DNA of 64,000 nt from assembly GCA_022376925.1 (NCBI GenBank), contig JAIOJX010000025.1:137289301-137353300 (forward strand), read 5' to 3'. The stretch is from Tragulus kanchil (lineage: Eukaryota; Chordata; Mammalia; Artiodactyla; Tragulidae). Below the pieces are notes generated by a model. The model did no database searches, was not told where the DNA came from, and was given only the letters and a program-made list of their open reading frames with translations. Below are positions 1 to 64,000 of the stretch, piece after piece; position 1 is the stretch's first letter; each line of letters begins with the position of its first letter. Both the position numbers and the translations under genes were made by a program.

Positions 1-30
1 TCGGACACGACTGAGCAACTAACACACACA
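1..30 (+). mobile_element. Bov-tA SINE, 3' end only
   Basis: The window opens in the terminal tcggacacgactgagcaact of a Bov-tA type SINE, so the element starts outside. Confidence 0.8.
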
Positions 31-720
31 GCCAGGGAACCACTGCTTTCAGCCAATTGATCCAAAGATATAATAGGACTTTTAAACATCAACAAATATT
101 GGGAAATGTCTTAATTTTTAAAAGAACTGCTGCCAGGAATCACAGGCTCAGTTCATAAATCAGGCACTTTCAGAGAGCACTGTCTCTATAACAGCATGAA
201 ATCTTCTGTTCTCAAGCAGATCATTTCAATCATTGCTTAGCATTCAGAGTCAATTAAATAAACCGAGGATCAAGAAAGGAAACAAGTAACAACCAACAAA
301 TAATAGAACGGAAACGAAGCAGAGCATTTAAGTCAATATTCCTCCTACCCAAATGTGAAAAATGACACAGCCTTGTGCCTTTACCTTAGCCACAATGTGA
401 AGAATAAGTTTCTGTGTTTATGGAGAAGAACTCTCTCCAAGGATTTGGTATGCATAATTAACAGCCAATTGACTCTCCCTCTGGCTGCACTGAGGAGTAA
501 GGGGGCAAGTTGGTGTCTTTATCTCCCAGTCTTGGAGCTCAGCAGGAGGGCTGAGACACCAGGCAGGCTCAGGCTCCTGGGAAACTTGGAGACACTGCTC
601 TCCTCCACTCAATCTGACCACGCGCAAGACTTCTCCCCAGAGCCTCAGGCTTCTCCTTAGGTCTATGCTTCCCAACACCAGTTACGGAAAGGATTTGTGT
701 TCTTGCCAGCAGGGGTTCTT
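31..720. other. Intergenic, no recognised feature
   Basis: I see no gene, SINE or tandem repeat here. Open frames of about 100 codons lack start context, splice signals and recognisable protein similarity. Confidence 0.5.
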
Positions 721-723
721 GCA

Positions 724-953
724 TGTGTGCATGCTAAGTCGCTACAGTTGTGTCCAACTCTGTGTAACATTATGGACTGCAGTCCACCAGGCTCTTCTGT
801 CCATGGGATTCTCCAAGCAAGAATACTAGATGCGGTTGCCATGCCCTCCGCCAGGGGATCTTTCTGACCCAGGGATCAGACCCAGGTCTCTTAAGTCTCC
901 TGCACTGGCAGACAGGTTCCTGACCACTTGCACCATGCGGGAAGCCCCTGGGG
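724..953 (-). mobile_element. Bov-tA SINE (inverted)
   Basis: This is an inverted copy with the typical blocks caggctcttctgtccatggg, gcaagaatacta and a final gcgggaagccc, moderately diverged. Confidence 0.85.
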
Positions 954-1050
954 CTCTTGGCCTTGTGCCAACTAAAGGTTGCTCCTGAGCAAACTGTGAG
1001 ATAGTTGTGAACATACCTTACCACTTAGGGTGGGTTAAGAGTCCTGCCTA

Positions 1051-1374
1051 GGGCTTCCCCTGGTGGTCCAGTGGGTAAGGACACCGCCTTGCAGTGCAAC
1101 GGGTGCCGGTTTGATCCCTGGCCTGGGAAGATCCCACGTGCCGCGGAGCGGCTGGACCCATGTGTCCAATTACCGAGCCGGAGCTCTGGCGTGCATGTGC
1201 CCAGAGCCGGCGCTCTGCGAAAACAGACGCCACTGCGATGGGAGGCCCACAGGAGCCAAAGAACAAAGACAGATGAAAACAGAGAAAGACCAATAGAAGT
1301 GGCCCGCCCGCTCCCCTCCCTCCCCAACCCGACCCCCACCCAAAATAAATAAATAAATCTTTAAAAAAAAAAAA
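1051..1374 (+). mobile_element. CHR-type tRNA-derived SINE with target-site duplication
   Basis: It starts ggcttcccctggtggtcc with a tRNA-Glu-like head, passes through a GC-rich body (ccgcggagcggctgg, gagccggagctctgg) and ends in a (AAAT)n and poly(A) tail. The repeat tcctgccta at 1042-1050 and 1381-1389 is a likely target-site duplication. Other members lie near 18.1, 19.1, 30.7, 31.7, 43.1, 49.9, 51.0, 52.5, 56.3 and 57.4 kb. Confidence 0.8.
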
Positions 1375-1389
1375 AAAGAATCCTGCCTA

Positions 1390-2085
1390 TCCTGAAGAGA
1401 CATAGCATCTCAGGAGCTGAAATCCTATTCAACCAAGACAGCCTCGTAGATTCATGAGCTTTTTGGCAGACACATGAGACAAGCAAACCACCTCATGTCA
1501 GGCTTAAACACGTGAATAAAGATTGTTCAAATGAACGATGCAGGAATATACTCATAAATAAAATAACAGACAAAATAAAAAGAAAATGACCCCTCTGGGG
1601 GGTTAAAAAAGTAAGTATAGCAGATACTTGTTAAATCTGGATAGAAGAACAGATATGCGTATCTGAAAACTCATCTTTCAAGACAAATATTTCCCCCTTA
1701 TCCACAGTTGCCTCTGAGTGGAAGATAGTCTTTTACTTCTTTACGCGTCTTTAAAACTGTTTCAAGTGTTAAAAAATGCGCATGTGGCATTTTCATAATC
1801 AGAAAATATACATACATTGTTTAAAGGCCAAAGGCAGGTCCCCATATTTAAAAACAAGTGACCTCTTAGGCATAAAATATAATACCTACAATGGGTAAAC
1901 TAAGAACAAGGAGAAAGTGAGCGTGTGGGCATTTCACAGCATCTCTGAAGAACTTCTAAACATAGCCTAATAATACAGGGCTGGACTGGGACACTCCGAG
2001 AATTTCCAGTAGAGTCCAGAGCTCTTGGGGAGAGGAGGTTGTGTGCGAATCATGGACCTCACCACTGCTCCAGGCACTTTCTCTT
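1390..2085. other. Intergenic, no recognised feature
   Basis: A/T-rich unique-looking sequence; no gene or named repeat family recognised. Confidence 0.4.
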
Positions 2086-2086
2086 G

Positions 2087-2150
2087 TCCATATCTAGGGG
2101 TGCGGAGATGGAAGAACTCTTTTCCATATCTAGGGGTGCTGAGATGGGGG
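2087..2150. repeat. Short 36-bp tandem repeat, two units
   Basis: tccatatctaggggtgc starts at 2087 and again at 2123, giving a 36-bp period with slight divergence. Confidence 0.75.
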
Positions 2151-2623
2151 AAGGGGCTCCCCACTGTTTAATGAGGATGCAAAAATTCTCTAAGGACATT
2201 TTCATCATACAAAGAAAATTAGGGCAAAAATGCAAATTAAAACAAAAATAAAATCTTAATTTCACCCATCTGATTAGACTGGCAAAATGTTTAATGTCTG
2301 AAAATGTCAGGTGTTGGTGAAGGCTTAGGAAATGAGTCTTCTTGGACCGTGCTGGCAGGAACATAAGTTATTCATAGTTATTAGCCATTTTAAAGGGCAA
2401 TGTGGACGACACTGTTAATTTCTGAACTGTCCACACACACAACCACATCAAGGGCAGGGTTGGTTATTAACAGAGTGATGCAAACATTTTTCAGTCAGTC
2501 TGTGAGATCACAAAAGCATAAATAATAAAGATCATGAAAATTACATCATACAAAACTGATGATCTTCTGAAATGAGAGAATGTCAAGTGATCATGGTAAG
2601 ACGTTTTTAGCTGACGGCCTTTG

Positions 2624-2652
2624 TAAATATATATATATATATATACACATAT

Positions 2653-2713
<61 letters not shown>
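2624..2713. repeat. Compound (AT)n-(AC)n-(AT)n microsatellite
   Basis: About 90 bp of alternating AT, AC and AT dinucleotides; likely length-variable. Confidence 0.95.
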
Positions 2714-2891
2714 TTATTTATTTGGCTGCACTGGGTCTTAGTAGCAGCACACAGGATCTTTCATCTTTGATGGAAGAGTTTGCAGATACTTAGTTGGTCC
2801 ATGTGGGATCTAGTTCCCTGGTCAGGGACTGAACCTTGGACCCTATATTGAGAGCATGGAGTCTTAGCCACTGGGCCACCAGGGAAGTCCC
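2714..2891 (-). mobile_element. CHR-2 SINE (inverted)
   Basis: It has ggctgcactgggtctta at one end and gccactgggccaccaggga at the other, the inverted CHR-2 pattern. Confidence 0.75.
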
Positions 2892-3207
2892 TAGCTAACT
2901 ATTACCTTTTGAGGACAGGGGTCAGATGGAGGATGGAAGCCAATCAACCAATTTCACTATCTCCAAATTCACACATCATAGTACTTACTATAAAGAAACA
3001 CTCACATATGAGTACAAGAGTACTCATTAGAACACTGTTTCCAATAGAATGGAAACCACCTAAAAGTCCACCAGAAGGAAAGCACTTAAACTATCAACAC
3101 TTCACACTATGAAGCAGTCAAGGAATGAGATAATGCCTGAAACTAACACAGTATTGTAAATTACCTATACTTAAACAAAAAAAAGAGGCAAATACTTATG
3201 TCCAAAC

Positions 3208-3426
3208 ACTGGGCTTCTTAGACTGGCACTCGTGGTAAAGAATCCACCTGCCAATGCAGGAGATACAAGAAACGTGGATTTGATCCCTGGGTTGGGAAGA
3301 TCCCCTGGAGAAAGGAATAGAAACCCACTCCAGTATTCTTTCTTTGGAAATCCCATGGACAGAGGAGCCTGGAGGGCTACAGTCCATGGGGTCACAAAGA
3401 ATTGGGCACAACTTAGCAACTAAATA
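3208..3426 (+). mobile_element. Bov-tA SINE (copy at 4332-4540 via D1)
   Basis: It contains ggtaaagaatccacctgcca, ttgatccctgggttgggaag and ggagaaagg, ending in cacaacttagcaact. The tRNA-like head is partly broken in the 4332 copy. Confidence 0.88.
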
Positions 3427-3618
3427 ACAACAAAAGAAAGATGCAAATACATATGTCAACATAGGAATATCACCAAGATAAGTTATTGAATAAAAACTTA
3501 TAAATGATAAGTACAACTGATGCCACTCACATAAAAATAAAATGCACACATATTTGAGGCTAAATATGAAATTTTTAATTTTTAATTTAATTTTAGAAAA
3601 GATATAATTTTAAAACAT

Positions 3619-3815
3619 GTGTGCTTAGTTGCTCAGTTATGTCTGACTCTTTGCGGTCCCACGGACCTGCCAGGCTCCTGTGTCCACGGGATTCTCCAGG
3701 CACGAATACTAGAGTGAGCTGCAATGCTCTCCTTTAGGGGATCTTCCCAACCCAGGGATTGAACCCAGGTCTCCCACATTGCAGGAGGATTCTTTACCAT
3801 CTGAGCCACAAGAGA
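3619..3815 (-). mobile_element. Bov-tA SINE inverted (copy at 4736-4932 via D1)
   Basis: Inverted element from gtgcttagttgctcag to catctgagccacaaga; the two copies are identical. Confidence 0.88.
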
Positions 3816-5203
3816 CATATAAAATGAAAAATTAATTTTTATATTAAAAATTAATAAATATAATTTAAACATAATTTTATAGAAAATTGATTTTATCTGT
3901 TATAGGAAAACATATATTAAAATGACAGTAATACTTATACCTGGAGTAGCAAATAGAATAAAACAGGTCAAAAGAGACTTTAACTTACCCTGTAATGCTC
4001 TAAAATTTACAATAAAAATTTTTTGTGTGTACTTCCTGTACAATTTATGGAAACAACATATTTTTTAAAAAATTTTAACCTCTTCCTTTTTTGGGGATTA
4101 ATTTATTTTCATCCATGCTTATTCTTTGGCCTGTGTGGGCCTCCATCGCAGTGGCCTCTCTGGCTGCAGAGCACTGGCTCTGGGCACATGCGTTCCAGAG
4201 CACCGGCTCATAATTGGACACACTGGTACAGCCGCTCCATAGCACGTGGGATCTTCCTGGCTAGGAATCAAACTGGTGCCTTTGCACTGCAAGGCGTTAA
4301 ACAAAAAAAGAGGCAAATACTTATGTCCAAACACTCCACTGGCACTCGTGGTAAAGAATCCACCTGCCAATGCAGGAGATACAAGAAACGTGGATTTGAT
4401 CCCTGGGTTGGGACGATCCCCTGGAGAAAGGAATAGAAACCCACTCCAGTATTCTTTCTTTGGAAATCCCATGGACAGAGAAGCCTGGCAGGCTGCAGTC
4501 CATGGGGGTCACAAAGAATTGGGCACAACTTAGCAACTAAATAACAACAAAAGAAAGATGCAAATACATATGTCAACATAGGAATATCACCAAGATAAGT
4601 TATTGAATAAAAACTTATAAATGATAAGTACAACTGATGCCACTCACATAAAAATAAAATGCACACATATTTGAGGCTAAATATGAAATTTTTAATTTTT
4701 AATTTAATTTTAGAAAAGATATAATTTTAAAACATGTGTGCTTAGTTGCTCAGTTATGTCTGACTCTTTGCGGTCCCACGGACCTGCCAGGCTCCTGTGT
4801 CCACGGGATTCTCCAGGCACGAATACTAGAGTGAGCTGCAATGCTCTCCTTTAGGGGATCTTCCCAACCCAGGGATTGAACCCAGGTCTCCCACATTGCA
4901 GGAGGATTCTTTACCATCTGAGCCACAAGAGACATATAAAATGAAAAATTAATTTTTATATTAAAAATTAATAAATATAATTTAAACATAATTTTATAGA
5001 AAATTGATTTTATCTGTTATAGGAAAACATATATTAAAATGACAGTAATACTTATACCTGGAGTAGCAAATAGAATAAAACAGGTCAAAAGAGACTTTAA
5101 CTTACCCTGTAATGCTCTAAAATTTACAATAAAAATTTTTTGTGTGTACTTCCTGTACAATTTATGGAAACAACATATTTTTTAAAAAATTTTAACCTCT
5201 TCC

Positions 5204-5448
5204 TTTTTTGGGGATTAATTTATTTTCATCCATGCTTATTCTTTGGCCTGTGTGGGCCTCCATCGCAGTGGCCTCTCTGGCTGCAGAGCACTGGCTCTGG
5301 GCACATGCGTTCCAGAGCACCGGCTCATAATTGGACACACTGGTACAGCCGCTCCATAGCACGTGGGATCTTCCCTGGCTAGGAATCAAACTGGTGCCTT
5401 TTGCACTGCAAGGCGAATTCTTTACCCACTGGACCACCAAGGAAGCCC
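5204..5448 (-). mobile_element. CHR-type SINE inverted (three copies: 4087-4296 partial, 5204-5448, 6289-6534)
   Basis: Inverted CHR-type element with ggcctccatcgcagtggcc and ggaccaccaaggaagccc. It is flanked by tggaaacaacatatttttt and tggaaacaatatttttt, a probable target-site duplication. D1 and D2 overlap here and give the locus three representations. Confidence 0.8.
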
Positions 5449-6230
5449 GTGGAAACAATATTTTTTTAAAAAGAAGCTCTTAAAGAGACAGTCAGAAAGA
5501 ATTTACCTCTTTAGTGCTTTCCCTGAGGACTCTGGAACAAGACAGAGTTTCAACTCCTCCTCACCTGTGTTTTCATTCCTTTTTAGATTTCTTGTGTTTA
5601 TTTAGTGAAGAACGCTTCACATCTCAAGAAAAAGAACTGGGGAAGAGCAAAAGAGGGAGCAGAAGAAAGAAGGATGATAAGGAGGGGCAGAGGAAGAGGG
5701 AGAAGGGGGAGGTAAGGTGAGGAAAGCCAGGGTAACCATTCCTGTACTTTTACTTTGTGGGGAAAAGGAGCTCCAGTCTCAGACTCCTGGCCCTCCCACT
5801 TCACACTGCATCGACCGGAGCAAGTATCTTCACTACTGGATCCTCCATTTCCCCTCCTGCAAACCACAGAGTAAGAAAGCCTACGCTGTCTAGCTTGGGG
5901 TCAGGCACACAGTAGGGTGTAAGAAAACTTCTGACAGGGCTATAGTGCCAGAGCCTCCGGGCAGGTGCTGGCTGACTCTTCTAAGGCTGGACGATGATGA
6001 ATTCCATCTGATGGAGACCAGCTATGTCGTCCTATCTGTTCTCTGACCAAGAGAAGGAAAGGAGACCTCATCAGCAAACCTGAACTTTGCATCTGCAGAA
6101 ACCCTCAGACACAGCTTCATCCGTCCTGTGGGCTGCTGTCGTCAGGAGGCTACGTCTGCAGCACCTGACAGTTTGCACCACATTTTTGTCCAATCCCAAA
6201 ATGCTGATTCTCTGACTCACTTGTGTTTTT
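5449..6230. other. Unique sequence, repeated at 6535-7278
   Basis: It contains a purine-rich tract (about 5630-5715) and otherwise unassigned sequence, reproduced almost exactly through D2. No gene recognised. Confidence 0.45.
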
Positions 6231-7284
6231 TTACTTCCTGTACAATTTATGGAAACAACATATTTTTTAAAAAATTTTAACCTCTTCCTTTTTTGGGGAT
6301 TAATTTATTTTCATCCATGCTTATTCTTTGGCCTGTGTGGGCCTCCATCGCAGTGGCCTCTCTGGCTGCAGAGCACTGGCTCTGGGCACATGCGTTCCAG
6401 AGCACCGGCTCATAATTGGACACACTGGTACAGCCGCTCCATAGCACGTGGGATCTTCCCTGGCTAGGAATCAAACTGGTGCCTTTTGCACTGCAAGGCG
6501 AATTCTTTACCCACTGGACCACCAAGGAAGCCCGTGGAAACAATATTTTTTTAAAAAGAAGCTCTTAAAGAGACAGTCAGAAAGAATTTACCTCTTTAGT
6601 GCTTTCCCTGAGGACTCTGGAACAAGACACATTTCGCAGAGTTTCAACTCCTCCTCACCTGTGTTTTCATTCCTTTTTAGATTTCTTGTGTTTATTTAGT
6701 GAAGAACGCTTCACATCTCAAGAAAAAGAACTGGGGAAGAGCAAAAGAGGGAGCAGAAGAAAGAAGGATGATAAGGAGGGGCAGAGGAAGAGGGAGAAGG
6801 GGGAGGTAAGGTGAGGAAAGCCAGGGTAACCATTCCTGTACTTTTACTTTGTGGGGAAAAGGAGCTCCAGTCTCAGACTCCTGGCCCTCCCACTTCACAC
6901 TGCATCGACCGGAGCAAGTATCTTCACTACTGGATCCTCCATTTCCCCTCCTGCAAACCACAGAGTAAGAAAGCCTACGCTGTCTAGCTTGGGGTCAGGC
7001 ACACAGTAGGGTGTAAGAAAACTTCTGACAGGGCTATAGTGCCAGAGCCTCCGGGCAGGTGCTGGCTGACTCTTCTAAGGCTGGACGATGATGAATTCCA
7101 TCTGATGGAGACCAGCTATGTCGTCCTATCTGTTCTCTGACCAAGAGAAGGAAAGGAGACCTCATCAGCAAACCTGAACTTTGCATCTGCAGAAACCCTC
7201 AGACACAGCTTCATCCGTCCTGTGGGCTGCTGTCGTCAGGAGGCTACGTCTGCAGCACCTGACAGTTTGCACCACACTTTCCTC

Positions 7285-7420
7285 TGTGTCTCCTAATGTG
7301 ATTCGCACAACAACTTGGCTAGGTTACTGGGTCAGAGATCGTTTGCATTTCCAGAGGAGGAAGCTGAGGCCCTGCACAGCTGACTCGCTTGCCAGACTCA
7401 CTTGAGGAGTCCAACTGGGA
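7285..7420 (-). mobile_element. MIR (inverted)
   Basis: aggaggaagctgaggc and related text matches an inverted MIR core; diverged. Confidence 0.5.
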
Positions 7421-8984
7421 TTCGCAGCCGTTCTCCTGCGGCTACTAGCCTGTACTCCGTCCCCTGCCCCTCTGCACCTCACCCCGGGCTGCTCAGCAAC
7501 AGCAGGCTGGAGGCGGGGGACGGCCAAGGAAAACCGCGCCTGAACTGTCTCCCACCGCAGTCCTCCACACATCACTGTCTACTTCACAGCTCCTCCACGA
7601 AAAAGACAGCAGACCCCAGCTTCCTTTGCGGGAAAATCCTCTCTCAATTCCACCTTGTATATAATCTAATCACCACGCTTGAATCTCCCTTATCCATGTT
7701 AAGATACCATTCACATCTGGCCATTGTCTGCCTTTCTCCTTGATAAAGTCTTCCTTCTTTCTCCAACTCTCTGCTCCTTTCCCAAACACAGGACACAGGG
7801 AAATTGTTATACTCCGTATTTGTTTGGGCACCTTCTGAGTCCTTGGAGAACATTCTGAGATCATGTTCTGTCCATGAGTCGTTTTTTCCAAGATCCCATT
7901 CAAGTGTCAGAAGCAGGCTATCTCTGAATCTTCAGGGAATTAAAACAGATTTTCCTTCTCCCTATGTGTGAAGTGAACGGTGACCATTTGGCTTAGGTGG
8001 CTATGTTCCTGACGAGGAAAAATGATCTGAGCCGGTTTTCAAGAATCCAGGGAAATGTTTCAAGCCCTGTATGTTCTTAGATGCAGTCACACACACAAAG
8101 GAGGAGGAGGAAGAAGAAGAAAGAAAAGAAAAATCAAAACAGAAAGAAAATAATTCCTTCTATATGAGGAAATGTTGACATTTTTAAAATAATGTATTCT
8201 TTCTACCTGGGAACCTGAAGCCATGCATCCAAATTGGGACCTATAAAATGTCAGGCCAGAGTCACATGTCTGTAGTGTCTCTTAGCTTCAGTAATATGCT
8301 AAAGTAGTTATAAATCCTTTGTCTGAAAGATGGGAAGGAAAGACAAATCTTTCATCCAGGGGACTTGGAGCCAAATACCATAATGTCTTCATAAGCCCTT
8401 AAACAAGATGACTTAAGAGCCTGCTTTTCACTGCCAAGGCAAGGTAAAGAAGGAAAACAGTTTGCTGCATAAATTAAATAAAATTGGCCCAATTTCATAA
8501 AAATTGGGAAATCGGGGGAGCCGATGTTCTTTGCTGGGGTGTAGCCTCCCTTTTTTGATTCCATTTGTTAGTAGATATCAAGGAAAAAGTAAACAGGTAT
8601 GGACGCAGCTTCCTGATATTTCTATTGATGGAACTGAGAGGTCGCAAAGAGTTGAGTCAATCCCATCATCCCATGCTGGCCACAACTTCCTGGAGTCTCC
8701 GCCCCTACAAAGCTCTCCACTCACCGGGCACCGCCCTCTCCCCTCCTTCAGCTTCCGGTCCTTACCCGCCCCCTCATCCAGCTGCTGAAAACACCCTTCT
8801 CCTGGTGCCTTGTTCTCTTTGGACTCTTGATCATCTCTCTTCACGCAACTCAAATAAACTCATCCTGCCTGTCTGAGGTCGGTGTTTCTCTCTCTTTAAT
8901 CAACACTTTTCTTACACCTATCTCATCATTCTACAAAATTAGTATTAGCTGGACTATACCATACAGCTATGTAGGCTAGAGACT
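7421..8984. other. Intergenic unique sequence with a purine tract
   Basis: A (GGA/GAA)-rich tract occurs at about 8098-8140. No conserved coding frame, splice-bounded exon or RNA gene is visible. Confidence 0.45.
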
Positions 8985-9118
8985 TTACCTATACCATCTC
9001 ACTTAATCCTCAGAAAAAATACATCAACACCCGATTTTCAGCTGGGGAAACTGACATTCCAAGATAGTTTTGAAAGGGTTTTACCTCAATTTGAGACTTA
9101 AACCCAGGACCCAGACCT
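8985..9118 (-). mobile_element. MIR-like fragment (inverted)
   Basis: ctcacttaatcctcag followed by gctggggaaactgac fits an inverted MIR 3' part. Confidence 0.5.
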
Positions 9119-9119
9119 A

Positions 9120-9369
9120 ATTGAACCCTGCTTGGGACATGAGCCCACGTGGCTGGAGCTTGAATTCCAGCCAAAACCCTGTTTGGGACTTGAACCCACG
9201 TCACTGGGGCTTGAACCTAGCCAAAACCTGGTTTAGGACTCAAACCCACGTGGCTAAGGCTTAACCCCAGCCAAAACCCTGCTTTGGACTTGAATCCATG
9301 TAGTCAGGACTCAATCACAGCCAAAACCCTGTCTGGGACTCGAACCCACGTGGCCAGGACTTAATCCAG
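9120..9369 (-). repeat. Five-unit tandem array with exact 50-bp period
   Basis: The phrase gccaaaac starts at 9170, 9220, 9270 and 9320, with a partial unit from 9120. Each unit also has (c)ccacgtggc-like text and a ggacttgaaccc-like string. On the minus strand these resemble the pol III B-box GGTTCRANYCC; the last unit matches it perfectly at 9336-9346. Confidence 0.85.
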
Positions 9370-9823
9370 CACTCACCCAACGTCTGGACCCACTGAGGCT
9401 CAGGTTCTTCATGCCTCATGCAGAAGGAATTCAGCGAGAGGCAGAGTGATAGGCAAGAAGAGGATTTATTAGGATAGGGTACTTGTAAGAGGTACAAGCA
9501 GGCAGGCAGGAAAGCTCTGCTCTGCTCTGCTCTCCTTCAATTGAATGGGCAGCCATATATATAGGATGGTAGAAGACCGCCCCTCCCCAAGCAGGCGCAG
9601 ATGCAGGACATACATCATTGGTTGCTTCTTCACCAGCCCCTCCTTCATCCGTTGTTTATACCCAGTCAATCCTGCTTTACTGAACAAGGAGCAGCTCTCC
9701 TCAACTCACTGGCCTCCCAACCTTTCTCAGGTTTCTTCCTTCTACCTACCATCCCCTACTAGGGCTCTACAACCACCTACCTATTCTACTCTGTCCCCAT
9801 CAGTTTCACTAAACTGCCCAACA
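9120..9823 (-). mobile_element. Solo ERV LTR-like element, class I type (inverted)
   Basis: Read on the minus strand it begins about TGTTGGGCAGTTTAGTG. It carries a TATA-like block (9554-9563) and an AATAAA about 90 nt further on (9465-9470), then a GC-richer tail that contains the 50-bp tandem array. No gag, pol or env frames flank it, so it would be a solo LTR. Borders are approximate and I could not identify a target-site duplication. Confidence 0.55.
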
Positions 9824-9869
9824 GAGCCAAAGGGTGGCAAAGAAAGGATATGAACTCAATTCTGTATCA

Positions 9870-9870
<1 letters not shown>

Positions 9871-9912
<42 letters not shown>
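9871..9912. repeat. (CT)n-(CA)n microsatellite
   Basis: About 40 bp of CT followed by CA repeats. Confidence 0.9.
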
Positions 9913-9913
<1 letters not shown>

Positions 9914-9914
9914 A

Positions 9915-10340
9915 TTTTGTATCAATATTATATGCATCAAGATGAAAGCACATAAAAAACAAATATCATATGTGAACGCATACATGTGGCATCTAGAAGC
10001 ATGGTACTGACGAACTCACTTGCCGGGCAGGAACAGAGACGCAGATATAGGGAACAGACTTGTGGACACAGTGGGGGAAGAAAAGAACAGGACAAACTAA
10101 GAGAGGAGCAATGATATAAATACATTACCATATGCAAAATAGCTAGCTAGTGGGAAGCTGCTATATAACACAGGGAGCTCAGCTCCGTGCTCTGTGAGGA
10201 CCTGGAGGGGTGGGATGGAGGGGTGGGAGAGGCAATATACATATGCTTATAGCTGATTCACATTGTTGTGCTGCAGACACTAATGCAATGTTGTAGAGCA
10301 ATTATATTCCAAGTAATTTTTTTTTTAATTTTAGAGTAAA
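9915..10340 (+). mobile_element. Ruminant L1 3' end
   Basis: It ends with agctgattcacattgttg, then caatgttgtagagcaattat and an A/T tail, the usual L1 3' end of ruminants. 5'-truncated. Confidence 0.7.
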
Positions 10341-10680
10341 AACTAAATAAAAAAACAAAGCACATGAAAACCATTGGGAATCATGTCATGAATTCAACCT
10401 ATACATCCCTATATAAAAGAGATTCCCTATTCTCTATTCACTCTGTCTTATAGAAAATAAAGCTGACGTGACTTAGAATTGAGAGTTACTAGTCAGATGA
10501 GAACTGAGACCAAAGATAACTAAGCTTTTGGCCCTCTGACCTTGTCTTAAACATGTATGACTTATCATCATTAAAGAGAATCTCCTGCCCATCATGGATA
10601 TTATAGATTTGAATAGTGTAGAGTAGTTTTTGTAAATTCAGCGTAAGACAGAGGAAGAGAGTCTCCTCCATACAGTGTGG

Positions 10681-10905
10681 TAATTAAGGGAATGAACTTG
10701 AGGGTTCAACAGAATGGATGTGAGTTCACACTCCGTCTCGTCTTAACAGTCATGTATTCAAGACAAATAATTTAATCTCTAGGGCATCCATTTCCTCACT
10801 TGAAATGTGGGGATAAGAAAAGTACCTACCTTACTGGTTTACTGTGAGGATGGGTCGACACATTCAACTACTTGTTCATGATACCTGACATTTTAGTTAT
10901 CATTA
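10681..10905 (+). mobile_element. MIR (copy at 11814-12038 via D3)
   Basis: gatgtgagttcacactcc, atttcctcacttgaaatg and tactgtgaggatgggt follow the MIR order. Confidence 0.6.
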
Positions 10906-10965
10906 GAGCCAGAAGCAGACGAAAGAAATAATAGCAAGCTTTAAAAAAAAAAAAAAAACTTGGAT

Positions 10966-11366
10966 ATTTTAATTTATTTTGCTGTGCTAGGTCTTAGAGC
11001 TTCCCAGGTGATGCAGTGGTAGAGAATCCACTTGCCCATGCAGGAGACACAGGAAATGCAGGTTCAATCCCTGGGTCAGGAAGATTCCCTGGAGTAGGAA
11101 ATGGCATCCCTGGAGTAGGAAATGGCAACCCACTCCAGTATTCTTGTCTGGAAAATTCCATGGACAGAGGAGCCTGGTAGGTTATAGCCCAAGGGATACA
11201 AAGTGTTAGACATGACTGAGCACACACACTCACATGCTGGGTCTCAGCTGCGGCATGTGAACTCGTAGTTGTGGCATATGGCATCTAGTTCCCTGACCAG
11301 GGATTGAATCCTGCTTCCTGCATTGAGAGCATGGAGTCTTAGCCACTGGACCACCAGGGAAGTCCT
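10966..11366 (-). mobile_element. CHR-2 SINE split by a Bov-tA (copy at 12099-12500)
   Basis: An inverted CHR-2 (ends gccactggaccaccaggga) is interrupted at tgctaggtctta / tgctgggtctca, the imperfect target-site duplication of the nested Bov-tA. Confidence 0.75.
11000..11226 (+). mobile_element. Bov-tA nested in CHR-2 (copy at 12132-12360)
   Basis: A + strand Bov-tA with a local direct repeat: ccctggagtaggaaatggca occurs twice, 20 bp apart (about 11089 and 11109). Both duplication copies share this repeat, so it predates D3. Confidence 0.85.
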
Positions 11367-12599
11367 GGACATACCTTCTTAAAACTAAGTCCAAGTACTA
11401 AAATTATTCTTCTAGAATAATTTTCTCTATATGCCTGGAGTACAGACAAAATTATAGAGTAAAACTAATTTTTTTTAAAAAACTAAATAAAAAACAAAGC
11501 ACATGAAAACCGGAATCATGTCATGAATTCAACCTATACATCCCTATATAAAGAGATTCCTATTCTCTATTCACTCTGTCTTATAGAAAATAAAGCTGAC
11601 GTGACTTAGAATTGAGAGTTACTAGTCAGATGAGAACTGAGACCAAAGATAACTAAGCTTTTGGCCCTCTGACCTTGTCTTAAACATGTATGACTTATCA
11701 TCATTAAAGAGAATCTCCTGCCCATCATGGATATTATAGATTTGAATAGTGTAGAGTAGTTTTTGTAAATTCAGCGTAAGACAGAGGAAGAGAGTCTCCT
11801 CCATACAGTGTGGTAATTAAGGGAATGAACTTGAGGGTTCAACAGAATGGATGTGAGTTCACACTCCGTCTCGTCTTAACAGTCATGTATTCAAGACAAA
11901 TAATTTAATCTCTAGGGCATCCATTTCCTCACTTGAAATGTGGGGATAAGAAAAGTACCTACCTTACTGGTTTACTGTGAGGATGGGTCGACACATTCAA
12001 CTACTTGTTCATGATACCTGACATTTTAGTTATCATTAGAGCCAGAAGCAGACGAAAGAAATAATAGCAAGCTTTAAAAAAAAAAAAAAAACTTGGATAT
12101 TTTAATTTATTTTGCTGTGCTAGGTCTTAGAGCTTCCCAGGTGATGCAGTGGTAGAGAATCCACTTGCCCATGCAGGAGACACAGGAAATGCAGGTTCAA
12201 TCCCTGGGTCAGGAAGATTCCCTGGAGTAGGAAATGGCATCCCTGGAGTAGGAAATGGCAACCCACTCCAGTATTCTTGTCTGGAAAATTCCATGGACAG
12301 AGGAGCCTGGTAGGTTATAGCCCAAGGGATACAAAGTGTTAGACATGACTGAGCACACACACTCACATGCTGGGTCTCAGCTGCGGCATGTGAACTCGTA
12401 GTTGTGGCATATGGCATCTAGTTCCCTGACCAGGGATTGAATCCTGCTTCCTGCATTGAGAGCATGGAGTCTTAGCCACTGGACCACCAGGGAAGTCCTG
12501 GACATACCTTCTTAAAACTAAGTCCAAGTACTAAAATTATTCTTCTAGAATAATTTTCTCTATAGTATGCCTGGAGTACAGACAAAATTATAGAGTTGA

Positions 12600-13388
12600 A
12601 ATAGAGATTTTTATAAGCATCATTTCCCTTACAGCAAATTCAACACCTAAATCACCCCATGGAGTATCAGTCATCCTGTATTAGATAAAACTGAAGGAGA
12701 AATATCTTCCTCCTCTTCATAAAGCAACCATATCACAACGTTATTATTTAAAGCTTTTATATACTAGTCAGCAATTTTCCCGTTTCTACATTAGCTCTGT
12801 TAAATAGCTGGTCACCATCCTGTGTCTAAAAGTATATAATCAGCGATCAGTTTCATATACCTCCACCCCACAAGAATGACTTTAAGCATTCCCTCTGTAA
12901 TTCACTTTGGCATACTTAATGATAATTTTATTGTATTTTAGTTCCTGGATAAAGTTTCAGAGACTATAATACACTAACCATTAGTATAGCCTCTAAACAT
13001 ATATTATAGGATGAATGGATTCGGAGATGGGACTAGATGAGTAAATAAATATGTTAAGTAACCTTTTGTAGAGCTCTCACCCAAGCCAAAGGAAAAAAAA
13101 AAAAATTTCGGGATGAACCAAAGAACATTAGCGCCACCTGGAGACAGGAATCAAGAAATGCAAGGAAGATGAGAATGACCGCCCTGAATCTGGCAGCAGA
13201 GATGTTCTAGCCCTGGATGTAGCACGCCTGTGGCTGTTGAGCACCTAAAACGTGGCTAGATGTGCTGCAGAAGTAAAACACACACCAGATGCCTAAGGCT
13301 TAACATGGAAAAAAAGAATCTAAAATATTCCATTCATAATGCTTATACTGATGGTATGTTAAAACATAGCTCACCTTATCTTTGCATC
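12600..13388. other. Intergenic, no firmly recognised feature
   Basis: A/T-rich; a short stretch near 13200-13260 resembles an old mammalian DNA repeat but I cannot name it. No gene seen. Confidence 0.4.
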
Positions 13389-13389
13389 A

Positions 13390-13550
13390 GACCTTGCTGC
13401 TCTCACCCTTACCACTCAGAATGTGGGCCACAGTCCAGCAGCGGGGGTGCTCATTACCAGAGAGCCTGTGAGAAATGCAGAATCTCAGGCCCCACTCTCA
13501 GCCCACTGAATAGGAATCTGCATTTTAGCCAAATCCCAAGGAGACTGGTA
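13390..13550 (+). mobile_element. MER5A-like hAT (Charlie) fragment
   Basis: gagaaatgcagaatctcagg, ccactctcagcccactgaat and aatctgcattttagcc are characteristic of MER5. Confidence 0.65.
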
Positions 13551-13620
13551 AGTACAGTCACTTTGCGACTTGCTGATGTAATCCAGTCCTCTTGTTTTAG
13601 AAATGGGCAAACTGAGACCT

Positions 13621-13827
13621 AGTGGTCTTCCCTGTGGCTCAGATGGTAAAGAATCTGCCTGCTATGCAGGAGATCCGGTTCAATCCCTGGGTCGGCAAGA
13701 TTCCCTGGAGAAGGTAACGGCTACCCACTCTGGTATTTTTGCCTGCAGAATTCCACAGGCAGAGGAGCCTGGTGGGCTACAGTCCATGGGACCGTGAAGA
13801 GTCGGACACAACTGAGCGACTTTCACA
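13621..13827 (+). mobile_element. Bov-tA SINE with target-site duplication
   Basis: A complete element from gtggtcttccctgtggctc to gacacaactgagcgac. It is flanked by aaactgagacct at 13609-13620 and 13828-13839. Confidence 0.92.
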
Positions 13828-13839
13828 AACTGAGACCTG

Positions 13840-15027
13840 GAGTCACTTGTCTCTGATTACCTAGCTGGCCACTGAAAGCCTGATTCATCAACAGTGTTGA
13901 AACCGCCAAATTCCCTACCCCACACCACATCATCCCAAAGACCCTTCCATCTCATCGAGTAAATATAAAACAGACTGCTTCTTCACTAGCAAAAAAAAAA
14001 AATTAACGTATTATTACAAAAATATAAAAAACAGACTGAGATCTCAGGGATATTTTAGGATATTCTTCAGTCCTTGAGCAAGTCAGTCACTAGAAGTCAC
14101 TACATAAGAATGTAGAAAACCTGTGCTTCCTGAACTATTCCTACAAACAACATCCATGACCAAGAAGACAGGCCAGAGTCTGAAATCGATAATGTGCATT
14201 CCAGTCACTGAGTCAGTTTTGTAATCCGGCTCCTTGCAGGAGGGTCTTATTCTTTGAATGTCTAGCTTCTCACAATGTGTTTAGCTCATAGTTTTGAATA
14301 AATGTGTTGAATGGACATATTTGTTTTTGTTACTTAGGTTCTATACCTCAGGAAATGTTCCTTTTTTATACATTGTCTAACAACAATGTAAAGAAATTTT
14401 AAAAAACACTTAAGTAGGAACTACAACCAAAATCAGTAGTGCTTTTATGCCAAAATCCCTTTGTAATTAAGCACATTGTTAAGAGAAAATTCAAACAGAT
14501 ACTAACTTCACTCATGAAAATATAATTCATCCTATAAAAAAAGGAGGTACCAGGCAAAATAAGACAATATTAGCAAGTAATTCCAAGGAGCAGAAGTTGT
14601 TAAAATATTCTCACTCATTTCTGTAAAGGGTTTTTCAGGACAGATTAATCAAACCTAATCAATGTCCAGTGTACTGTGTGTATGACCAAAATGGCTTTTC
14701 TCATAAGAAATTACTTTTTTGTATGCCAACTGGAAAATGTAGACTTAGCTTAGGAAATTTCTGTGCCATAGGAACTGAATATACTAACTAGAAGAGGAAG
14801 CACATTAATGAAATGACTTTTTTAAATGATGTAAGTCGTATAGGAAGGAAAGTTTAACTCCCACTCTCTTCCTTTCAATTGTCCCATTTCCTCATGTTTT
14901 ATCCATTACTCATGTCAGGTTTTGTTATTAACCTAAATAAAACAGCAGGACATCAATCTTGCCTGTTATATATAATAATGAGCAGATGACTGTTGCATGT
15001 AATTATTGGTCATAACAATAAAATAAT
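13840..15027. other. Intergenic, no recognised feature
   Basis: A/T-rich sequence with no gene, RNA gene or clearly named repeat that I can support. Confidence 0.4.
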
Positions 15028-15350
15028 AGGCAGTTAGCAGCAACATGAATGGACCTAGAGATTATCATATTAAGTGAAGTCAGAAAAAAAAGACAAATAT
15101 TGTATGATATCACTTATATGTGGAATCTAAAACAATAATACAAATGAACTTATTTACAAAGCATAAACACTCATGACATAGAAAATAAACTCATGGTTAC
15201 CAAAGGACAAAGAGGAAGAGGGATAAATTCGGAGCTTGGAAATAACAGATACACATTAGTTTACATAAAACAGATGAACAACAAACTCCTACTGTATAGT
15301 ACAGGCAACTATATTCAATATCTCATAATAACCTATAATGGGAAAAAATC
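15028..15350 (+). mobile_element. Ruminant L1 3' end
   Basis: aacatgaatggacctagaga, gtatgatatcacttatatgt and tactgtatagtacaggcaac are L1 3' UTR phrases. D4 repeats only its tail. Confidence 0.75.
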
Positions 15351-17417
15351 TGAAAAAAGAATATACATATAAAATAATAATAGACAAATATATATATAAA
15401 TCATAATTGATTACCATTAATATCCCCAAAATGCACATATCATTTCTGTGGCAATGAGGTATGCAATGCCTTATAACATTTCTTGTATTAACATACTGGA
15501 CAGCTGTGAAACGATTCATTCATTCAACAATATACACTGAGCACTTACATGCCAGGCACTGACCTAGCACTAGAGAAAGTTAAGGAATAAAACAATCGCT
15601 GCCCTCCTGGAGCATTTGTTCTCAATAAGCACGTAAGTATCGACAGTACATCAGATTGTAATGAGTGATGCGGGGAATGTTAAGGGTAGTCTCTCTTCAT
15701 TTTGAGTGGAGACCCCTAAGAAGCAAACGAGATCATGCAGGTATCTGAAGGAGAGCTGCCTGCTCCCATGGAACAAAGTGGTCCTAAGGCAGGGAGTGTG
15801 CTCAGCAGGTTGAGGAGCACTGAGGAGGCCGCGTGAGGGCTGGGGGAGTGGACATGAGAAAGAATAGGAGAGGAAGTCAGAGAGGGATCAAGGGCCAGAC
15901 CAGGGAGGACGCTGGACGCCACCATGAGCACCCTGGATGTTCTTTAAGCACAAGGAAGACCCACTAGAGGGTTTCCCATGACATGACACGATCTAGACTT
16001 TCCCTTTAGGACTCACTCCCCTTTTAGATGCCGGGCTGGAACCAGACCTCAGGGGTCAAGACAGAAGTGAGAGTTAGAAGATTATTATAATCACCCAGGC
16101 AAGAAATGATGGTCACTTGGACCAGGATCATCGTGGCGGAGACAAGGAAATGGTCTCCATAAAATTCTAGACATATTTTGAAGGTAAAACTAGCAGGATT
16201 TTCAGGCGGATCAGATGTGCTACATGAAAAGACAACACCTCAAGTTCTTTGAGCAATCGAGATACCAGCTCCTTGGAAAACTGAGATGTGAGTAGATTTG
16301 GTTGGAGAGAGGTGTGGGAGAGAGATCAGAGACTGATTTTAGAGAAAATTGTTTATGTACCAAATCTATGTATAGTACAGGCAACTATATTCAATATCTC
16401 ATAATAACCTATAATGGGAAAATCTGAAAAGAATATACATATAAAATAATAATAGACAAATATATATATAAATCATAATTGATTACCATTAATATCCCCA
16501 AAATGCACATATCATTTCTGTGGCAATGAGGTATGCAATGCCTTATAACATTTCTTGTATTAACATACTGGACAGCTGTGAAACGATTCATTCATTCAAC
16601 AATATACACTGAGCACTTACATGCCAGGCACTGACCTAGCACTAGAGAAAGTTAAGGAATAAAACAATCGCTGCCCTCCTGGAGCATTTGTTCTCAATAA
16701 GCACGTAAGTATCGACAGTACATCAGATTGTAATGAGTGATGCGGGGAATGTTAAGGGTAGTCTCTCTTCATTTTGAGTGGAGACCCCTAAGAAGCAAAC
16801 GAGATCATGCAGGTATCTGAAGGAGAGCTGCCTGCTCCCATGGAACAAAGTGGTCCTAAGGCAGGGAGTGTGCTCAGCAGGTTGAGGAGCACTGAGGAGG
16901 CCGCGTGAGGGCTGGGGGAGTGGACATGAGAAAGAATAGGAGAGGAAGTCAGAGAGGGATCAAGGGCCAGACCAGGGAGGACGCTGGACGCCACCATGAG
17001 CACCCTGGATGTTCTTTAAGCACAAGGAAGACCCACTAGAGGGTTTCCCATGACATGACACGATCTAGACTTTCCCTTTAGGACTCACTCCCTTCTAGAT
17101 GCCGGGCTGGAACCAGACCTCAGGGGTCAAGACAGAAGTGAGAGTTAGAAGATTATTATAATCACCCAGGCAAGAAATGATGGTCACTTGGACCAGGATC
17201 ATCGTGGCGGAGACAAGGAAATGGTCTCCATAAAATTCTAGACATATTTTGAAGGTAAAACTAGCAGGATTTTCAGGCGGATCAGATGTGCTACATGAAA
17301 AGACAACACCTCAAGTTCTTTGAGCAATCGAGATACCAGCTCCTTGGAAAACTGAGATGTGAGTAGATTTGGTTGGAGAGAGGTGTGGGGAGAGAGATCA
17401 GAGACTGATTTTAGAGA
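15293..17417. repeat. Tandem duplication D4 (units 15293-16345 and 16369-17417)
   Basis: The offset is 1072-1076 bp. Homopolymers at the start of copy 2 are shorter (gggaaaatctgaaaag versus the longer A runs at 15340-15360). A G is missing near the end of copy 1 (about 16318). A 23-bp filler separates the units. Confidence 0.93.
15515..16345. repeat. Ancient mammalian interspersed repeat, family uncertain (copy at 16591-17416)
   Basis: It starts with the common cattcaacaatatacactgagcac motif and continues into text (gacatattttgaaggtaaaac) related to pieces at 28880-29000 and 39390-39860. It looks like a dispersed ancient repeat. Confidence 0.45.
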
Positions 17418-17599
17418 TGAATTTTTAAGATGACTTTTAAATATTCATTTTTTATCAATTGGACAGACTAGTGCAGCATTCAAGGGAAGGCTGAGGCTGG
17501 AGTCCATGGCATTATTTCAGTCCTGGGGTATGAGGTCAACAAAGACATCAGTAGAAATGGAGTCAAGAAGAATTTCAGGACTGAGCTTTGGAATATCCA

Positions 17600-17765
17600 G
17601 TACTGAAAGAAGCTGACTGCTGTTTATCTGTTGAGGTGTTTAGTGTTGTCATCCCCTAAGCAAAACGCTAGCTCCCTCAGGCTGCAGTCCAGTCTTCACA
17701 TTTTTCACCACGCATTCGGCCCATGGGTGGGTGCTCAATAACTATCTGGTGAATGAATCAATCAA
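17600..17765 (+). mobile_element. L2-like 3' fragment
   Basis: ggtgctcaataactatctgg and the preceding text resemble the L2 3' end; weak. Confidence 0.4.
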
Positions 17766-18054
17766 TAAATGTACCATGCAATGTTTGGAAAGGCTGCCAA
17801 GAAGAAAAGGAAGAAAAAGTATAGGAGGGCCATAACTGGCATCTTTCTCCAGTCTCCTTCACTCACTTCTCCCCATCGGGGAAAGAATGACATACCTACT
17901 GGATGAATCTCAGAAAGAAATTGAGTCTGAGAGGCTCAGCAGTTTCTGGGCTCTTATCTTCCAGGGAGTGTTCTCAAGTTCTAAGATTACCATCTGGGGG
18001 CTATGAGAGGGAAATGGGAATGATACATTATTCTCCCTTCAAATCTCAATGTAG

Positions 18055-18375
18055 GGCTTCCCCTGGTGGTCCAGTGGGTAAGGACACCGCCTTGCAGTGC
18101 AAGGGGCGCCAGTTCGAGCCCTGGCCTGGGAAGATCCCACGTGCTGCGGAGCCGCTGGACCCATGTGTCCAATTACCGAGCCGGAGCTCTGGAGCGCATG
18201 CGCCCATAGCCAGTGCTCTGCTACGACAGACGCCACTGCGATGGGAGGCCCACAGGAGCCAGAGAACAAAGGCGGATGAAAATAGAGAAATGAAAGACCA
18301 ATAGAAGTGGCCCGCCCTGCCCCTCCCTCCCCAACCCGACCCCCGCCCAAAAATAAAATTAAAAAAAAAAAAAAA
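18055..18375 (+). mobile_element. CHR-type SINE (copy at 19135-19456 via D5)
   Basis: Closely similar to the element at 1051: the same ggcttcccctggtggtcc head, GC-rich body and A-rich tail. The copies differ in a C run (near 18317 / 19397). Confidence 0.82.
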
Positions 18376-20260
18376 TCTTAGTGTATTGCTGTATGGTCTG
18401 TGATTGGTTTCTTTCACTTAACATACATACTTTTTTCAAGGCCCATCCACACTGTAGTATGTATCAGTCTTTCATTCCTTCTTATGGTCAAATATTATCC
18501 CACTGTAAGCATGTTTATCCATTCATCAACTGAGATACACATGGATTGTTCCCACCTTTGGCAATTATGAATAATGCAGGTATGAACACTTGGGTACAAG
18601 TTTTGGTGTAAAGATATGCTTTCAATCCTTTGGACATATCCCTAGGAATAAAGGGCTTTCCTGGTGGCTCAGACGGTAAAGAATCCACCTGCAGTGTGAG
18701 AGATCTGGATTCGATCCCTGCATTGGGAAGACCCCCTGGAGAAGGGATAGGTTTACCCACTCCAGTATCCTTGCCTGGAGAATTCCATGGCTCGTCCATG
18801 GGTCGTAAAGTCAAGCACGACTGGGTGACTGACTTTTTTGCTAGATAAATTTGTACCATGCAATGTTTGGAAAGGCTGCCAAGAAGAAGGTAGAAAAAGT
18901 ATAGGAGGGCCATAACTGGCATCTTTCTCCAGTCTCCTTCACTCACTTCTCCCCATCGGGGAAAGAATGACATACCTACTGGATGAATCTCAGAAAGAAA
19001 TTGAGTCTGAGAGGCTCAGCAGTTTCTGGGCTCTTATCTTCCAGGGAGTGTTCTCAAGTTCTAAGATTACCATCTGGGGGCTATGAGAGGGAAATGGGAA
19101 TGATACATTATTCTCCCTTCAAATCTCAATGTAGGGCTTCCCCTGGTGGTCCAGTGGGTAAGGACACCGCCTTGCAGTGCAAGGGGCGCCAGTTCGAGCC
19201 CTGGCCTGGGAAGATCCCACGTGCTGCGGAGCCGCTGGACCCATGTGTCCAATTACCGAGCCGGAGCTCTGGAGCGCATGCGCCCATAGCCAGTGCTCTG
19301 CTACGACAGACGCCACTGCGATGGGAGGCCCACAGGAGCCAGAGAACAAAGGCGGATGAAAATAGAGAAATGAAAGACCAATAGAAGTGGCCCGCCCTGC
19401 CCCCCTCCCTCCCCAACCCGACCCCCGCCCAAAAATAAAATTAAAAAAAAAAAAAATCTTAGTGTATTGCTGTATGGTCTGTGATTGGTTTCTTTCACTT
19501 AACATACATACTTTTTTCAAGGCCCATCCACACTGTAGTATGTATCAGTCTTTCATTCCTTCTTATGGTCAAATATTATCCCACTGTAAGCATGTTTATC
19601 CATTCATCAACTGAGATACACATGGATTGTTCCCACCTTTGGCAATTATGAATAATGCAGGTATGAACACTTGGGTACAAGTTTTGGTGTAAAGATATGC
19701 TTTCAATCCTTTGGACATATCCCTAGGAATAAAGGGCTTTCCTGGTGGCTCAGACGGTAAAGAATCCACCTGCAGTGTGAGAGATCTGGATTCGATCCCT
19801 GCATTGGGAAGACCCCCTGGAGAAGGGATAGGTTTACCCACTCCAGTATCCTTGCCTGGAGAATTCCATGGCTCGTCCATGGGTCGTAAAGTCAAGCACG
19901 ACTGGGTGACTGACTTTTTTTTGCTTAGGAGTAAAATTGCTAGATCAAAGAGCACCTCTATGTTTAACTTTCTGAGGAATTTCCAGGCTGTTTTTCAAGG
20001 AAGACACTCCATTTTGCCTTCCCTCTAGTACAGTACGAGGGCTCTGATTTCTCCACAACACTTGTTACTTGGTCACAGTCATCTCACTGGGTGGTATCTT
20101 ATTGAGGTTTGGATTTGCATTTCCCTGATGGATAACAGTGCTGAGAATCTCTTGATGTGTTTATTGGTTTTTGTATATTTTTCTTTATTCTTCCCTTACC
20201 ACATAGGCTGCTTTGGATCTATGGTACTGGTTAACTTCTGTTTTGATTTTTTGTTTTGTT
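18376..20260 (-). mobile_element. Old L1 3' UTR, inverted, with nested Bov-tA
   Basis: ccatccacactgtagtatgt, ggattgttcccacctttggc and ggtttggatttgcatttccc are inverted old-L1 3' UTR phrases. The run is duplicated in part by D5 and is contiguous only from 19457. Confidence 0.7.
18654..18835 (+). mobile_element. Bov-tA SINE nested in L1 (copy at 19734-19920)
   Basis: gggctttcctggtggctcag to cgactgggtgactgac. The flanks taggaataaa and taggagtaaa (19733 / 19926 region) look like its target-site duplication. Confidence 0.88.
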
Positions 20261-20460
20261 TTGTGTTTTGAGGCTTTAAGTCAAACATGATAGCTCTTAT
20301 CCTTCTCTCAAAACACAAAAACCTTAGAAGAATTTATCACTTCATCCCATTTTAATTGTTTTATAGTATTTATTCCAGCTTTATTTTTTATACCTTACAA
20401 AGTGGTCATTATTATTATTTTATGAAGTCAGAGCTTACTTAAACACTCATATTTGCTAAT

Positions 20461-20560
20461 ACATTCATTTTTAATTTATTTATTTTTAATTGAAGGATAA
20501 TTGCTTTACATAATTTTGTTGTTTTCTGCAAACATCAACATGAATCAGTCACAGGGCTAA
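20461..20560 (-). mobile_element. Ruminant L1 3' terminal fragment, inverted
   Basis: ttaattgaaggataattgct then catcaacatgaatcagtcac is the inverted ruminant L1 tail. Confidence 0.6.
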
Positions 20561-20849
20561 TTACATTCTTTAACACTGTTTATTGATTCTCACTCTTCCC
20601 TTCTGGGTTCAATTTCCTTCTTCCTATAGGATATGGTCAAGTATTTTTAAACACCCTATAAGTGATAAATTATATTTCTTCAGTTTTTTTACTCTTTTAT
20701 TTTTGAATGATAGCTTATTTTGTATGGTTTCCAACTGACAGTTTATTTAATATTTTAAAATATGATTCCATTGATTTCTGGATTCTATCATTGCTCTTCT
20801 GGGTCTAATTATTACTTCTCTAGATAAATGTCTTCCTTCTGCCCATACT

Positions 20850-20877
20850 TTGACCACTAAGCCACGAGGGAAGCCCT
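20850..20877 (-). mobile_element. SINE head fragment, inverted
   Basis: gaccactaagccacgaggga is the inverted start of a tRNA-derived SINE. Confidence 0.5.
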
Positions 20878-20924
20878 GTTTTCTGTCTATGGAAATAATC
20901 AATAAGTAAATCTATAATAGGAAG

Positions 20925-21490
20925 AGAAAAGAGTTTTATTTGAGCCAAACTGAGATCTATAGACCAAGCGACAGATTCAAGAAGTGCTTGAATCGTGCTC
21001 CTCTGACTATAAAATGTGGGGGGGAGGGGGGAGGCTTATGCAGGCAAAACCTGCAAAATTATATAAGTTGTTGTTCAAGAATTATCACTGGTTTAAAAAA
21101 AAAAAAGAGGGCTTTTTAGGTAAGGATTGGCGGGGATACAAAATGGCTACATAGCTACAAAGGAGAGACACTGAGACCCTAACTAGTGACTGCTAGCAAG
21201 TATTGTTTTGAAAATGCTCAGTGGTGTCCTTGAGTCTGATACAGCTCAGAAAATTCAGGTTCTCAGTGATGCAGAAGACATCTGAAATCAAATCCCCAGT
21301 GGCCACCCAGCTCCTTTCTGGATGCCTGAACGGCAGTTGCTCCATTTTGATTTTTTTAATGCATTCTTTTCTTCAATGGTTAAAGCAGATTAACAATGTA
21401 TACCTAATAGGCCATAAAATGGCTGTTCTGGTTAGCATAAAGTTTAAGTTAAATCACAAACAGGCCATAATGCCTTCCCCATACCTCGAT
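20925..21490 (-). mobile_element. Possible degraded ERV LTR, inverted
   Basis: gagttttatttgagccaaac followed by a G-run and ttatgcaggcaaaacc resembles inverted mammalian ERV LTR ends. No coding region accompanies it; the assignment is tentative. Confidence 0.35.
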
Positions 21491-21919
21491 ATGTAAAAAC
21501 TGCTTCCATCACTTCTCGAATTGCACTTAAGAGTTTCTGTGTATGTGTTTTGTCTCTGATATTCATGTTTACTTCTGTGTCTAGATGTCTAATTGTATTT
21601 ATTCTGTTCATTACATTATGTTTCTTAAATACAAAGATTCACAATTTTAATCAAATTGGAAAGTTTTTCAAATTTTATCTATTTTGCATTTACTCTTCTC
21701 TGACTTTCTGGCATCCCTGGTTATATGTTGGTTCTCTTTCTTCCACCTTGCTCTTGCCTTCCTTCGTTCCCCATCTCTATCAATTTTTTCTGCTCTCTAA
21801 GTATCTACCCTAGATTTAACTTTCAGGTTTCTTGCCAGTGACACATGATTCCATTAAAAATAAAGACACAATAATTCTTAATGAGTATATACCTAATAAT
21901 ATAGCTTGAAAACACATTA

Positions 21920-23200
21920 ACATGACTAAAAAATAAAGAAGAAAAGGGAAAGATAGGCAAATCCATAACCATCTTTATATATTAACATATCTCCTTCAGG
22001 AAATGATGTAGCAAGCCGACAAGAACATATACAATATTTGAATACTATCAGCCAATTTGATCTGAATGATATTGGTGAAATACTATGCTCAACTACCATA
22101 GAACACACTCTTCTCAAGTATACTTAAGCATTTACAAAATACCATGTACTGGAACATAAACCAAGTCTCAACACATTCCAAAAGATATAAACCACACAAA
22201 CATGTTCACTGACTACAGTAGAATTAAACCAGAAATTAATAACAAAAAGAGAGCTAAAGAATCAAGGAAAGCAGTCATAATGGAAATTTTTAACTAAACA
22301 ATAATGTATCAAAATTTGTGGGATATAGCCAAAGCAGTGTTTAGAGGGAAACTGACAGTTTAGGTTTCCACCTTAAGAAGCCAGAAAAAATGAATAGTTA
22401 CAGCCAAGAAATTAGAAAGAAGGGAATAAAGATAAGAACAACAACAATAACAATAACAAAACCAATGAAATGGAGGAAAACAAAACTGGGAAAATAACAA
22501 ATCCAACAGTTCATTCTTTGAAAAATATTATAAAATTAATAAAATACTAGCAGAGACTAATAAAGAAAAAAAAATTATCAATATCAGGAAAGAAAGAGAA
22601 AACCATGATAGATCACTATAGATGTTTAAAAAATGGAGACAAGAACATTGTAAATGATTAAAATTAGTAAATACAATTATTCTGAATAACTATACAACTT
22701 CGAAGAAATGGACATATTTATTTCCTAAACAGACACAAAAATAAACATTACGTTTAGTCCCAAAGAAACATTCAGATCCATATGCTGTCACTGGTAAGCT
22801 CTGATGTTTAATAAATATCTAATGAAAAAATAAACCATTTTTACATGATTTTTTTTTTAAGAGAAAGGAGGAAGAAGGAATAATTCCCAACGTGTTTTAT
22901 GAACTAACAGGACACGAGTACCAAAACTTGACAAGGACATTATAAGAAAAAACTTATAGGCCAGTATCCCTCATGAGAAAAGACAACAGCAAAAATTCTT
23001 ACAAAACATCAACAAATCAAAAAAATTCTGTAAAAAATAATAATAAAAAATACATATATAAACAAAATTTTTAAAAAGAAAACAATTTCAACAAATCAAA
23101 CCCAACAATATACAAAAGTATGTCAAATTGTAACCAGGTGAGATTATCCCAAGAATGTAAGATCAATATATTTTTCATAAATCAGTGAAATTAATTACAC
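21920..23200 (+). mobile_element. Degraded L1 ORF2 fragment
   Basis: aataccatgtactggaacat, ttaaaccagaaattaataac and tcaaaatttgtgggatatag are decayed L1 ORF2 text. Stops throughout; D6 repeats its 3' part. Confidence 0.6.
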
Positions 23201-24961
23201 GAGGAGAATACAGCTGACCCTCAAACACAAGTTTGAACTGCAAGAGTCTACTTATACTCAGATATTTTTCAACAGCAAATACTATAGCACTACACAATTT
23301 TCAGTTGGTTGAATCCTCTGACATGGAGGAATAGTAGTTACAGAGGAACACTGGATACAGATGGATTGATTATAAATTATACATACACAGATCTTCAACT
23401 TCATAGAAAATTAGGGTTAGGGTTGTCATCCCTAAACTGCTCTGTTGTCCAAGGGTCAAGTGAAAATGGAAAAGTTATTGATTATCTCAATAAGGGCTTC
23501 AGATTATATAATAGCACCTTTCATGACATTTAAGACTTCTAATAAAACTTGAATAAAGGGGAACTTTTTCAACCTAACAAAAGGCATTTATATAATATTT
23601 ACTACTAACACTATATTTAATGATGAAAGACTGAATCCCTAGACCTAAAATCAGGAATGAGACAAGCGTGTCTGGCAAGAAGACAAAGATGTTTCCTTTC
23701 CCCATCTCTATCCAGCATTGTGCTGGAGGCTTCACCCAGTGCATACAATAAAACAAATAAGAGCCATCCATTCAAGAGAAAGGAAAAAGTAAAACGTTCA
23801 CAGATAACACAAACACAGAAAATCCTAAGGTAGCTATAAACTCTTGGAATAACTCAGTTTTTCAAGATCAAAAATTGTTATCTTCACTTAACCCTTTTTT
23901 CATGATTTTTTTTAAGAGAAAGGAGGAAGAAGGAATAATTCCCAACGTGTTTTATGAACTAACAGGACACGAGTACCAAAACTTGACAAGGACATTATAA
24001 GAAAAAACTTATAGGCCAGTATCCCTCATGAGAAAAGACAACAGCAAAAATTCTTACAAAACATCAACAAATCAAAAAAATTCTGTAAAAAATAATAATA
24101 AAAAATACATATATAAACAAAATTTTTAAAAAGAAAACAATTTCAACAAATCAAACCCAACAATATACAAAAGTATGTCAAATTGTAACCAGGTGAGATT
24201 ATCCCAAGAATGTAAGATCAATATATTTTTCATAAATCAGTGAAATTAATTACACGAGGAGAATACAGCTGACCCTCAAACACAAGTTTGAACTGCAAGA
24301 GTCTACTTATACTCAGATATTTTTCAACAGCAAATACTATAGCACTACACAATTTTCAGTTGGTTGAATCCTCTGACATGGAGGAATAGTAGTTACAGAG
24401 GAACACTGGATACAGATGGATTGATTATAAATTATACATACACAGATCTTCAACTTCATAGAAAATTAGGGTTAGGGTTGTCATCCCTAAACTGCTCTGT
24501 TGTCCAAGGGTCAAGTGAAAATGGAAAAGTTATTGATTATCTCAATAAGGGCTTCAGATTATATAATAGCACCTTTCATGACATTTAAGACTTCTAATAA
24601 AACTTGAATAAAGGGGAACTTTTTCAACCTAACAAAAGGCATTTATATAATATTTACTACTAACACTATATTTAATGATGAAAGACTGAATCCCTAGACC
24701 TAAAATCAGGAATGAGACAAGCGTGTCTGGCAAGAAGACAAAGATGTTTCCTTTCCCCATCTCTATCCAGCATTGTGCTGGAGGCTTCACCCAGTGCATA
24801 CAATAAAAACAAATAAGAGCCATCCATTCAAGAGAAAGGAAAAAGTAAAACGTTCACAGATAACACAAACACAGAAAATCCTAAGGTAGCTATAAACTCT
24901 TGGAATAACTCAGTTTTTCAAGATCAAAAATTGTTATCTTCACTTAACCCTTTTTTCATGA
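22852..24961. repeat. Tandem duplication D6 (units 22852-23906 and 23907-24961)
   Basis: The offset is 1055 bp, with the two ends meeting at a short shared catgat. Copies are almost identical apart from T and A run lengths. The unit carries a Tigger/MER44-like DNA-transposon fragment. Confidence 0.93.
23212..23460 (+). mobile_element. Tigger/MER44-like DNA transposon fragment (copy at 24267-24515)
   Basis: The ends are cagctgaccctcaaacacaa and gttgtccaagggtcaa, an inverted-repeat pair typical of this Tigger group. ttagggttaggg at 23411 lies inside the right end. Confidence 0.6.
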
Positions 24962-24964
24962 TCT

Positions 24965-25560
24965 TCCTTTATGTATATTGAAGTTTCTGACTTGCATTGT
25001 TTTACTTCTTTTTAAAATATTTCTTTAACATGTCTTGCCAGGAAGGTCTACTAGAGACAAATTTTCTGCATTTTTAGTCCCTGAAATTCTTTATTTCCCC
25101 TTACTCTTGTAGAATAAGTCTATGAATTATTTGAATTAAATTTTGTGTATGGTATTAGGTAAGAATCAAGAATATATTTTTTCCCATGTGGATAGTCAAT
25201 AATTTCAGCACCATTATTGAAAATCCCTTCTTTTTCTTCACTATATTACAAGGGATCTCCATCATAAATCAAGTAAACAATATAAGTTGGTGTTTTTACA
25301 GAATCAGTTTTATTCCACAAATTTATATATTCTTACACCAATATTATACCCTTAATTACTGTAGCTTTATATTAAGTCTTAAAATACTATCACTTAAATC
25401 TTCTACCTTTTTACCTCTTCAGTCTTATCTGGGCTTACTTAAGTTTCTTTGTTTTCCATATCATTTTAGATTCATCTTGTCAATTTTCTTGTGAAAATTC
25501 TTACTGGAATTTTGACTGTGGTTATGTAGAATAATTAGAACAATAAAGGATGAATTAACA
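24965..25560 (-). mobile_element. L1 fragment, inverted
   Basis: ttcccatgtggatagtcaat, cagcaccattattgaaaatc and gtagctttatattaagtctt are inverted L1 ORF2 phrases. No frame survives. Confidence 0.7.
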
Positions 25561-25619
25561 TCTTAATAGCACTGAATCTTATAACAGGAACATGAGAAAC
25601 ATGATCTATCTCTGCATTG

Positions 25620-26210
25620 AGTAGCATGTCTTATTTTTCTCAAGCTCACACAAATATTCACTAAATAAACCACATTCTAGGCCAGAAAACACCTCTTAAC
25701 CAAATTTTAAAAATAGGAATCATATAACACCTGCTCTCAGATGACAAGAAAATTAAGCTAAAACCAATAACAGAAAGATAACTGGAAATTTTCAAAATAT
25801 GTAGATATTAAACAACACACTGTAAAATAATACACGGGTCAAAAATAAATAAGTAATGCATGGGTGAAAGAAAAAAATCTCAAGGGAAATTTTAAAATAC
25901 TTTGAATTAAATGATAATGAAAACACAACTTATCAAAATTTGTGGGAAGCAACCAAAGGACCACTTAGAAGGAATTTTATAGCACTGAATGTATATAAAG
26001 AAAAAGGAAAGAGCTAAAATCTCAATTCCTACCTTATAGAGCCAGAAAAAGAGGAGCAAAGTAAGCAGGAGAAAAGAAATAATAAGAATTACAGCAGAAA
26101 TCAATAAAATTGAAAATAGGAAAACAATAGAGAAAACTGACAAAATCAAAGGCTGGTTCTTTAAAAAAAATAAATAAATAAAACTTGTAAAACTGATAGG
26201 CCTCTAGCCA
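25620..26210 (+). mobile_element. L1 ORF2 fragment
   Basis: acaaatattcactaaataaa, taaaaccaataacagaaaga and acttatcaaaatttgtggga are sense-strand L1 ORF2 phrases, heavily mutated. Confidence 0.65.
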
Positions 26211-26308
26211 GGCTAAGGAGAGAACACAAGTTACTAATATCAAAAAGGGGGTCATCACTACAGAGTCTATGGACATTAAAATAAAGAAGTGTATGAAAAG
26301 TGAAAGTG

Positions 26309-26508
26309 TTAGCCACTCAGTTGTGTCCAATTCTTTGTGACCTCGTGGACATAGCCCATCAGGCTCCTCTGCCCATGGAATTCTCCAGGCAAGCATACTG
26401 GAGTGGGTGGCCATTCCCTTCTGCAGGGGATCCTCCCCACCCAGGGATTGAACCCAGGTCTCCTGCCTTGCAGGCAGTTTCTTTACCATGGAGCCACCAG
26501 GGTAGCCC
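26309..26508 (-). mobile_element. Bov-tA SINE inverted (copy at 27406-27605 via D7)
   Basis: gttagccactcagttgtgtc to gagccaccagggtagcccc; the two copies are identical. Confidence 0.9.
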
Positions 26509-26509
26509 C

Positions 26510-27230
26510 AAAGAAGTATACGGGAGTTTGTCTATGCTTTCTGCTCATTTCTACGTAAACCTAAAACTGTTCTAAAATAAAGCTATGTCTATTAATAAGG
26601 AAAAAAATCTCTGAGACATGTCCTATCAGCCGGGTTGAGCCTGGAAGGGTGGGGAGAAGCAGATGATTCTTAACGTATGAGGAATATGGTATGTAGTAAC
26701 AAAAAGTGCTTCTACTTGAAAAATACAGCGAATGAATACATATGATTTCCACATAAGATTACATTCTGGGCTGCTGAGGCTAGAACTTCAACGTACAAAT
26801 ACTGTGAAACACAATTCAACTCACACCGTGCACACCGTGGAGGGATGGAATGGAAGACATAAGGCAAAGTGGGCCCTTAGGGCAGGAAAGCCCTGACCTA
26901 GAGCAAGAGGCACAAATATGCCCCCTAAGTTGAGAAATGAAGGCACATGGCACTGCATGTGGCAGCATGCAGAAATAGGAAGAGAGTGCAGGAAGTAGGA
27001 GGAGGTTCTGCATCTGGACTCTCCACTGCCCTCCACGGCCTTCCTGTCTAGCCCTGCTTCCACACAGCACTGACATCAGTACTGCATCTAGGTATTAATT
27101 ACATAATTCACCTCATGAAGCAAGTCCTCCGACCTTTTTATCTTCAAGAGTACCTTGGCCACCTTTAGTCATTCTTACTTCCACATAAGTTTGTTTTTTT
27201 TTCTGGAGATTTCAAACATCTGTTTTTTTT
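26510..27230. other. Unique sequence repeated through D7 and D8
   Basis: Apart from poly-A and poly-T runs, no named repeat or gene is seen. Parts appear three times because D7 and D8 overlap. Confidence 0.4.
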
Positions 27231-28397
27231 TTTTTAATCTTTATTTTACTTTTTACTATTACAGAGTTTTGTTGTTCACATAAGTTTTAGAATCAGCTTT
27301 TTAGCCAGGCTAAGGAGAGAACACAAGTTACTAATATCAAAAAGGGGGTCATCACTACAGAGTCTATGGACATTAAAATAAAGAAGTGTATGAAAAGTGA
27401 AAGTGTTAGCCACTCAGTTGTGTCCAATTCTTTGTGACCTCGTGGACATAGCCCATCAGGCTCCTCTGCCCATGGAATTCTCCAGGCAAGCATACTGGAG
27501 TGGGTGGCCATTCCCTTCTGCAGGGGATCCTCCCCACCCAGGGATTGAACCCAGGTCTCCTGCCTTGCAGGCAGTTTCTTTACCATGGAGCCACCAGGGT
27601 AGCCCCAAAGAAGTATACGGGAGTTTGTCTATGCTTTCTGCTCATTTCTACGTAAACCTAAAACTGTTCTAAAATAAAGCTATGTCTATTAATAAGGAAA
27701 AAAATCTCTGAGACATGTCCTATCAGCCGGGTTGAGCCTGGAAGGGTGGGGAGAAGCAGATGATTCTTAACGTATGAGGAATATGGTATGTAGTAACAAA
27801 AAGTGCTTCTACTTGAAAAATACAGCGAATGAATACATATGATTTCCACATAAGATTACATTCTGGGCTGCTGGAGGCTAGAACTTCAACGTACAAATAC
27901 TGTGAAACACAATTCAACTCACACCGTGCACACCGTGGAGGGATGGAATGGAAGACATAAGGCAAAGTGGGCCCTTAGGGCAGGAAAGCCCTGACCTAGA
28001 GCAAGAGGCACAAATATGCCCCCTAAGTTGAGAAATGAAGGCACATGGCACTGCATGTGGCAGCATGCAGAAATAGGAAGAGAGTGCAGGAAGTAGGAGG
28101 AGGTTCTGCATCTGGACTCTCCACTGCCCTCCACGGCCTTCCTGTCTAGCCCTGCTTCCACACAGCACTGACATCAGTACTGCATCTAGGTATTAATTAC
28201 ATAATTCACCTCATGAAGCAAGTCCTCCGACCTTTTTATCTTCAAGAGTACCTTGGCCACCTTTAGTCATTCTTACTTCCACATAAGTTTGTTTTTTTTT
28301 CTGGAGATTTCAAACATCTGTTTTTTTTTTTTTAATCTTTATTTTACTTTTTTCTTTTTACAGAGTTTTGTTGTTCACATAAGTTTTAGAATCAGCT

Positions 28398-28850
28398 TCT
28401 TACATTCCACAAAAAGCTGGGATTTGATTTGGACCTACAGTTATTCCACGTATCAGTCTGAGGAGAATTGTCATTTTAACTGTATTGAGTCTTCCCATCT
28501 ATGAGTTTAGTATATCTCACCTTTTAAAGATGTCTTCTTTAAAATCAGTAATATTCTATTTTCTTTGAAGACATATCTTTCATTAGGTTTATTCCTAGAC
28601 ATATAATAGTTTACGCCATTGAAATGGTATCTTTAAAAGATTTCTTTTCTGTTTTTTGCTCAGAAATAGAAATGATCAATATTTAGAACTGATTTCTGTA
28701 TCCAATTCTGCCAAACTCTATCAGTTTTAATACCTGCAGACTCTGTTGGAGTTTCATATTATCTACAAATAATGACAGTTCATTTCTTATTTTGCAGTCT
28801 GCAGACCTTTTATTTCTTTTTTTTATTTACTGAACTGGCTAAAGCCTTCA
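28398..28850 (-). mobile_element. L1 ORF2 fragment, inverted (copy at 29488-29940)
   Basis: tgtattgagtcttcccatct, tttattcctagacatataat and ctctgttggagtttcatatt are inverted L1 ORF2 text, duplicated by D8. Confidence 0.7.
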
Positions 28851-28879
28851 AGAAAGCACTGACTCCAAAACGACTGAAT

Positions 28880-29010
28880 TCTGGTTTCACATTTTGAAAG
28901 TAGAGCCAACAGGATTTGCCGACAGATCATATTTAGCAAGAAAGGTATCAAGTTTGAATTCAAGGGTTCTGGCCTAAATAACTGGAAAAACAGCATTGTC
29001 ATTTACTGCA
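28880..29010. repeat. Ancient interspersed repeat fragment (copy at 29970-30100)
   Basis: cacattttgaaagtagagcc and acaggatttgccgaca are related to the repeat near 16172. Confidence 0.45.
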
Positions 29011-30394
29011 GGCAAGTCAGAAGTCTGTAGTGCAGGTAATTAAATGAAGAAGGATAAAAACTGACTGACACTTATTGGCAATGATGTCTCTAACAGGCTT
29101 TAGCCTGGTTTCCCACTTTTGAAATAATTCCACGGACCTGCCACGGCACTCCACGGCCTTCCATGGAATGAGAGTGCAGGAAGTAGGAGGAGGTTCTGCA
29201 TCTGGACTCTCCACTGCCCTCCACGGCCTTCCTGTCTAGCCCTGCTTCCACACAGCACTGACATCAGTACTGCATCTAGGTATTAATTACATAATTCACC
29301 TCATGAAGCAAGTCCTCCGACCTTTTTATCTTCAAGAGTACCTTGGCCACCTTTAGTCATTCTTACTTCCACATAAGTTTGTTTTTTTTTCTGGAGATTT
29401 CAAACATCTGTTTTTTTTTTTTTAATCTTTATTTTACTTTTTTCTTTTTACAGAGTTTTGTTGTTCACATAAGTTTTAGAATCAGCTTCTTACATTCCAC
29501 AAAAAGCTGGGATTTGATTTGGACCTACAGTTATTCCACGTATCAGTCTGAGGAGAATTGTCATTTTAACTGTATTGAGTCTTCCCATCTATGAGTTTAG
29601 TATATCTCACCTTTTAAAGATGTCTTCTTTAAAATCAGTAATATTCTATTTTCTTTGAAGACATATCTTTCATTAGGTTTATTCCTAGACATATAATAGT
29701 TTACGCCATTGAAATGGTATCTTTAAAAGATTTCTTTTCTGTTTTTTGCTCAGAAATAGAAATGATCAATATTTAGAACTGATTTCTGTATCCAATTCTG
29801 CCAAACTCTATCAGTTTTAATACCTGCAGACTCTGTTGGAGTTTCATATTATCTACAAATAATGACAGTTCATTTCTTATTTTGCAGTCTGCAGACCTTT
29901 TATTTCTTTTTTTTATTTACTGAACTGGCTAAAGCCTTCAAGAAAGCACTGACTCCAAAACGACTGAATTCTGGTTTCACATTTTGAAAGTAGAGCCAAC
30001 AGGATTTGCCGACAGATCATATTTAGCAAGAAAGGTATCAAGTTTGAATTCAAGGGTTCTGGCCTAAATAACTGGAAAAACAGCATTGTCATTTACTGCA
30101 GGCAAGTCAGAAGTCTGTAGTGCAGGTAATTAAATGAAGAAGGATAAAAACTGACTGACACTTATTGGCAATGATGTCTCTAACAGGCTTTAGCCTGGTT
30201 TCCCACTTTTGAAATAATTCCAGTGAGGATTTAAACCTTTACAAATGTACTTAGTCAGGTTTGACTTCCAGCTTCCTGTTCACCACTGCCCTCTGCAGGG
30301 AGCTTGTGTGAACAGGAGCTGTGCACTCTGATTAGAATCCAAACCAGACAATACGCGATAATTCTTCCCTCCAGCTTCAGTCTTACCCGTTTCC

Positions 30395-30453
30395 ACCACA
30401 CACACACACACATACACCCACCCCCACACACACACCCACACACACACACACAC
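30395..30453. repeat. (CA)n microsatellite (copy at 31457-31517, 4 nt longer)
   Basis: Interrupted CA repeat; copy lengths differ by two dinucleotides. Confidence 0.93.
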
Positions 30454-30654
30454 GTCTTTCACCAGATCAGGTAACTACAAGAGAACCTCCCACTCAGGAA
30501 ACTTGCTCCCTGCAATGAATTTCCAGGTAGCTTTCTAGAAAGATGTCCTAAAAAGCTAGCAGTATTTCTATGGGGTTAATCTAAGAACGAGAGCTTCCCA
30601 GGTGGATATTTATTGGAACTGATACATTTAAGGCTTTAAGAAAATATTTCCTGG

Positions 30655-30940
30655 GGCTTCCCTGGTGGTCCAGTGGGTAGAGAGTCTGCCTTGCATTGTA
30701 AGGGGCGCCAGTTTGATCCCTGGCACAGGAAGATCCAACATGCCCCGGAGCGGCTGCACCGGTGTATCCCAAATTTTGAGCCAGCGCTCTGGAGCGCGTG
30801 CGCCCAGAGCCGGTGCTCTGCTACAGGAGAGGCCACTGCGATGGGAGGCCCACACAGGCCGAAGAACAAAGATGGATAAAAATGAATAAATGAAATACCA
30901 ATAAAAGTGGCCAAAAATTTTTTAAAAAATAAAATAAAAC
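30655..30940 (+). mobile_element. CHR-type SINE (copy at 31717-32000 via D9)
   Basis: ggcttccctggtggtccagt head, gatgggaggcccacacaggc body and A-rich tail. Copy 1 has an extra CC/TT insertion around 30768 that copy 2 and the other family members lack. Confidence 0.82.
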
Positions 30941-31127
30941 GTTTCCTGAAAGACTTAAAGTTTCCTTTGTCCTAAGCAAAAAAAAAAAATGTTATTTAAA
31001 ACTGATAAGTCCACAAAAACAGCACTGTCACTACGTAGAAGTAAATACAAGAAATAGAAATGGAGTTAAGAATCCACCTGTGTTAAGAATCTGTCTGAAA
31101 AAAATTAAAAAGAAAAAAAAAGAAAAG

Positions 31128-31258
31128 AAGCTGCCTGTCAGTGCTGGAGGAGCAGGAGATGTGGGTTCAGTTCCTGGGCCAGGAAGACTTTCTGGAGAAA
31201 GAAATGGAATCCGGTCTAGTATTCTTGCCTGGGCAATCCTATGGACACAGGAGCCTGG
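31128..31258 (+). mobile_element. Bov-tA SINE truncated at the D9 junction (full copy 32189-32375; part at 33415-33512)
   Basis: The full element at 32189 runs to gtcagacacgactgactgag. The other two are cut by the D9 and D10 junctions. Confidence 0.85.
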
Positions 31259-32254
31259 TTTCCCACTTTTGAAATAATTCCAGTGAGGATTTAAACCTTT
31301 ACAAATGTACTTAGTCAGGTTTGACTTCCAGCTTCCTGTTCACCACTGCCCTCTGCAGGGAGCTTGTGTGAACAGGAGCTGTGCACTCTGATTAGAATCC
31401 AAACCAGACAATACGCGATAATTCTTCCCTCCAGCTTCAGTCTTACCCGTTTCCACCACACACACACACACATACACCCACCCCCACACACACACCCACA
31501 CACACACACACACACACGTCTTTCACCAGATCAGGTAACTACAAGAGAACCTCCCACTCAGGAAACTTGCTCCCTGCAATGAATTTCCAGGTAGCTTTCT
31601 AGAAAGATGTCCTAAAAAGCTAGCAGTATTTCTATGGGGTTAATCTAAGAACGAGAGCTTCCCAGGTGGATATTTATTGGAACTGATACATTTAAGGCTT
31701 TAAGAAAATATTTCCTGGGGCTTCCCTGGTGGTCCAGTGGGTAGAGAGTCTGCCTTGCATTGTAAGGGGCGCCAGTTTGATCCCTGGCACAGGAAGATCC
31801 AACATGCCCCGGAGCGGCTGCACCGGTGTATCCAATTGTGAGCCAGCGCTCTGGAGCGCGTGCGCCCAGAGCCGGTGCTCTGCTACAGGAGAGGCCACTG
31901 CGATGGGAGGCCCACACAGGCCGAAGAACAAAGATGGATAAAAATGAATAAATGAAATACCAATAAAAGTGGCCAAAAATTTTTTAAAAAATAAAATAAA
32001 ACGTTTCCTGAAAGACTTAAAGTTTCCTTTGTCCTAAGCAAAAAAAAAAAATGTTATTTAAAACTGATAAGTCCACAAAAACAGCACTGTCACTACGTAG
32101 AAGTAAATACAAGAAATAGAAATGGAGTTAAGAATCCACCTGTGTTAAGAATCTGTCTGAAAAAAATTAAAAAGAAAAAAAAAGAAAAGAAGCTGCCTGT
32201 CAGTGCTGGAGGAGCAGGAGATGTGGGTTCAGTTCCTGGGCCAGGAAGACTTTC

Positions 32255-34537
32255 TGGAGAAAGAAATGGAATCCGGTCTAGTATTCTTGCCTGGGCAATC
32301 CTATGGACACAGGAGCCTGGCAGGCTATAGTCCATGGATTCACAAAAGAGTCAGACACGACTGACTGAGTCCACATGCACACAACCTAAGAACAGTGAAG
32401 AGACAATGAAGAGGTGACCCCTGCAGATGATATGCTGGGTCATACAAAGAGACCCCACTGTCCCAGCTGAAAGGCCAATTTGACCATCCTTTATCACCTG
32501 TTTCTCAAGTCACTGATAGCCTGCGGTGTCCTTGCACAAAGAAGCAAAATTCCATGAAGTTGGCACATTTAACAATCCCAAGGGCTGTGCATGCCACATG
32601 AACCTTCCCCCTCAGTTCCCTGATATTCAGCTGACACACATAGAATGTGTCACATATACCCGGTAAGTGCTGCCACCCCTCACCTGCCACCCCTTCTCAA
32701 GAAAGTAAGCTCCGAAAAGGGAAGGACATTGCCCCATAAACCTCTCTGTCCTCAGTGTCCAAAACAATGCCTCTAACAGTCATTGCTGTTTAGTTGCTAA
32801 ATTATGTCCGACTCTTTGTGATTCTGTGGACCCACCAGGCTCCTCTGTTCATGGAATTTTCCATGCAAGAATACTGGAATGGGTTGCCATTTCCTTCTCC
32901 AGGGGATCTTTCCAACCCAAGGATCGAACCCACATTTCCTGCTCCTCCCTCATTGACAGCTGAATTCTTTACCACTGAGCCACTAGGGAAGCCCATCATA
33001 TAACATATACCATCTTTTGGAACTGACATATTTCGGGCTTTAAAAAAAATTTTACAAAAAAAAAAAAAATGTCCTAAAAGGCTTAACGTTTTGTCCTAAC
33101 CAAAAAACAATGCTGTTTAAAACTGATGAGTCCATAAAAATACACTGTCACTACATGGAAGAAAATACAAGAAATAGCAATGGAGTTAAGAACTTTGCCT
33201 CTAAGGAGTGGAATTCTAGTAGGGACAGAGTTGCAGTTTTTAAATTTTTACTACTTTCATTTCTGCATTTGCAATTGCCTTTACTTTCTATTTTACATGT
33301 TTAAATTATACACATTCCTAACTTTCTAATACAACTCCATTTCTGTGTGTAACCTGCCTTCTTCACCCACGTTCATACTAATATATTGTCAGTGCTGGAA
33401 AAATTTTCCTAAATTTTGGAGAAAGAAATGGAATCCGGTAGTCCCCAATCCTATGGACACAGGAGCCTGGCAGGCTATAGTCCATGGATTCACAAAAGAG
33501 TCAGACACGACTGACTGAGTCCACATGCACACAACCTAAGAACAGTGAAGAGACAATGAAGAGGTGACCCCTGCAGATGATATGCTGGGTCATACAAAGA
33601 GACCCCACTGTCCCAGCTGAAAGGCCAATTTGACCATCCTTTATCACCTGTTTCTCAAGTCACTGATAGCCTGCGGTGTCCTTGCACAAAGAAGCAAAAT
33701 TCCATGAAGTTGGCACATTTAACAATCCCAAGGGCTGTGCATGCCACATGAACCTTCCCCCTCAGTTCCCTGATATTCAGCTGACACACATAGAATGTGT
33801 CACATATACCCGGTAAGTGCTGCCACCCCTCACCTGCCACCCCTTCTCAAGAAAGTAAGCTCCGAAAAGGGAAGGACATTGCCCCATAAACCTCTCTGTC
33901 CTCAGTGTCCAAAACAATGCCTCTAACAGTCATTGCTGTTTAGTTGCTAAATTATGTCCGACTCTTTGTGATTCTGTGGACCCACCAGGCTCCTCTGTTC
34001 ATGGAATTTTCCATGCAAGAATACTGGAATGGGTTGCCATTTCCTTCTCCAGGGGATCTTTCCAACCCAAGGATCGAACCCACATTTCCTGCTCCTCCCT
34101 CATTGACAGCTGAATTCTTTACCACTGAGCCACTAGGGAAGCCCATCATATAACATATACCATCTTTTGGAACTGACATATTTCGGGCTTTAAAAAAAAT
34201 TTTACAAAAAAAAAAAAAATGTCCTAAAAGGCTTAACGTTTTGTCCTAACCAAAAAACAATGCTGTTTAAAACTGATGAGTCCATAAAAATACACTGTCA
34301 CTACATGGAAGAAAATACAAGAAATAGCAATGGAGTTAAGAACTTTGCCTCTAAGGAGTGGAATTCTAGTAGGGACAGAGTTGCAGTTTTTAAATTTTTA
34401 CTACTTTCATTTCTGCATTTGCAATTGCCTTTACTTTCTATTTTACATGTTTAAATTATACACATTCCTAACTTTCTAATACAACTCCATTTCTGTGTGT
34501 AACCTGCCTTCTTCACCCACGTTCATACTAATATATT
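32255..34537. repeat. Tandem duplication D10 (units 32255-33387 and 33415-34537)
   Basis: The offset is 1150 bp in the interior. Copy 2's first 50 bp has lost part of the SINE present in copy 1 (near 33437). A filler of about 27 bp at 33388-33414 contains tcagtgctgga, also found in the SINE upstream. Confidence 0.92.
32780..32995 (-). mobile_element. Bov-tA SINE inverted (copy at 33930-34145 via D10)
   Basis: attgctgtttagttgctaaa to gagccactagggaagccc; the copies are identical. Confidence 0.9.
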
Positions 34538-34775
34538 TGTTTGCAATTATAGTTCTGTATTTCACATTAGAATTTTTTTCACTTAACCTACAACTTCAGT
34601 TATCACCAAGTTTACGGGATTTCTACCGTCTTCATAATTATGTTAATGGATGCATTATATTCCAATGTGTTACTGTACCATACTTTAGCTGAATACCTTA
34701 ACGTGGAACATTCTGAATTGTTTCCATTTTTCCAATGAAAATAATGCTGCAGTGAAGACTGGCAGTTCCTTGGCT
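34430..34775 (-). mobile_element. Old L1 3' UTR fragment, inverted (part repeated at 35646-35860)
   Basis: ggatgcattatattccaatg, ttccatttttccaatg and aaaataatgctgcagtgaa fit an inverted L1 3' UTR. It abuts the CpG island. Confidence 0.55.
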
Positions 34776-34879
34776 CCTGCGCTTCGAATCATTATTTCTG
34801 GGGTGCCAACTAGGTACCCTGGCTCAGACAGTTAACCGACAACTACTAGCGAGCACCAGCCCGACTGTAACCCGCGAAC

Positions 34880-35062
34880 TCGCGAGACGGGGCGGTGCCT
34901 CCATCCCAGGGGGCGTGTCCAGAGCGAGTCCCCGCCCCACGCTGCGTCCCCGACGTCCCGCCCGGCAGAGGGAGGCTCGCTGCGCGCCAGGAAACTGTCC
35001 TCCGCCAGCTGGCGGCGCGGGAGGCGCGGGCTGCAGGTGCGCGGTACCCGGGAGCGCCGGCT
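34880..35062 (+). promoter_or_regulatory. SRD5A3: SRD5A3 CpG-island promoter and 5' UTR (copy 1)
   Basis: The sequence turns abruptly GC- and CpG-rich from about 34.87 kb and stays so to about 35.56 kb, surrounding the first coding exon. GC-box-like strings (ggggcgg, gggggcgtg, ccccgcccc) lie 100-170 bp upstream of the ATG, and no TATA box is visible in the expected place. This is the usual layout of a housekeeping promoter, which fits the broad need for dolichol synthesis. The transcription start cannot be fixed from sequence alone. The whole block recurs 1086 bp downstream. Confidence 0.7.
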
Positions 35063-35283
35063 ATGGCTCCGTGGGCGGGTACCGAGCTGTCGGTGCTGAA
35101 CCCGCTGCGTGCTCTGTGGTTCACGCTGGCCGCCGCCTTCCTACTAACCCTGCTGCTGCAGCTTGTGCCGCCTGGCCTGCTCCCCGGCTACGCGCTCTTC
35201 CAGGACCTGATCCGCTATGGGAAAACCAAGGAAGGGGCGCCGCCGCGGCCGGCCGCCTGCCGGGCCTTTGATGTGCCCAAGAG
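35063..35283 (+). CDS. SRD5A3: SRD5A3 coding exon 1 (copy 1)
   Basis: This is the first coding exon of polyprenol reductase SRD5A3, an ER membrane enzyme that reduces the alpha-isoprene unit of polyprenol-type lipids on the way to dolichol, the carrier for N-glycosylation. (More recent work gives polyprenal as the substrate, working with DHRSX.) It encodes 73 codons plus 2 nt, starting MAPWAG. The first membrane segment is the Leu/Ala-rich stretch near residues 18-38. The exon ends in the AFDVPK-R motif conserved in mammals. The ATG is the first in-frame ATG; the open frame upstream has none. The donor gtaatc follows at 35284, and the split Arg codon is completed by exon 2. An identical second copy lies at 36149. 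Confidence 0.95.
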
Positions 35284-35965
35284 GTAATCGCGCCCGGGCG
35301 CGAGTCCTGGTTGCTAAAGTGCGGAGAGCCGGGGCACGCCGCTCGAGCAGCCGGCAGGGGGCAGCAGAGGCGGGCCCAGGGCCGGCGCGAACCGGGCCCG
35401 GGAGGCCCAGGCGGGATCCCCGAGGCCGGCCAACCCGCCGGCAACTGCCAGCGTCCGCTCGATGGCGCTTAAGGGGCTGAATGCCCGAACTGTTGCCGAC
35501 CCGGAGGAAGCGGAGCCACGCACACCCCCGGGGGCTCAGGAACGTAAACTTGTGGCCTCGCGTCGTCTTTCCTTTGGGGAAAATGGCAGTGCTTCCAAAT
35601 TTAGACCTGGTCACCGGGCGGTAATAGTCTCCTTTGACCCCAGATTTCACATTAGAATTTTTTTCACTTAACCTACAACTTCAGTTATCACCAAGTTTAC
35701 GGGATTTCTACCGTCTTCATAATTATGTTAATGGATGCATTATATTCCAATGTGTTACTGTACCATACTTTAGCTGAATACCTTAACGTGGAACATTCTG
35801 AATTGTTTCCATTTTTCCAATGAAAATAATGCTGCAGTGAAGACTGGCAGTTCCTTGGCTCCTGCGCTTCGAATCATTATTTCTGGGGTGCCAACTAAGT
35901 ACCCCTGGCTCAGACAGTTAACCGACAACTACTAGCGAGCACCAGCCCGACTGTAACCCGCGAAC

Positions 35966-36148
35966 TCGCGAGACGGGGCGGTGCCTCCATCCCAGGGGGC
36001 GTGTCCAGAGCGAGTCCCCGCCCCACGCTGCGTCCCCGACGTCCCGCCCGGCAGAGGGAGGCTCGCTGCGCGCCAGGAAACTGTCCTCCGCCAGCTGGCG
36101 GCGCGGGAGGCGCGGGCTGCAGGTGCGCGGTACCCGGGAGCGCCGGCT
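35966..36148 (+). promoter_or_regulatory. SRD5A3: SRD5A3 CpG-island promoter and 5' UTR (copy 2)
   Basis: This is a near-identical repeat of the GC-box-bearing, TATA-less block upstream of exon 1 copy 1, offset by 1086 bp. Differences are few; for example a substitution and a 1-nt indel occur near 35891 compared with 34808. It is part of tandem duplication D11, and I read it as an assembly duplicate. Only copy 2 runs on into intron 1 sequence. Confidence 0.6.
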
Positions 36149-36369
36149 ATGGCTCCGTGGGCGGGTACCGAGCTGTCGGTGCTGAACCCGCTGCGTGCTC
36201 TGTGGTTCACGCTGGCCGCCGCCTTCCTACTAACCCTGCTGCTGCAGCTTGTGCCGCCTGGCCTGCTCCCCGGCTACGCGCTCTTCCAGGACCTGATCCG
36301 CTATGGGAAAACCAAGGAAGGGGCGCCGCCGCGGCCGGCCGCCTGCCGGGCCTTTGATGTGCCCAAGAG
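36149..36369 (+). CDS. SRD5A3: SRD5A3 coding exon 1 (copy 2, duplicate)
   Basis: This is the second copy of coding exon 1, with the same 221 nt, ATG, translation and donor (gtaatc at 36370) as the copy at 35063. It continues downstream into intron 1 without interruption, while copy 1 is cut at about 35645. A gene model should use only one of the two. If both were real, the locus would have two promoters each with a start exon, and splicing from either to exon 2 would give the same protein. Confidence 0.85.
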
Positions 36370-36731
36370 GTAATCGCGCCCGGGCGCGAGTCCTGGTTGC
36401 TAAAGTGCGGAGAGCCGGGGCACGCCGCTCGAGCAGCCGGCAGGGGGCAGCAGAGGCGGGCCCAGGGCCGGCGCGAACCGGGCCCGGGAGGCCCAGGCGG
36501 GATCCCCGAGGCCGGCCAACCCGCCGGCAACTGCCAGCGTCCGCTCGATGGCGCTTAAGGGGCTGAATGCCCGAACTGTTGCCGACCCGGAGGAAGCGGA
36601 GCCACGCACACCCCCGGGGGCTCAGGAACGTAAACTTGTGGCCTCGCGTCGTCTTTCCTTTGGGGAAAATGGCAGTGCTTCCAAATTTAGACCTGGTCAC
36701 CGGGCGGTAATAGTCTCCTTTGACCCCAGAT

Positions 36732-38050
36732 TCTCCCCTTTCCCCTCTCCTGCATTCTAGGAGAGTCATGCTCTAACCTGAGGTCTCCAGAACTCACTAG
36801 AAGTGAAGACAGGCCCTGTCTTTTCTCGTCTGTGGAACCTATTTGTCTCCCCTTGGCTGTCTACAAGAGGAAGGGTGAGACGCTGGTCCCTAACAGGCGC
36901 CGCCTCCTGCCACACGGACCCTCCTAACCCGTAACAAGGCAGGTGCCCCTGGAGAAAGTTGCTCAAGATGGCACATTTAGGCAAGCGTGGTCCCTAAGCG
37001 CCACATGACTCAACAAATAAGTTAAATGAGAGATTAGATCATCATGCCTTCAATATAATTGTTTAAGAAATTGTAAGGCTTATAATAGTTCAGGGGGTGT
37101 TTTCGTTTGTTTTTACTAAATTTACAACATAACCAAGAAGAGTCAGCCAAACACTTAAACACTTCTAGGTGGTAGGAATATAGCAGTGGCTTCTCTTGGA
37201 GATACAGCCTAAGTTGGCGTTCAGGAAGGAATCTGGGGAAATGTGATAGGGCTTCTGATGTTCTCAAACACCCCGATTCTCTCTTAAAACTCTCATAGGC
37301 GGTTCCCCAAGTCTGCAGACAGGAAAGGGTGTTATAAGCAAACTTGGCTTCCCCCTTTGACTGTTGGATAAATGCTTATCAGATATAACACTGAGCAGCG
37401 GGCAAGCTAGATCATTCTGAAGAATGGTAATTGGGGAGGAGGCCCTGGGAAGAAGTAGATTCGGTGATGAAACCTCCTATTTCTCAGAGGTTCTTTTGAA
37501 GCTGAAATTCCATGTTACCCTATTTTTCGTCAGATTTTGAGTAAAATAAGAACTTTTCTATTTCACAGCAGGGACATTCCTAGACTGTCATTTCTTTAAT
37601 GTTACAAAGTCAAGAAAAAAATTCTTTTGAGCGTGTCAATTCTAAGAATTTTCTGAATTTTAAAAAAGGAACAAAGGGCACATTTCAAATCATCCCCTGC
37701 TCTTACCTGTTTCTTTGGCTCCTATACCCCACCTCTTACTGCTCCAGTCTGTCATTATATGGCAGCCAGGAAACAGATTTTGTACCTTTTTCTTATATAG
37801 CATTACAGAATGGGGGCTCTTGAGGCTTCTTATAATTATTACTATCTTATAAAATAATTTATACCTTTTCTTCCAGAATTCTAGAATGGACTCTCCCATG
37901 GTGTTTTGTTTGACTCTTTTCCCCCTATATTTAAATTAAAATTTCTGTTCATACTATAGCAGGTACAGCAACTCCAGGCCAATAATTAAAAGCAAAAATG
38001 TTTATATGCTGTATTTAAGTACGTTTCCTTGTTTAAAATTCAGTAGTACT
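36732..38050. other. SRD5A3 intron 1, first part
   Basis: Unique-looking intron sequence with no further exon, RNA gene or clear repeat recognised. It begins the longest non-duplicated stretch. Confidence 0.5.
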
Positions 38051-38053
38051 CTT

Positions 38054-38380
38054 TTTAAAATGGCTGTGTTGGGTCTTCATTGTTTTGCACAAATTTCTCT
38101 AGTTGTGGCAAGTGGGGGGCTACTCTCTAATTGCAGTGCACGGCTTCTCATTGCAGGGGCTTCTCTTGTGGCAGAACCCAGGCTCTGGGCATGTGGGTGT
38201 CAGTAGTTGTGGCACACAGGCTCCATAGTTGCAGCTCACATCCTCCAGAGTGCGGGCTCGGTAGTCGTGCATGGGCTTAGTGGTTTCACGGCATATGGAG
38301 TCTTCCCGGACCAAGGATTGAACCCATGTCTTCTGCACTGGCAGGCAGATTCTTAGCCACTGCACCACCAGGGAAGTCCC
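38054..38380 (-). mobile_element. CHR-2 SINE inverted, full length, in intron 1
   Basis: ggctgtgttgggtcttcatt to gccactgcaccaccaggga, with repeated ctccatagttgcagctcac-type units. Confidence 0.85.
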
Positions 38381-39385
38381 AGTAGTGCTCTTGAAAATAA
38401 GCCTGTAATTTTTACACTTAGAAATAGGCATCTGTGACTCATGTTTCTGTACCCAAGAGCTCAAGTTAATTTGGTAGTGATTATTTTTTCTTATATGGGA
38501 AAGAATTAAACCTTAATTGAGTTCATGGAATGTTTGACTCCATTACCCCTTTTTGGTAGTTTTTTTTTTTTTTTTTTTAATTAAGGTGATAGTGCTTGTC
38601 TTGTTTTCTTTTGGCTCCTGAAGTTTTGATTTCCCAGAAAGTCTGAATAAATACTTGACCTCAAATATGAGTCATAATGCTCTTGAATTGCATAGTACAC
38701 ATGGAAGTATTTCTATTTCTAATATTTCAAAATGTTATAGAAACATTACAATTGAATTCAGCTCTAGAGACAAAGAAAGCCATCCAGTATTTCCCTACTG
38801 GGGTTCTGGGATCCTAACCAGCAGTGCAGGAGATCTGTAGATAGAAGTAAGGGCAAATTGGATTGGAAAAAATTGCATCTTTATTTCACTAACCTCAAGC
38901 TGAAAATCAGCATTTTCTTAGTGATGAATGTGATCAACAAGCCACAGCAGAATTAGCAATACCTGTAATTTAATACTATATTAAAAACACTGAAAAGACT
39001 CAAAACATTATTTTCATCACTGTAAAAATACTATATTATCATCCACTATGTCTCATTATTTAATACATTAATTAAGAAGCACATATATCACAAATGTTTC
39101 TTAGTGGTTGTGTTACCTATATTTGAGTATAAGTGGTTTTCTTTGTATCCTCATGTATTTTCGGCTGGGGAAGGGTCATGTAGCATTCACCAGAGTGCCA
39201 GAGGAGTCCATGGAAGTAAAAATGTCAAGAAACCCTACTCAAGGAAAACTCCAAATGTTTACAAATCTTGTTTGTTATCCAGGTTCAATGCCTGACAAAT
39301 AACAAAGTCCTCAATAAATGTTTTGAATGAATCAAAAAAAAAAAAAGATTTTTGGTTTAATTGGTTTATTAACTTGACTGCTTTC
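38381..39385. other. SRD5A3 intron 1, middle
   Basis: A poly-T run occurs at 38560-38578. Nothing gene-like is recognised. Confidence 0.45.
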
Positions 39386-39389
39386 TGTA

Positions 39390-39860
39390 ACTTTGGATGA
39401 GGTACCTTCCCTTTATTCATTCATTTAACTGATGCTGATAGAGTATTTATTATTGCCAGGAGCTATTCGAGGTTGCTTGGAGCCTTAGTTTTTGTAAAAC
39501 AGTAAATATGTAAACAAACTTTTAAAACAAACAAGGTAATTTCATACGGTACTAAGTGCTTCAGAGGAAGCCGAGCATGCTTGCTTGATCATGAGCAAGA
39601 TGAGGGTGGCACCGCCAGCCCTGGGAAGGATCAGAAGAGGGTAGGGCAGGAGAGGAGTTCATTTCGGGAGGCAGAAACAGGCCTTACGGACCAGGATGGA
39701 GATTAGGTTTCATTCTGGGTATATGGAAAGCAGCTTTAAGACTGGGAAGGGGGCGTGGCATTATTGATTTACTTTTGAGAGAATGACTAGCCATTGTATG
39801 AGAGGCTGTTAACAGAGGTCCGGGCAGGAAGTGGCAGTGTGGATTAGAGTTAGCATAATA
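39390..39860. repeat. Ancient interspersed repeat, family uncertain
   Basis: Starts ttcattcatttaactgatgc and shares layout with the repeat at 15515. Old and diverged. Confidence 0.4.
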
Positions 39861-39952
39861 GCACGTATTTGTCATATAGGCGGTGATGACAGTAGAGCAT
39901 GTACATAGGCGCCGGGGCAGGACTCGGTCAGTTTCCTTCCTTGTGTCTTGTG

Positions 39953-40146
39953 TTTTTTTGCTCACTGAGGCATGTCTGACTCTACTACCCCCTGAACTCA
40001 GAGGAGTGGTGGGCTTCTCTGTCCATGGGATTGCCCAGGCAAGAATCCTGGAGTAGGTAACCATTTCCTCCTCCAGGGGAATTTCCCCAACACAGGGATC
40101 AAACCCACATCTGCTTGGCAGTTACCACTGAGCCACCAGGAAGCCT
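39953..40146 (-). mobile_element. Bov-tA SINE inverted with target-site duplication
   Basis: agtttccttcctt occurs just before the element (about 39929) and again just after it (about 40147). The body has ccaggcaagaatcctggagt and gagccaccaggaagcc. Confidence 0.88.
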
Positions 40147-40235
40147 AGTTTCCTTCCTTAGTGAGCCCTGTAACTCCCCTGGCTGGTCCCGGGATCTGTT
40201 CTGGCAGTCAGTAAATATGTATTAAATCAGATCAC

Positions 40236-40705
40236 ATCCCTTGTTTCAGAACTATCCAGTGGCTTCCAGCTCACAGAAGAGTCCAAGACCTTATACAGTC
40301 TTGTTCTCACCAGCTCACTGAGGTCCTATAGTTTGCCCCTTCTGTTTTCTGGGTCTCTCTGCTTGTTCTTTCTCCCACCTCAGGGCCTTTGTGCTACCTG
40401 TTTCCTCTGTCTAGAAAGCTTTAACCGGATGGTTTATGCCCTCACTTCAATACTTCTGCTCAGATACCACCTTCTCAGTGAGACCTGCCCTATCCACCAT
40501 GTTTAAAAATATAATGCTGTCCTCCACAACACTGCTCTTCCCAGCTTTAGTTTTCTTGTTAGTTTATCACCTACTGACATGCTATACATTTTACTTCTGT
40601 GTGTAACTGTGAGTATAAACTCCATGAGGTCAGGAATTGTCCTTTGTGTCCATCACTATATCCCCAGAGCCTAGAGCAATCCCTGGCTTATAATAAACAT
40701 CAAAA
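40236..40705 (+). mobile_element. L2 LINE 3' portion
   Basis: cctcagggcctttgtgctac, aaactccatgaggtcagg and catcactatatccccagagc are classic L2 3' phrases. Confidence 0.8.
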
Positions 40706-40907
40706 TGTTGGTTAAATCAGAGGAGTGCCTGCTTGGGGCCCTCTATGCCAACAGAAGGGTCACAGTTTCCTTGCTCCCAGGGGCTCTCACTTCAGTTAAG
40801 CAAAGTGCCAATGGAGGAAAAAGAGGGAGAGCATTTAGAACAGAAGGGAAGTGGGGTTTTCAGATCTGCTTTTGAGTAGAGCTGGGTCTTTTCAAAAAGA
40901 AGTATAG

Positions 40908-41057
40908 GGACTTCCCTGGTGGTCCAGTGGTTAAGACTTCACACTTCCAATGCAGGGGACCCGGGTTCAGTCCCTGTTCAGGGAACTAGATCCTGTATGT
41001 GTAACTGAGAGTTTGAGTGCCATAGCTAAGACCTGGCACAGCCAAATAAATAAACAG
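40908..41057 (+). mobile_element. CHR-2 type short SINE
   Basis: gggacttccctggtggtcca to cacagccaaataaataaa, the short form of the family. Confidence 0.8.
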
Positions 41058-41359
41058 AAATATAGCATTGAATAAAGAGTAGAACACATTTCCTGTAGCA
41101 GGAAATCAGGCAAACAAAACAGGAGAAAGTGCAAAATGTAGGAATGAGAAAACCAATCTCCCTGTGACTCAAAACCCCACAGCTCAAGTAGGGCACAGGA
41201 AAATGTGGATTAGAAGCTTATATCAGACATACTTGAGTGATTTGATTGAACTGGGGTTTGGTATAAAGTGGGATGTGTGATGGTAGAGGTGGAAAAGTAG
41301 GTTCGGGCATGTCTCGATCACATGACTAGGAGGACAGCCGTGTGACTCTTAACTCAGAG

Positions 41360-41505
41360 TCATCAGGGCTGAGTCTGGAGCCAAGCACTGCCACGTACTG
41401 TGTGACGCTGGATCAGTAACTTAACCTCCTGAGCCTTGGTTTTCTCATCTGCCACAAGAAGATAACCACACAAACCTGAGAGGACCGTTGGGAAGATGAA
41501 CTGAA
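41360..41505 (+). mobile_element. MIR
   Basis: gtctggagccaagcactgcc, tactgtgtgacgctggatca and ccttggttttctcatctg follow the MIR order. Confidence 0.8.
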
Positions 41506-41617
41506 TACTCTTAACTGGTCTCCCCACAACTAGATGATCCTCTTACCTGGGCACCAGGGAGATTTTTTTAAACAGTAAAGACTGAAATGAATGAGCCGTG
41601 TGCGCTCGCTCTCACTC

Positions 41618-41760
41618 TGTCTCTGGATTGTGATAAAATATACATGACATAACTTTTTCCACTTAGCCCTTTCTGAGTGTACGATCCGGTGGCTTTAAGC
41701 ACATTCTCAGTGTTGTGCAGTCATCACCACCATCCATCTCCAGGACTTCCCATCAGCCAG
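41618..41760 (+). mobile_element. Old L1 3' fragment
   Basis: gtgataaaatatacatgaca and cagtcatcaccaccatccat are typical of old L1 3' UTRs. Confidence 0.6.
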
Positions 41761-41870
41761 CAGGGTTTTTAAAGCATAAATTATTCCTGCAAGTCGCTGT
41801 GTTCAAATCACGCTTAAAAGCCAGTATCCTGACAGGACCCTGCAGCATCTGCCCCTCCTTTGGCGTGCCC

Positions 41871-42070
41871 TGTGCTCAGTTGCTCAGTTGTGTCTGATTC
41901 TTTCCATGGACTCTAGCCCGCCAGGCTCCTCTGTCCATGGGATTCTCCAGGCAAGAATACTGGAGTGGATTCCCATGCCCTCCTCCAGGGGGTCTTCCCA
42001 ACCCAGCGATCAAGCCCAGGTCTCCTGTATTGGAGGCAGATTCTTCACCACTGAGCCACCAGGGAAGCCC
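41871..42070 (-). mobile_element. Bov-tA SINE inverted
   Basis: ctcagttgctcagttgtgtc to gagccaccagggaagccc; complete and mildly diverged. Confidence 0.9.
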
Positions 42071-42089
42071 ACTCGCCAACATAGGTGTT

Positions 42090-42290
42090 CTTTGTTGTTC
42101 CTCAGGGCCCTCGTTGTTACTGTTTCCTCTGCCTAGAAAACTTTCCTCAGAAATTCACAAGGGCTACTCATTCTAGCCAAGCATTACTTTTAGACGGGCC
42201 GTCCTTGACGACCCATCCAGAATAGCCTCTCCTCTCACCCTCCATCTCCTCACCCAGTGTCAGACTGTATGGATCAACTTCTTCCAAGCA
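42090..42290 (+). mobile_element. L2 LINE fragment
   Basis: ctgcctagaaaactttcctc and following text match the L2 3' region. It probably continues the L2 interrupted by the preceding SINE. Confidence 0.55.
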
Positions 42291-43110
42291 CTGCATCCTG
42301 TTCCTGACTTTCCTGACTTGAGTCCATGTATAATCATCGTGACTCCAGGCTGTCTTACTGCATCACAGATTAATGAGACAAGGAAAGCTTAATACAGGTG
42401 TGATGCACTGAAGACCAGGCAAAGCCCGGTGACCTCCAGGCAACTTGCAGAGTCCGAAAGATTTTAAGTTGATTTGAATAGAATAGTAGACTTACAGGTA
42501 AAGAGACCTCAAAAAACCTGCATTAGGCCCTTATGCCATATTAGGTGATTTCATTGCAGCAAGCCAACGTCGTCTTTCATATGAAAGTAATATTGCTAAT
42601 GGCAGTTTTTGTTGGCTTTGTGGTGGTGTTCCTGTGTTGATTACAGAACACATGTTTTGCTTGTATGAGACTAATCATCAGGAATTGATTACTGGTGTTA
42701 TGAATTCACACTTGTCATGTTATCACAGAAGTAATTTAGGTTGACACAATTTAGGAAAGCACTGACTCAGAAGACCTTTAAGGTTTCTTGCAGCCCTGAG
42801 AGCCTGTGATTGTGCAAATCTTGTGTAACAGTTGTATGGCTATTGCAGCGATATTATTTGAGATTTAGAAATCTTCCACAGATTTGGCTTGTGTTAGCAC
42901 CAGCTAGACTCTCTCTGCCAGGCCCTGGAGCCCCGTTTTTTTAGTTTGAGCCCAATCTCAAGATGAGAGAGGTCGCTGTCTTCACAAGGCCATTCGTGTT
43001 ATTAATCTCAGGAAACCTCTTTTTCCTGTGGGTTAACCAGTCCCATCATTTGAAAGGGAATTTAAAAAATCTGAACATCTGTAGGATTCAGGCTGTATTA
43101 AAAAAGGAAA
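42291..43110. other. SRD5A3 intron 1, distal part
   Basis: Unique-looking; no additional feature supported. Confidence 0.45.
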
Positions 43111-43114
43111 ACTA

Positions 43115-43379
43115 TAGGCTTCCCTGGCGGTCCAGTGGATAAAGAGTCTCCCTTGCAGTGCAAGCGGCACCGGTTCAATCCCTGGTCCAGGAAGATCCCC
43201 ACATGCTGAGGAACAGCGGGGCTGGTGTGTCCAATTACGAGGCAGCGCTCTGGAACACATGCGCCCAGAGCTAGTGCTCTGCAGCGAGAGAGGCCACTGT
43301 GATGGGAGACCCACGTAGGCCAAAGAATAGAGATGGATGAAAAATAAACGATGACTTACAGGCAAAAAAAAAAAAAAAG
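43115..43379 (+). mobile_element. CHR-type SINE
   Basis: ggcttccctggcggtccagt head and gatgggagacccacgtaggc body, with a poly(A) tail at 43362-43378. It lies 112 bp upstream of exon 2. Confidence 0.82.
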
Positions 43380-43491
43380 CAAATCTATACTTATGGCATG
43401 AGGCAAAGAAGATGAGGAAACAAAACATAGTCTTTCAGCATAATGGCCTCAAGTAGATCTACTCTGATCATTATCTAACTTGTTTTCCCAG

Positions 43492-43634
43492 GTATTTTTC
43501 ACACTTCTATATCATCTCAGTGCTATGGAATGGCTTCCTGCTTTGGAGCCTTGCTCAGTCTCTGTTCATGGGAGCGCCTTTTCCAAACTGGCTTCATGGT
43601 CTGCTCAGAATTCTTGGGGCTGCGCAGTTCCGAG
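43492..43634 (+). CDS. SRD5A3: SRD5A3 coding exon 2 (single copy)
   Basis: This is the second coding exon, 143 nt, with acceptor ttttcccag before 43492 and donor gtaaca at 43635. It completes the exon 1 Arg codon and encodes [18 protein letters not shown] and onward to GAAQFR, matching the mammalian SRD5A3 sequence I know with only scattered substitutions. It contributes a transmembrane helix (about residues 75-95) and the loop before the next helix. It ends in phase 1. It is the only coding exon that is not duplicated here, lying in the duplication-free interval 36.7-44.9 kb. Confidence 0.93.
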
Positions 43635-44876
43635 GTAACAATTCCCCCGGCTTCTTCCAACCACTGCATCCTGTTCCTGACTTTCCTGCCTGCGGAGAGG
43701 TCTTCTGAGCGTCTCACAGCCACTCTCAGGCTCCTCCCCGGCGGGTAGAGGGTGGGGGCAGAAAGGCTTCTGTGTGGATCATAGCCAGGTGGCCCAGAGG
43801 AAGGCCCCAGGTCCTGCACTGAGATCAGGGCAGAACTGAGAGTCAGCTCTTCATCCCTGACTTCCCAGCAAGTGCTCTGGTGAACAGAACTGGCCATTCT
43901 CCCTCTGATATTTTTAGTACTGTGGATAAATTTGTACAGAAGTTTTTACACTTAAAGGGAAAGGCTTTTAGGATCCCTCAGGCTTGCCTTGAAACATTTA
44001 CCATATATGTAGTTCCAACCAGAATCATGCCTCCAGACTCCAGAAATGTGATAGAAAATTACATTCTGACCACAGGTTAAAAATGTTTTTATGCTGTGGG
44101 GCTTGGTTATATAATAAAATTGACTCTAAATAGTTGTTGACCAGATGATTACAAAAATAGCGTTTAAATTTGCCTCACTGTGCCTTGAATAAAAGATACA
44201 CGGAACGATTTAAAAAGTAAGGAACTGATGTTGAAAACCAGAAAATGGCCTCAGTCAATGTCAGGCAGTGGGAGGAGGGAAGAATTAGAAACAAATTGTT
44301 CTGGTGCTATCTCTGTCCTTTGTTCCAGCAGCCAAACCACTGGCTCCCTAGGGACAATCCTTTTTTGTATCAACAGAGGAACTTTCTGCAAAAGATGACA
44401 GTCAGAAGGGAAAAGCCCGGCAAATGCTACTTGGGAGGGTAGGATACCAGAGGGATTTCACTTCACCCATTAACACCTTCTTTCTTCACTTGCTAACTGG
44501 AGGGCCAGCGGGGTTCTAGCATTTGGAGGGTGGTTGTAAGGGGTTTTATTTGGTTGGTTGGTTTAACCTATTCCTGAAGAGTGAGAACTAGATTGTTACT
44601 ATATTTGAAAGAGAAAAGCAGACCGAGCCAGTCTGTGTGCTGGAAGTCTCCTTAGAGACCTGGAGGGGCTTGGGAGGGGCGGTGCCTGGAAGGGAGCCCC
44701 GGGCTGCAGCTGGTGTGCTCTGTTTCTGGATCTGGTCATATGGGCTCAGTTTGTAAAAATTCATTAGGCCATGTCCTGTTGTATTTTTATGATGCATGTG
44801 ATAACCTTTTTTTTTTTGAATCTAGATTTTTAAGTTATTTTAAAAGCCAGCATTTCTTCTGACTTCTTTTGTGGCA
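43635..44876. other. SRD5A3 intron 2
   Basis: Unique-looking intron sequence with no recognised repeat of note. Short open frames do not resemble proteins I know. Confidence 0.45.
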
Positions 44877-45109
44877 GAGGGGCAAAAGGCAGATGAGAAG
44901 ATAAATCTCAAGGCTCACAGTCCCCGCAGAAGTGTTATTTCTTCTTTTTTCTTATAGAAAGAAATGCATTATTTCTTCCTGACTCATGCCTGAGTCACTT
45001 GTCTGCCGGACCTCAGAGGTCCCACGAGGGGGCGGTGCTCAGAGGTCAGCCAGGGACCCAGAGACGGTGGAGCTGGGTTCTGAGAACACAGCCGCGTAAC
45101 CCAGACAGC

Positions 45110-45250
45110 TTTCACATCATGAAGTCGCATCAGGAGACCCGAGTTTGTCTCCGCTCTGTCACTAGCTGACTGTGTAACTCTGAGCCGAATTCCTCGACTT
45201 CGTCGGACTCACTTCCTCATTGCCGCAAGAAGGGCGATGTCAGACTGGAG
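45110..45250 (+). mobile_element. MIR (copy at 46239-46379 via D12)
   Basis: ctgtcactagctgactgtgt and gacttcgtcggactcacttc fit a diverged MIR. Confidence 0.65.
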
Positions 45251-45341
45251 GGTGTCCGGGCCGCTTGTCTAGCCTCAGTCGTGTTAACTGCTGTCTAGCA
45301 GCGGGGACGGCCGTGACCTAGTCCAGGGAGGAAGGTGCTGA

Positions 45342-45593
<252 letters not shown>

Positions 45594-46470
45594 TGAGTAC
45601 GCGAGGGACTCCGGGAGACGCACTGCACAAGCATTAGGGAAGTTGGAAAGGGGGAGACTTGCCCAATCCCCTTTGCATTTGAGGAGTCTAGGCTCTAACT
45701 GTAGCTTTAAAAAGTCAACATACGTAGACACTGTCACAGAAAGTGAAGTCAGGAAGAGAAAAACACTGTATGTGAATGCATATATGGGGAATTTAGAAAA
45801 ATGCTAGAGATGATCATATTTTCAAACCAGAAGAGACAAAACAGACATAGAGAACTGGTGTATGGACACCAAGGGGAAAGGGGGGGAGTGGGATGAGGTA
45901 GGAGCCGGGGGCTGATGTATACACACTGCTGATGCTATGTACAAAATAGGTAACCAAGGAGAACAGACTGCAGAGCCCAGGGAGCCCTCCTCTGTTCTGT
46001 GGTGATTTGGGCAAAAGGCAGATGAGAAGATAAATCTCAAGGCTCACAGTCCCCGCAGAAGTGTTATTTCTTCTTTTTTCTTATAGAAAGAAATGCATTA
46101 TTTCTTCCTGACTCATGCCTGAGTCACTTGTCTGCCGGACCTCAGAGGTCCCACGAGGGGGCGGTGCTCAGAGGTCAGCCAGGGACCCAGAGACGGTGGA
46201 GCTGGGTTCTGAGAACACAGCCGCGTAACCCAGACAGCTTTCACATCATGAAGTCGCATCAGGAGACCCGAGTTTGTCTCCGCTCTGTCACTAGCTGACT
46301 GTGTAACTCTGAGCCGAATTCCTCGACTTCGTCGGACTCACTTCCTCATTGCCGCAAGAAGGGCGATGTCAGACTGGAGGGTGTCCGGGCCGCTTGTCTA
46401 GCCTCAGTCCTGTTAACTGCTGTCTAGCAGCGGGGACGGCCGTGACCTAGTCCAGGGAGGAAGGTGCTGA

Positions 46471-46722
<252 letters not shown>

Positions 46723-46828
46723 TGAGTACGCGAGGGACTCCGGGAGACGCACTGCACAAGCATTAGGGAAGTTGGAAAGGGGGAGACTTGCCCAATCCCC
46801 TTTGCATTTGAGGAGTCTAGGCTCTAAC

Positions 46829-47280
46829 TGTAGCTTTAAAAAGTCAACATACGTAGACACTGTCACAGAAAGTGAAGTCAGGAAGAGAAAAACACTGTAT
46901 GTGAATGCATATATGGGGAATTTAGAAAAATGCTAGAGATGATCATATTTTCAAACCAGAAGAGACAAAACAGACATAGAGAACTGGTGTATGGACACCA
47001 AGGGGAAAGGGGGGGAGTGGGATGAGGTAGGAGACGGGGGCTGATGTATACACACTGCTGATGCTATGTACAAAATAGGTAACCAAGGAGAACAGACTGC
47101 AGAGCCCAGGGAGCCCTCCTCTGTTCTGTGGTGACCTAAATGGGAAGGAAACCCGGAAGAAGAGGGACACCTTTATCTGGAATTAGGGGCATGTATACCT
47201 GTGACTGATTCACTTTGCCGTACAGTAGAAACTAGTGCAACATTGGAAAGCAGCTATACTCCAATAAAAAGTTAAAACAT
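46829..47280 (+). mobile_element. Ruminant L1 3' end (partial copy at 45700-46005)
   Basis: gatgtatacacactgctgat, ccaaggagaacagactgcag and the final agcagctatactccaataaa mark a L1 3' end. Copy 1 is cut at the D12 junction. Confidence 0.75.
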
Positions 47281-48639
47281 AGCAGTGCCCAGGGGTACCT
47301 AGCAGATACATACCACATTAACCGTAACTGCTAAAACCTGAGAGACACCAACAAGCCGCAGTGCCTTCACTAAAGACAGCTAAGTGCAAAGTCTTCAGGA
47401 GTTTTGGTTTAGGGGTGAAGAAACGGGACGTGGGGTTTCCCTCAGTGAAGTCGGTGAACTTCTGTGGGTTAGTGTGGAAAGAAAGAGGCAGTGTGGTCAG
47501 GAGTGGACCAGGAAGCAGGGGAACGCAGGGAGCAGGAGAAAGGTCAGCAAGCCCAGTTGCCTCACCAGAGCCTTGTCCGGGGGTGAGGGGATGAGGGTGG
47601 GGGAGGGGAAGTTGTCCTGCAGGGTGGAAGCAGGGAACACCAGAGGAGGGAGGGGTGGCCCCAGCTGTCCTGGTGGAAAATTGGGCTTTGAGAGTAGGCA
47701 GGGAGCCGTTCTGTTACCATTTAGTTCTTGTGATTGTTCCCATGACAACAAAGCTTTTCCCTAGTGAGGCAGTCTGAGCCAGAGGACAAGAGGACTGTGG
47801 TAAATCAAGATTGTGTCTTAACACTTCTGAGCTCTCACTTGCCCGGGAGAGGGATTTGGGGACGGGTGGGGCAGGGCAGGGAAGGGAGTGTTGGATATGT
47901 AACATATCTGACCCTCCTCTTTTAAAAAATCTGTGTGTGTTTGTCATAAAGAATTCTAGTCATTTGGGGTGATGGCACCCTTAGTATCCATCGGCTCACA
48001 CTCTAGGATAGGTCGTTCACAGTTGTTTCCTAAAGCTGCCCTCTCCCTCCTTATAAACTGAGCCCACCGTCCGGATATTGCCAGGACTCAGTGAGTGATT
48101 TCTCCTCAGGGTTGATTTCAGTGCGGAGTGCCCCTTGATCAGCCCCTCTGTTGCTATGGGACAAGCCTTCCTGGCTCAAGGGATGATTTAAGCATGACTT
48201 ATTGAGGATCCTTCTCAGTTCCTGAATTATCTATGGTCCCAAGTCAGTTATCTATGGTATCAAGTCAGTTCTTCCTCCCTGGGCTTTTGGCTGTGGCATG
48301 CTTGTGCAGCCCATGTCACTGTCTGAGTTGTCATTCCTGAAGGACAGTCCTGGGTTTTCACCCAAAGGAACTTTCCAGAGCACTTGCAGTGTGTTAGCAC
48401 AACGTGTCTCTCCTGGAGTTTCCTCTGTTGCCTGGACCCCAGTCAAGGAAAGGCTGCTGAGACACTCACACATTAGCTTGCAGACACTTCTTTCTGAAGC
48501 TTTCTGAAATTTGAGTTTCACCTGCCTGTCCTTCAGGAGGTCATCTGCAGTCATTTGGGGAGGGCGAGGACTAGTTTCAGGAATTCACTGGAAGAGAACG
48601 CACTGGGGCATTTGCCAGCTGCCTGGTCTCCTGGAAGTG
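47281..48639. other. SRD5A3 intron 3, central part
   Basis: Contains G-rich unique sequence; open frames near 47384-47764 have no visible homology. No feature supported. Confidence 0.4.
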
Positions 48640-48760
48640 ACAGGAGAGAGCCTGGGAGTCAGATGGGTCTGAGTCTGAATTCTGGTTTATTTAACTTATC
48701 ACAGCTTCAGAACCTTTATCTAGAATTAGAGACATACACTGATTTCAGAAGGTTCTTATG
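48640..48760 (+). mobile_element. MIR-like fragment
   Basis: gggtctgagtctgaattctg followed by tcacagcttcagaacc suggests a MIR core; weak. Confidence 0.4.
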
Positions 48761-48787
48761 AAAGTGGAAAGAAAGTGTGTCTGAGTT

Positions 48788-49030
48788 ACCCAGATCTTTA
48801 TGCCTCCTTATCTTCAGAGCCTGCCCCCTATCACTCTCCCTTACATTGTTCTGTGCTATTCTCTTCAGAGCACGATCTCTCCCTTAAATTACCTTGACTT
48901 TTTTTTCTTGTTTCATCTCCTGCTACTAGAATGTAAGTTTATGAGGACTGGGGTCTGCCTGCCTTACCCACTGCTTTACCCCTCATGAGACTGCACTCAG
49001 TAGACACACCATAAGGAATGAAAAAATAAA
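48788..49030 (+). mobile_element. L2 LINE 3' fragment
   Basis: ctgctactagaatgtaagtt and catctcctgctactag are L2 3' end text. Confidence 0.7.
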
Positions 49031-49750
49031 CAAATAAATACTACGCGGATTAGACCCTCAGTGAATAGCCCTCCCTTTCCTGTATTAGAATCCCAACTTA
49101 CTCTTAAAAATCTTTTTTCTCTCATAGGTAATTTCTCTGCCTTTAGAGTAGGTGACTTGGCAGTGACGTGACCACTTCAACGTCTAATCCTATGTTGACT
49201 TGTTCTTAAAGCCCTCTGATTTAAAACTACTTTAAATATTTTATTTGTTCTTAACTTATAAAAATCTAACCATTTAAATGGCTGAACCTAGTAAACATTA
49301 AGCGACTACAGTGAACTGTTGATAGAGACCAAGTTTTTAAAAGACATTAGCACAGGTTGACCGTGGTGGACTGCCACTAGTCATTAGCCATCATCAGCTG
49401 AGTTCTGCCTCCAGGCACCCCTATGGAGTAGCTTAATCCTTGGTTGTCGTTCCTGAATCAGCTTTCAGGGGCTCCCTCGTGGCTCCAGAGCCTCAGGCTC
49501 TTCCCCAGGGTCAGCAGACAGCTTTGTTTCCTCAGTCAGATCCCTGACTAGTCTCACCGCTTCCTGCTGAACATAGGGAAGTCCTCAGTTTGCTTTTCTG
49601 ATGTCACTCCTTAGAAAATCTGCATTATTCCCATCTTCCTGGTGGCTGGAGGAGGAGGAAGAAGATGGAACTTTGAATGTTTCTACTCCTAATGTGAAAT
49701 CTCTCTGACTGGGTTCTCTGTGATCAGCGAGGGATACTGCTTGGGTCTTT
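49031..49750. other. SRD5A3 intron 3, distal part
   Basis: No gene or clear repeat recognised. Confidence 0.4.
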
Positions 49751-49943
49751 ATGTTGCAGTTTATATTTCTCCTCCTTTTGAGAAGCTCCGCCCTTCACAT
49801 TTACTTCCAATGATTTTCTTCATTGGCTGGAGCCAGTCAAGTCAGCATTCAAGGTTTCCCTAGAAATGGCTCCGGTGAAATCCTTCAGAAAGTGTTTTTC
49901 TGATAGAAGACTGCAATAAAGAAGACATCAAACCAGGCTTAGC

Positions 49944-50245
49944 GGGCTTCCCTGGTGGTCCAGTGGTTAAGGACACCACCTTGCAGTGCAAGGGGCGCCG
50001 GTTCAATCCCTGGCCTGGGAAGATCCCACGTGCCGTGGAGCGGCTGGACCAATGTGTCCAATTACCGAGCCGGAGCTCTGGGGCGCATGCGCCCAGAGCC
50101 GGCGCTCTGCGACAACAGAGGCCACCATGATGGGAGGCCCACACGGGCCAAAGAACAAAGATGGATGAAACTAGACAAAGACCAGTGGAAGTGGCCCGCC
50201 CACCCCCCACCCTTGCCAAAATAAATAAATAAATAAATGTTTTTT
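49944..50245 (+). mobile_element. CHR-type SINE (copy at 50988-51289 via D13)
   Basis: Standard head ggcttccctggtggtccagt. The two copies differ at about a dozen sites in the body, far more than their flanks. Confidence 0.82.
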
Positions 50246-50565
50246 TAAAAAATCAAAAACAAAAAAACCAGGTTTATCTATAAAAATGCCAAGTCATCTC
50301 ACCACACAAGAGTGCATCACAAGAGGGTGAGACAGAGCCGACCCCTGTGCCTGAAGCCCTTGGAGAAGGAACAAGAGCATGTCCCCATCTGGGCCCCTGG
50401 AGCTGTCCCTGGCTGAGTGCACGCCTCCTTCATCCTCAGGGATGGCATTTTTACCTCTGTACTTGGGAAATTACATCAGGATAGTTTTCAAGTCATAGGA
50501 AAAGAATAAGTAGATAATTGTGTGTTCTACAGACTATGATTTTTTTTGATGTGCTGAGCCTCTGA

Positions 50566-50904
<339 letters not shown>

Positions 50905-51608
50905 TAGAAATGGCTCCGGTGAAATCCTTCAGAAAGTGTTTTTCTGATAGAAGACTGCAATAAAGAAGACATCAAACCAGGCTTAGCGGGCTTCCCTGGT
51001 GGTCCAGTGGTTAAGGACACCACCTTGCAGTGCAAGGGGCGCCGGTTTGATCCCTGGCCTGGGAAGATCCCACGTGCCGTGGAGCGGCTGGACCAATGTG
51101 TCCAACTACCGAGCCGGAGCTCTGGAGCGCATGCGCCTGAGTCAGTGCTCTGCGACAACAGAGGCCGCCGCGATGGGAGGCCCACATGGGTCAAAGAAAA
51201 AAGATGGATGAAACTAGACAAAGACCAGTGGAAGTGGCCCGACCACCCCCCACCCTTGCCAAAATAAATAAATAAATAAATGTTTTTTTAAAAAATCAAA
51301 AACAAAAAAACCAGGTTTATCTATAAAAATGCCAAGTCATCTCACCACACAAGAGTGCATCACAAGAGGGTGAGACAGAGCCGACCCCTGTGCCTGAAGC
51401 CCTTGGAGAAGGAACAAGAGCATGTCCCCATCTGGGCCCCTGGAGCTGTCCCTGGCTGAGTGCACGCCTCCTTCATCCTCAGGGATGGCATTATTACCTC
51501 TGTACTTGGGAAATTACATCAGGATAGTTTTCAAGTCATAGGAAAAGAATAAGTAGATAATTGTGTGTTCTACAGACTATGATTTTTTTTGATGTGCTGA
51601 GCCTCTGA

Positions 51609-51881
<273 letters not shown>

Positions 51882-52199
51882 TAATTAGTTGACTAATCTA
51901 TCAAATACTCATTTTTACAAGACTCTCTGGGTCTTGATCTTCCCATCTGTGAAATCAGAGCATTTTACTGACAGCCCTCCCTGGTACCATCTAGCCCTGA
52001 TATTCTGTCACTCTATTCTGTGCCCACATTTTGGGGCCTATGCTATATATATGTGTCTAACCCACATGTCAGCACTACTGTTATGTGCCAAGTTACTATC
52101 ATTCCATCCAAAGCAAAAAAAAAAAGAACTTTCTTAGCTTGTGTTGACTTATCACAAGCACAGCTGTTTGGTTTGGTTTGGTTTGGCTTTTTTTTTTTG

Positions 52200-52496
52200 G
52201 CTATTCTACTCTACCCCTACTCTAACTCTCTAGCTGAGGTGAGCAGGCTTCTTGTTGCGGTAACTTCTCATTGTGGAACTCAGGCTCTAGGGCACATGGG
52301 CTTCAGTAGTTGAGTAGTTGTGGCTCATGGGCTCCATAGTTGCGGCTCTGAGGCTCTAGAGCGCAGGCTCCATAGCTGTGGCTCACTGGCTTAGTTGCTC
52401 CGCAGCATGTGGGATCTTCCCAGACCAGGGATCGAACCCGTGTCTTCTGCATTGGCAGGCAAACTCTTTACCACTGAGCTACCAGGGAAACCCCAC
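52200..52496 (-). mobile_element. CHR-2 SINE inverted, in intron 4
   Basis: tctctagctgaggtgagcag to gagctaccagggaaacccc, with the repeated ctccatagttgcggctc units. Confidence 0.82.
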
Positions 52497-52539
52497 AAGT
52501 ACACTTTTTAAGCTTTCTGAAATAAAAATGGAACAGTAC

Positions 52540-52861
52540 GGGGCTTCCCTGGTGGTCCAGTGGGTAAGGACACTGCCTTGCAATGCAAGGGGCACCAGTT
52601 TGATCCCTGGCTTGGGAAGATCCCATGTGCCACGGAGCAGCTGGACTGATGTGTCCAATTACTAAGCAGTAGCTCTGGAGCGCATGCAGCCAGAGCCAGT
52701 GCTCTGTGACAACAGAGACCACTGCGATGGGAGGCCCACACGGGCCGAAGAACAAAGATGGATGAAAAATAAATAAAAATGAAAGACCAATAGAAGTGGC
52801 CCGCCCACCCCCCTCCCTCCCCAACCCACCCCCACTAAAAGAAACCATTAAAAAAAAAAAA
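52540..52861 (+). mobile_element. CHR-type SINE, in intron 4
   Basis: ggcttccctggtggtccagt head, gatgggaggcccacacgggc body, (AAAT) and A-rich tail. Confidence 0.85.
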
Positions 52862-53036
52862 GGAACAGTACTATTCAGCATTTATCAGGTACTTGTTTTG
52901 TGCCAGCCCTGTTCGGGGTGTTTTATGTGTAACTTCACAGTACTTACGAGCAGCAAATACAGCCTTATCCTCATTTTACAGATGCGCAAACAGAGAAACA
53001 GAGAGGTTAAGCAATTTACCTAAAGTTTGTACATGG

Positions 53037-53050
53037 CAGAGCTAGGATTT
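53037..53050. repeat. Target-site duplication flanking the RPL36A retrocopy (left and right)
   Basis: The 14-mer cagagctaggattt at 53037-53050 recurs at 53466-53479, just outside the mRNA 5' end of the retrocopy. This is the hallmark of L1-mediated retrotransposition. The site lies inside a MIR element whose two halves flank the insertion. Confidence 0.88.
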
Positions 53051-53113
53051 TTTTTTTTTGAAGTAAATCATCTCAAATTTTTATTGTCTGCATAACAAAT
53101 CAAAATATGGAGC

Positions 53114-53434
53114 TCAAAACTGGATCACCTGGTGCTTTCTCTTCTTATCACCTCCCAGCTCAAAATGCTTGCATCCCTTAATAGCCAGTATTCTCTTAGA
53201 TCTGCAGTTGGGCTCAACACATTCAAGCCTTGGCACAATCTTTTTTGTAGTTTTAGCCGCTTTCCAGAAAATTGGCTTTGTCCGCCCACCATAGCCACTC
53301 TGCTTCCTGTCATAACGCCGCTTTCCCTGTGCATACAGAGAATCCTTTCCCTTCTTGTACTGTGTCACTTTGTGGGGTTGGTGCTTGCCACACTTCTTAC
53401 AGAAAGTCTGGCGGGTTTTAGGAATGTTCACCAT
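53114..53434 (-). pseudogene. RPL36A-like: RPL36A/RPL36AL (eL42) processed retrocopy, intact frame
   Basis: This is an intronless copy of the large-subunit ribosomal protein eL42, antisense within SRD5A3 intron 4. The frame is complete: 106 codons, [20 protein letters not shown] through KHQVIQF. All four zinc-ribbon cysteines (12, 15, 72, 77) are kept. Compared with the mammalian protein as I know it, about ten residues differ, including Q51R in the GGQTKP motif and changes near 57-60, 68, 87 and 101. This suggests relaxed constraint. The 5' UTR begins CTTTCTTTCTGTG, a 5'TOP-like start, just inside a target-site duplication. A poly(A) remnant (T run at 53048-53060) ends the 3' side. No promoter of its own is visible, so it is most likely a processed pseudogene with an accidentally preserved frame. 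Confidence 0.88.
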
Positions 53435-53580
53435 GTTTGCAAGAGCGCTACCAGCACAGAAAGAAAGCCAGAGCTAGGATTTGAACTCATGCAGTCTGAC
53501 TCTAGAGTCTGAGCTCTTAATCACTAGCTTAGAGGATTGTTGCAGAAATAGCGTCTCTTTTGTTAGTTACAGTTAGTATA

Positions 53581-53795
53581 GGTTCCCCAGGTGGCGCTAG
53601 GAATGCGCCTGCCAATGAAGGAGACATAAGAGATGCGGGTTCAATCCCTGGATCAGGAAGATCTCCTGGAAGGGGGCATGGCAACCCACTCCAGTATCCT
53701 TGCCTAGAGAATCCCATGGACAGAGGAGCCTGGCAGGCTACCGTCCGTGGGTCGCAAAGATTCAAACACAACTGAAGCGACTTAGCACGCACACA
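53581..53795 (+). mobile_element. Bov-tA SINE (copy at 54714-54928 via D14)
   Basis: ttccccaggtggcgctagga to aactgaagcgacttagcac; the copies are identical. Confidence 0.9.
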
Positions 53796-53927
53796 AGCAC
53801 CACTGTATAACCTCAGTGTGTGACTTTTTAATATGTAGATTGACAGGGCAGTGTGACAGGATGATGGTTTGTAGAGGTCTGTGGCACCCTTTTCTCAGTG
53901 AGTTTTTATAAATTATTTGGGGAGTGA

Positions 53928-54248
<321 letters not shown>

Positions 54249-54309
54249 GGTAACCTCAGCTATGAAGAACGCAAACCAGGTGACTGGTTCAATTCCTAAG
54301 GACAAGGAA

Positions 54310-54567
54310 CTTAATAGCCAGTATTCTCTTAGATCTGCAGTTGGGCTCAACACATTCAAGCCTTGGCACAATCTTTTTTGTAGTTTTAGCCGCTTTCCAG
54401 AAAATTGGCTTTGTCCGCCCACCATAGCCACTCTGCTTCCTGTCATAACGCCGCTTTCCCTGTGCATACAGAGAATCCTTTCCCTTCTTGTACTGTGTCA
54501 CTTTGTGGGGTTGGTGCTTGCCACACTTCTTACAGAAAGTCTGGCGGGTTTTAGGAATGTTCACCAT
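54310..54567 (-). pseudogene. RPL36A-like: RPL36A retrocopy, second copy truncated by duplication junction
   Basis: This is a repeat of the 5' four-fifths of the antisense eL42 retrocopy (codons 1 to about 86). The remaining codons and poly(A) tail are missing because duplication D14 begins inside the element. Beyond the junction the frame runs into SRD5A3 3' sequence. It is not an independent retrotransposition: it has no second target-site duplication, and the shared flanks are identical to copy 1. Confidence 0.85.
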
Positions 54568-55060
54568 GTTTGCAAGAGCGCTACCAGCACAGAAAGAAAG
54601 CCAGAGCTAGGATTTGAACTCATGCAGTCTGACTCTAGAGTCTGAGCTCTTAATCACTAGCTTAGAGGATTGTTGCAGAAATAGCGTCTCTTTTGTTAGT
54701 TACAGTTAGTATAGGTTCCCCAGGTGGCGCTAGGAATGCGCCTGCCAATGAAGGAGACATAAGAGATGCGGGTTCAATCCCTGGATCAGGAAGATCTCCT
54801 GGAAGGGGGCATGGCAACCCACTCCAGTATCCTTGCCTAGAGAATCCCATGGACAGAGGAGCCTGGCAGGCTACCGTCCGTGGGTCGCAAAGATTCAAAC
54901 ACAACTGAAGCGACTTAGCACGCACACAAGCACCACTGTATAACCTCAGTGTGTGACTTTTTAATATGTAGATTGACAGGGCAGTGTGACAGGATGATGG
55001 TTTGTAGAGGTCTGTGGCACCCTTTTCTCAGTGAGTTTTTATAAATTATTTGGGGAGTGA

Positions 55061-55381
<321 letters not shown>

Positions 55382-56080
55382 GGTAACCTCAGCTATGAAG
55401 AACGCAAACCAGGTGACTGGTTCAATTCCTAAGGACAAGGAAGTCTAAAGACCAAAGTACAGTTTCTATGGAATGGCTTGAAACTCTTTCCTTTTCTGTT
55501 CCCAAAAGTCTTCACCATGTGAGCAAAGCCACGCCCCTCCAGAAAAATGAATCTTCGGAGAAGAACTACTTCCGGCAGATGTGGGAGTGCTGTGTCTGCT
55601 TTCTGAGATGTGCTATAGAACCACCAAGTGCTAAAAAGCAAAGGAGACTTCAAGCTGCTTCAAAAACAAACTAACCAATACAGGAACAGCCTCTCTCACA
55701 CACAGATACATACAAAGGAAGAGACGGCTCATCTGTGGCTTTGTTTTTGCTCTGGTCAAACTAGACAGCAGGGTAAGCAATATACTAGGTGCTTAGTAAT
55801 GCTTGTTGCATTTCAGTCAAAGCAGAATAGCCCTTGAAAATAACAACAGTGTATAATTTCACAGCATGGATTCCGGGAAAGTGAGCCTACTGAAGTGAGT
55901 TTACGCTTTCACTTGTTTCACAAAGGCTTCCTGTTACGTAACCATCAGTAGTCATCTCCCCCTCAAGGCACAGCTTCACAGAAAGTCTGAAACCTCTTCT
56001 ATTTAATATTTTTTGGACATCCTTTCTAGAGAGTACCTTAAAAGTGAAAGCATCTAAAATAAAATATTTTTATATTTATG
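55382..56080 (+). other. SRD5A3: SRD5A3 3' UTR (copy 1) with AATAAA
   Basis: This is A/T-leaning sequence following the stop codon, without a conserved reading frame. A canonical AATAAA sits at 56058-56063 in an A/T-rich context about 680 bp after the stop, a plausible polyadenylation signal. The cleavage site cannot be proven here. The 68-codon open frame inside this block is not a gene; it is simply UTR sequence. Confidence 0.55.
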
Positions 56081-56495
56081 CATAAAAAGTCTTCTTGAAT
56101 GGAACTGACTTACACTCCAGATTGGATAGCACTGTAGCCTCATTCATATGGAGTTATTCAAATTGGATTAATATTTGCCTGAGTCAATTTTAACTAATAG
56201 AATGAATCCAAAGATGTTTAAAGTTCACACTTAAAATAGCTTATATTAAAGAAAATGCTGGGCTTCCCTGGTGGTCCAGTGGGTTGAGGGTCCGCCTTGC
56301 AGTGCAAGGGGCACCAGGTCAGTCCCCGGCCAGGGAAGATCCCACGTGCCATTTAGCAACTGTACCGGTGTGTCCAATGGTTAACCATCGCTCTGGAGCA
56401 CATTCGCCCATAGCCAGTGCTCTGCAACAGGAGAGACCACTGCAATGGGAGGCCGCAGGCCAAGGAATAAAGATGGATGCCAGGAAGATCCCACG

Positions 56496-57220
56496 TGCCA
56501 TTTCTCTTTTGAGGTAACCTCAGCTATGAAGAACGCAAACCAGGTGACTGGTTCAATTCCTAAGGACAAGGAAGTCTAAAGACCAAAGTACAGTTTCTAT
56601 GGAATGGCTTGAAACTCTTTCCTTTTCTGTTCCCAAAAGTCTTCACCATGTGAGCAAAGCCACGCCCCTCCAGAAAAATGAATCTTCGGAGAAGAACTAC
56701 TTCCGGCAGATGTGGGAGTGCTGTGTCTGCTTTCTGAGATGTGCTATAGAACCACCAAGTGCTAAAAAGCAAAGGAGACTTCAAGCTGCTTCAAAAACAA
56801 ACTAACCAATACAGGAACAGCCTCTCTCACACACAGATACATACAAAGGAAGAGACGGCTCATCTGTGGCTTTGTTTTTGCTCTGGTCAAACTAGACAGC
56901 AGGGTAAGCAATATACTAGGTGCTTAGTAATGCTTGTTGCATTTCAGTCAAAGCAGAATAGCCCTTGAAAATAACAACAGTGTATAATTTCACAGCATGG
57001 ATTCCGGGGAAAGTGAGCCTACTGAAGTGAGTTTACGCTTTCACTTGTTTCACAAAGGCTTCCTGTTACGTAACCATCAGTAGTCATCTCCCCCTCAAGG
57101 CACAGCTTCACAGAAAGTCTGAAACCTCTTCTATTTAATATTTTTTGGACATCCTTTCTAGAGAGTACCTTAAAAGTGAAAGCATCTAAAATAAAATATT
57201 TTTATATTTATGCATAAAAA
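56496..57220 (+). other. SRD5A3: SRD5A3 3' UTR (copy 2) with AATAAA
   Basis: This is the duplicate of the last coding bases and 3' UTR (D15). It begins within the final codons of exon 5 (PFLF and stop) and repeats the UTR, including AATAAA at 57190-57195. It lacks exon 5's acceptor and main body, so it cannot act as a separate terminal exon. Copy 2 leads into intact downstream SINE sequence. Confidence 0.55.
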
Positions 57221-57390
57221 GTCTTCTTGAATGGAACTGACTTACACTCCAGATTGGATAGCACTGTAGCCTCATTCATATGGAGTTGTTCAAATTGGAT
57301 TAATATTTGCCTGAGTCAATTTTAACTAATAGAATGAATCCAAAGATGTTTAAAGTTCACACTTAAAATAGCTTATATTAAAGAAAAGGC

Positions 57391-57655
57391 TGGGCTTCCC
57401 TGGTGGTCCAGTGGGTTGAGGGTCCGCCTTGCAGTGCAAGGGGCACCAGTTCAGTCCCCGGCCAGGGAAGATCCCACGTGCCATGGAGCAACTGGACCGG
57501 TGTGTCCAATTGTGAACCAGCGCTCTGGAGCACATGCGCCCAGAGCCAGTGCTCTGCAACAGGAGAGACCACTGCAATGGGAGGCCCACGCAGGCCAAGG
57601 AATAAAGATGGATGAAAATAAATAAAAAACCAATGAAGAGGCCACAATTTTAAAA
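57391..57655 (+). mobile_element. CHR-type SINE (truncated, error-rich copy at 56260-56479)
   Basis: ggcttccctggtggtccagt head to an A-rich tail. The upstream copy lacks the tail and differs at many positions in its last 150 bp. Confidence 0.83.
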
Positions 57656-57806
57656 AGAAAATGCCTATCACTAAATAAGGTAGATATAAATGCCTGGTGT
57701 GAAAGTAGAAAATAATGCTATAGGCTGAGCAACACAGTAAAACCTTCACATTTGTGCAACATAAGATTGACTGGCTTACTGGCAAGGTATTAACTTTATT
57801 CCTTTT

Positions 57807-58015
57807 ATGTGCTCAGTCACTCAACAGTGTCCGACTCTGCGGCCCCATGGACTATAGCCCGCGAGGCTTCTCTGTCCATAGCACTTTTTTAGGCAGGAAT
57901 ACTGGAGTGGGTTGCCATTTCCTCTTCCAGGTGATCTTCCCGACTCAGGGATTGAAGCCCCATCTCCTGCATTGCAGGCAAATTCTTTACTGTCTGAACC
58001 ACAAGGGAAGCCCTT
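57807..58015 (-). mobile_element. Bov-tA SINE inverted
   Basis: gtgctcagtcactcaacagt to ctgaaccacaagggaagccc; complete. Confidence 0.9.
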
Positions 58016-61000
58016 ATTATAATCTACTAGGTACTAAAGTTTTACACTAAGATATACTCTGCTCTGAGGGAAAACACCTCATTAGTAACCAGATGTATGT
58101 GGTCTAAGAATATCCTCCCCACCTGCGTCTCTGGAGTAGTAAACTAAAGCTGTCAAACAGATTCTTCTTAATATGACTTTCAATATGTGTTTATCAGCAC
58201 ATATTCTAAAGTTCTTACAATTCTGAAGTAGCATATTCTCCCCAACAATCAAATGCCACTTCATGAACTGCTCAGTCTACTCAAATAAAAGACATACCCA
58301 TTTATCGTTTAGATTTGCCATCCTCAGGACCAGGATTCGGGAACAAAACTTTCTATATCAGAAATGCAAAGCCTATTGCATTTTGGTCTTAATTTCCACA
58401 CAAATGGCATAAATAATTCCAGTGGCATACTATTTGGGGAGAAAGATGTATTTTCCTTTAGTGTGCAGTTTTGTACTAGGTTAGAGAAGGAATGTGGCTG
58501 CTCTTCTGGAATTTCACTGCACTCGAGTAAAACAATGAGCATCCCCGGGGGAGGCCTGGGATGAGAGGCGCCGGTCCACCCCGCTCTACCGCGCCCTCAC
58601 TACCCACCTCCCACTTCTGTCTCCTGCTCTCCCTTCCCCTTTCTGGCCCAAACGCTGCAAGTCTAGGTGAAAACAGAAAAGGAAGTAATGGTTTTCTCAA
58701 GGGGGTTCAGAACAAAGTCATGTGGTCTTTGATGAACACGCAACCATGGAGAATTGAAAATTGTGCTGTGTTGCAAGATCACTACCAGCAGTGCTCTCTG
58801 TACCTAAAGGAAGAGCACCAGAGAGCATCTGCCAGTTCTTCCCAAGGATAATCCAGAAAATACCTTGGGGGTTGGGGGTTGTTGACTTACCTGTTAGCTT
58901 AGCTGAACAGCTTTACTCTGTTATTCTCTGTTACTATTAAGTTCAAGGGAAATGATACTGAACTATATAACAGCATTCCCTGGGTTAACTACTGACTAGA
59001 AAAGTATGCTAAAAATAGCCTCTGTTTTTAAGTCTCCAAGTTGTAGCCCGGCCTCTATGTTAACATTTGCTTCCAGTGAGCATGGGTGATTTTCTCTCCA
59101 CAAAGCTTTGTCCTGTATTGTTTTTAATTCAGTGAGTGGTTATTGCTGGAATTCCTATCCAAAAAGAAGAAAAGCCTTTGCTGATATTTTTATATGAAGC
59201 AAAATGGATAGTCTAAGACTGTAAACATTTACATAACTAAAGTTACCTGAAAATTCAAGGACCGTTGATAAGTAATCTGTCTCAAAATGAATGGATATAT
59301 TAAAGAAGTCATAAAATAGTAAATGAGCAAGTAGAAATCTTTTACACTTATCTAAGCAGTATCTGTCCACTTGCTCACATTGTTTATCAGAAAAGAATTA
59401 GTCACCTGATTTTCATCAGTGTCTTATACTGGTCTGACCTAAGATGTTTCTGAGAAATGGGTAAGAAACAATGGAGGTGGCAGTGATCCCTAAACAATTC
59501 CTATGCTGCAGACGTCAGCATTTTTCTCAAATGCCAGTGACCTAGAAAGCCATGTATTGGTTTTAAATTTCATTATTTGAATAATTATTTGAAATAAAAT
59601 CTAATTATTTGTATAAACATTGTATTATAAAGAGCTACCCTACGCACATGTCAGGTCTCTTCAAAGAAGATCTGAGCATCCCTGGGAGGCCTGGGATGAG
59701 AGGCGCGGTCCACCCCGCTCTACCGCGACCTCACTACCCACCTCCCACTTCTGTCTCCTGCTCTCCCTTCCCCTTTCTGGCCCAAACGCTGCAAGTCTAG
59801 GTGAAAACAGAAAAGGAAGTAATGGTTTTCTCAAGGGGGTTCAGAACAAAGTCATGTGGTCTTTGATGAACACGCAACCATGGAGAATTGAAAATTGTGC
59901 TGTGTTGCAAGATCACTACCAGCAGTGCTCTCTGTACCTAAAGGAAGAGCACCAGAGAGCATCTGCCAGTTCTTCCCAAGGATAATCCAGAAAATACCTT
60001 GGGGGTTGGGGGTTGTTGACTTACCTGTTAGCTTAGCTGAACAGCTTTACTCTGTTATTCTCTGTTACTATTAAGTTCAAGGGAAATGATACTGAACTAT
60101 ATAACAGCATTCCCTGGGTTAACTACTGACTAGAAAAGTATGCTAAAAATAGCCTCTGTTTTTAAGTCTCCAAGTTGTAGCCCGGCCTCTATGTTAACAT
60201 TTGCTTCCAGTGAGCATGGGTGATTTTCTCTCCACAAAGCTTTGTCCTGTATTGTTTTTAATTCAGTGAGTGGTTATTGCTGGAATTCCTATCCAAAAAG
60301 AAGAAAAGCCTTTGCTGATATTTTTATATGAAGCAAAATGGATAGTCTAAGACTGTAAACATTTACATAACTAAAGTTACCTGAAAATTCAAGGACCGTT
60401 GATAAGTAATCTGTCTCAAAATGAATGGATATATTAAAGAAGTCATAAAATAGTAAATGAGCAAGTAGAAATCTTTTACACTTATCTAAGCAGTATCTGT
60501 CCACTTGCTCACATTGTTTATCAGAAAAGAATTAGTCACCTGATTTTCATCAGTGTCTTATACTGGTCTGACCTAAGATGTTTCTGAGAAATGGGTAAGA
60601 AACAATGGAGGTGGCAGTGATCCCTAAACAATTCCTATGCTGCAGACGTCAGCATTTTTCTCAAATGCCAGTGACCTAGAAAGCCATGTATTGGTTTTAA
60701 ATTTCATTATTTGAATAATTATTTGAAATAAAATCTAATTATTTGTATAAACATTGTATTATAAAGAGCTACCCTACGCACATGTCAGGTCTCTTCAAAG
60801 AGACTGAACACTTGAACTGCTTAGTGGACCAAAGAACACAGAGATTTCTCTGCAGAAAGACTGTCTCCTGAGTCGAGCCCTCTGGGCGAAACCCGGAAGC
60901 ACATGTGCAGTTTTCATCAGGGCTCCCTGGCCTACATGGCACCTTCTGTGAATGTTATAAAGCTGTTCTTCTAGGAGGACCCAGTGAGAGCAGGCATGAG

Positions 61001-61796
61001 CCTCTGTGGGCACCATGGGCAGCTGCTGATGGGACTGCAACTCAGTGAGCAGCTCTTGAGCTGATCTCAGCCCAGTCGTTCTTCTGCTCAGTGCCCACTG
61101 TGTGGTGAACAGGCTGCACCACTGTCTAGTAGAGCCCCGGCTCATCGCACTGCCTGTCTGCAGAGTCTGTTCCCTCTAAGAAGACAAGGCTTGGTTTCAT
61201 GGAATCCTCTCGTTGAGAAAGACTGTAAGAATAAAACTAGAAAGGGAAGTAAGCACTCCATGCAAAACATCTGTGCTTCCACCCGCCAAAAGAGCAGCAG
61301 GTAAGTGACTCGCAAAAGCAGCAAGCTCAGATGCGAGTCCCAAGTCGAGTGTTTTGCTCTCTGATCACCGTCTCCTTTCCAGCCAATTGTTCTCATACAG
61401 CAACTCCAACAGCCCTTCTTCCCCTGCTGGGACCCGCAGTCTATTAACACTGATATCATGACATCATTATTGTCCTTCTTCTCTAGGTCTTATCTCCTGA
61501 CCCTACTGAAGAGAATCATTTGAATTATCCCTTTGTATAAATCCCTGACTCTCCTGCCTCCCTACATTGCTTCTTCCTGCTGATTTAACTAAGCACACCC
61601 TGGTCAAATTCAGCCCTCCCTCCTGGAGTGTGCTCCTATGCACCTTAAGTATGGCCGGAGAAAGAGTCCCCAAAGGTCCCCCTTCACGTTCCTGGCCACC
61701 ACCCCCAAGTGGTCCTCGCTGCTGCCGTCTCAGTGCCCATCCCTGGTCCGTTCACTCTCCCGCTGCGCTAACCGAGTCACGTCTGTGCCCTCAGGA
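58016..61796. other. Downstream intergenic sequence, partly duplicated by D16
   Basis: No gene recognised. A 96-codon open frame at 58561-58851, repeated in extended form at 59620-59985, has no similarity I know and no splice evidence. Confidence 0.45.
58537..60801. repeat. Tandem duplication D16 (units 58537-59667 and 59674-60801)
   Basis: The offset is 1134 bp. Copy 2's first 60 bp shows small deletions and a substitution relative to copy 1 (near 59682-59730). The rest is near-identical unique sequence. Confidence 0.93.
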
Positions 61797-62043
61797 GGGT
61801 GGAGATGCTGGAAGTCAACTTCCACAGGTTACCATCACTGCACCCTCCCAAGCAGCTGCCTTTTTATGGTGTCTGCCCTCGTTACCATTGTTGAAAGATA
61901 AGAATCATGATTCTCATGCAAATATAAAATAAACATGTGCCAAAGGATTCTACTGAAGTCCTGGTGAAGGAACTAGTAAGACATCAGAACCCATTCAAAG
62001 AAGAATCAAAGAGCAGACATGTACATGGAGAACGTGTGTGCAT

Positions 62044-62250
62044 GTATGCGTGCTCAGTTGCTTCAGTTGTGTCCGAGTCTGCAACCCCGTGGACTGTAGC
62101 CCACCAGGTTCCTCTGTCCATGGGAATGCTCCAGGCAAGAGTACTGGAGTCTGTTACCATTGCCTTCTCCAGGGGATCTTCCCCACCCAGGGATCGAACC
62201 TGCCTCTTACGCCTCCTGCATAGGGAGGTCAGTTCTCTACCACAAGCCTC
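62044..62250 (-). mobile_element. Bov-tA SINE inverted (copy at 63130-63336 via D17)
   Basis: gcgtgctcagttgcttcagt to tctctaccacaagcc. It differs at one base between copies near 62211 / 63297. Confidence 0.88.
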
Positions 62251-62519
62251 TGCACGGGGACAGTCCCAGGGCTTGCCGTGGGAAGCCAGCTGGCCAGTCC
62301 TTGTCATCTGCACATCCACCCATGCTCCCTCCTGACCCTGGGACAGGAAGTGCTGGCACTCAGGCGGCAGAATTTATCAGTAAATTAGTACCAAACACAC
62401 GAGCATATCAGGGAAATACTACAATTCTTAGAATTTACAATCTCTAACAGCTGCAATGTTGTGAAGCAAATAACCACATGTGTAGAAATGAAATGAAGAG
62501 ATTATCACATTCTACAGAA

Positions 62520-62877
62520 AAAAGAAACAAAGCACCATAAAGAAGATGTGGGACGTATACTCAGCTGTTAAAAAGAAGAACTTGTTTAACCTTGGTGGTC
62601 CAGTGGTTCACTGTGTGCTTCCAAGGCAGGGGACATGGGCTCAATCCCTGATCGGGGAAGTTCTGCGAAGAAAAAAATGAAATTTCGCCATAGGTGACCT
62701 TGGCGGGTGTTATACTTAGTGGAGTAAGTCAGAGAAAAAGAAATACTGAATGTTATCACGTATATGTGGAATTTAAAATAAAACAGGTGAATATAACAAA
62801 AAGGCTCACAGATACAGAGAAAAAACCAGTGGTTATCAATGAGAAGAGAGGAGAGGCAATATATAGGTAGGGGATTG
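62520..62877 (+). mobile_element. L1 3' end with inserted CHR-2 fragment (copy from 63606 to window end)
   Basis: gacgtatactcagctgttaa, gttatcacgtatatgtggaa and aaggctcacagatacagaga are L1 3' phrases. A SINE head fragment (ggtggtccagtggttcac) sits at 62590-62672. The second copy runs past the window edge. Confidence 0.7.
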
Positions 62878-64000
62878 CCCAAGGGTGGAGATGCTGGAAG
62901 TCAACTTCCACAGGTTACCATCACTGCACCCTCCCAAGCAGCTGCCTTTTTATGGTGTCTGCCCTCGTTACCATTGTTGAAAGATAAGAATCATGATTCT
63001 CATGCAAATATAAAATAAACATGTGCCAAAGGATTCTACTGAAGTCCTGGTGAAGGAACTAGTAAGACATCAGAACCCATTCAAAGAAGAATCAAAGAGC
63101 AGACATGTACATGGAGAACGTGTGTGCATGTATGCGTGCTCAGTTGCTTCAGTTGTGTCCGAGTCTGCAACCCCGTGGACTGTAGCCCACCAGGTTCCTC
63201 TGTCCATGGGAATGCTCCAGGCAAGAGTACTGGAGTCTGTTACCATTGCCTTCTCCAGGGGATCTTCCCCACCCAGGGATCGAACCTGCCTCTTACGTCT
63301 CCTGCATAGGGAGGTCAGTTCTCTACCACAAGCCTCTGCACGGGGACAGTCCCAGGGCTTGCCGTGGGAAGCCAGCTGGCCAGTCCTTGTCATCTGCACA
63401 TCCACCCATGCTCCCTCCTGACCCTGGGACAGGAAGTGCTGGCACTCAGGCGGCAGAATTTATCAGTAAATTAGTACCAAACACACGAGCATATCAGGGA
63501 AATACTACAATTCTTAGAATTTACAATCTCTAACAGCTGCAATGTTGTGAAGCAAATAACCACATGTGTAGAAATGAAATGAAGAGATTATCACATTCTA
63601 CAGAAAAAAGAAACAAAGCACCATAAAGAAGATGTGGGACGTATACTCAGCTGTTAAAAAGAAGAACTTGTTTAACCTTGGTGGTCCAGTGGTTCACTGT
63701 GTGCTTCCAAGGCAGGGGACATGGGTTCAATCCCTGATCGGGGAAGTTCTGCGAAGAAAAAAATGAAATTTCGCCATAGGTGACCTTGGCGGGTGTTATA
63801 CTTAGTGGAGTAAGTCAGAGAAAAAGAAATACTGAATGTTATCACGTATATGTGGAATTTAAAATAAAACAGGTGAATATAACAAAAAGGCTCACAGATA
63901 CAGAGAAAAAACCAGTGGTTATCAATGGGAAGAGAGGAGAGGCAATATATAGGTAGGGGATTAAGAGCTATAAACTACTAGGTATAAAATAGACACAAGG

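Follow-up and report, generated by a model that had tools for sequence, protein, structure and literature searches.

The window, as we call the whole 64,000-nt stretch analysed here, carries the gene SRD5A3. This name had been given in an earlier sequence-only reading and proved correct when orthology was checked at the protein level, where the protein shares 93.1% ungapped identity with that of goat and 91.8% with that of dromedary. Four of its five coding exons are present twice, in identical copies: the coding part of exon 1 (35063-35284 and 36149-36370), exon 3 (45363-45560 and 46492-46689), exon 4 (50611-50745 and 51654-51788), and the coding part of exon 5 (53985-54245 and 55118-55378). 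Exon 2 (43490-43636, forward strand) is the only single one. The window also contains SINEs, and their consensus together with the protein makes a ruminant source likely.

The doubled exons belong to a series of 17 adjacent direct duplications that self-comparison revealed between positions 3171 and 63962, the same number as had been read from the sequence alone. Each unit runs from the first to the last position given below. Upstream of the doubled exons, the copies are found at 3171-4296 and 4297-5415 (unit 1, junction 4296/4297), 5147-6186 and 6232-7280 (unit 2, with 45 bases between the copies), 10323-11473 and 11469-12612 (unit 3), 15274-16355 and 16355-17427 (unit 4), 17765-18853 and 18845-19939 (unit 5, which has a SINE inside), 22833-23914 and 23890-24971 (unit 6), 26205-27303 and 27302-28402 (unit 7), 28076-29132 and 29165-30222 (unit 8), 30192-31258 and 31252-32320 (unit 9), and 32251-33387 and 33414-34537 (unit 10). 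The exons of SRD5A3 are doubled by unit 11 (34559-35646 and 35644-36732; exon 1), unit 12 (44880-46005 and 46009-47134; exon 3), unit 13 (49744-50823 and 50789-51870; exon 4), and unit 14 (53177-54320 and 54310-55454; exon 5). These are followed by unit 15 (55365-56479 and 56496-57614), unit 16 (58536-59678 and 59673-60810), and unit 17 (61796-62876 and 62882-63962). Some bases are present three times: the last 267 bases of the first copy of unit 1 (4030-4296) recur at 5147-5415 and 6232-6500, and the end of the first copy of unit 7 (26978-27303) recurs at 28076-28402 and 29165-29492.

The window units are arranged head to tail, with copies of 1040-1151 bp (n = 17 units) that are 97.2-99.9% identical to each other. 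A single narrow size class of 1.04-1.13 kb had been described; the class is confirmed, but its true spread is slightly wider, with start-to-start spacings of 1045-1163 bp (mean 1101.8, sd 34.4, n = 17). The extra sequence contributed by the units comes to 18,730 of 64,000 bp (29.3%), close to the earlier figures of about 18.6 kb and about 29%, and consecutive junctions are 1.85-10.4 kb apart. A blastn scan of the window for adjacent direct repeats of at least 22 bp, with copies no more than 120 bp apart, returned only the 17 units, one dinucleotide array, and one 50-bp minisatellite. The letter N is absent from the whole window, and none of the 17 junctions therefore contains a gap.

We extended the comparison to an independent sample of 22 ten-kilobase stretches from 15 contigs of the same assembly (220 kb), in which units were collected at 93% identity and lengths over 900 bp. 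Complete units were present in all 22 stretches, giving a total of 49 with a mean spacing of 1117 bp and identities of 96.2-100%, and a further 12 were cut by stretch ends. Junctions in the sample occur at a frequency of approximately one per 3.5 kb, and neighbouring units overlap by up to 453 bp. When window and sample are pooled, the 66 units have a mean length of 1113 bp (sd 47); none is shorter than 1000 bp and 65 fall at 1024-1225 bp. In addition, a SINE-bearing piece compared with the genome gave, among the matches listed, at least six equal-score pairs 1.11-1.22 kb apart (contigs C2, C4, C7, C23, C30, and C32), with many other listed matches being single, and contig C6 carries an SRD5A relative that is doubled, with its two copies 1087 bp apart. 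The doubling is a property of the assembly and not of this locus. The sequence-only reading had named other parts of the assembly as the place to look for the same size class, which was present in every sampled stretch. Its phrase "one 64-kb locus" therefore understated the scope, and its downgrading of a local burst of tandem duplication was justified, since units in all 22 other stretches rule such a burst out.

Differences between the copies are concentrated beside the junctions. In the window, 76 of 124 differences lie within 110 bp of the start of copy 2 or within 60 bp of the end of copy 1, where 19 would be expected and where random placement put at most 35 events in 5000 placements; in the sample, 270 of 360 differences lie beside the junction, compared with 54 expected and at most 77 in 1000 placements. 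These differences are also directional, with copy 1 being short of bases at its end and copy 2 at its start. Bases absent near the start of copy 2 counted 26 for copy 2 versus 2 for copy 1 in the window (88 versus 35 in the sample), and those absent near the end of copy 1 counted 19 for copy 1 versus 6 for copy 2 (52 versus 15 in the sample). The direction was unchanged in the middle halves of the sample (17 versus 7 and 17 versus 7). This junction-side loss takes the form that ragged ends of consensus pieces would be expected to produce. Of the three copies in the first triple region, the interior one is the same as that at the start of the next piece, and only the piece-end copy is short of bases.

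From these sequence patterns, it seems to us virtually beyond doubt that the duplications are artefacts of assembly and that they extend throughout this genome sequence. The explanation we favour, at a probability of about 0.7, is that consensus pieces with a nearly fixed overlap of approximately 1.1 kb, derived from the layout, were written out unmerged. The assembly would then be a series of consensus pieces in which about 1.1 kb is common to each piece and its successor, a layout step having given neighbouring long-read pieces a nearly fixed overlap, and the ends of these pieces would have a poor, deletion-rich consensus. If the pieces were set down end to end with the overlap retained in both, each join would double about 1.1 kb, and two joins close together would leave some bases present three times. 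The sequence-only reading had likewise proposed contig ends with a fixed overlap that were abutted instead of merged, and it gains support from the size class in every sampled stretch, from the junction-directed base loss in both copies that was replicated in the sample, and from the three-copy places, where one piece is fully covered by both of its neighbours. The lack of N at the window junctions counts against the artefact reading, as most published false duplications have a gap separating the copies (PMC8081667, PMC9516828); the fault would have to precede scaffolding, or gaps would have to have been stripped.

A candidate source of the size is a wtdbg-type layout of long reads on graph nodes of fixed length, in which a node comprises 1,024 raw bases. 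The unit size fits this value. This fixed-node version is weakened by unit overlaps of up to 453 bp, where the wtdbg2 default is 256 bp, and by the missing 256-bp periodicity, as the window unit starts gave no signal at periods of 256, 265, or 275 bp (p = 0.44, 0.28, and 0.19, respectively). We also considered a constant length in homopolymer-compressed sequence and rejected it, as the coefficient of variation in length was larger in compressed than in raw sequence (5.4% versus 3.1% in the window and 5.2% versus 4.0% in the sample). Because compressed lengths vary more than raw ones, the units are unlikely to stem from a de Bruijn k-mer in compressed space.

Removing the extra copies would shorten the sequence by between 25% (complete units only) and approximately 32% (61 junctions in 213 kb, at 1.12 kb each), which would bring the 3.17 Gb assembly to about 2.15-2.4 Gb. 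A single table row for a Java mouse-deer assembly, whose match to this species is a guess, gives a figure of 2.59, taken here as Gb. This figure is above our estimate, and we counted it against the artefact reading.

The main rival to unmerged overlaps is two-sided gap filling, in which the contigs flanking a short gap were each extended with long reads across it and for a limited distance beyond, and then abutted; as a form of the artefact, we regard it as possible but rather improbable. Unit lengths just above 1000 bp would fit a small gap with about 500 bp on each side, and the authors of PBJelly describe "overfilled" gaps in which flank extensions exceed the gap without an identifiable overlap (PMC3504050). 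Repeats also make up more of the window units (23.5%) than of the remaining window sequence (11.6%; p = 0.002-0.05, depending on the settings), and in 9 of the 17 units the centre is no more than 100 bp from a repeat (p = 0.02, one of several uncorrected tests). However, this bias was not replicated in the sample, where repeats covered 6.1% inside and 6.9% outside units (p = 0.68, with a repeat library built from the window only), GC content was 0.431 both inside and outside, and GC extremes at unit centres gave p = 0.15. A bias in repeats or GC, which might have hinted at gaps, was thus suggestive in the window and absent in the independent sample; likewise, the earlier claim that the units disregard content looked doubtful in the window, where repeats are enriched, but held for repeats and GC in the larger sample. 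Gap filling is further opposed by the junctions without N in the window, and a junction every 3.5 kb or so would require gaps that frequent.

Chunked polishing, in which overlapping chunks of the genome were rejoined untrimmed, could be reasoned to give nearly fixed overlaps whatever the content, but chunks would be even-sized and the uneven junction distances in the window make this form of the artefact highly improbable. A heterotype false duplication, with both parental haplotypes placed side by side, is scarcely credible. Some pairs do differ in the middle of the unit, with pairs 13 and 15 accounting for 15 and 11, respectively, of the 48 middle events in the window. However, 5 of the 17 pairs in the window show no differences in the middle, most differences are junction-side and directed rather than spread, and haplotype differences would not yield a single size class. 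At most of the sites where copy 1 of pair 15 departs from other SINE copies, copy 2 agrees with them (as judged by eye), and the error therefore probably lies in copy 1.

That the animal itself carries these tandem duplications, whether locally or throughout its genome, is next to inconceivable. The N-free, head-to-tail arrangement of the copies speaks for it, but they form one size class with an sd of 47 bp over 66 units, occur in every sampled stretch, and decay toward the junction on both sides, where a real duplication would be intact up to a single new junction. Exact homology at the inferred breakpoints averaged 1.5 bp over the 17 junctions (longest 7 bp in unit 9 and 6 bp in unit 3) versus 0.7 bp for random position pairs; the breakpoint search itself favours homology, and we draw nothing from it. 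Four exact motifs from exons 3-5 were found singly in 31-43 of the 120 relatives listed and doubled in none. Fainter still is the prospect of a mammal genome that truly carries tandem doublings of about 1.1 kb every few kilobases on all chromosomes through one process, against which the direction of the junction errors argues strongly.

The doubled stretches are real in the file and almost certainly not in the animal. This feature is not biology, and it is relevant to all users of the assembly, as second copies make up between a quarter and a third of the sampled sequence and single-copy exons appear twice. Gene models and figures for copy number, segmental duplication, and genome size taken from the assembly would be wrong. 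Such units are easily screened for, as the sequence aligns with itself when shifted by 1.0-1.3 kb and bases are lost on the side facing the junction.

Among the known faults and layouts with which we compared the units, the node that neighbouring units share in a wtdbg2-type layout would comprise about 1,024 raw bases, which fits the size, whereas the unit overlaps here exceed its 256-bp default. We noticed no description of this size class or of this assembly in the titles and abstracts of a literature search. The units resemble the overfilled gaps of PBJelly (PMC3504050) in that extensions from both flanks would have gone unrecognised as overlapping, and differ in that overfilled gaps are flagged at gaps, while the window has none and the sample shows no content bias. 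Homotype false duplications at contig boundaries have been reported by the Vertebrate Genomes Project in 2021 (PMC8081667) and by Ko et al. in 2022 (PMC9516828); most have a gap between the copies, and they are often as long as a corrected read. The present units differ in their size of 1.1 kb and in having no gap (no N) between copies in the window. They share the repetition of one locus at a piece boundary and a consensus quality that is uneven between copies, with errors at the boundary, as judged from sequence differences. The duplicated overlapping contigs (DOC) of Kelley and Salzberg (2010) are separate contigs attributed mainly to haplotype divergence, with end alignments of over 300 bp at over 95% identity and within 300 bp of the ends (PMC2864568). 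Such end alignments are found in all 17 units of the window, where the junctions were taken as the piece ends, and in 49 of 49 complete sample units. Unlike DOC, the junctions here lie within continuous sequence, at near-fixed lengths and about once per 3.5 kb; as in DOC, end-aligned neighbours were both retained, leaving the same stretch present twice and its exons doubled.

Comparison of the window with itself returned 17 adjacent direct duplications spanning positions 3171-63962, each a head-to-tail pair of copies of about 1.1 kb (hereafter units, numbered 1 to 17, with copies 1 and 2 meeting at a junction). Within a unit, the two copies start 1045-1163 bp apart (mean 1101.8, sd 34.4), copy identity is 97.2-99.9%, and the window contains no N bases. 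The duplications described in the sequence-only reading were borne out in position, count, size and amount: the extra sequence comes to 18,730 bp, and reduction to single copies leaves 45,270 bp, in which the sole self-match longer than 600 bp is inverted, one stretch against itself. Sequence of unit 1 (3233-3799 and 4349-4916) aligns to its own reverse complement at 64% across about 630 columns, and could possibly represent an old hairpin-like element. Besides the units, a scan of the window for adjacent repeats of at least 22 bp found only one dinucleotide array and one 50-bp minisatellite (about five copies, 9124-9367), the latter outside the units. Judged from sequence, we put the probability that the duplications are an assembly artefact at about 0.98.

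The assembly comprises 3,167,203,957 bases in 32 contigs, with the window on contig C8. Among the SINE matches listed for the assembly, at least six equal-score pairs lie 1.11-1.22 kb apart (contigs C2, C4, C7, C23, C30 and C32), and many others are single. We sampled 10-kb stretches at round-number coordinates fixed before any was viewed: 20 on 13 contigs drawn from those named in a genome search with a SINE piece, including two on C8 far from the window, and two more on C5 and C10. Self-alignment elsewhere in the assembly, which the earlier reading had suggested as a check, recovered the same size class throughout: none of the 22 stretches lacks a complete unit. The sample (220 kb) contains 49 such units, whose copies start on average 1117 bp apart (sd 44.5, range 1012-1209), and a further 12 that are truncated by stretch ends. 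Across the window and the sample, the 66 units have a mean length of 1113 bp (sd 47); none is shorter than 1000 bp, 65 fall between 1024 and 1225 bp, and one measures 1286 bp.

The copies of each pair were aligned and their differences counted as events in two junction zones, within 110 bp of the copy 2 start and within 60 bp of the copy 1 end; these widths were picked after viewing the window, so that the independent sample is the fairer test. In the window, 76 of 124 events fall in the zones, where 19.1 would be expected under uniformity (maximum 35 in 5000 random placements); in the sample, 270 of 360 do so (54 expected; maximum 77 in 1000 placements). Bases are missing at the copy 2 start mainly from copy 2 (26 events vs 2 in the window, 88 vs 35 in the sample) and at the copy 1 end mainly from copy 1 (19 vs 6, and 52 vs 15), a reversal of direction with Fisher p 2e-7 in the window and p 6e-11 in the sample. 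The sample shows this direction between the zones as well: in the first half, copy 2 lacks bases in 17 events and copy 1 in 7, and in the second half the counts are reversed, with 17 for copy 1 and 7 for copy 2. Each copy is poorest on the side facing the other, as is characteristic of consensus pieces with ragged ends; a genuine tandem duplication would leave the two copies intact right up to the junction.

Some differences follow other patterns. Unit 13 has many copy differences inside a SINE (49944-50219 vs 50988-51262), mostly transitions, and far fewer outside it, ends excepted; reads of other SINE copies were possibly drawn in by short-read polishing. Near the copy 1 end of unit 15 lies a cluster of G/T swaps (56256-56411), at which copy 2, judged by eye, mostly matches the window's other SINE copies; the swaps run in both directions, so simple oxidation does not explain them. 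Intercopy stretches at 6187-6225, 29133-29162, 33390-33413 and 56480-56495 match either template poorly, some resembling degraded continuation and one a SINE fragment.

At five places in the window, copy 2 of one unit overlaps copy 1 of the next (by 269, 327, 31, 70 and 90 bp), and two of these were compared in detail. In the first, 5147-5415, inside the middle piece, is identical to 6232-6500, the start of the next piece, and two bases are absent only from 4030-4296, the end of the first piece. In the second, both piece ends carry separate defects near the end. These comparisons indicate that the two neighbours together span the whole of the middle piece, the arrangement expected of tiled overlapping pieces.

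The layout-consensus step is the probable origin of the artefact, given that units vary little in length, sampled units show no content bias and the window is free of gaps: neighbouring pieces would share a fixed overlap by construction, and would be output at that step without merging. Some losses are deletions of several bases in mixed sequence (in unit 1, for example, of three, two and four bases close together), which would suggest a thin consensus from long reads rather than contigs of short reads. In assemblers of the wtdbg type, a node spans 1,024 raw bases and serves to join neighbouring layout units; with deletion-prone reads, this length would correspond to about 1.1 kb of true sequence. 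No 256-bp grid of unit starts was seen in the window, and adjacent units in the sample overlap by up to 453 bp, which exceeds the expectation for such a layout.

A rival explanation is two-sided gap extension, akin to the 'overfilled' gaps of PBJelly (PMC3504050). Repeats occupy 23.5% of the window inside units vs 11.6% outside (p 0.002-0.02 in four rotation runs, 0.03-0.05 in three of random placement), and nine of 17 unit centres lie within 100 bp of a repeat (p 0.02); had this excess held, it would have indicated gaps at difficult sequence. The signal is gone in the independent sample, where SINE-like sequence makes up 6.1% of units vs 6.9% outside (p 0.68) and GC content is 0.431 in both, in keeping with the earlier view that units fall without regard to content. 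A tRNA-like match to Rfam RF00005 near a SINE (52417-52488, minus strand) is probably tRNA-derived.

A local burst of tandem duplication is ruled out by the presence of units in every sampled stretch elsewhere. Complete units alone duplicate 24.9% of the sample, or about 32% by arithmetic estimate with cut units included (61 junctions in about 213 kb); since second copies account for between a quarter and a third of the sampled sequence, sizes or duplication rates derived from this assembly would be inflated. Extrapolation from the sample gives about 2.15-2.4 Gb after de-duplication. One table row lists a Java mouse-deer assembly at 2.59 (unit taken as Gb); the lower value here may reflect the small sample, collapsed repeats or species that do not match.

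A human SRD5A3 protein query located five coding exons on the plus strand. Exons 1, 3, 4 and 5 lie fully within units and each occurs twice in identical copies, and exon 2 (43490-43636, plus strand) is single. The joined protein matches Pfam PF02544 and has 471 relatives, 120 of them listed. Each of four exact motifs taken from exons 3-5 has a single occurrence in between 31 and 43 of the 120 listed relatives and is doubled in none, the remainder being without the exact motif. Among these proteins, those of goat and red deer contain each exon stretch at most once; the red deer protein lacks the exon 1 portion, and that of goat has an extra 10-residue stretch. An SRD5A relative on contig C6 (56970956-56972312; 37% identity to SRD5A3 over 98 residues) is itself doubled at 1087 bp.

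In a limited literature search, we noticed no description of the ~1.1-kb size class or of the T. kanchil assembly in the portions of text available. The window units share their form with the duplicated overlapping contigs described by Kelley and Salzberg (2010; PMC2864568) and with homotype false duplications located at the boundaries of contigs (Rhie et al., 2021, PMC8081667; Ko et al., 2022, PMC9516828). The units in the window and the sample differ from both in their fixed length and frequency, and the window junctions, unlike either, are free of gaps.
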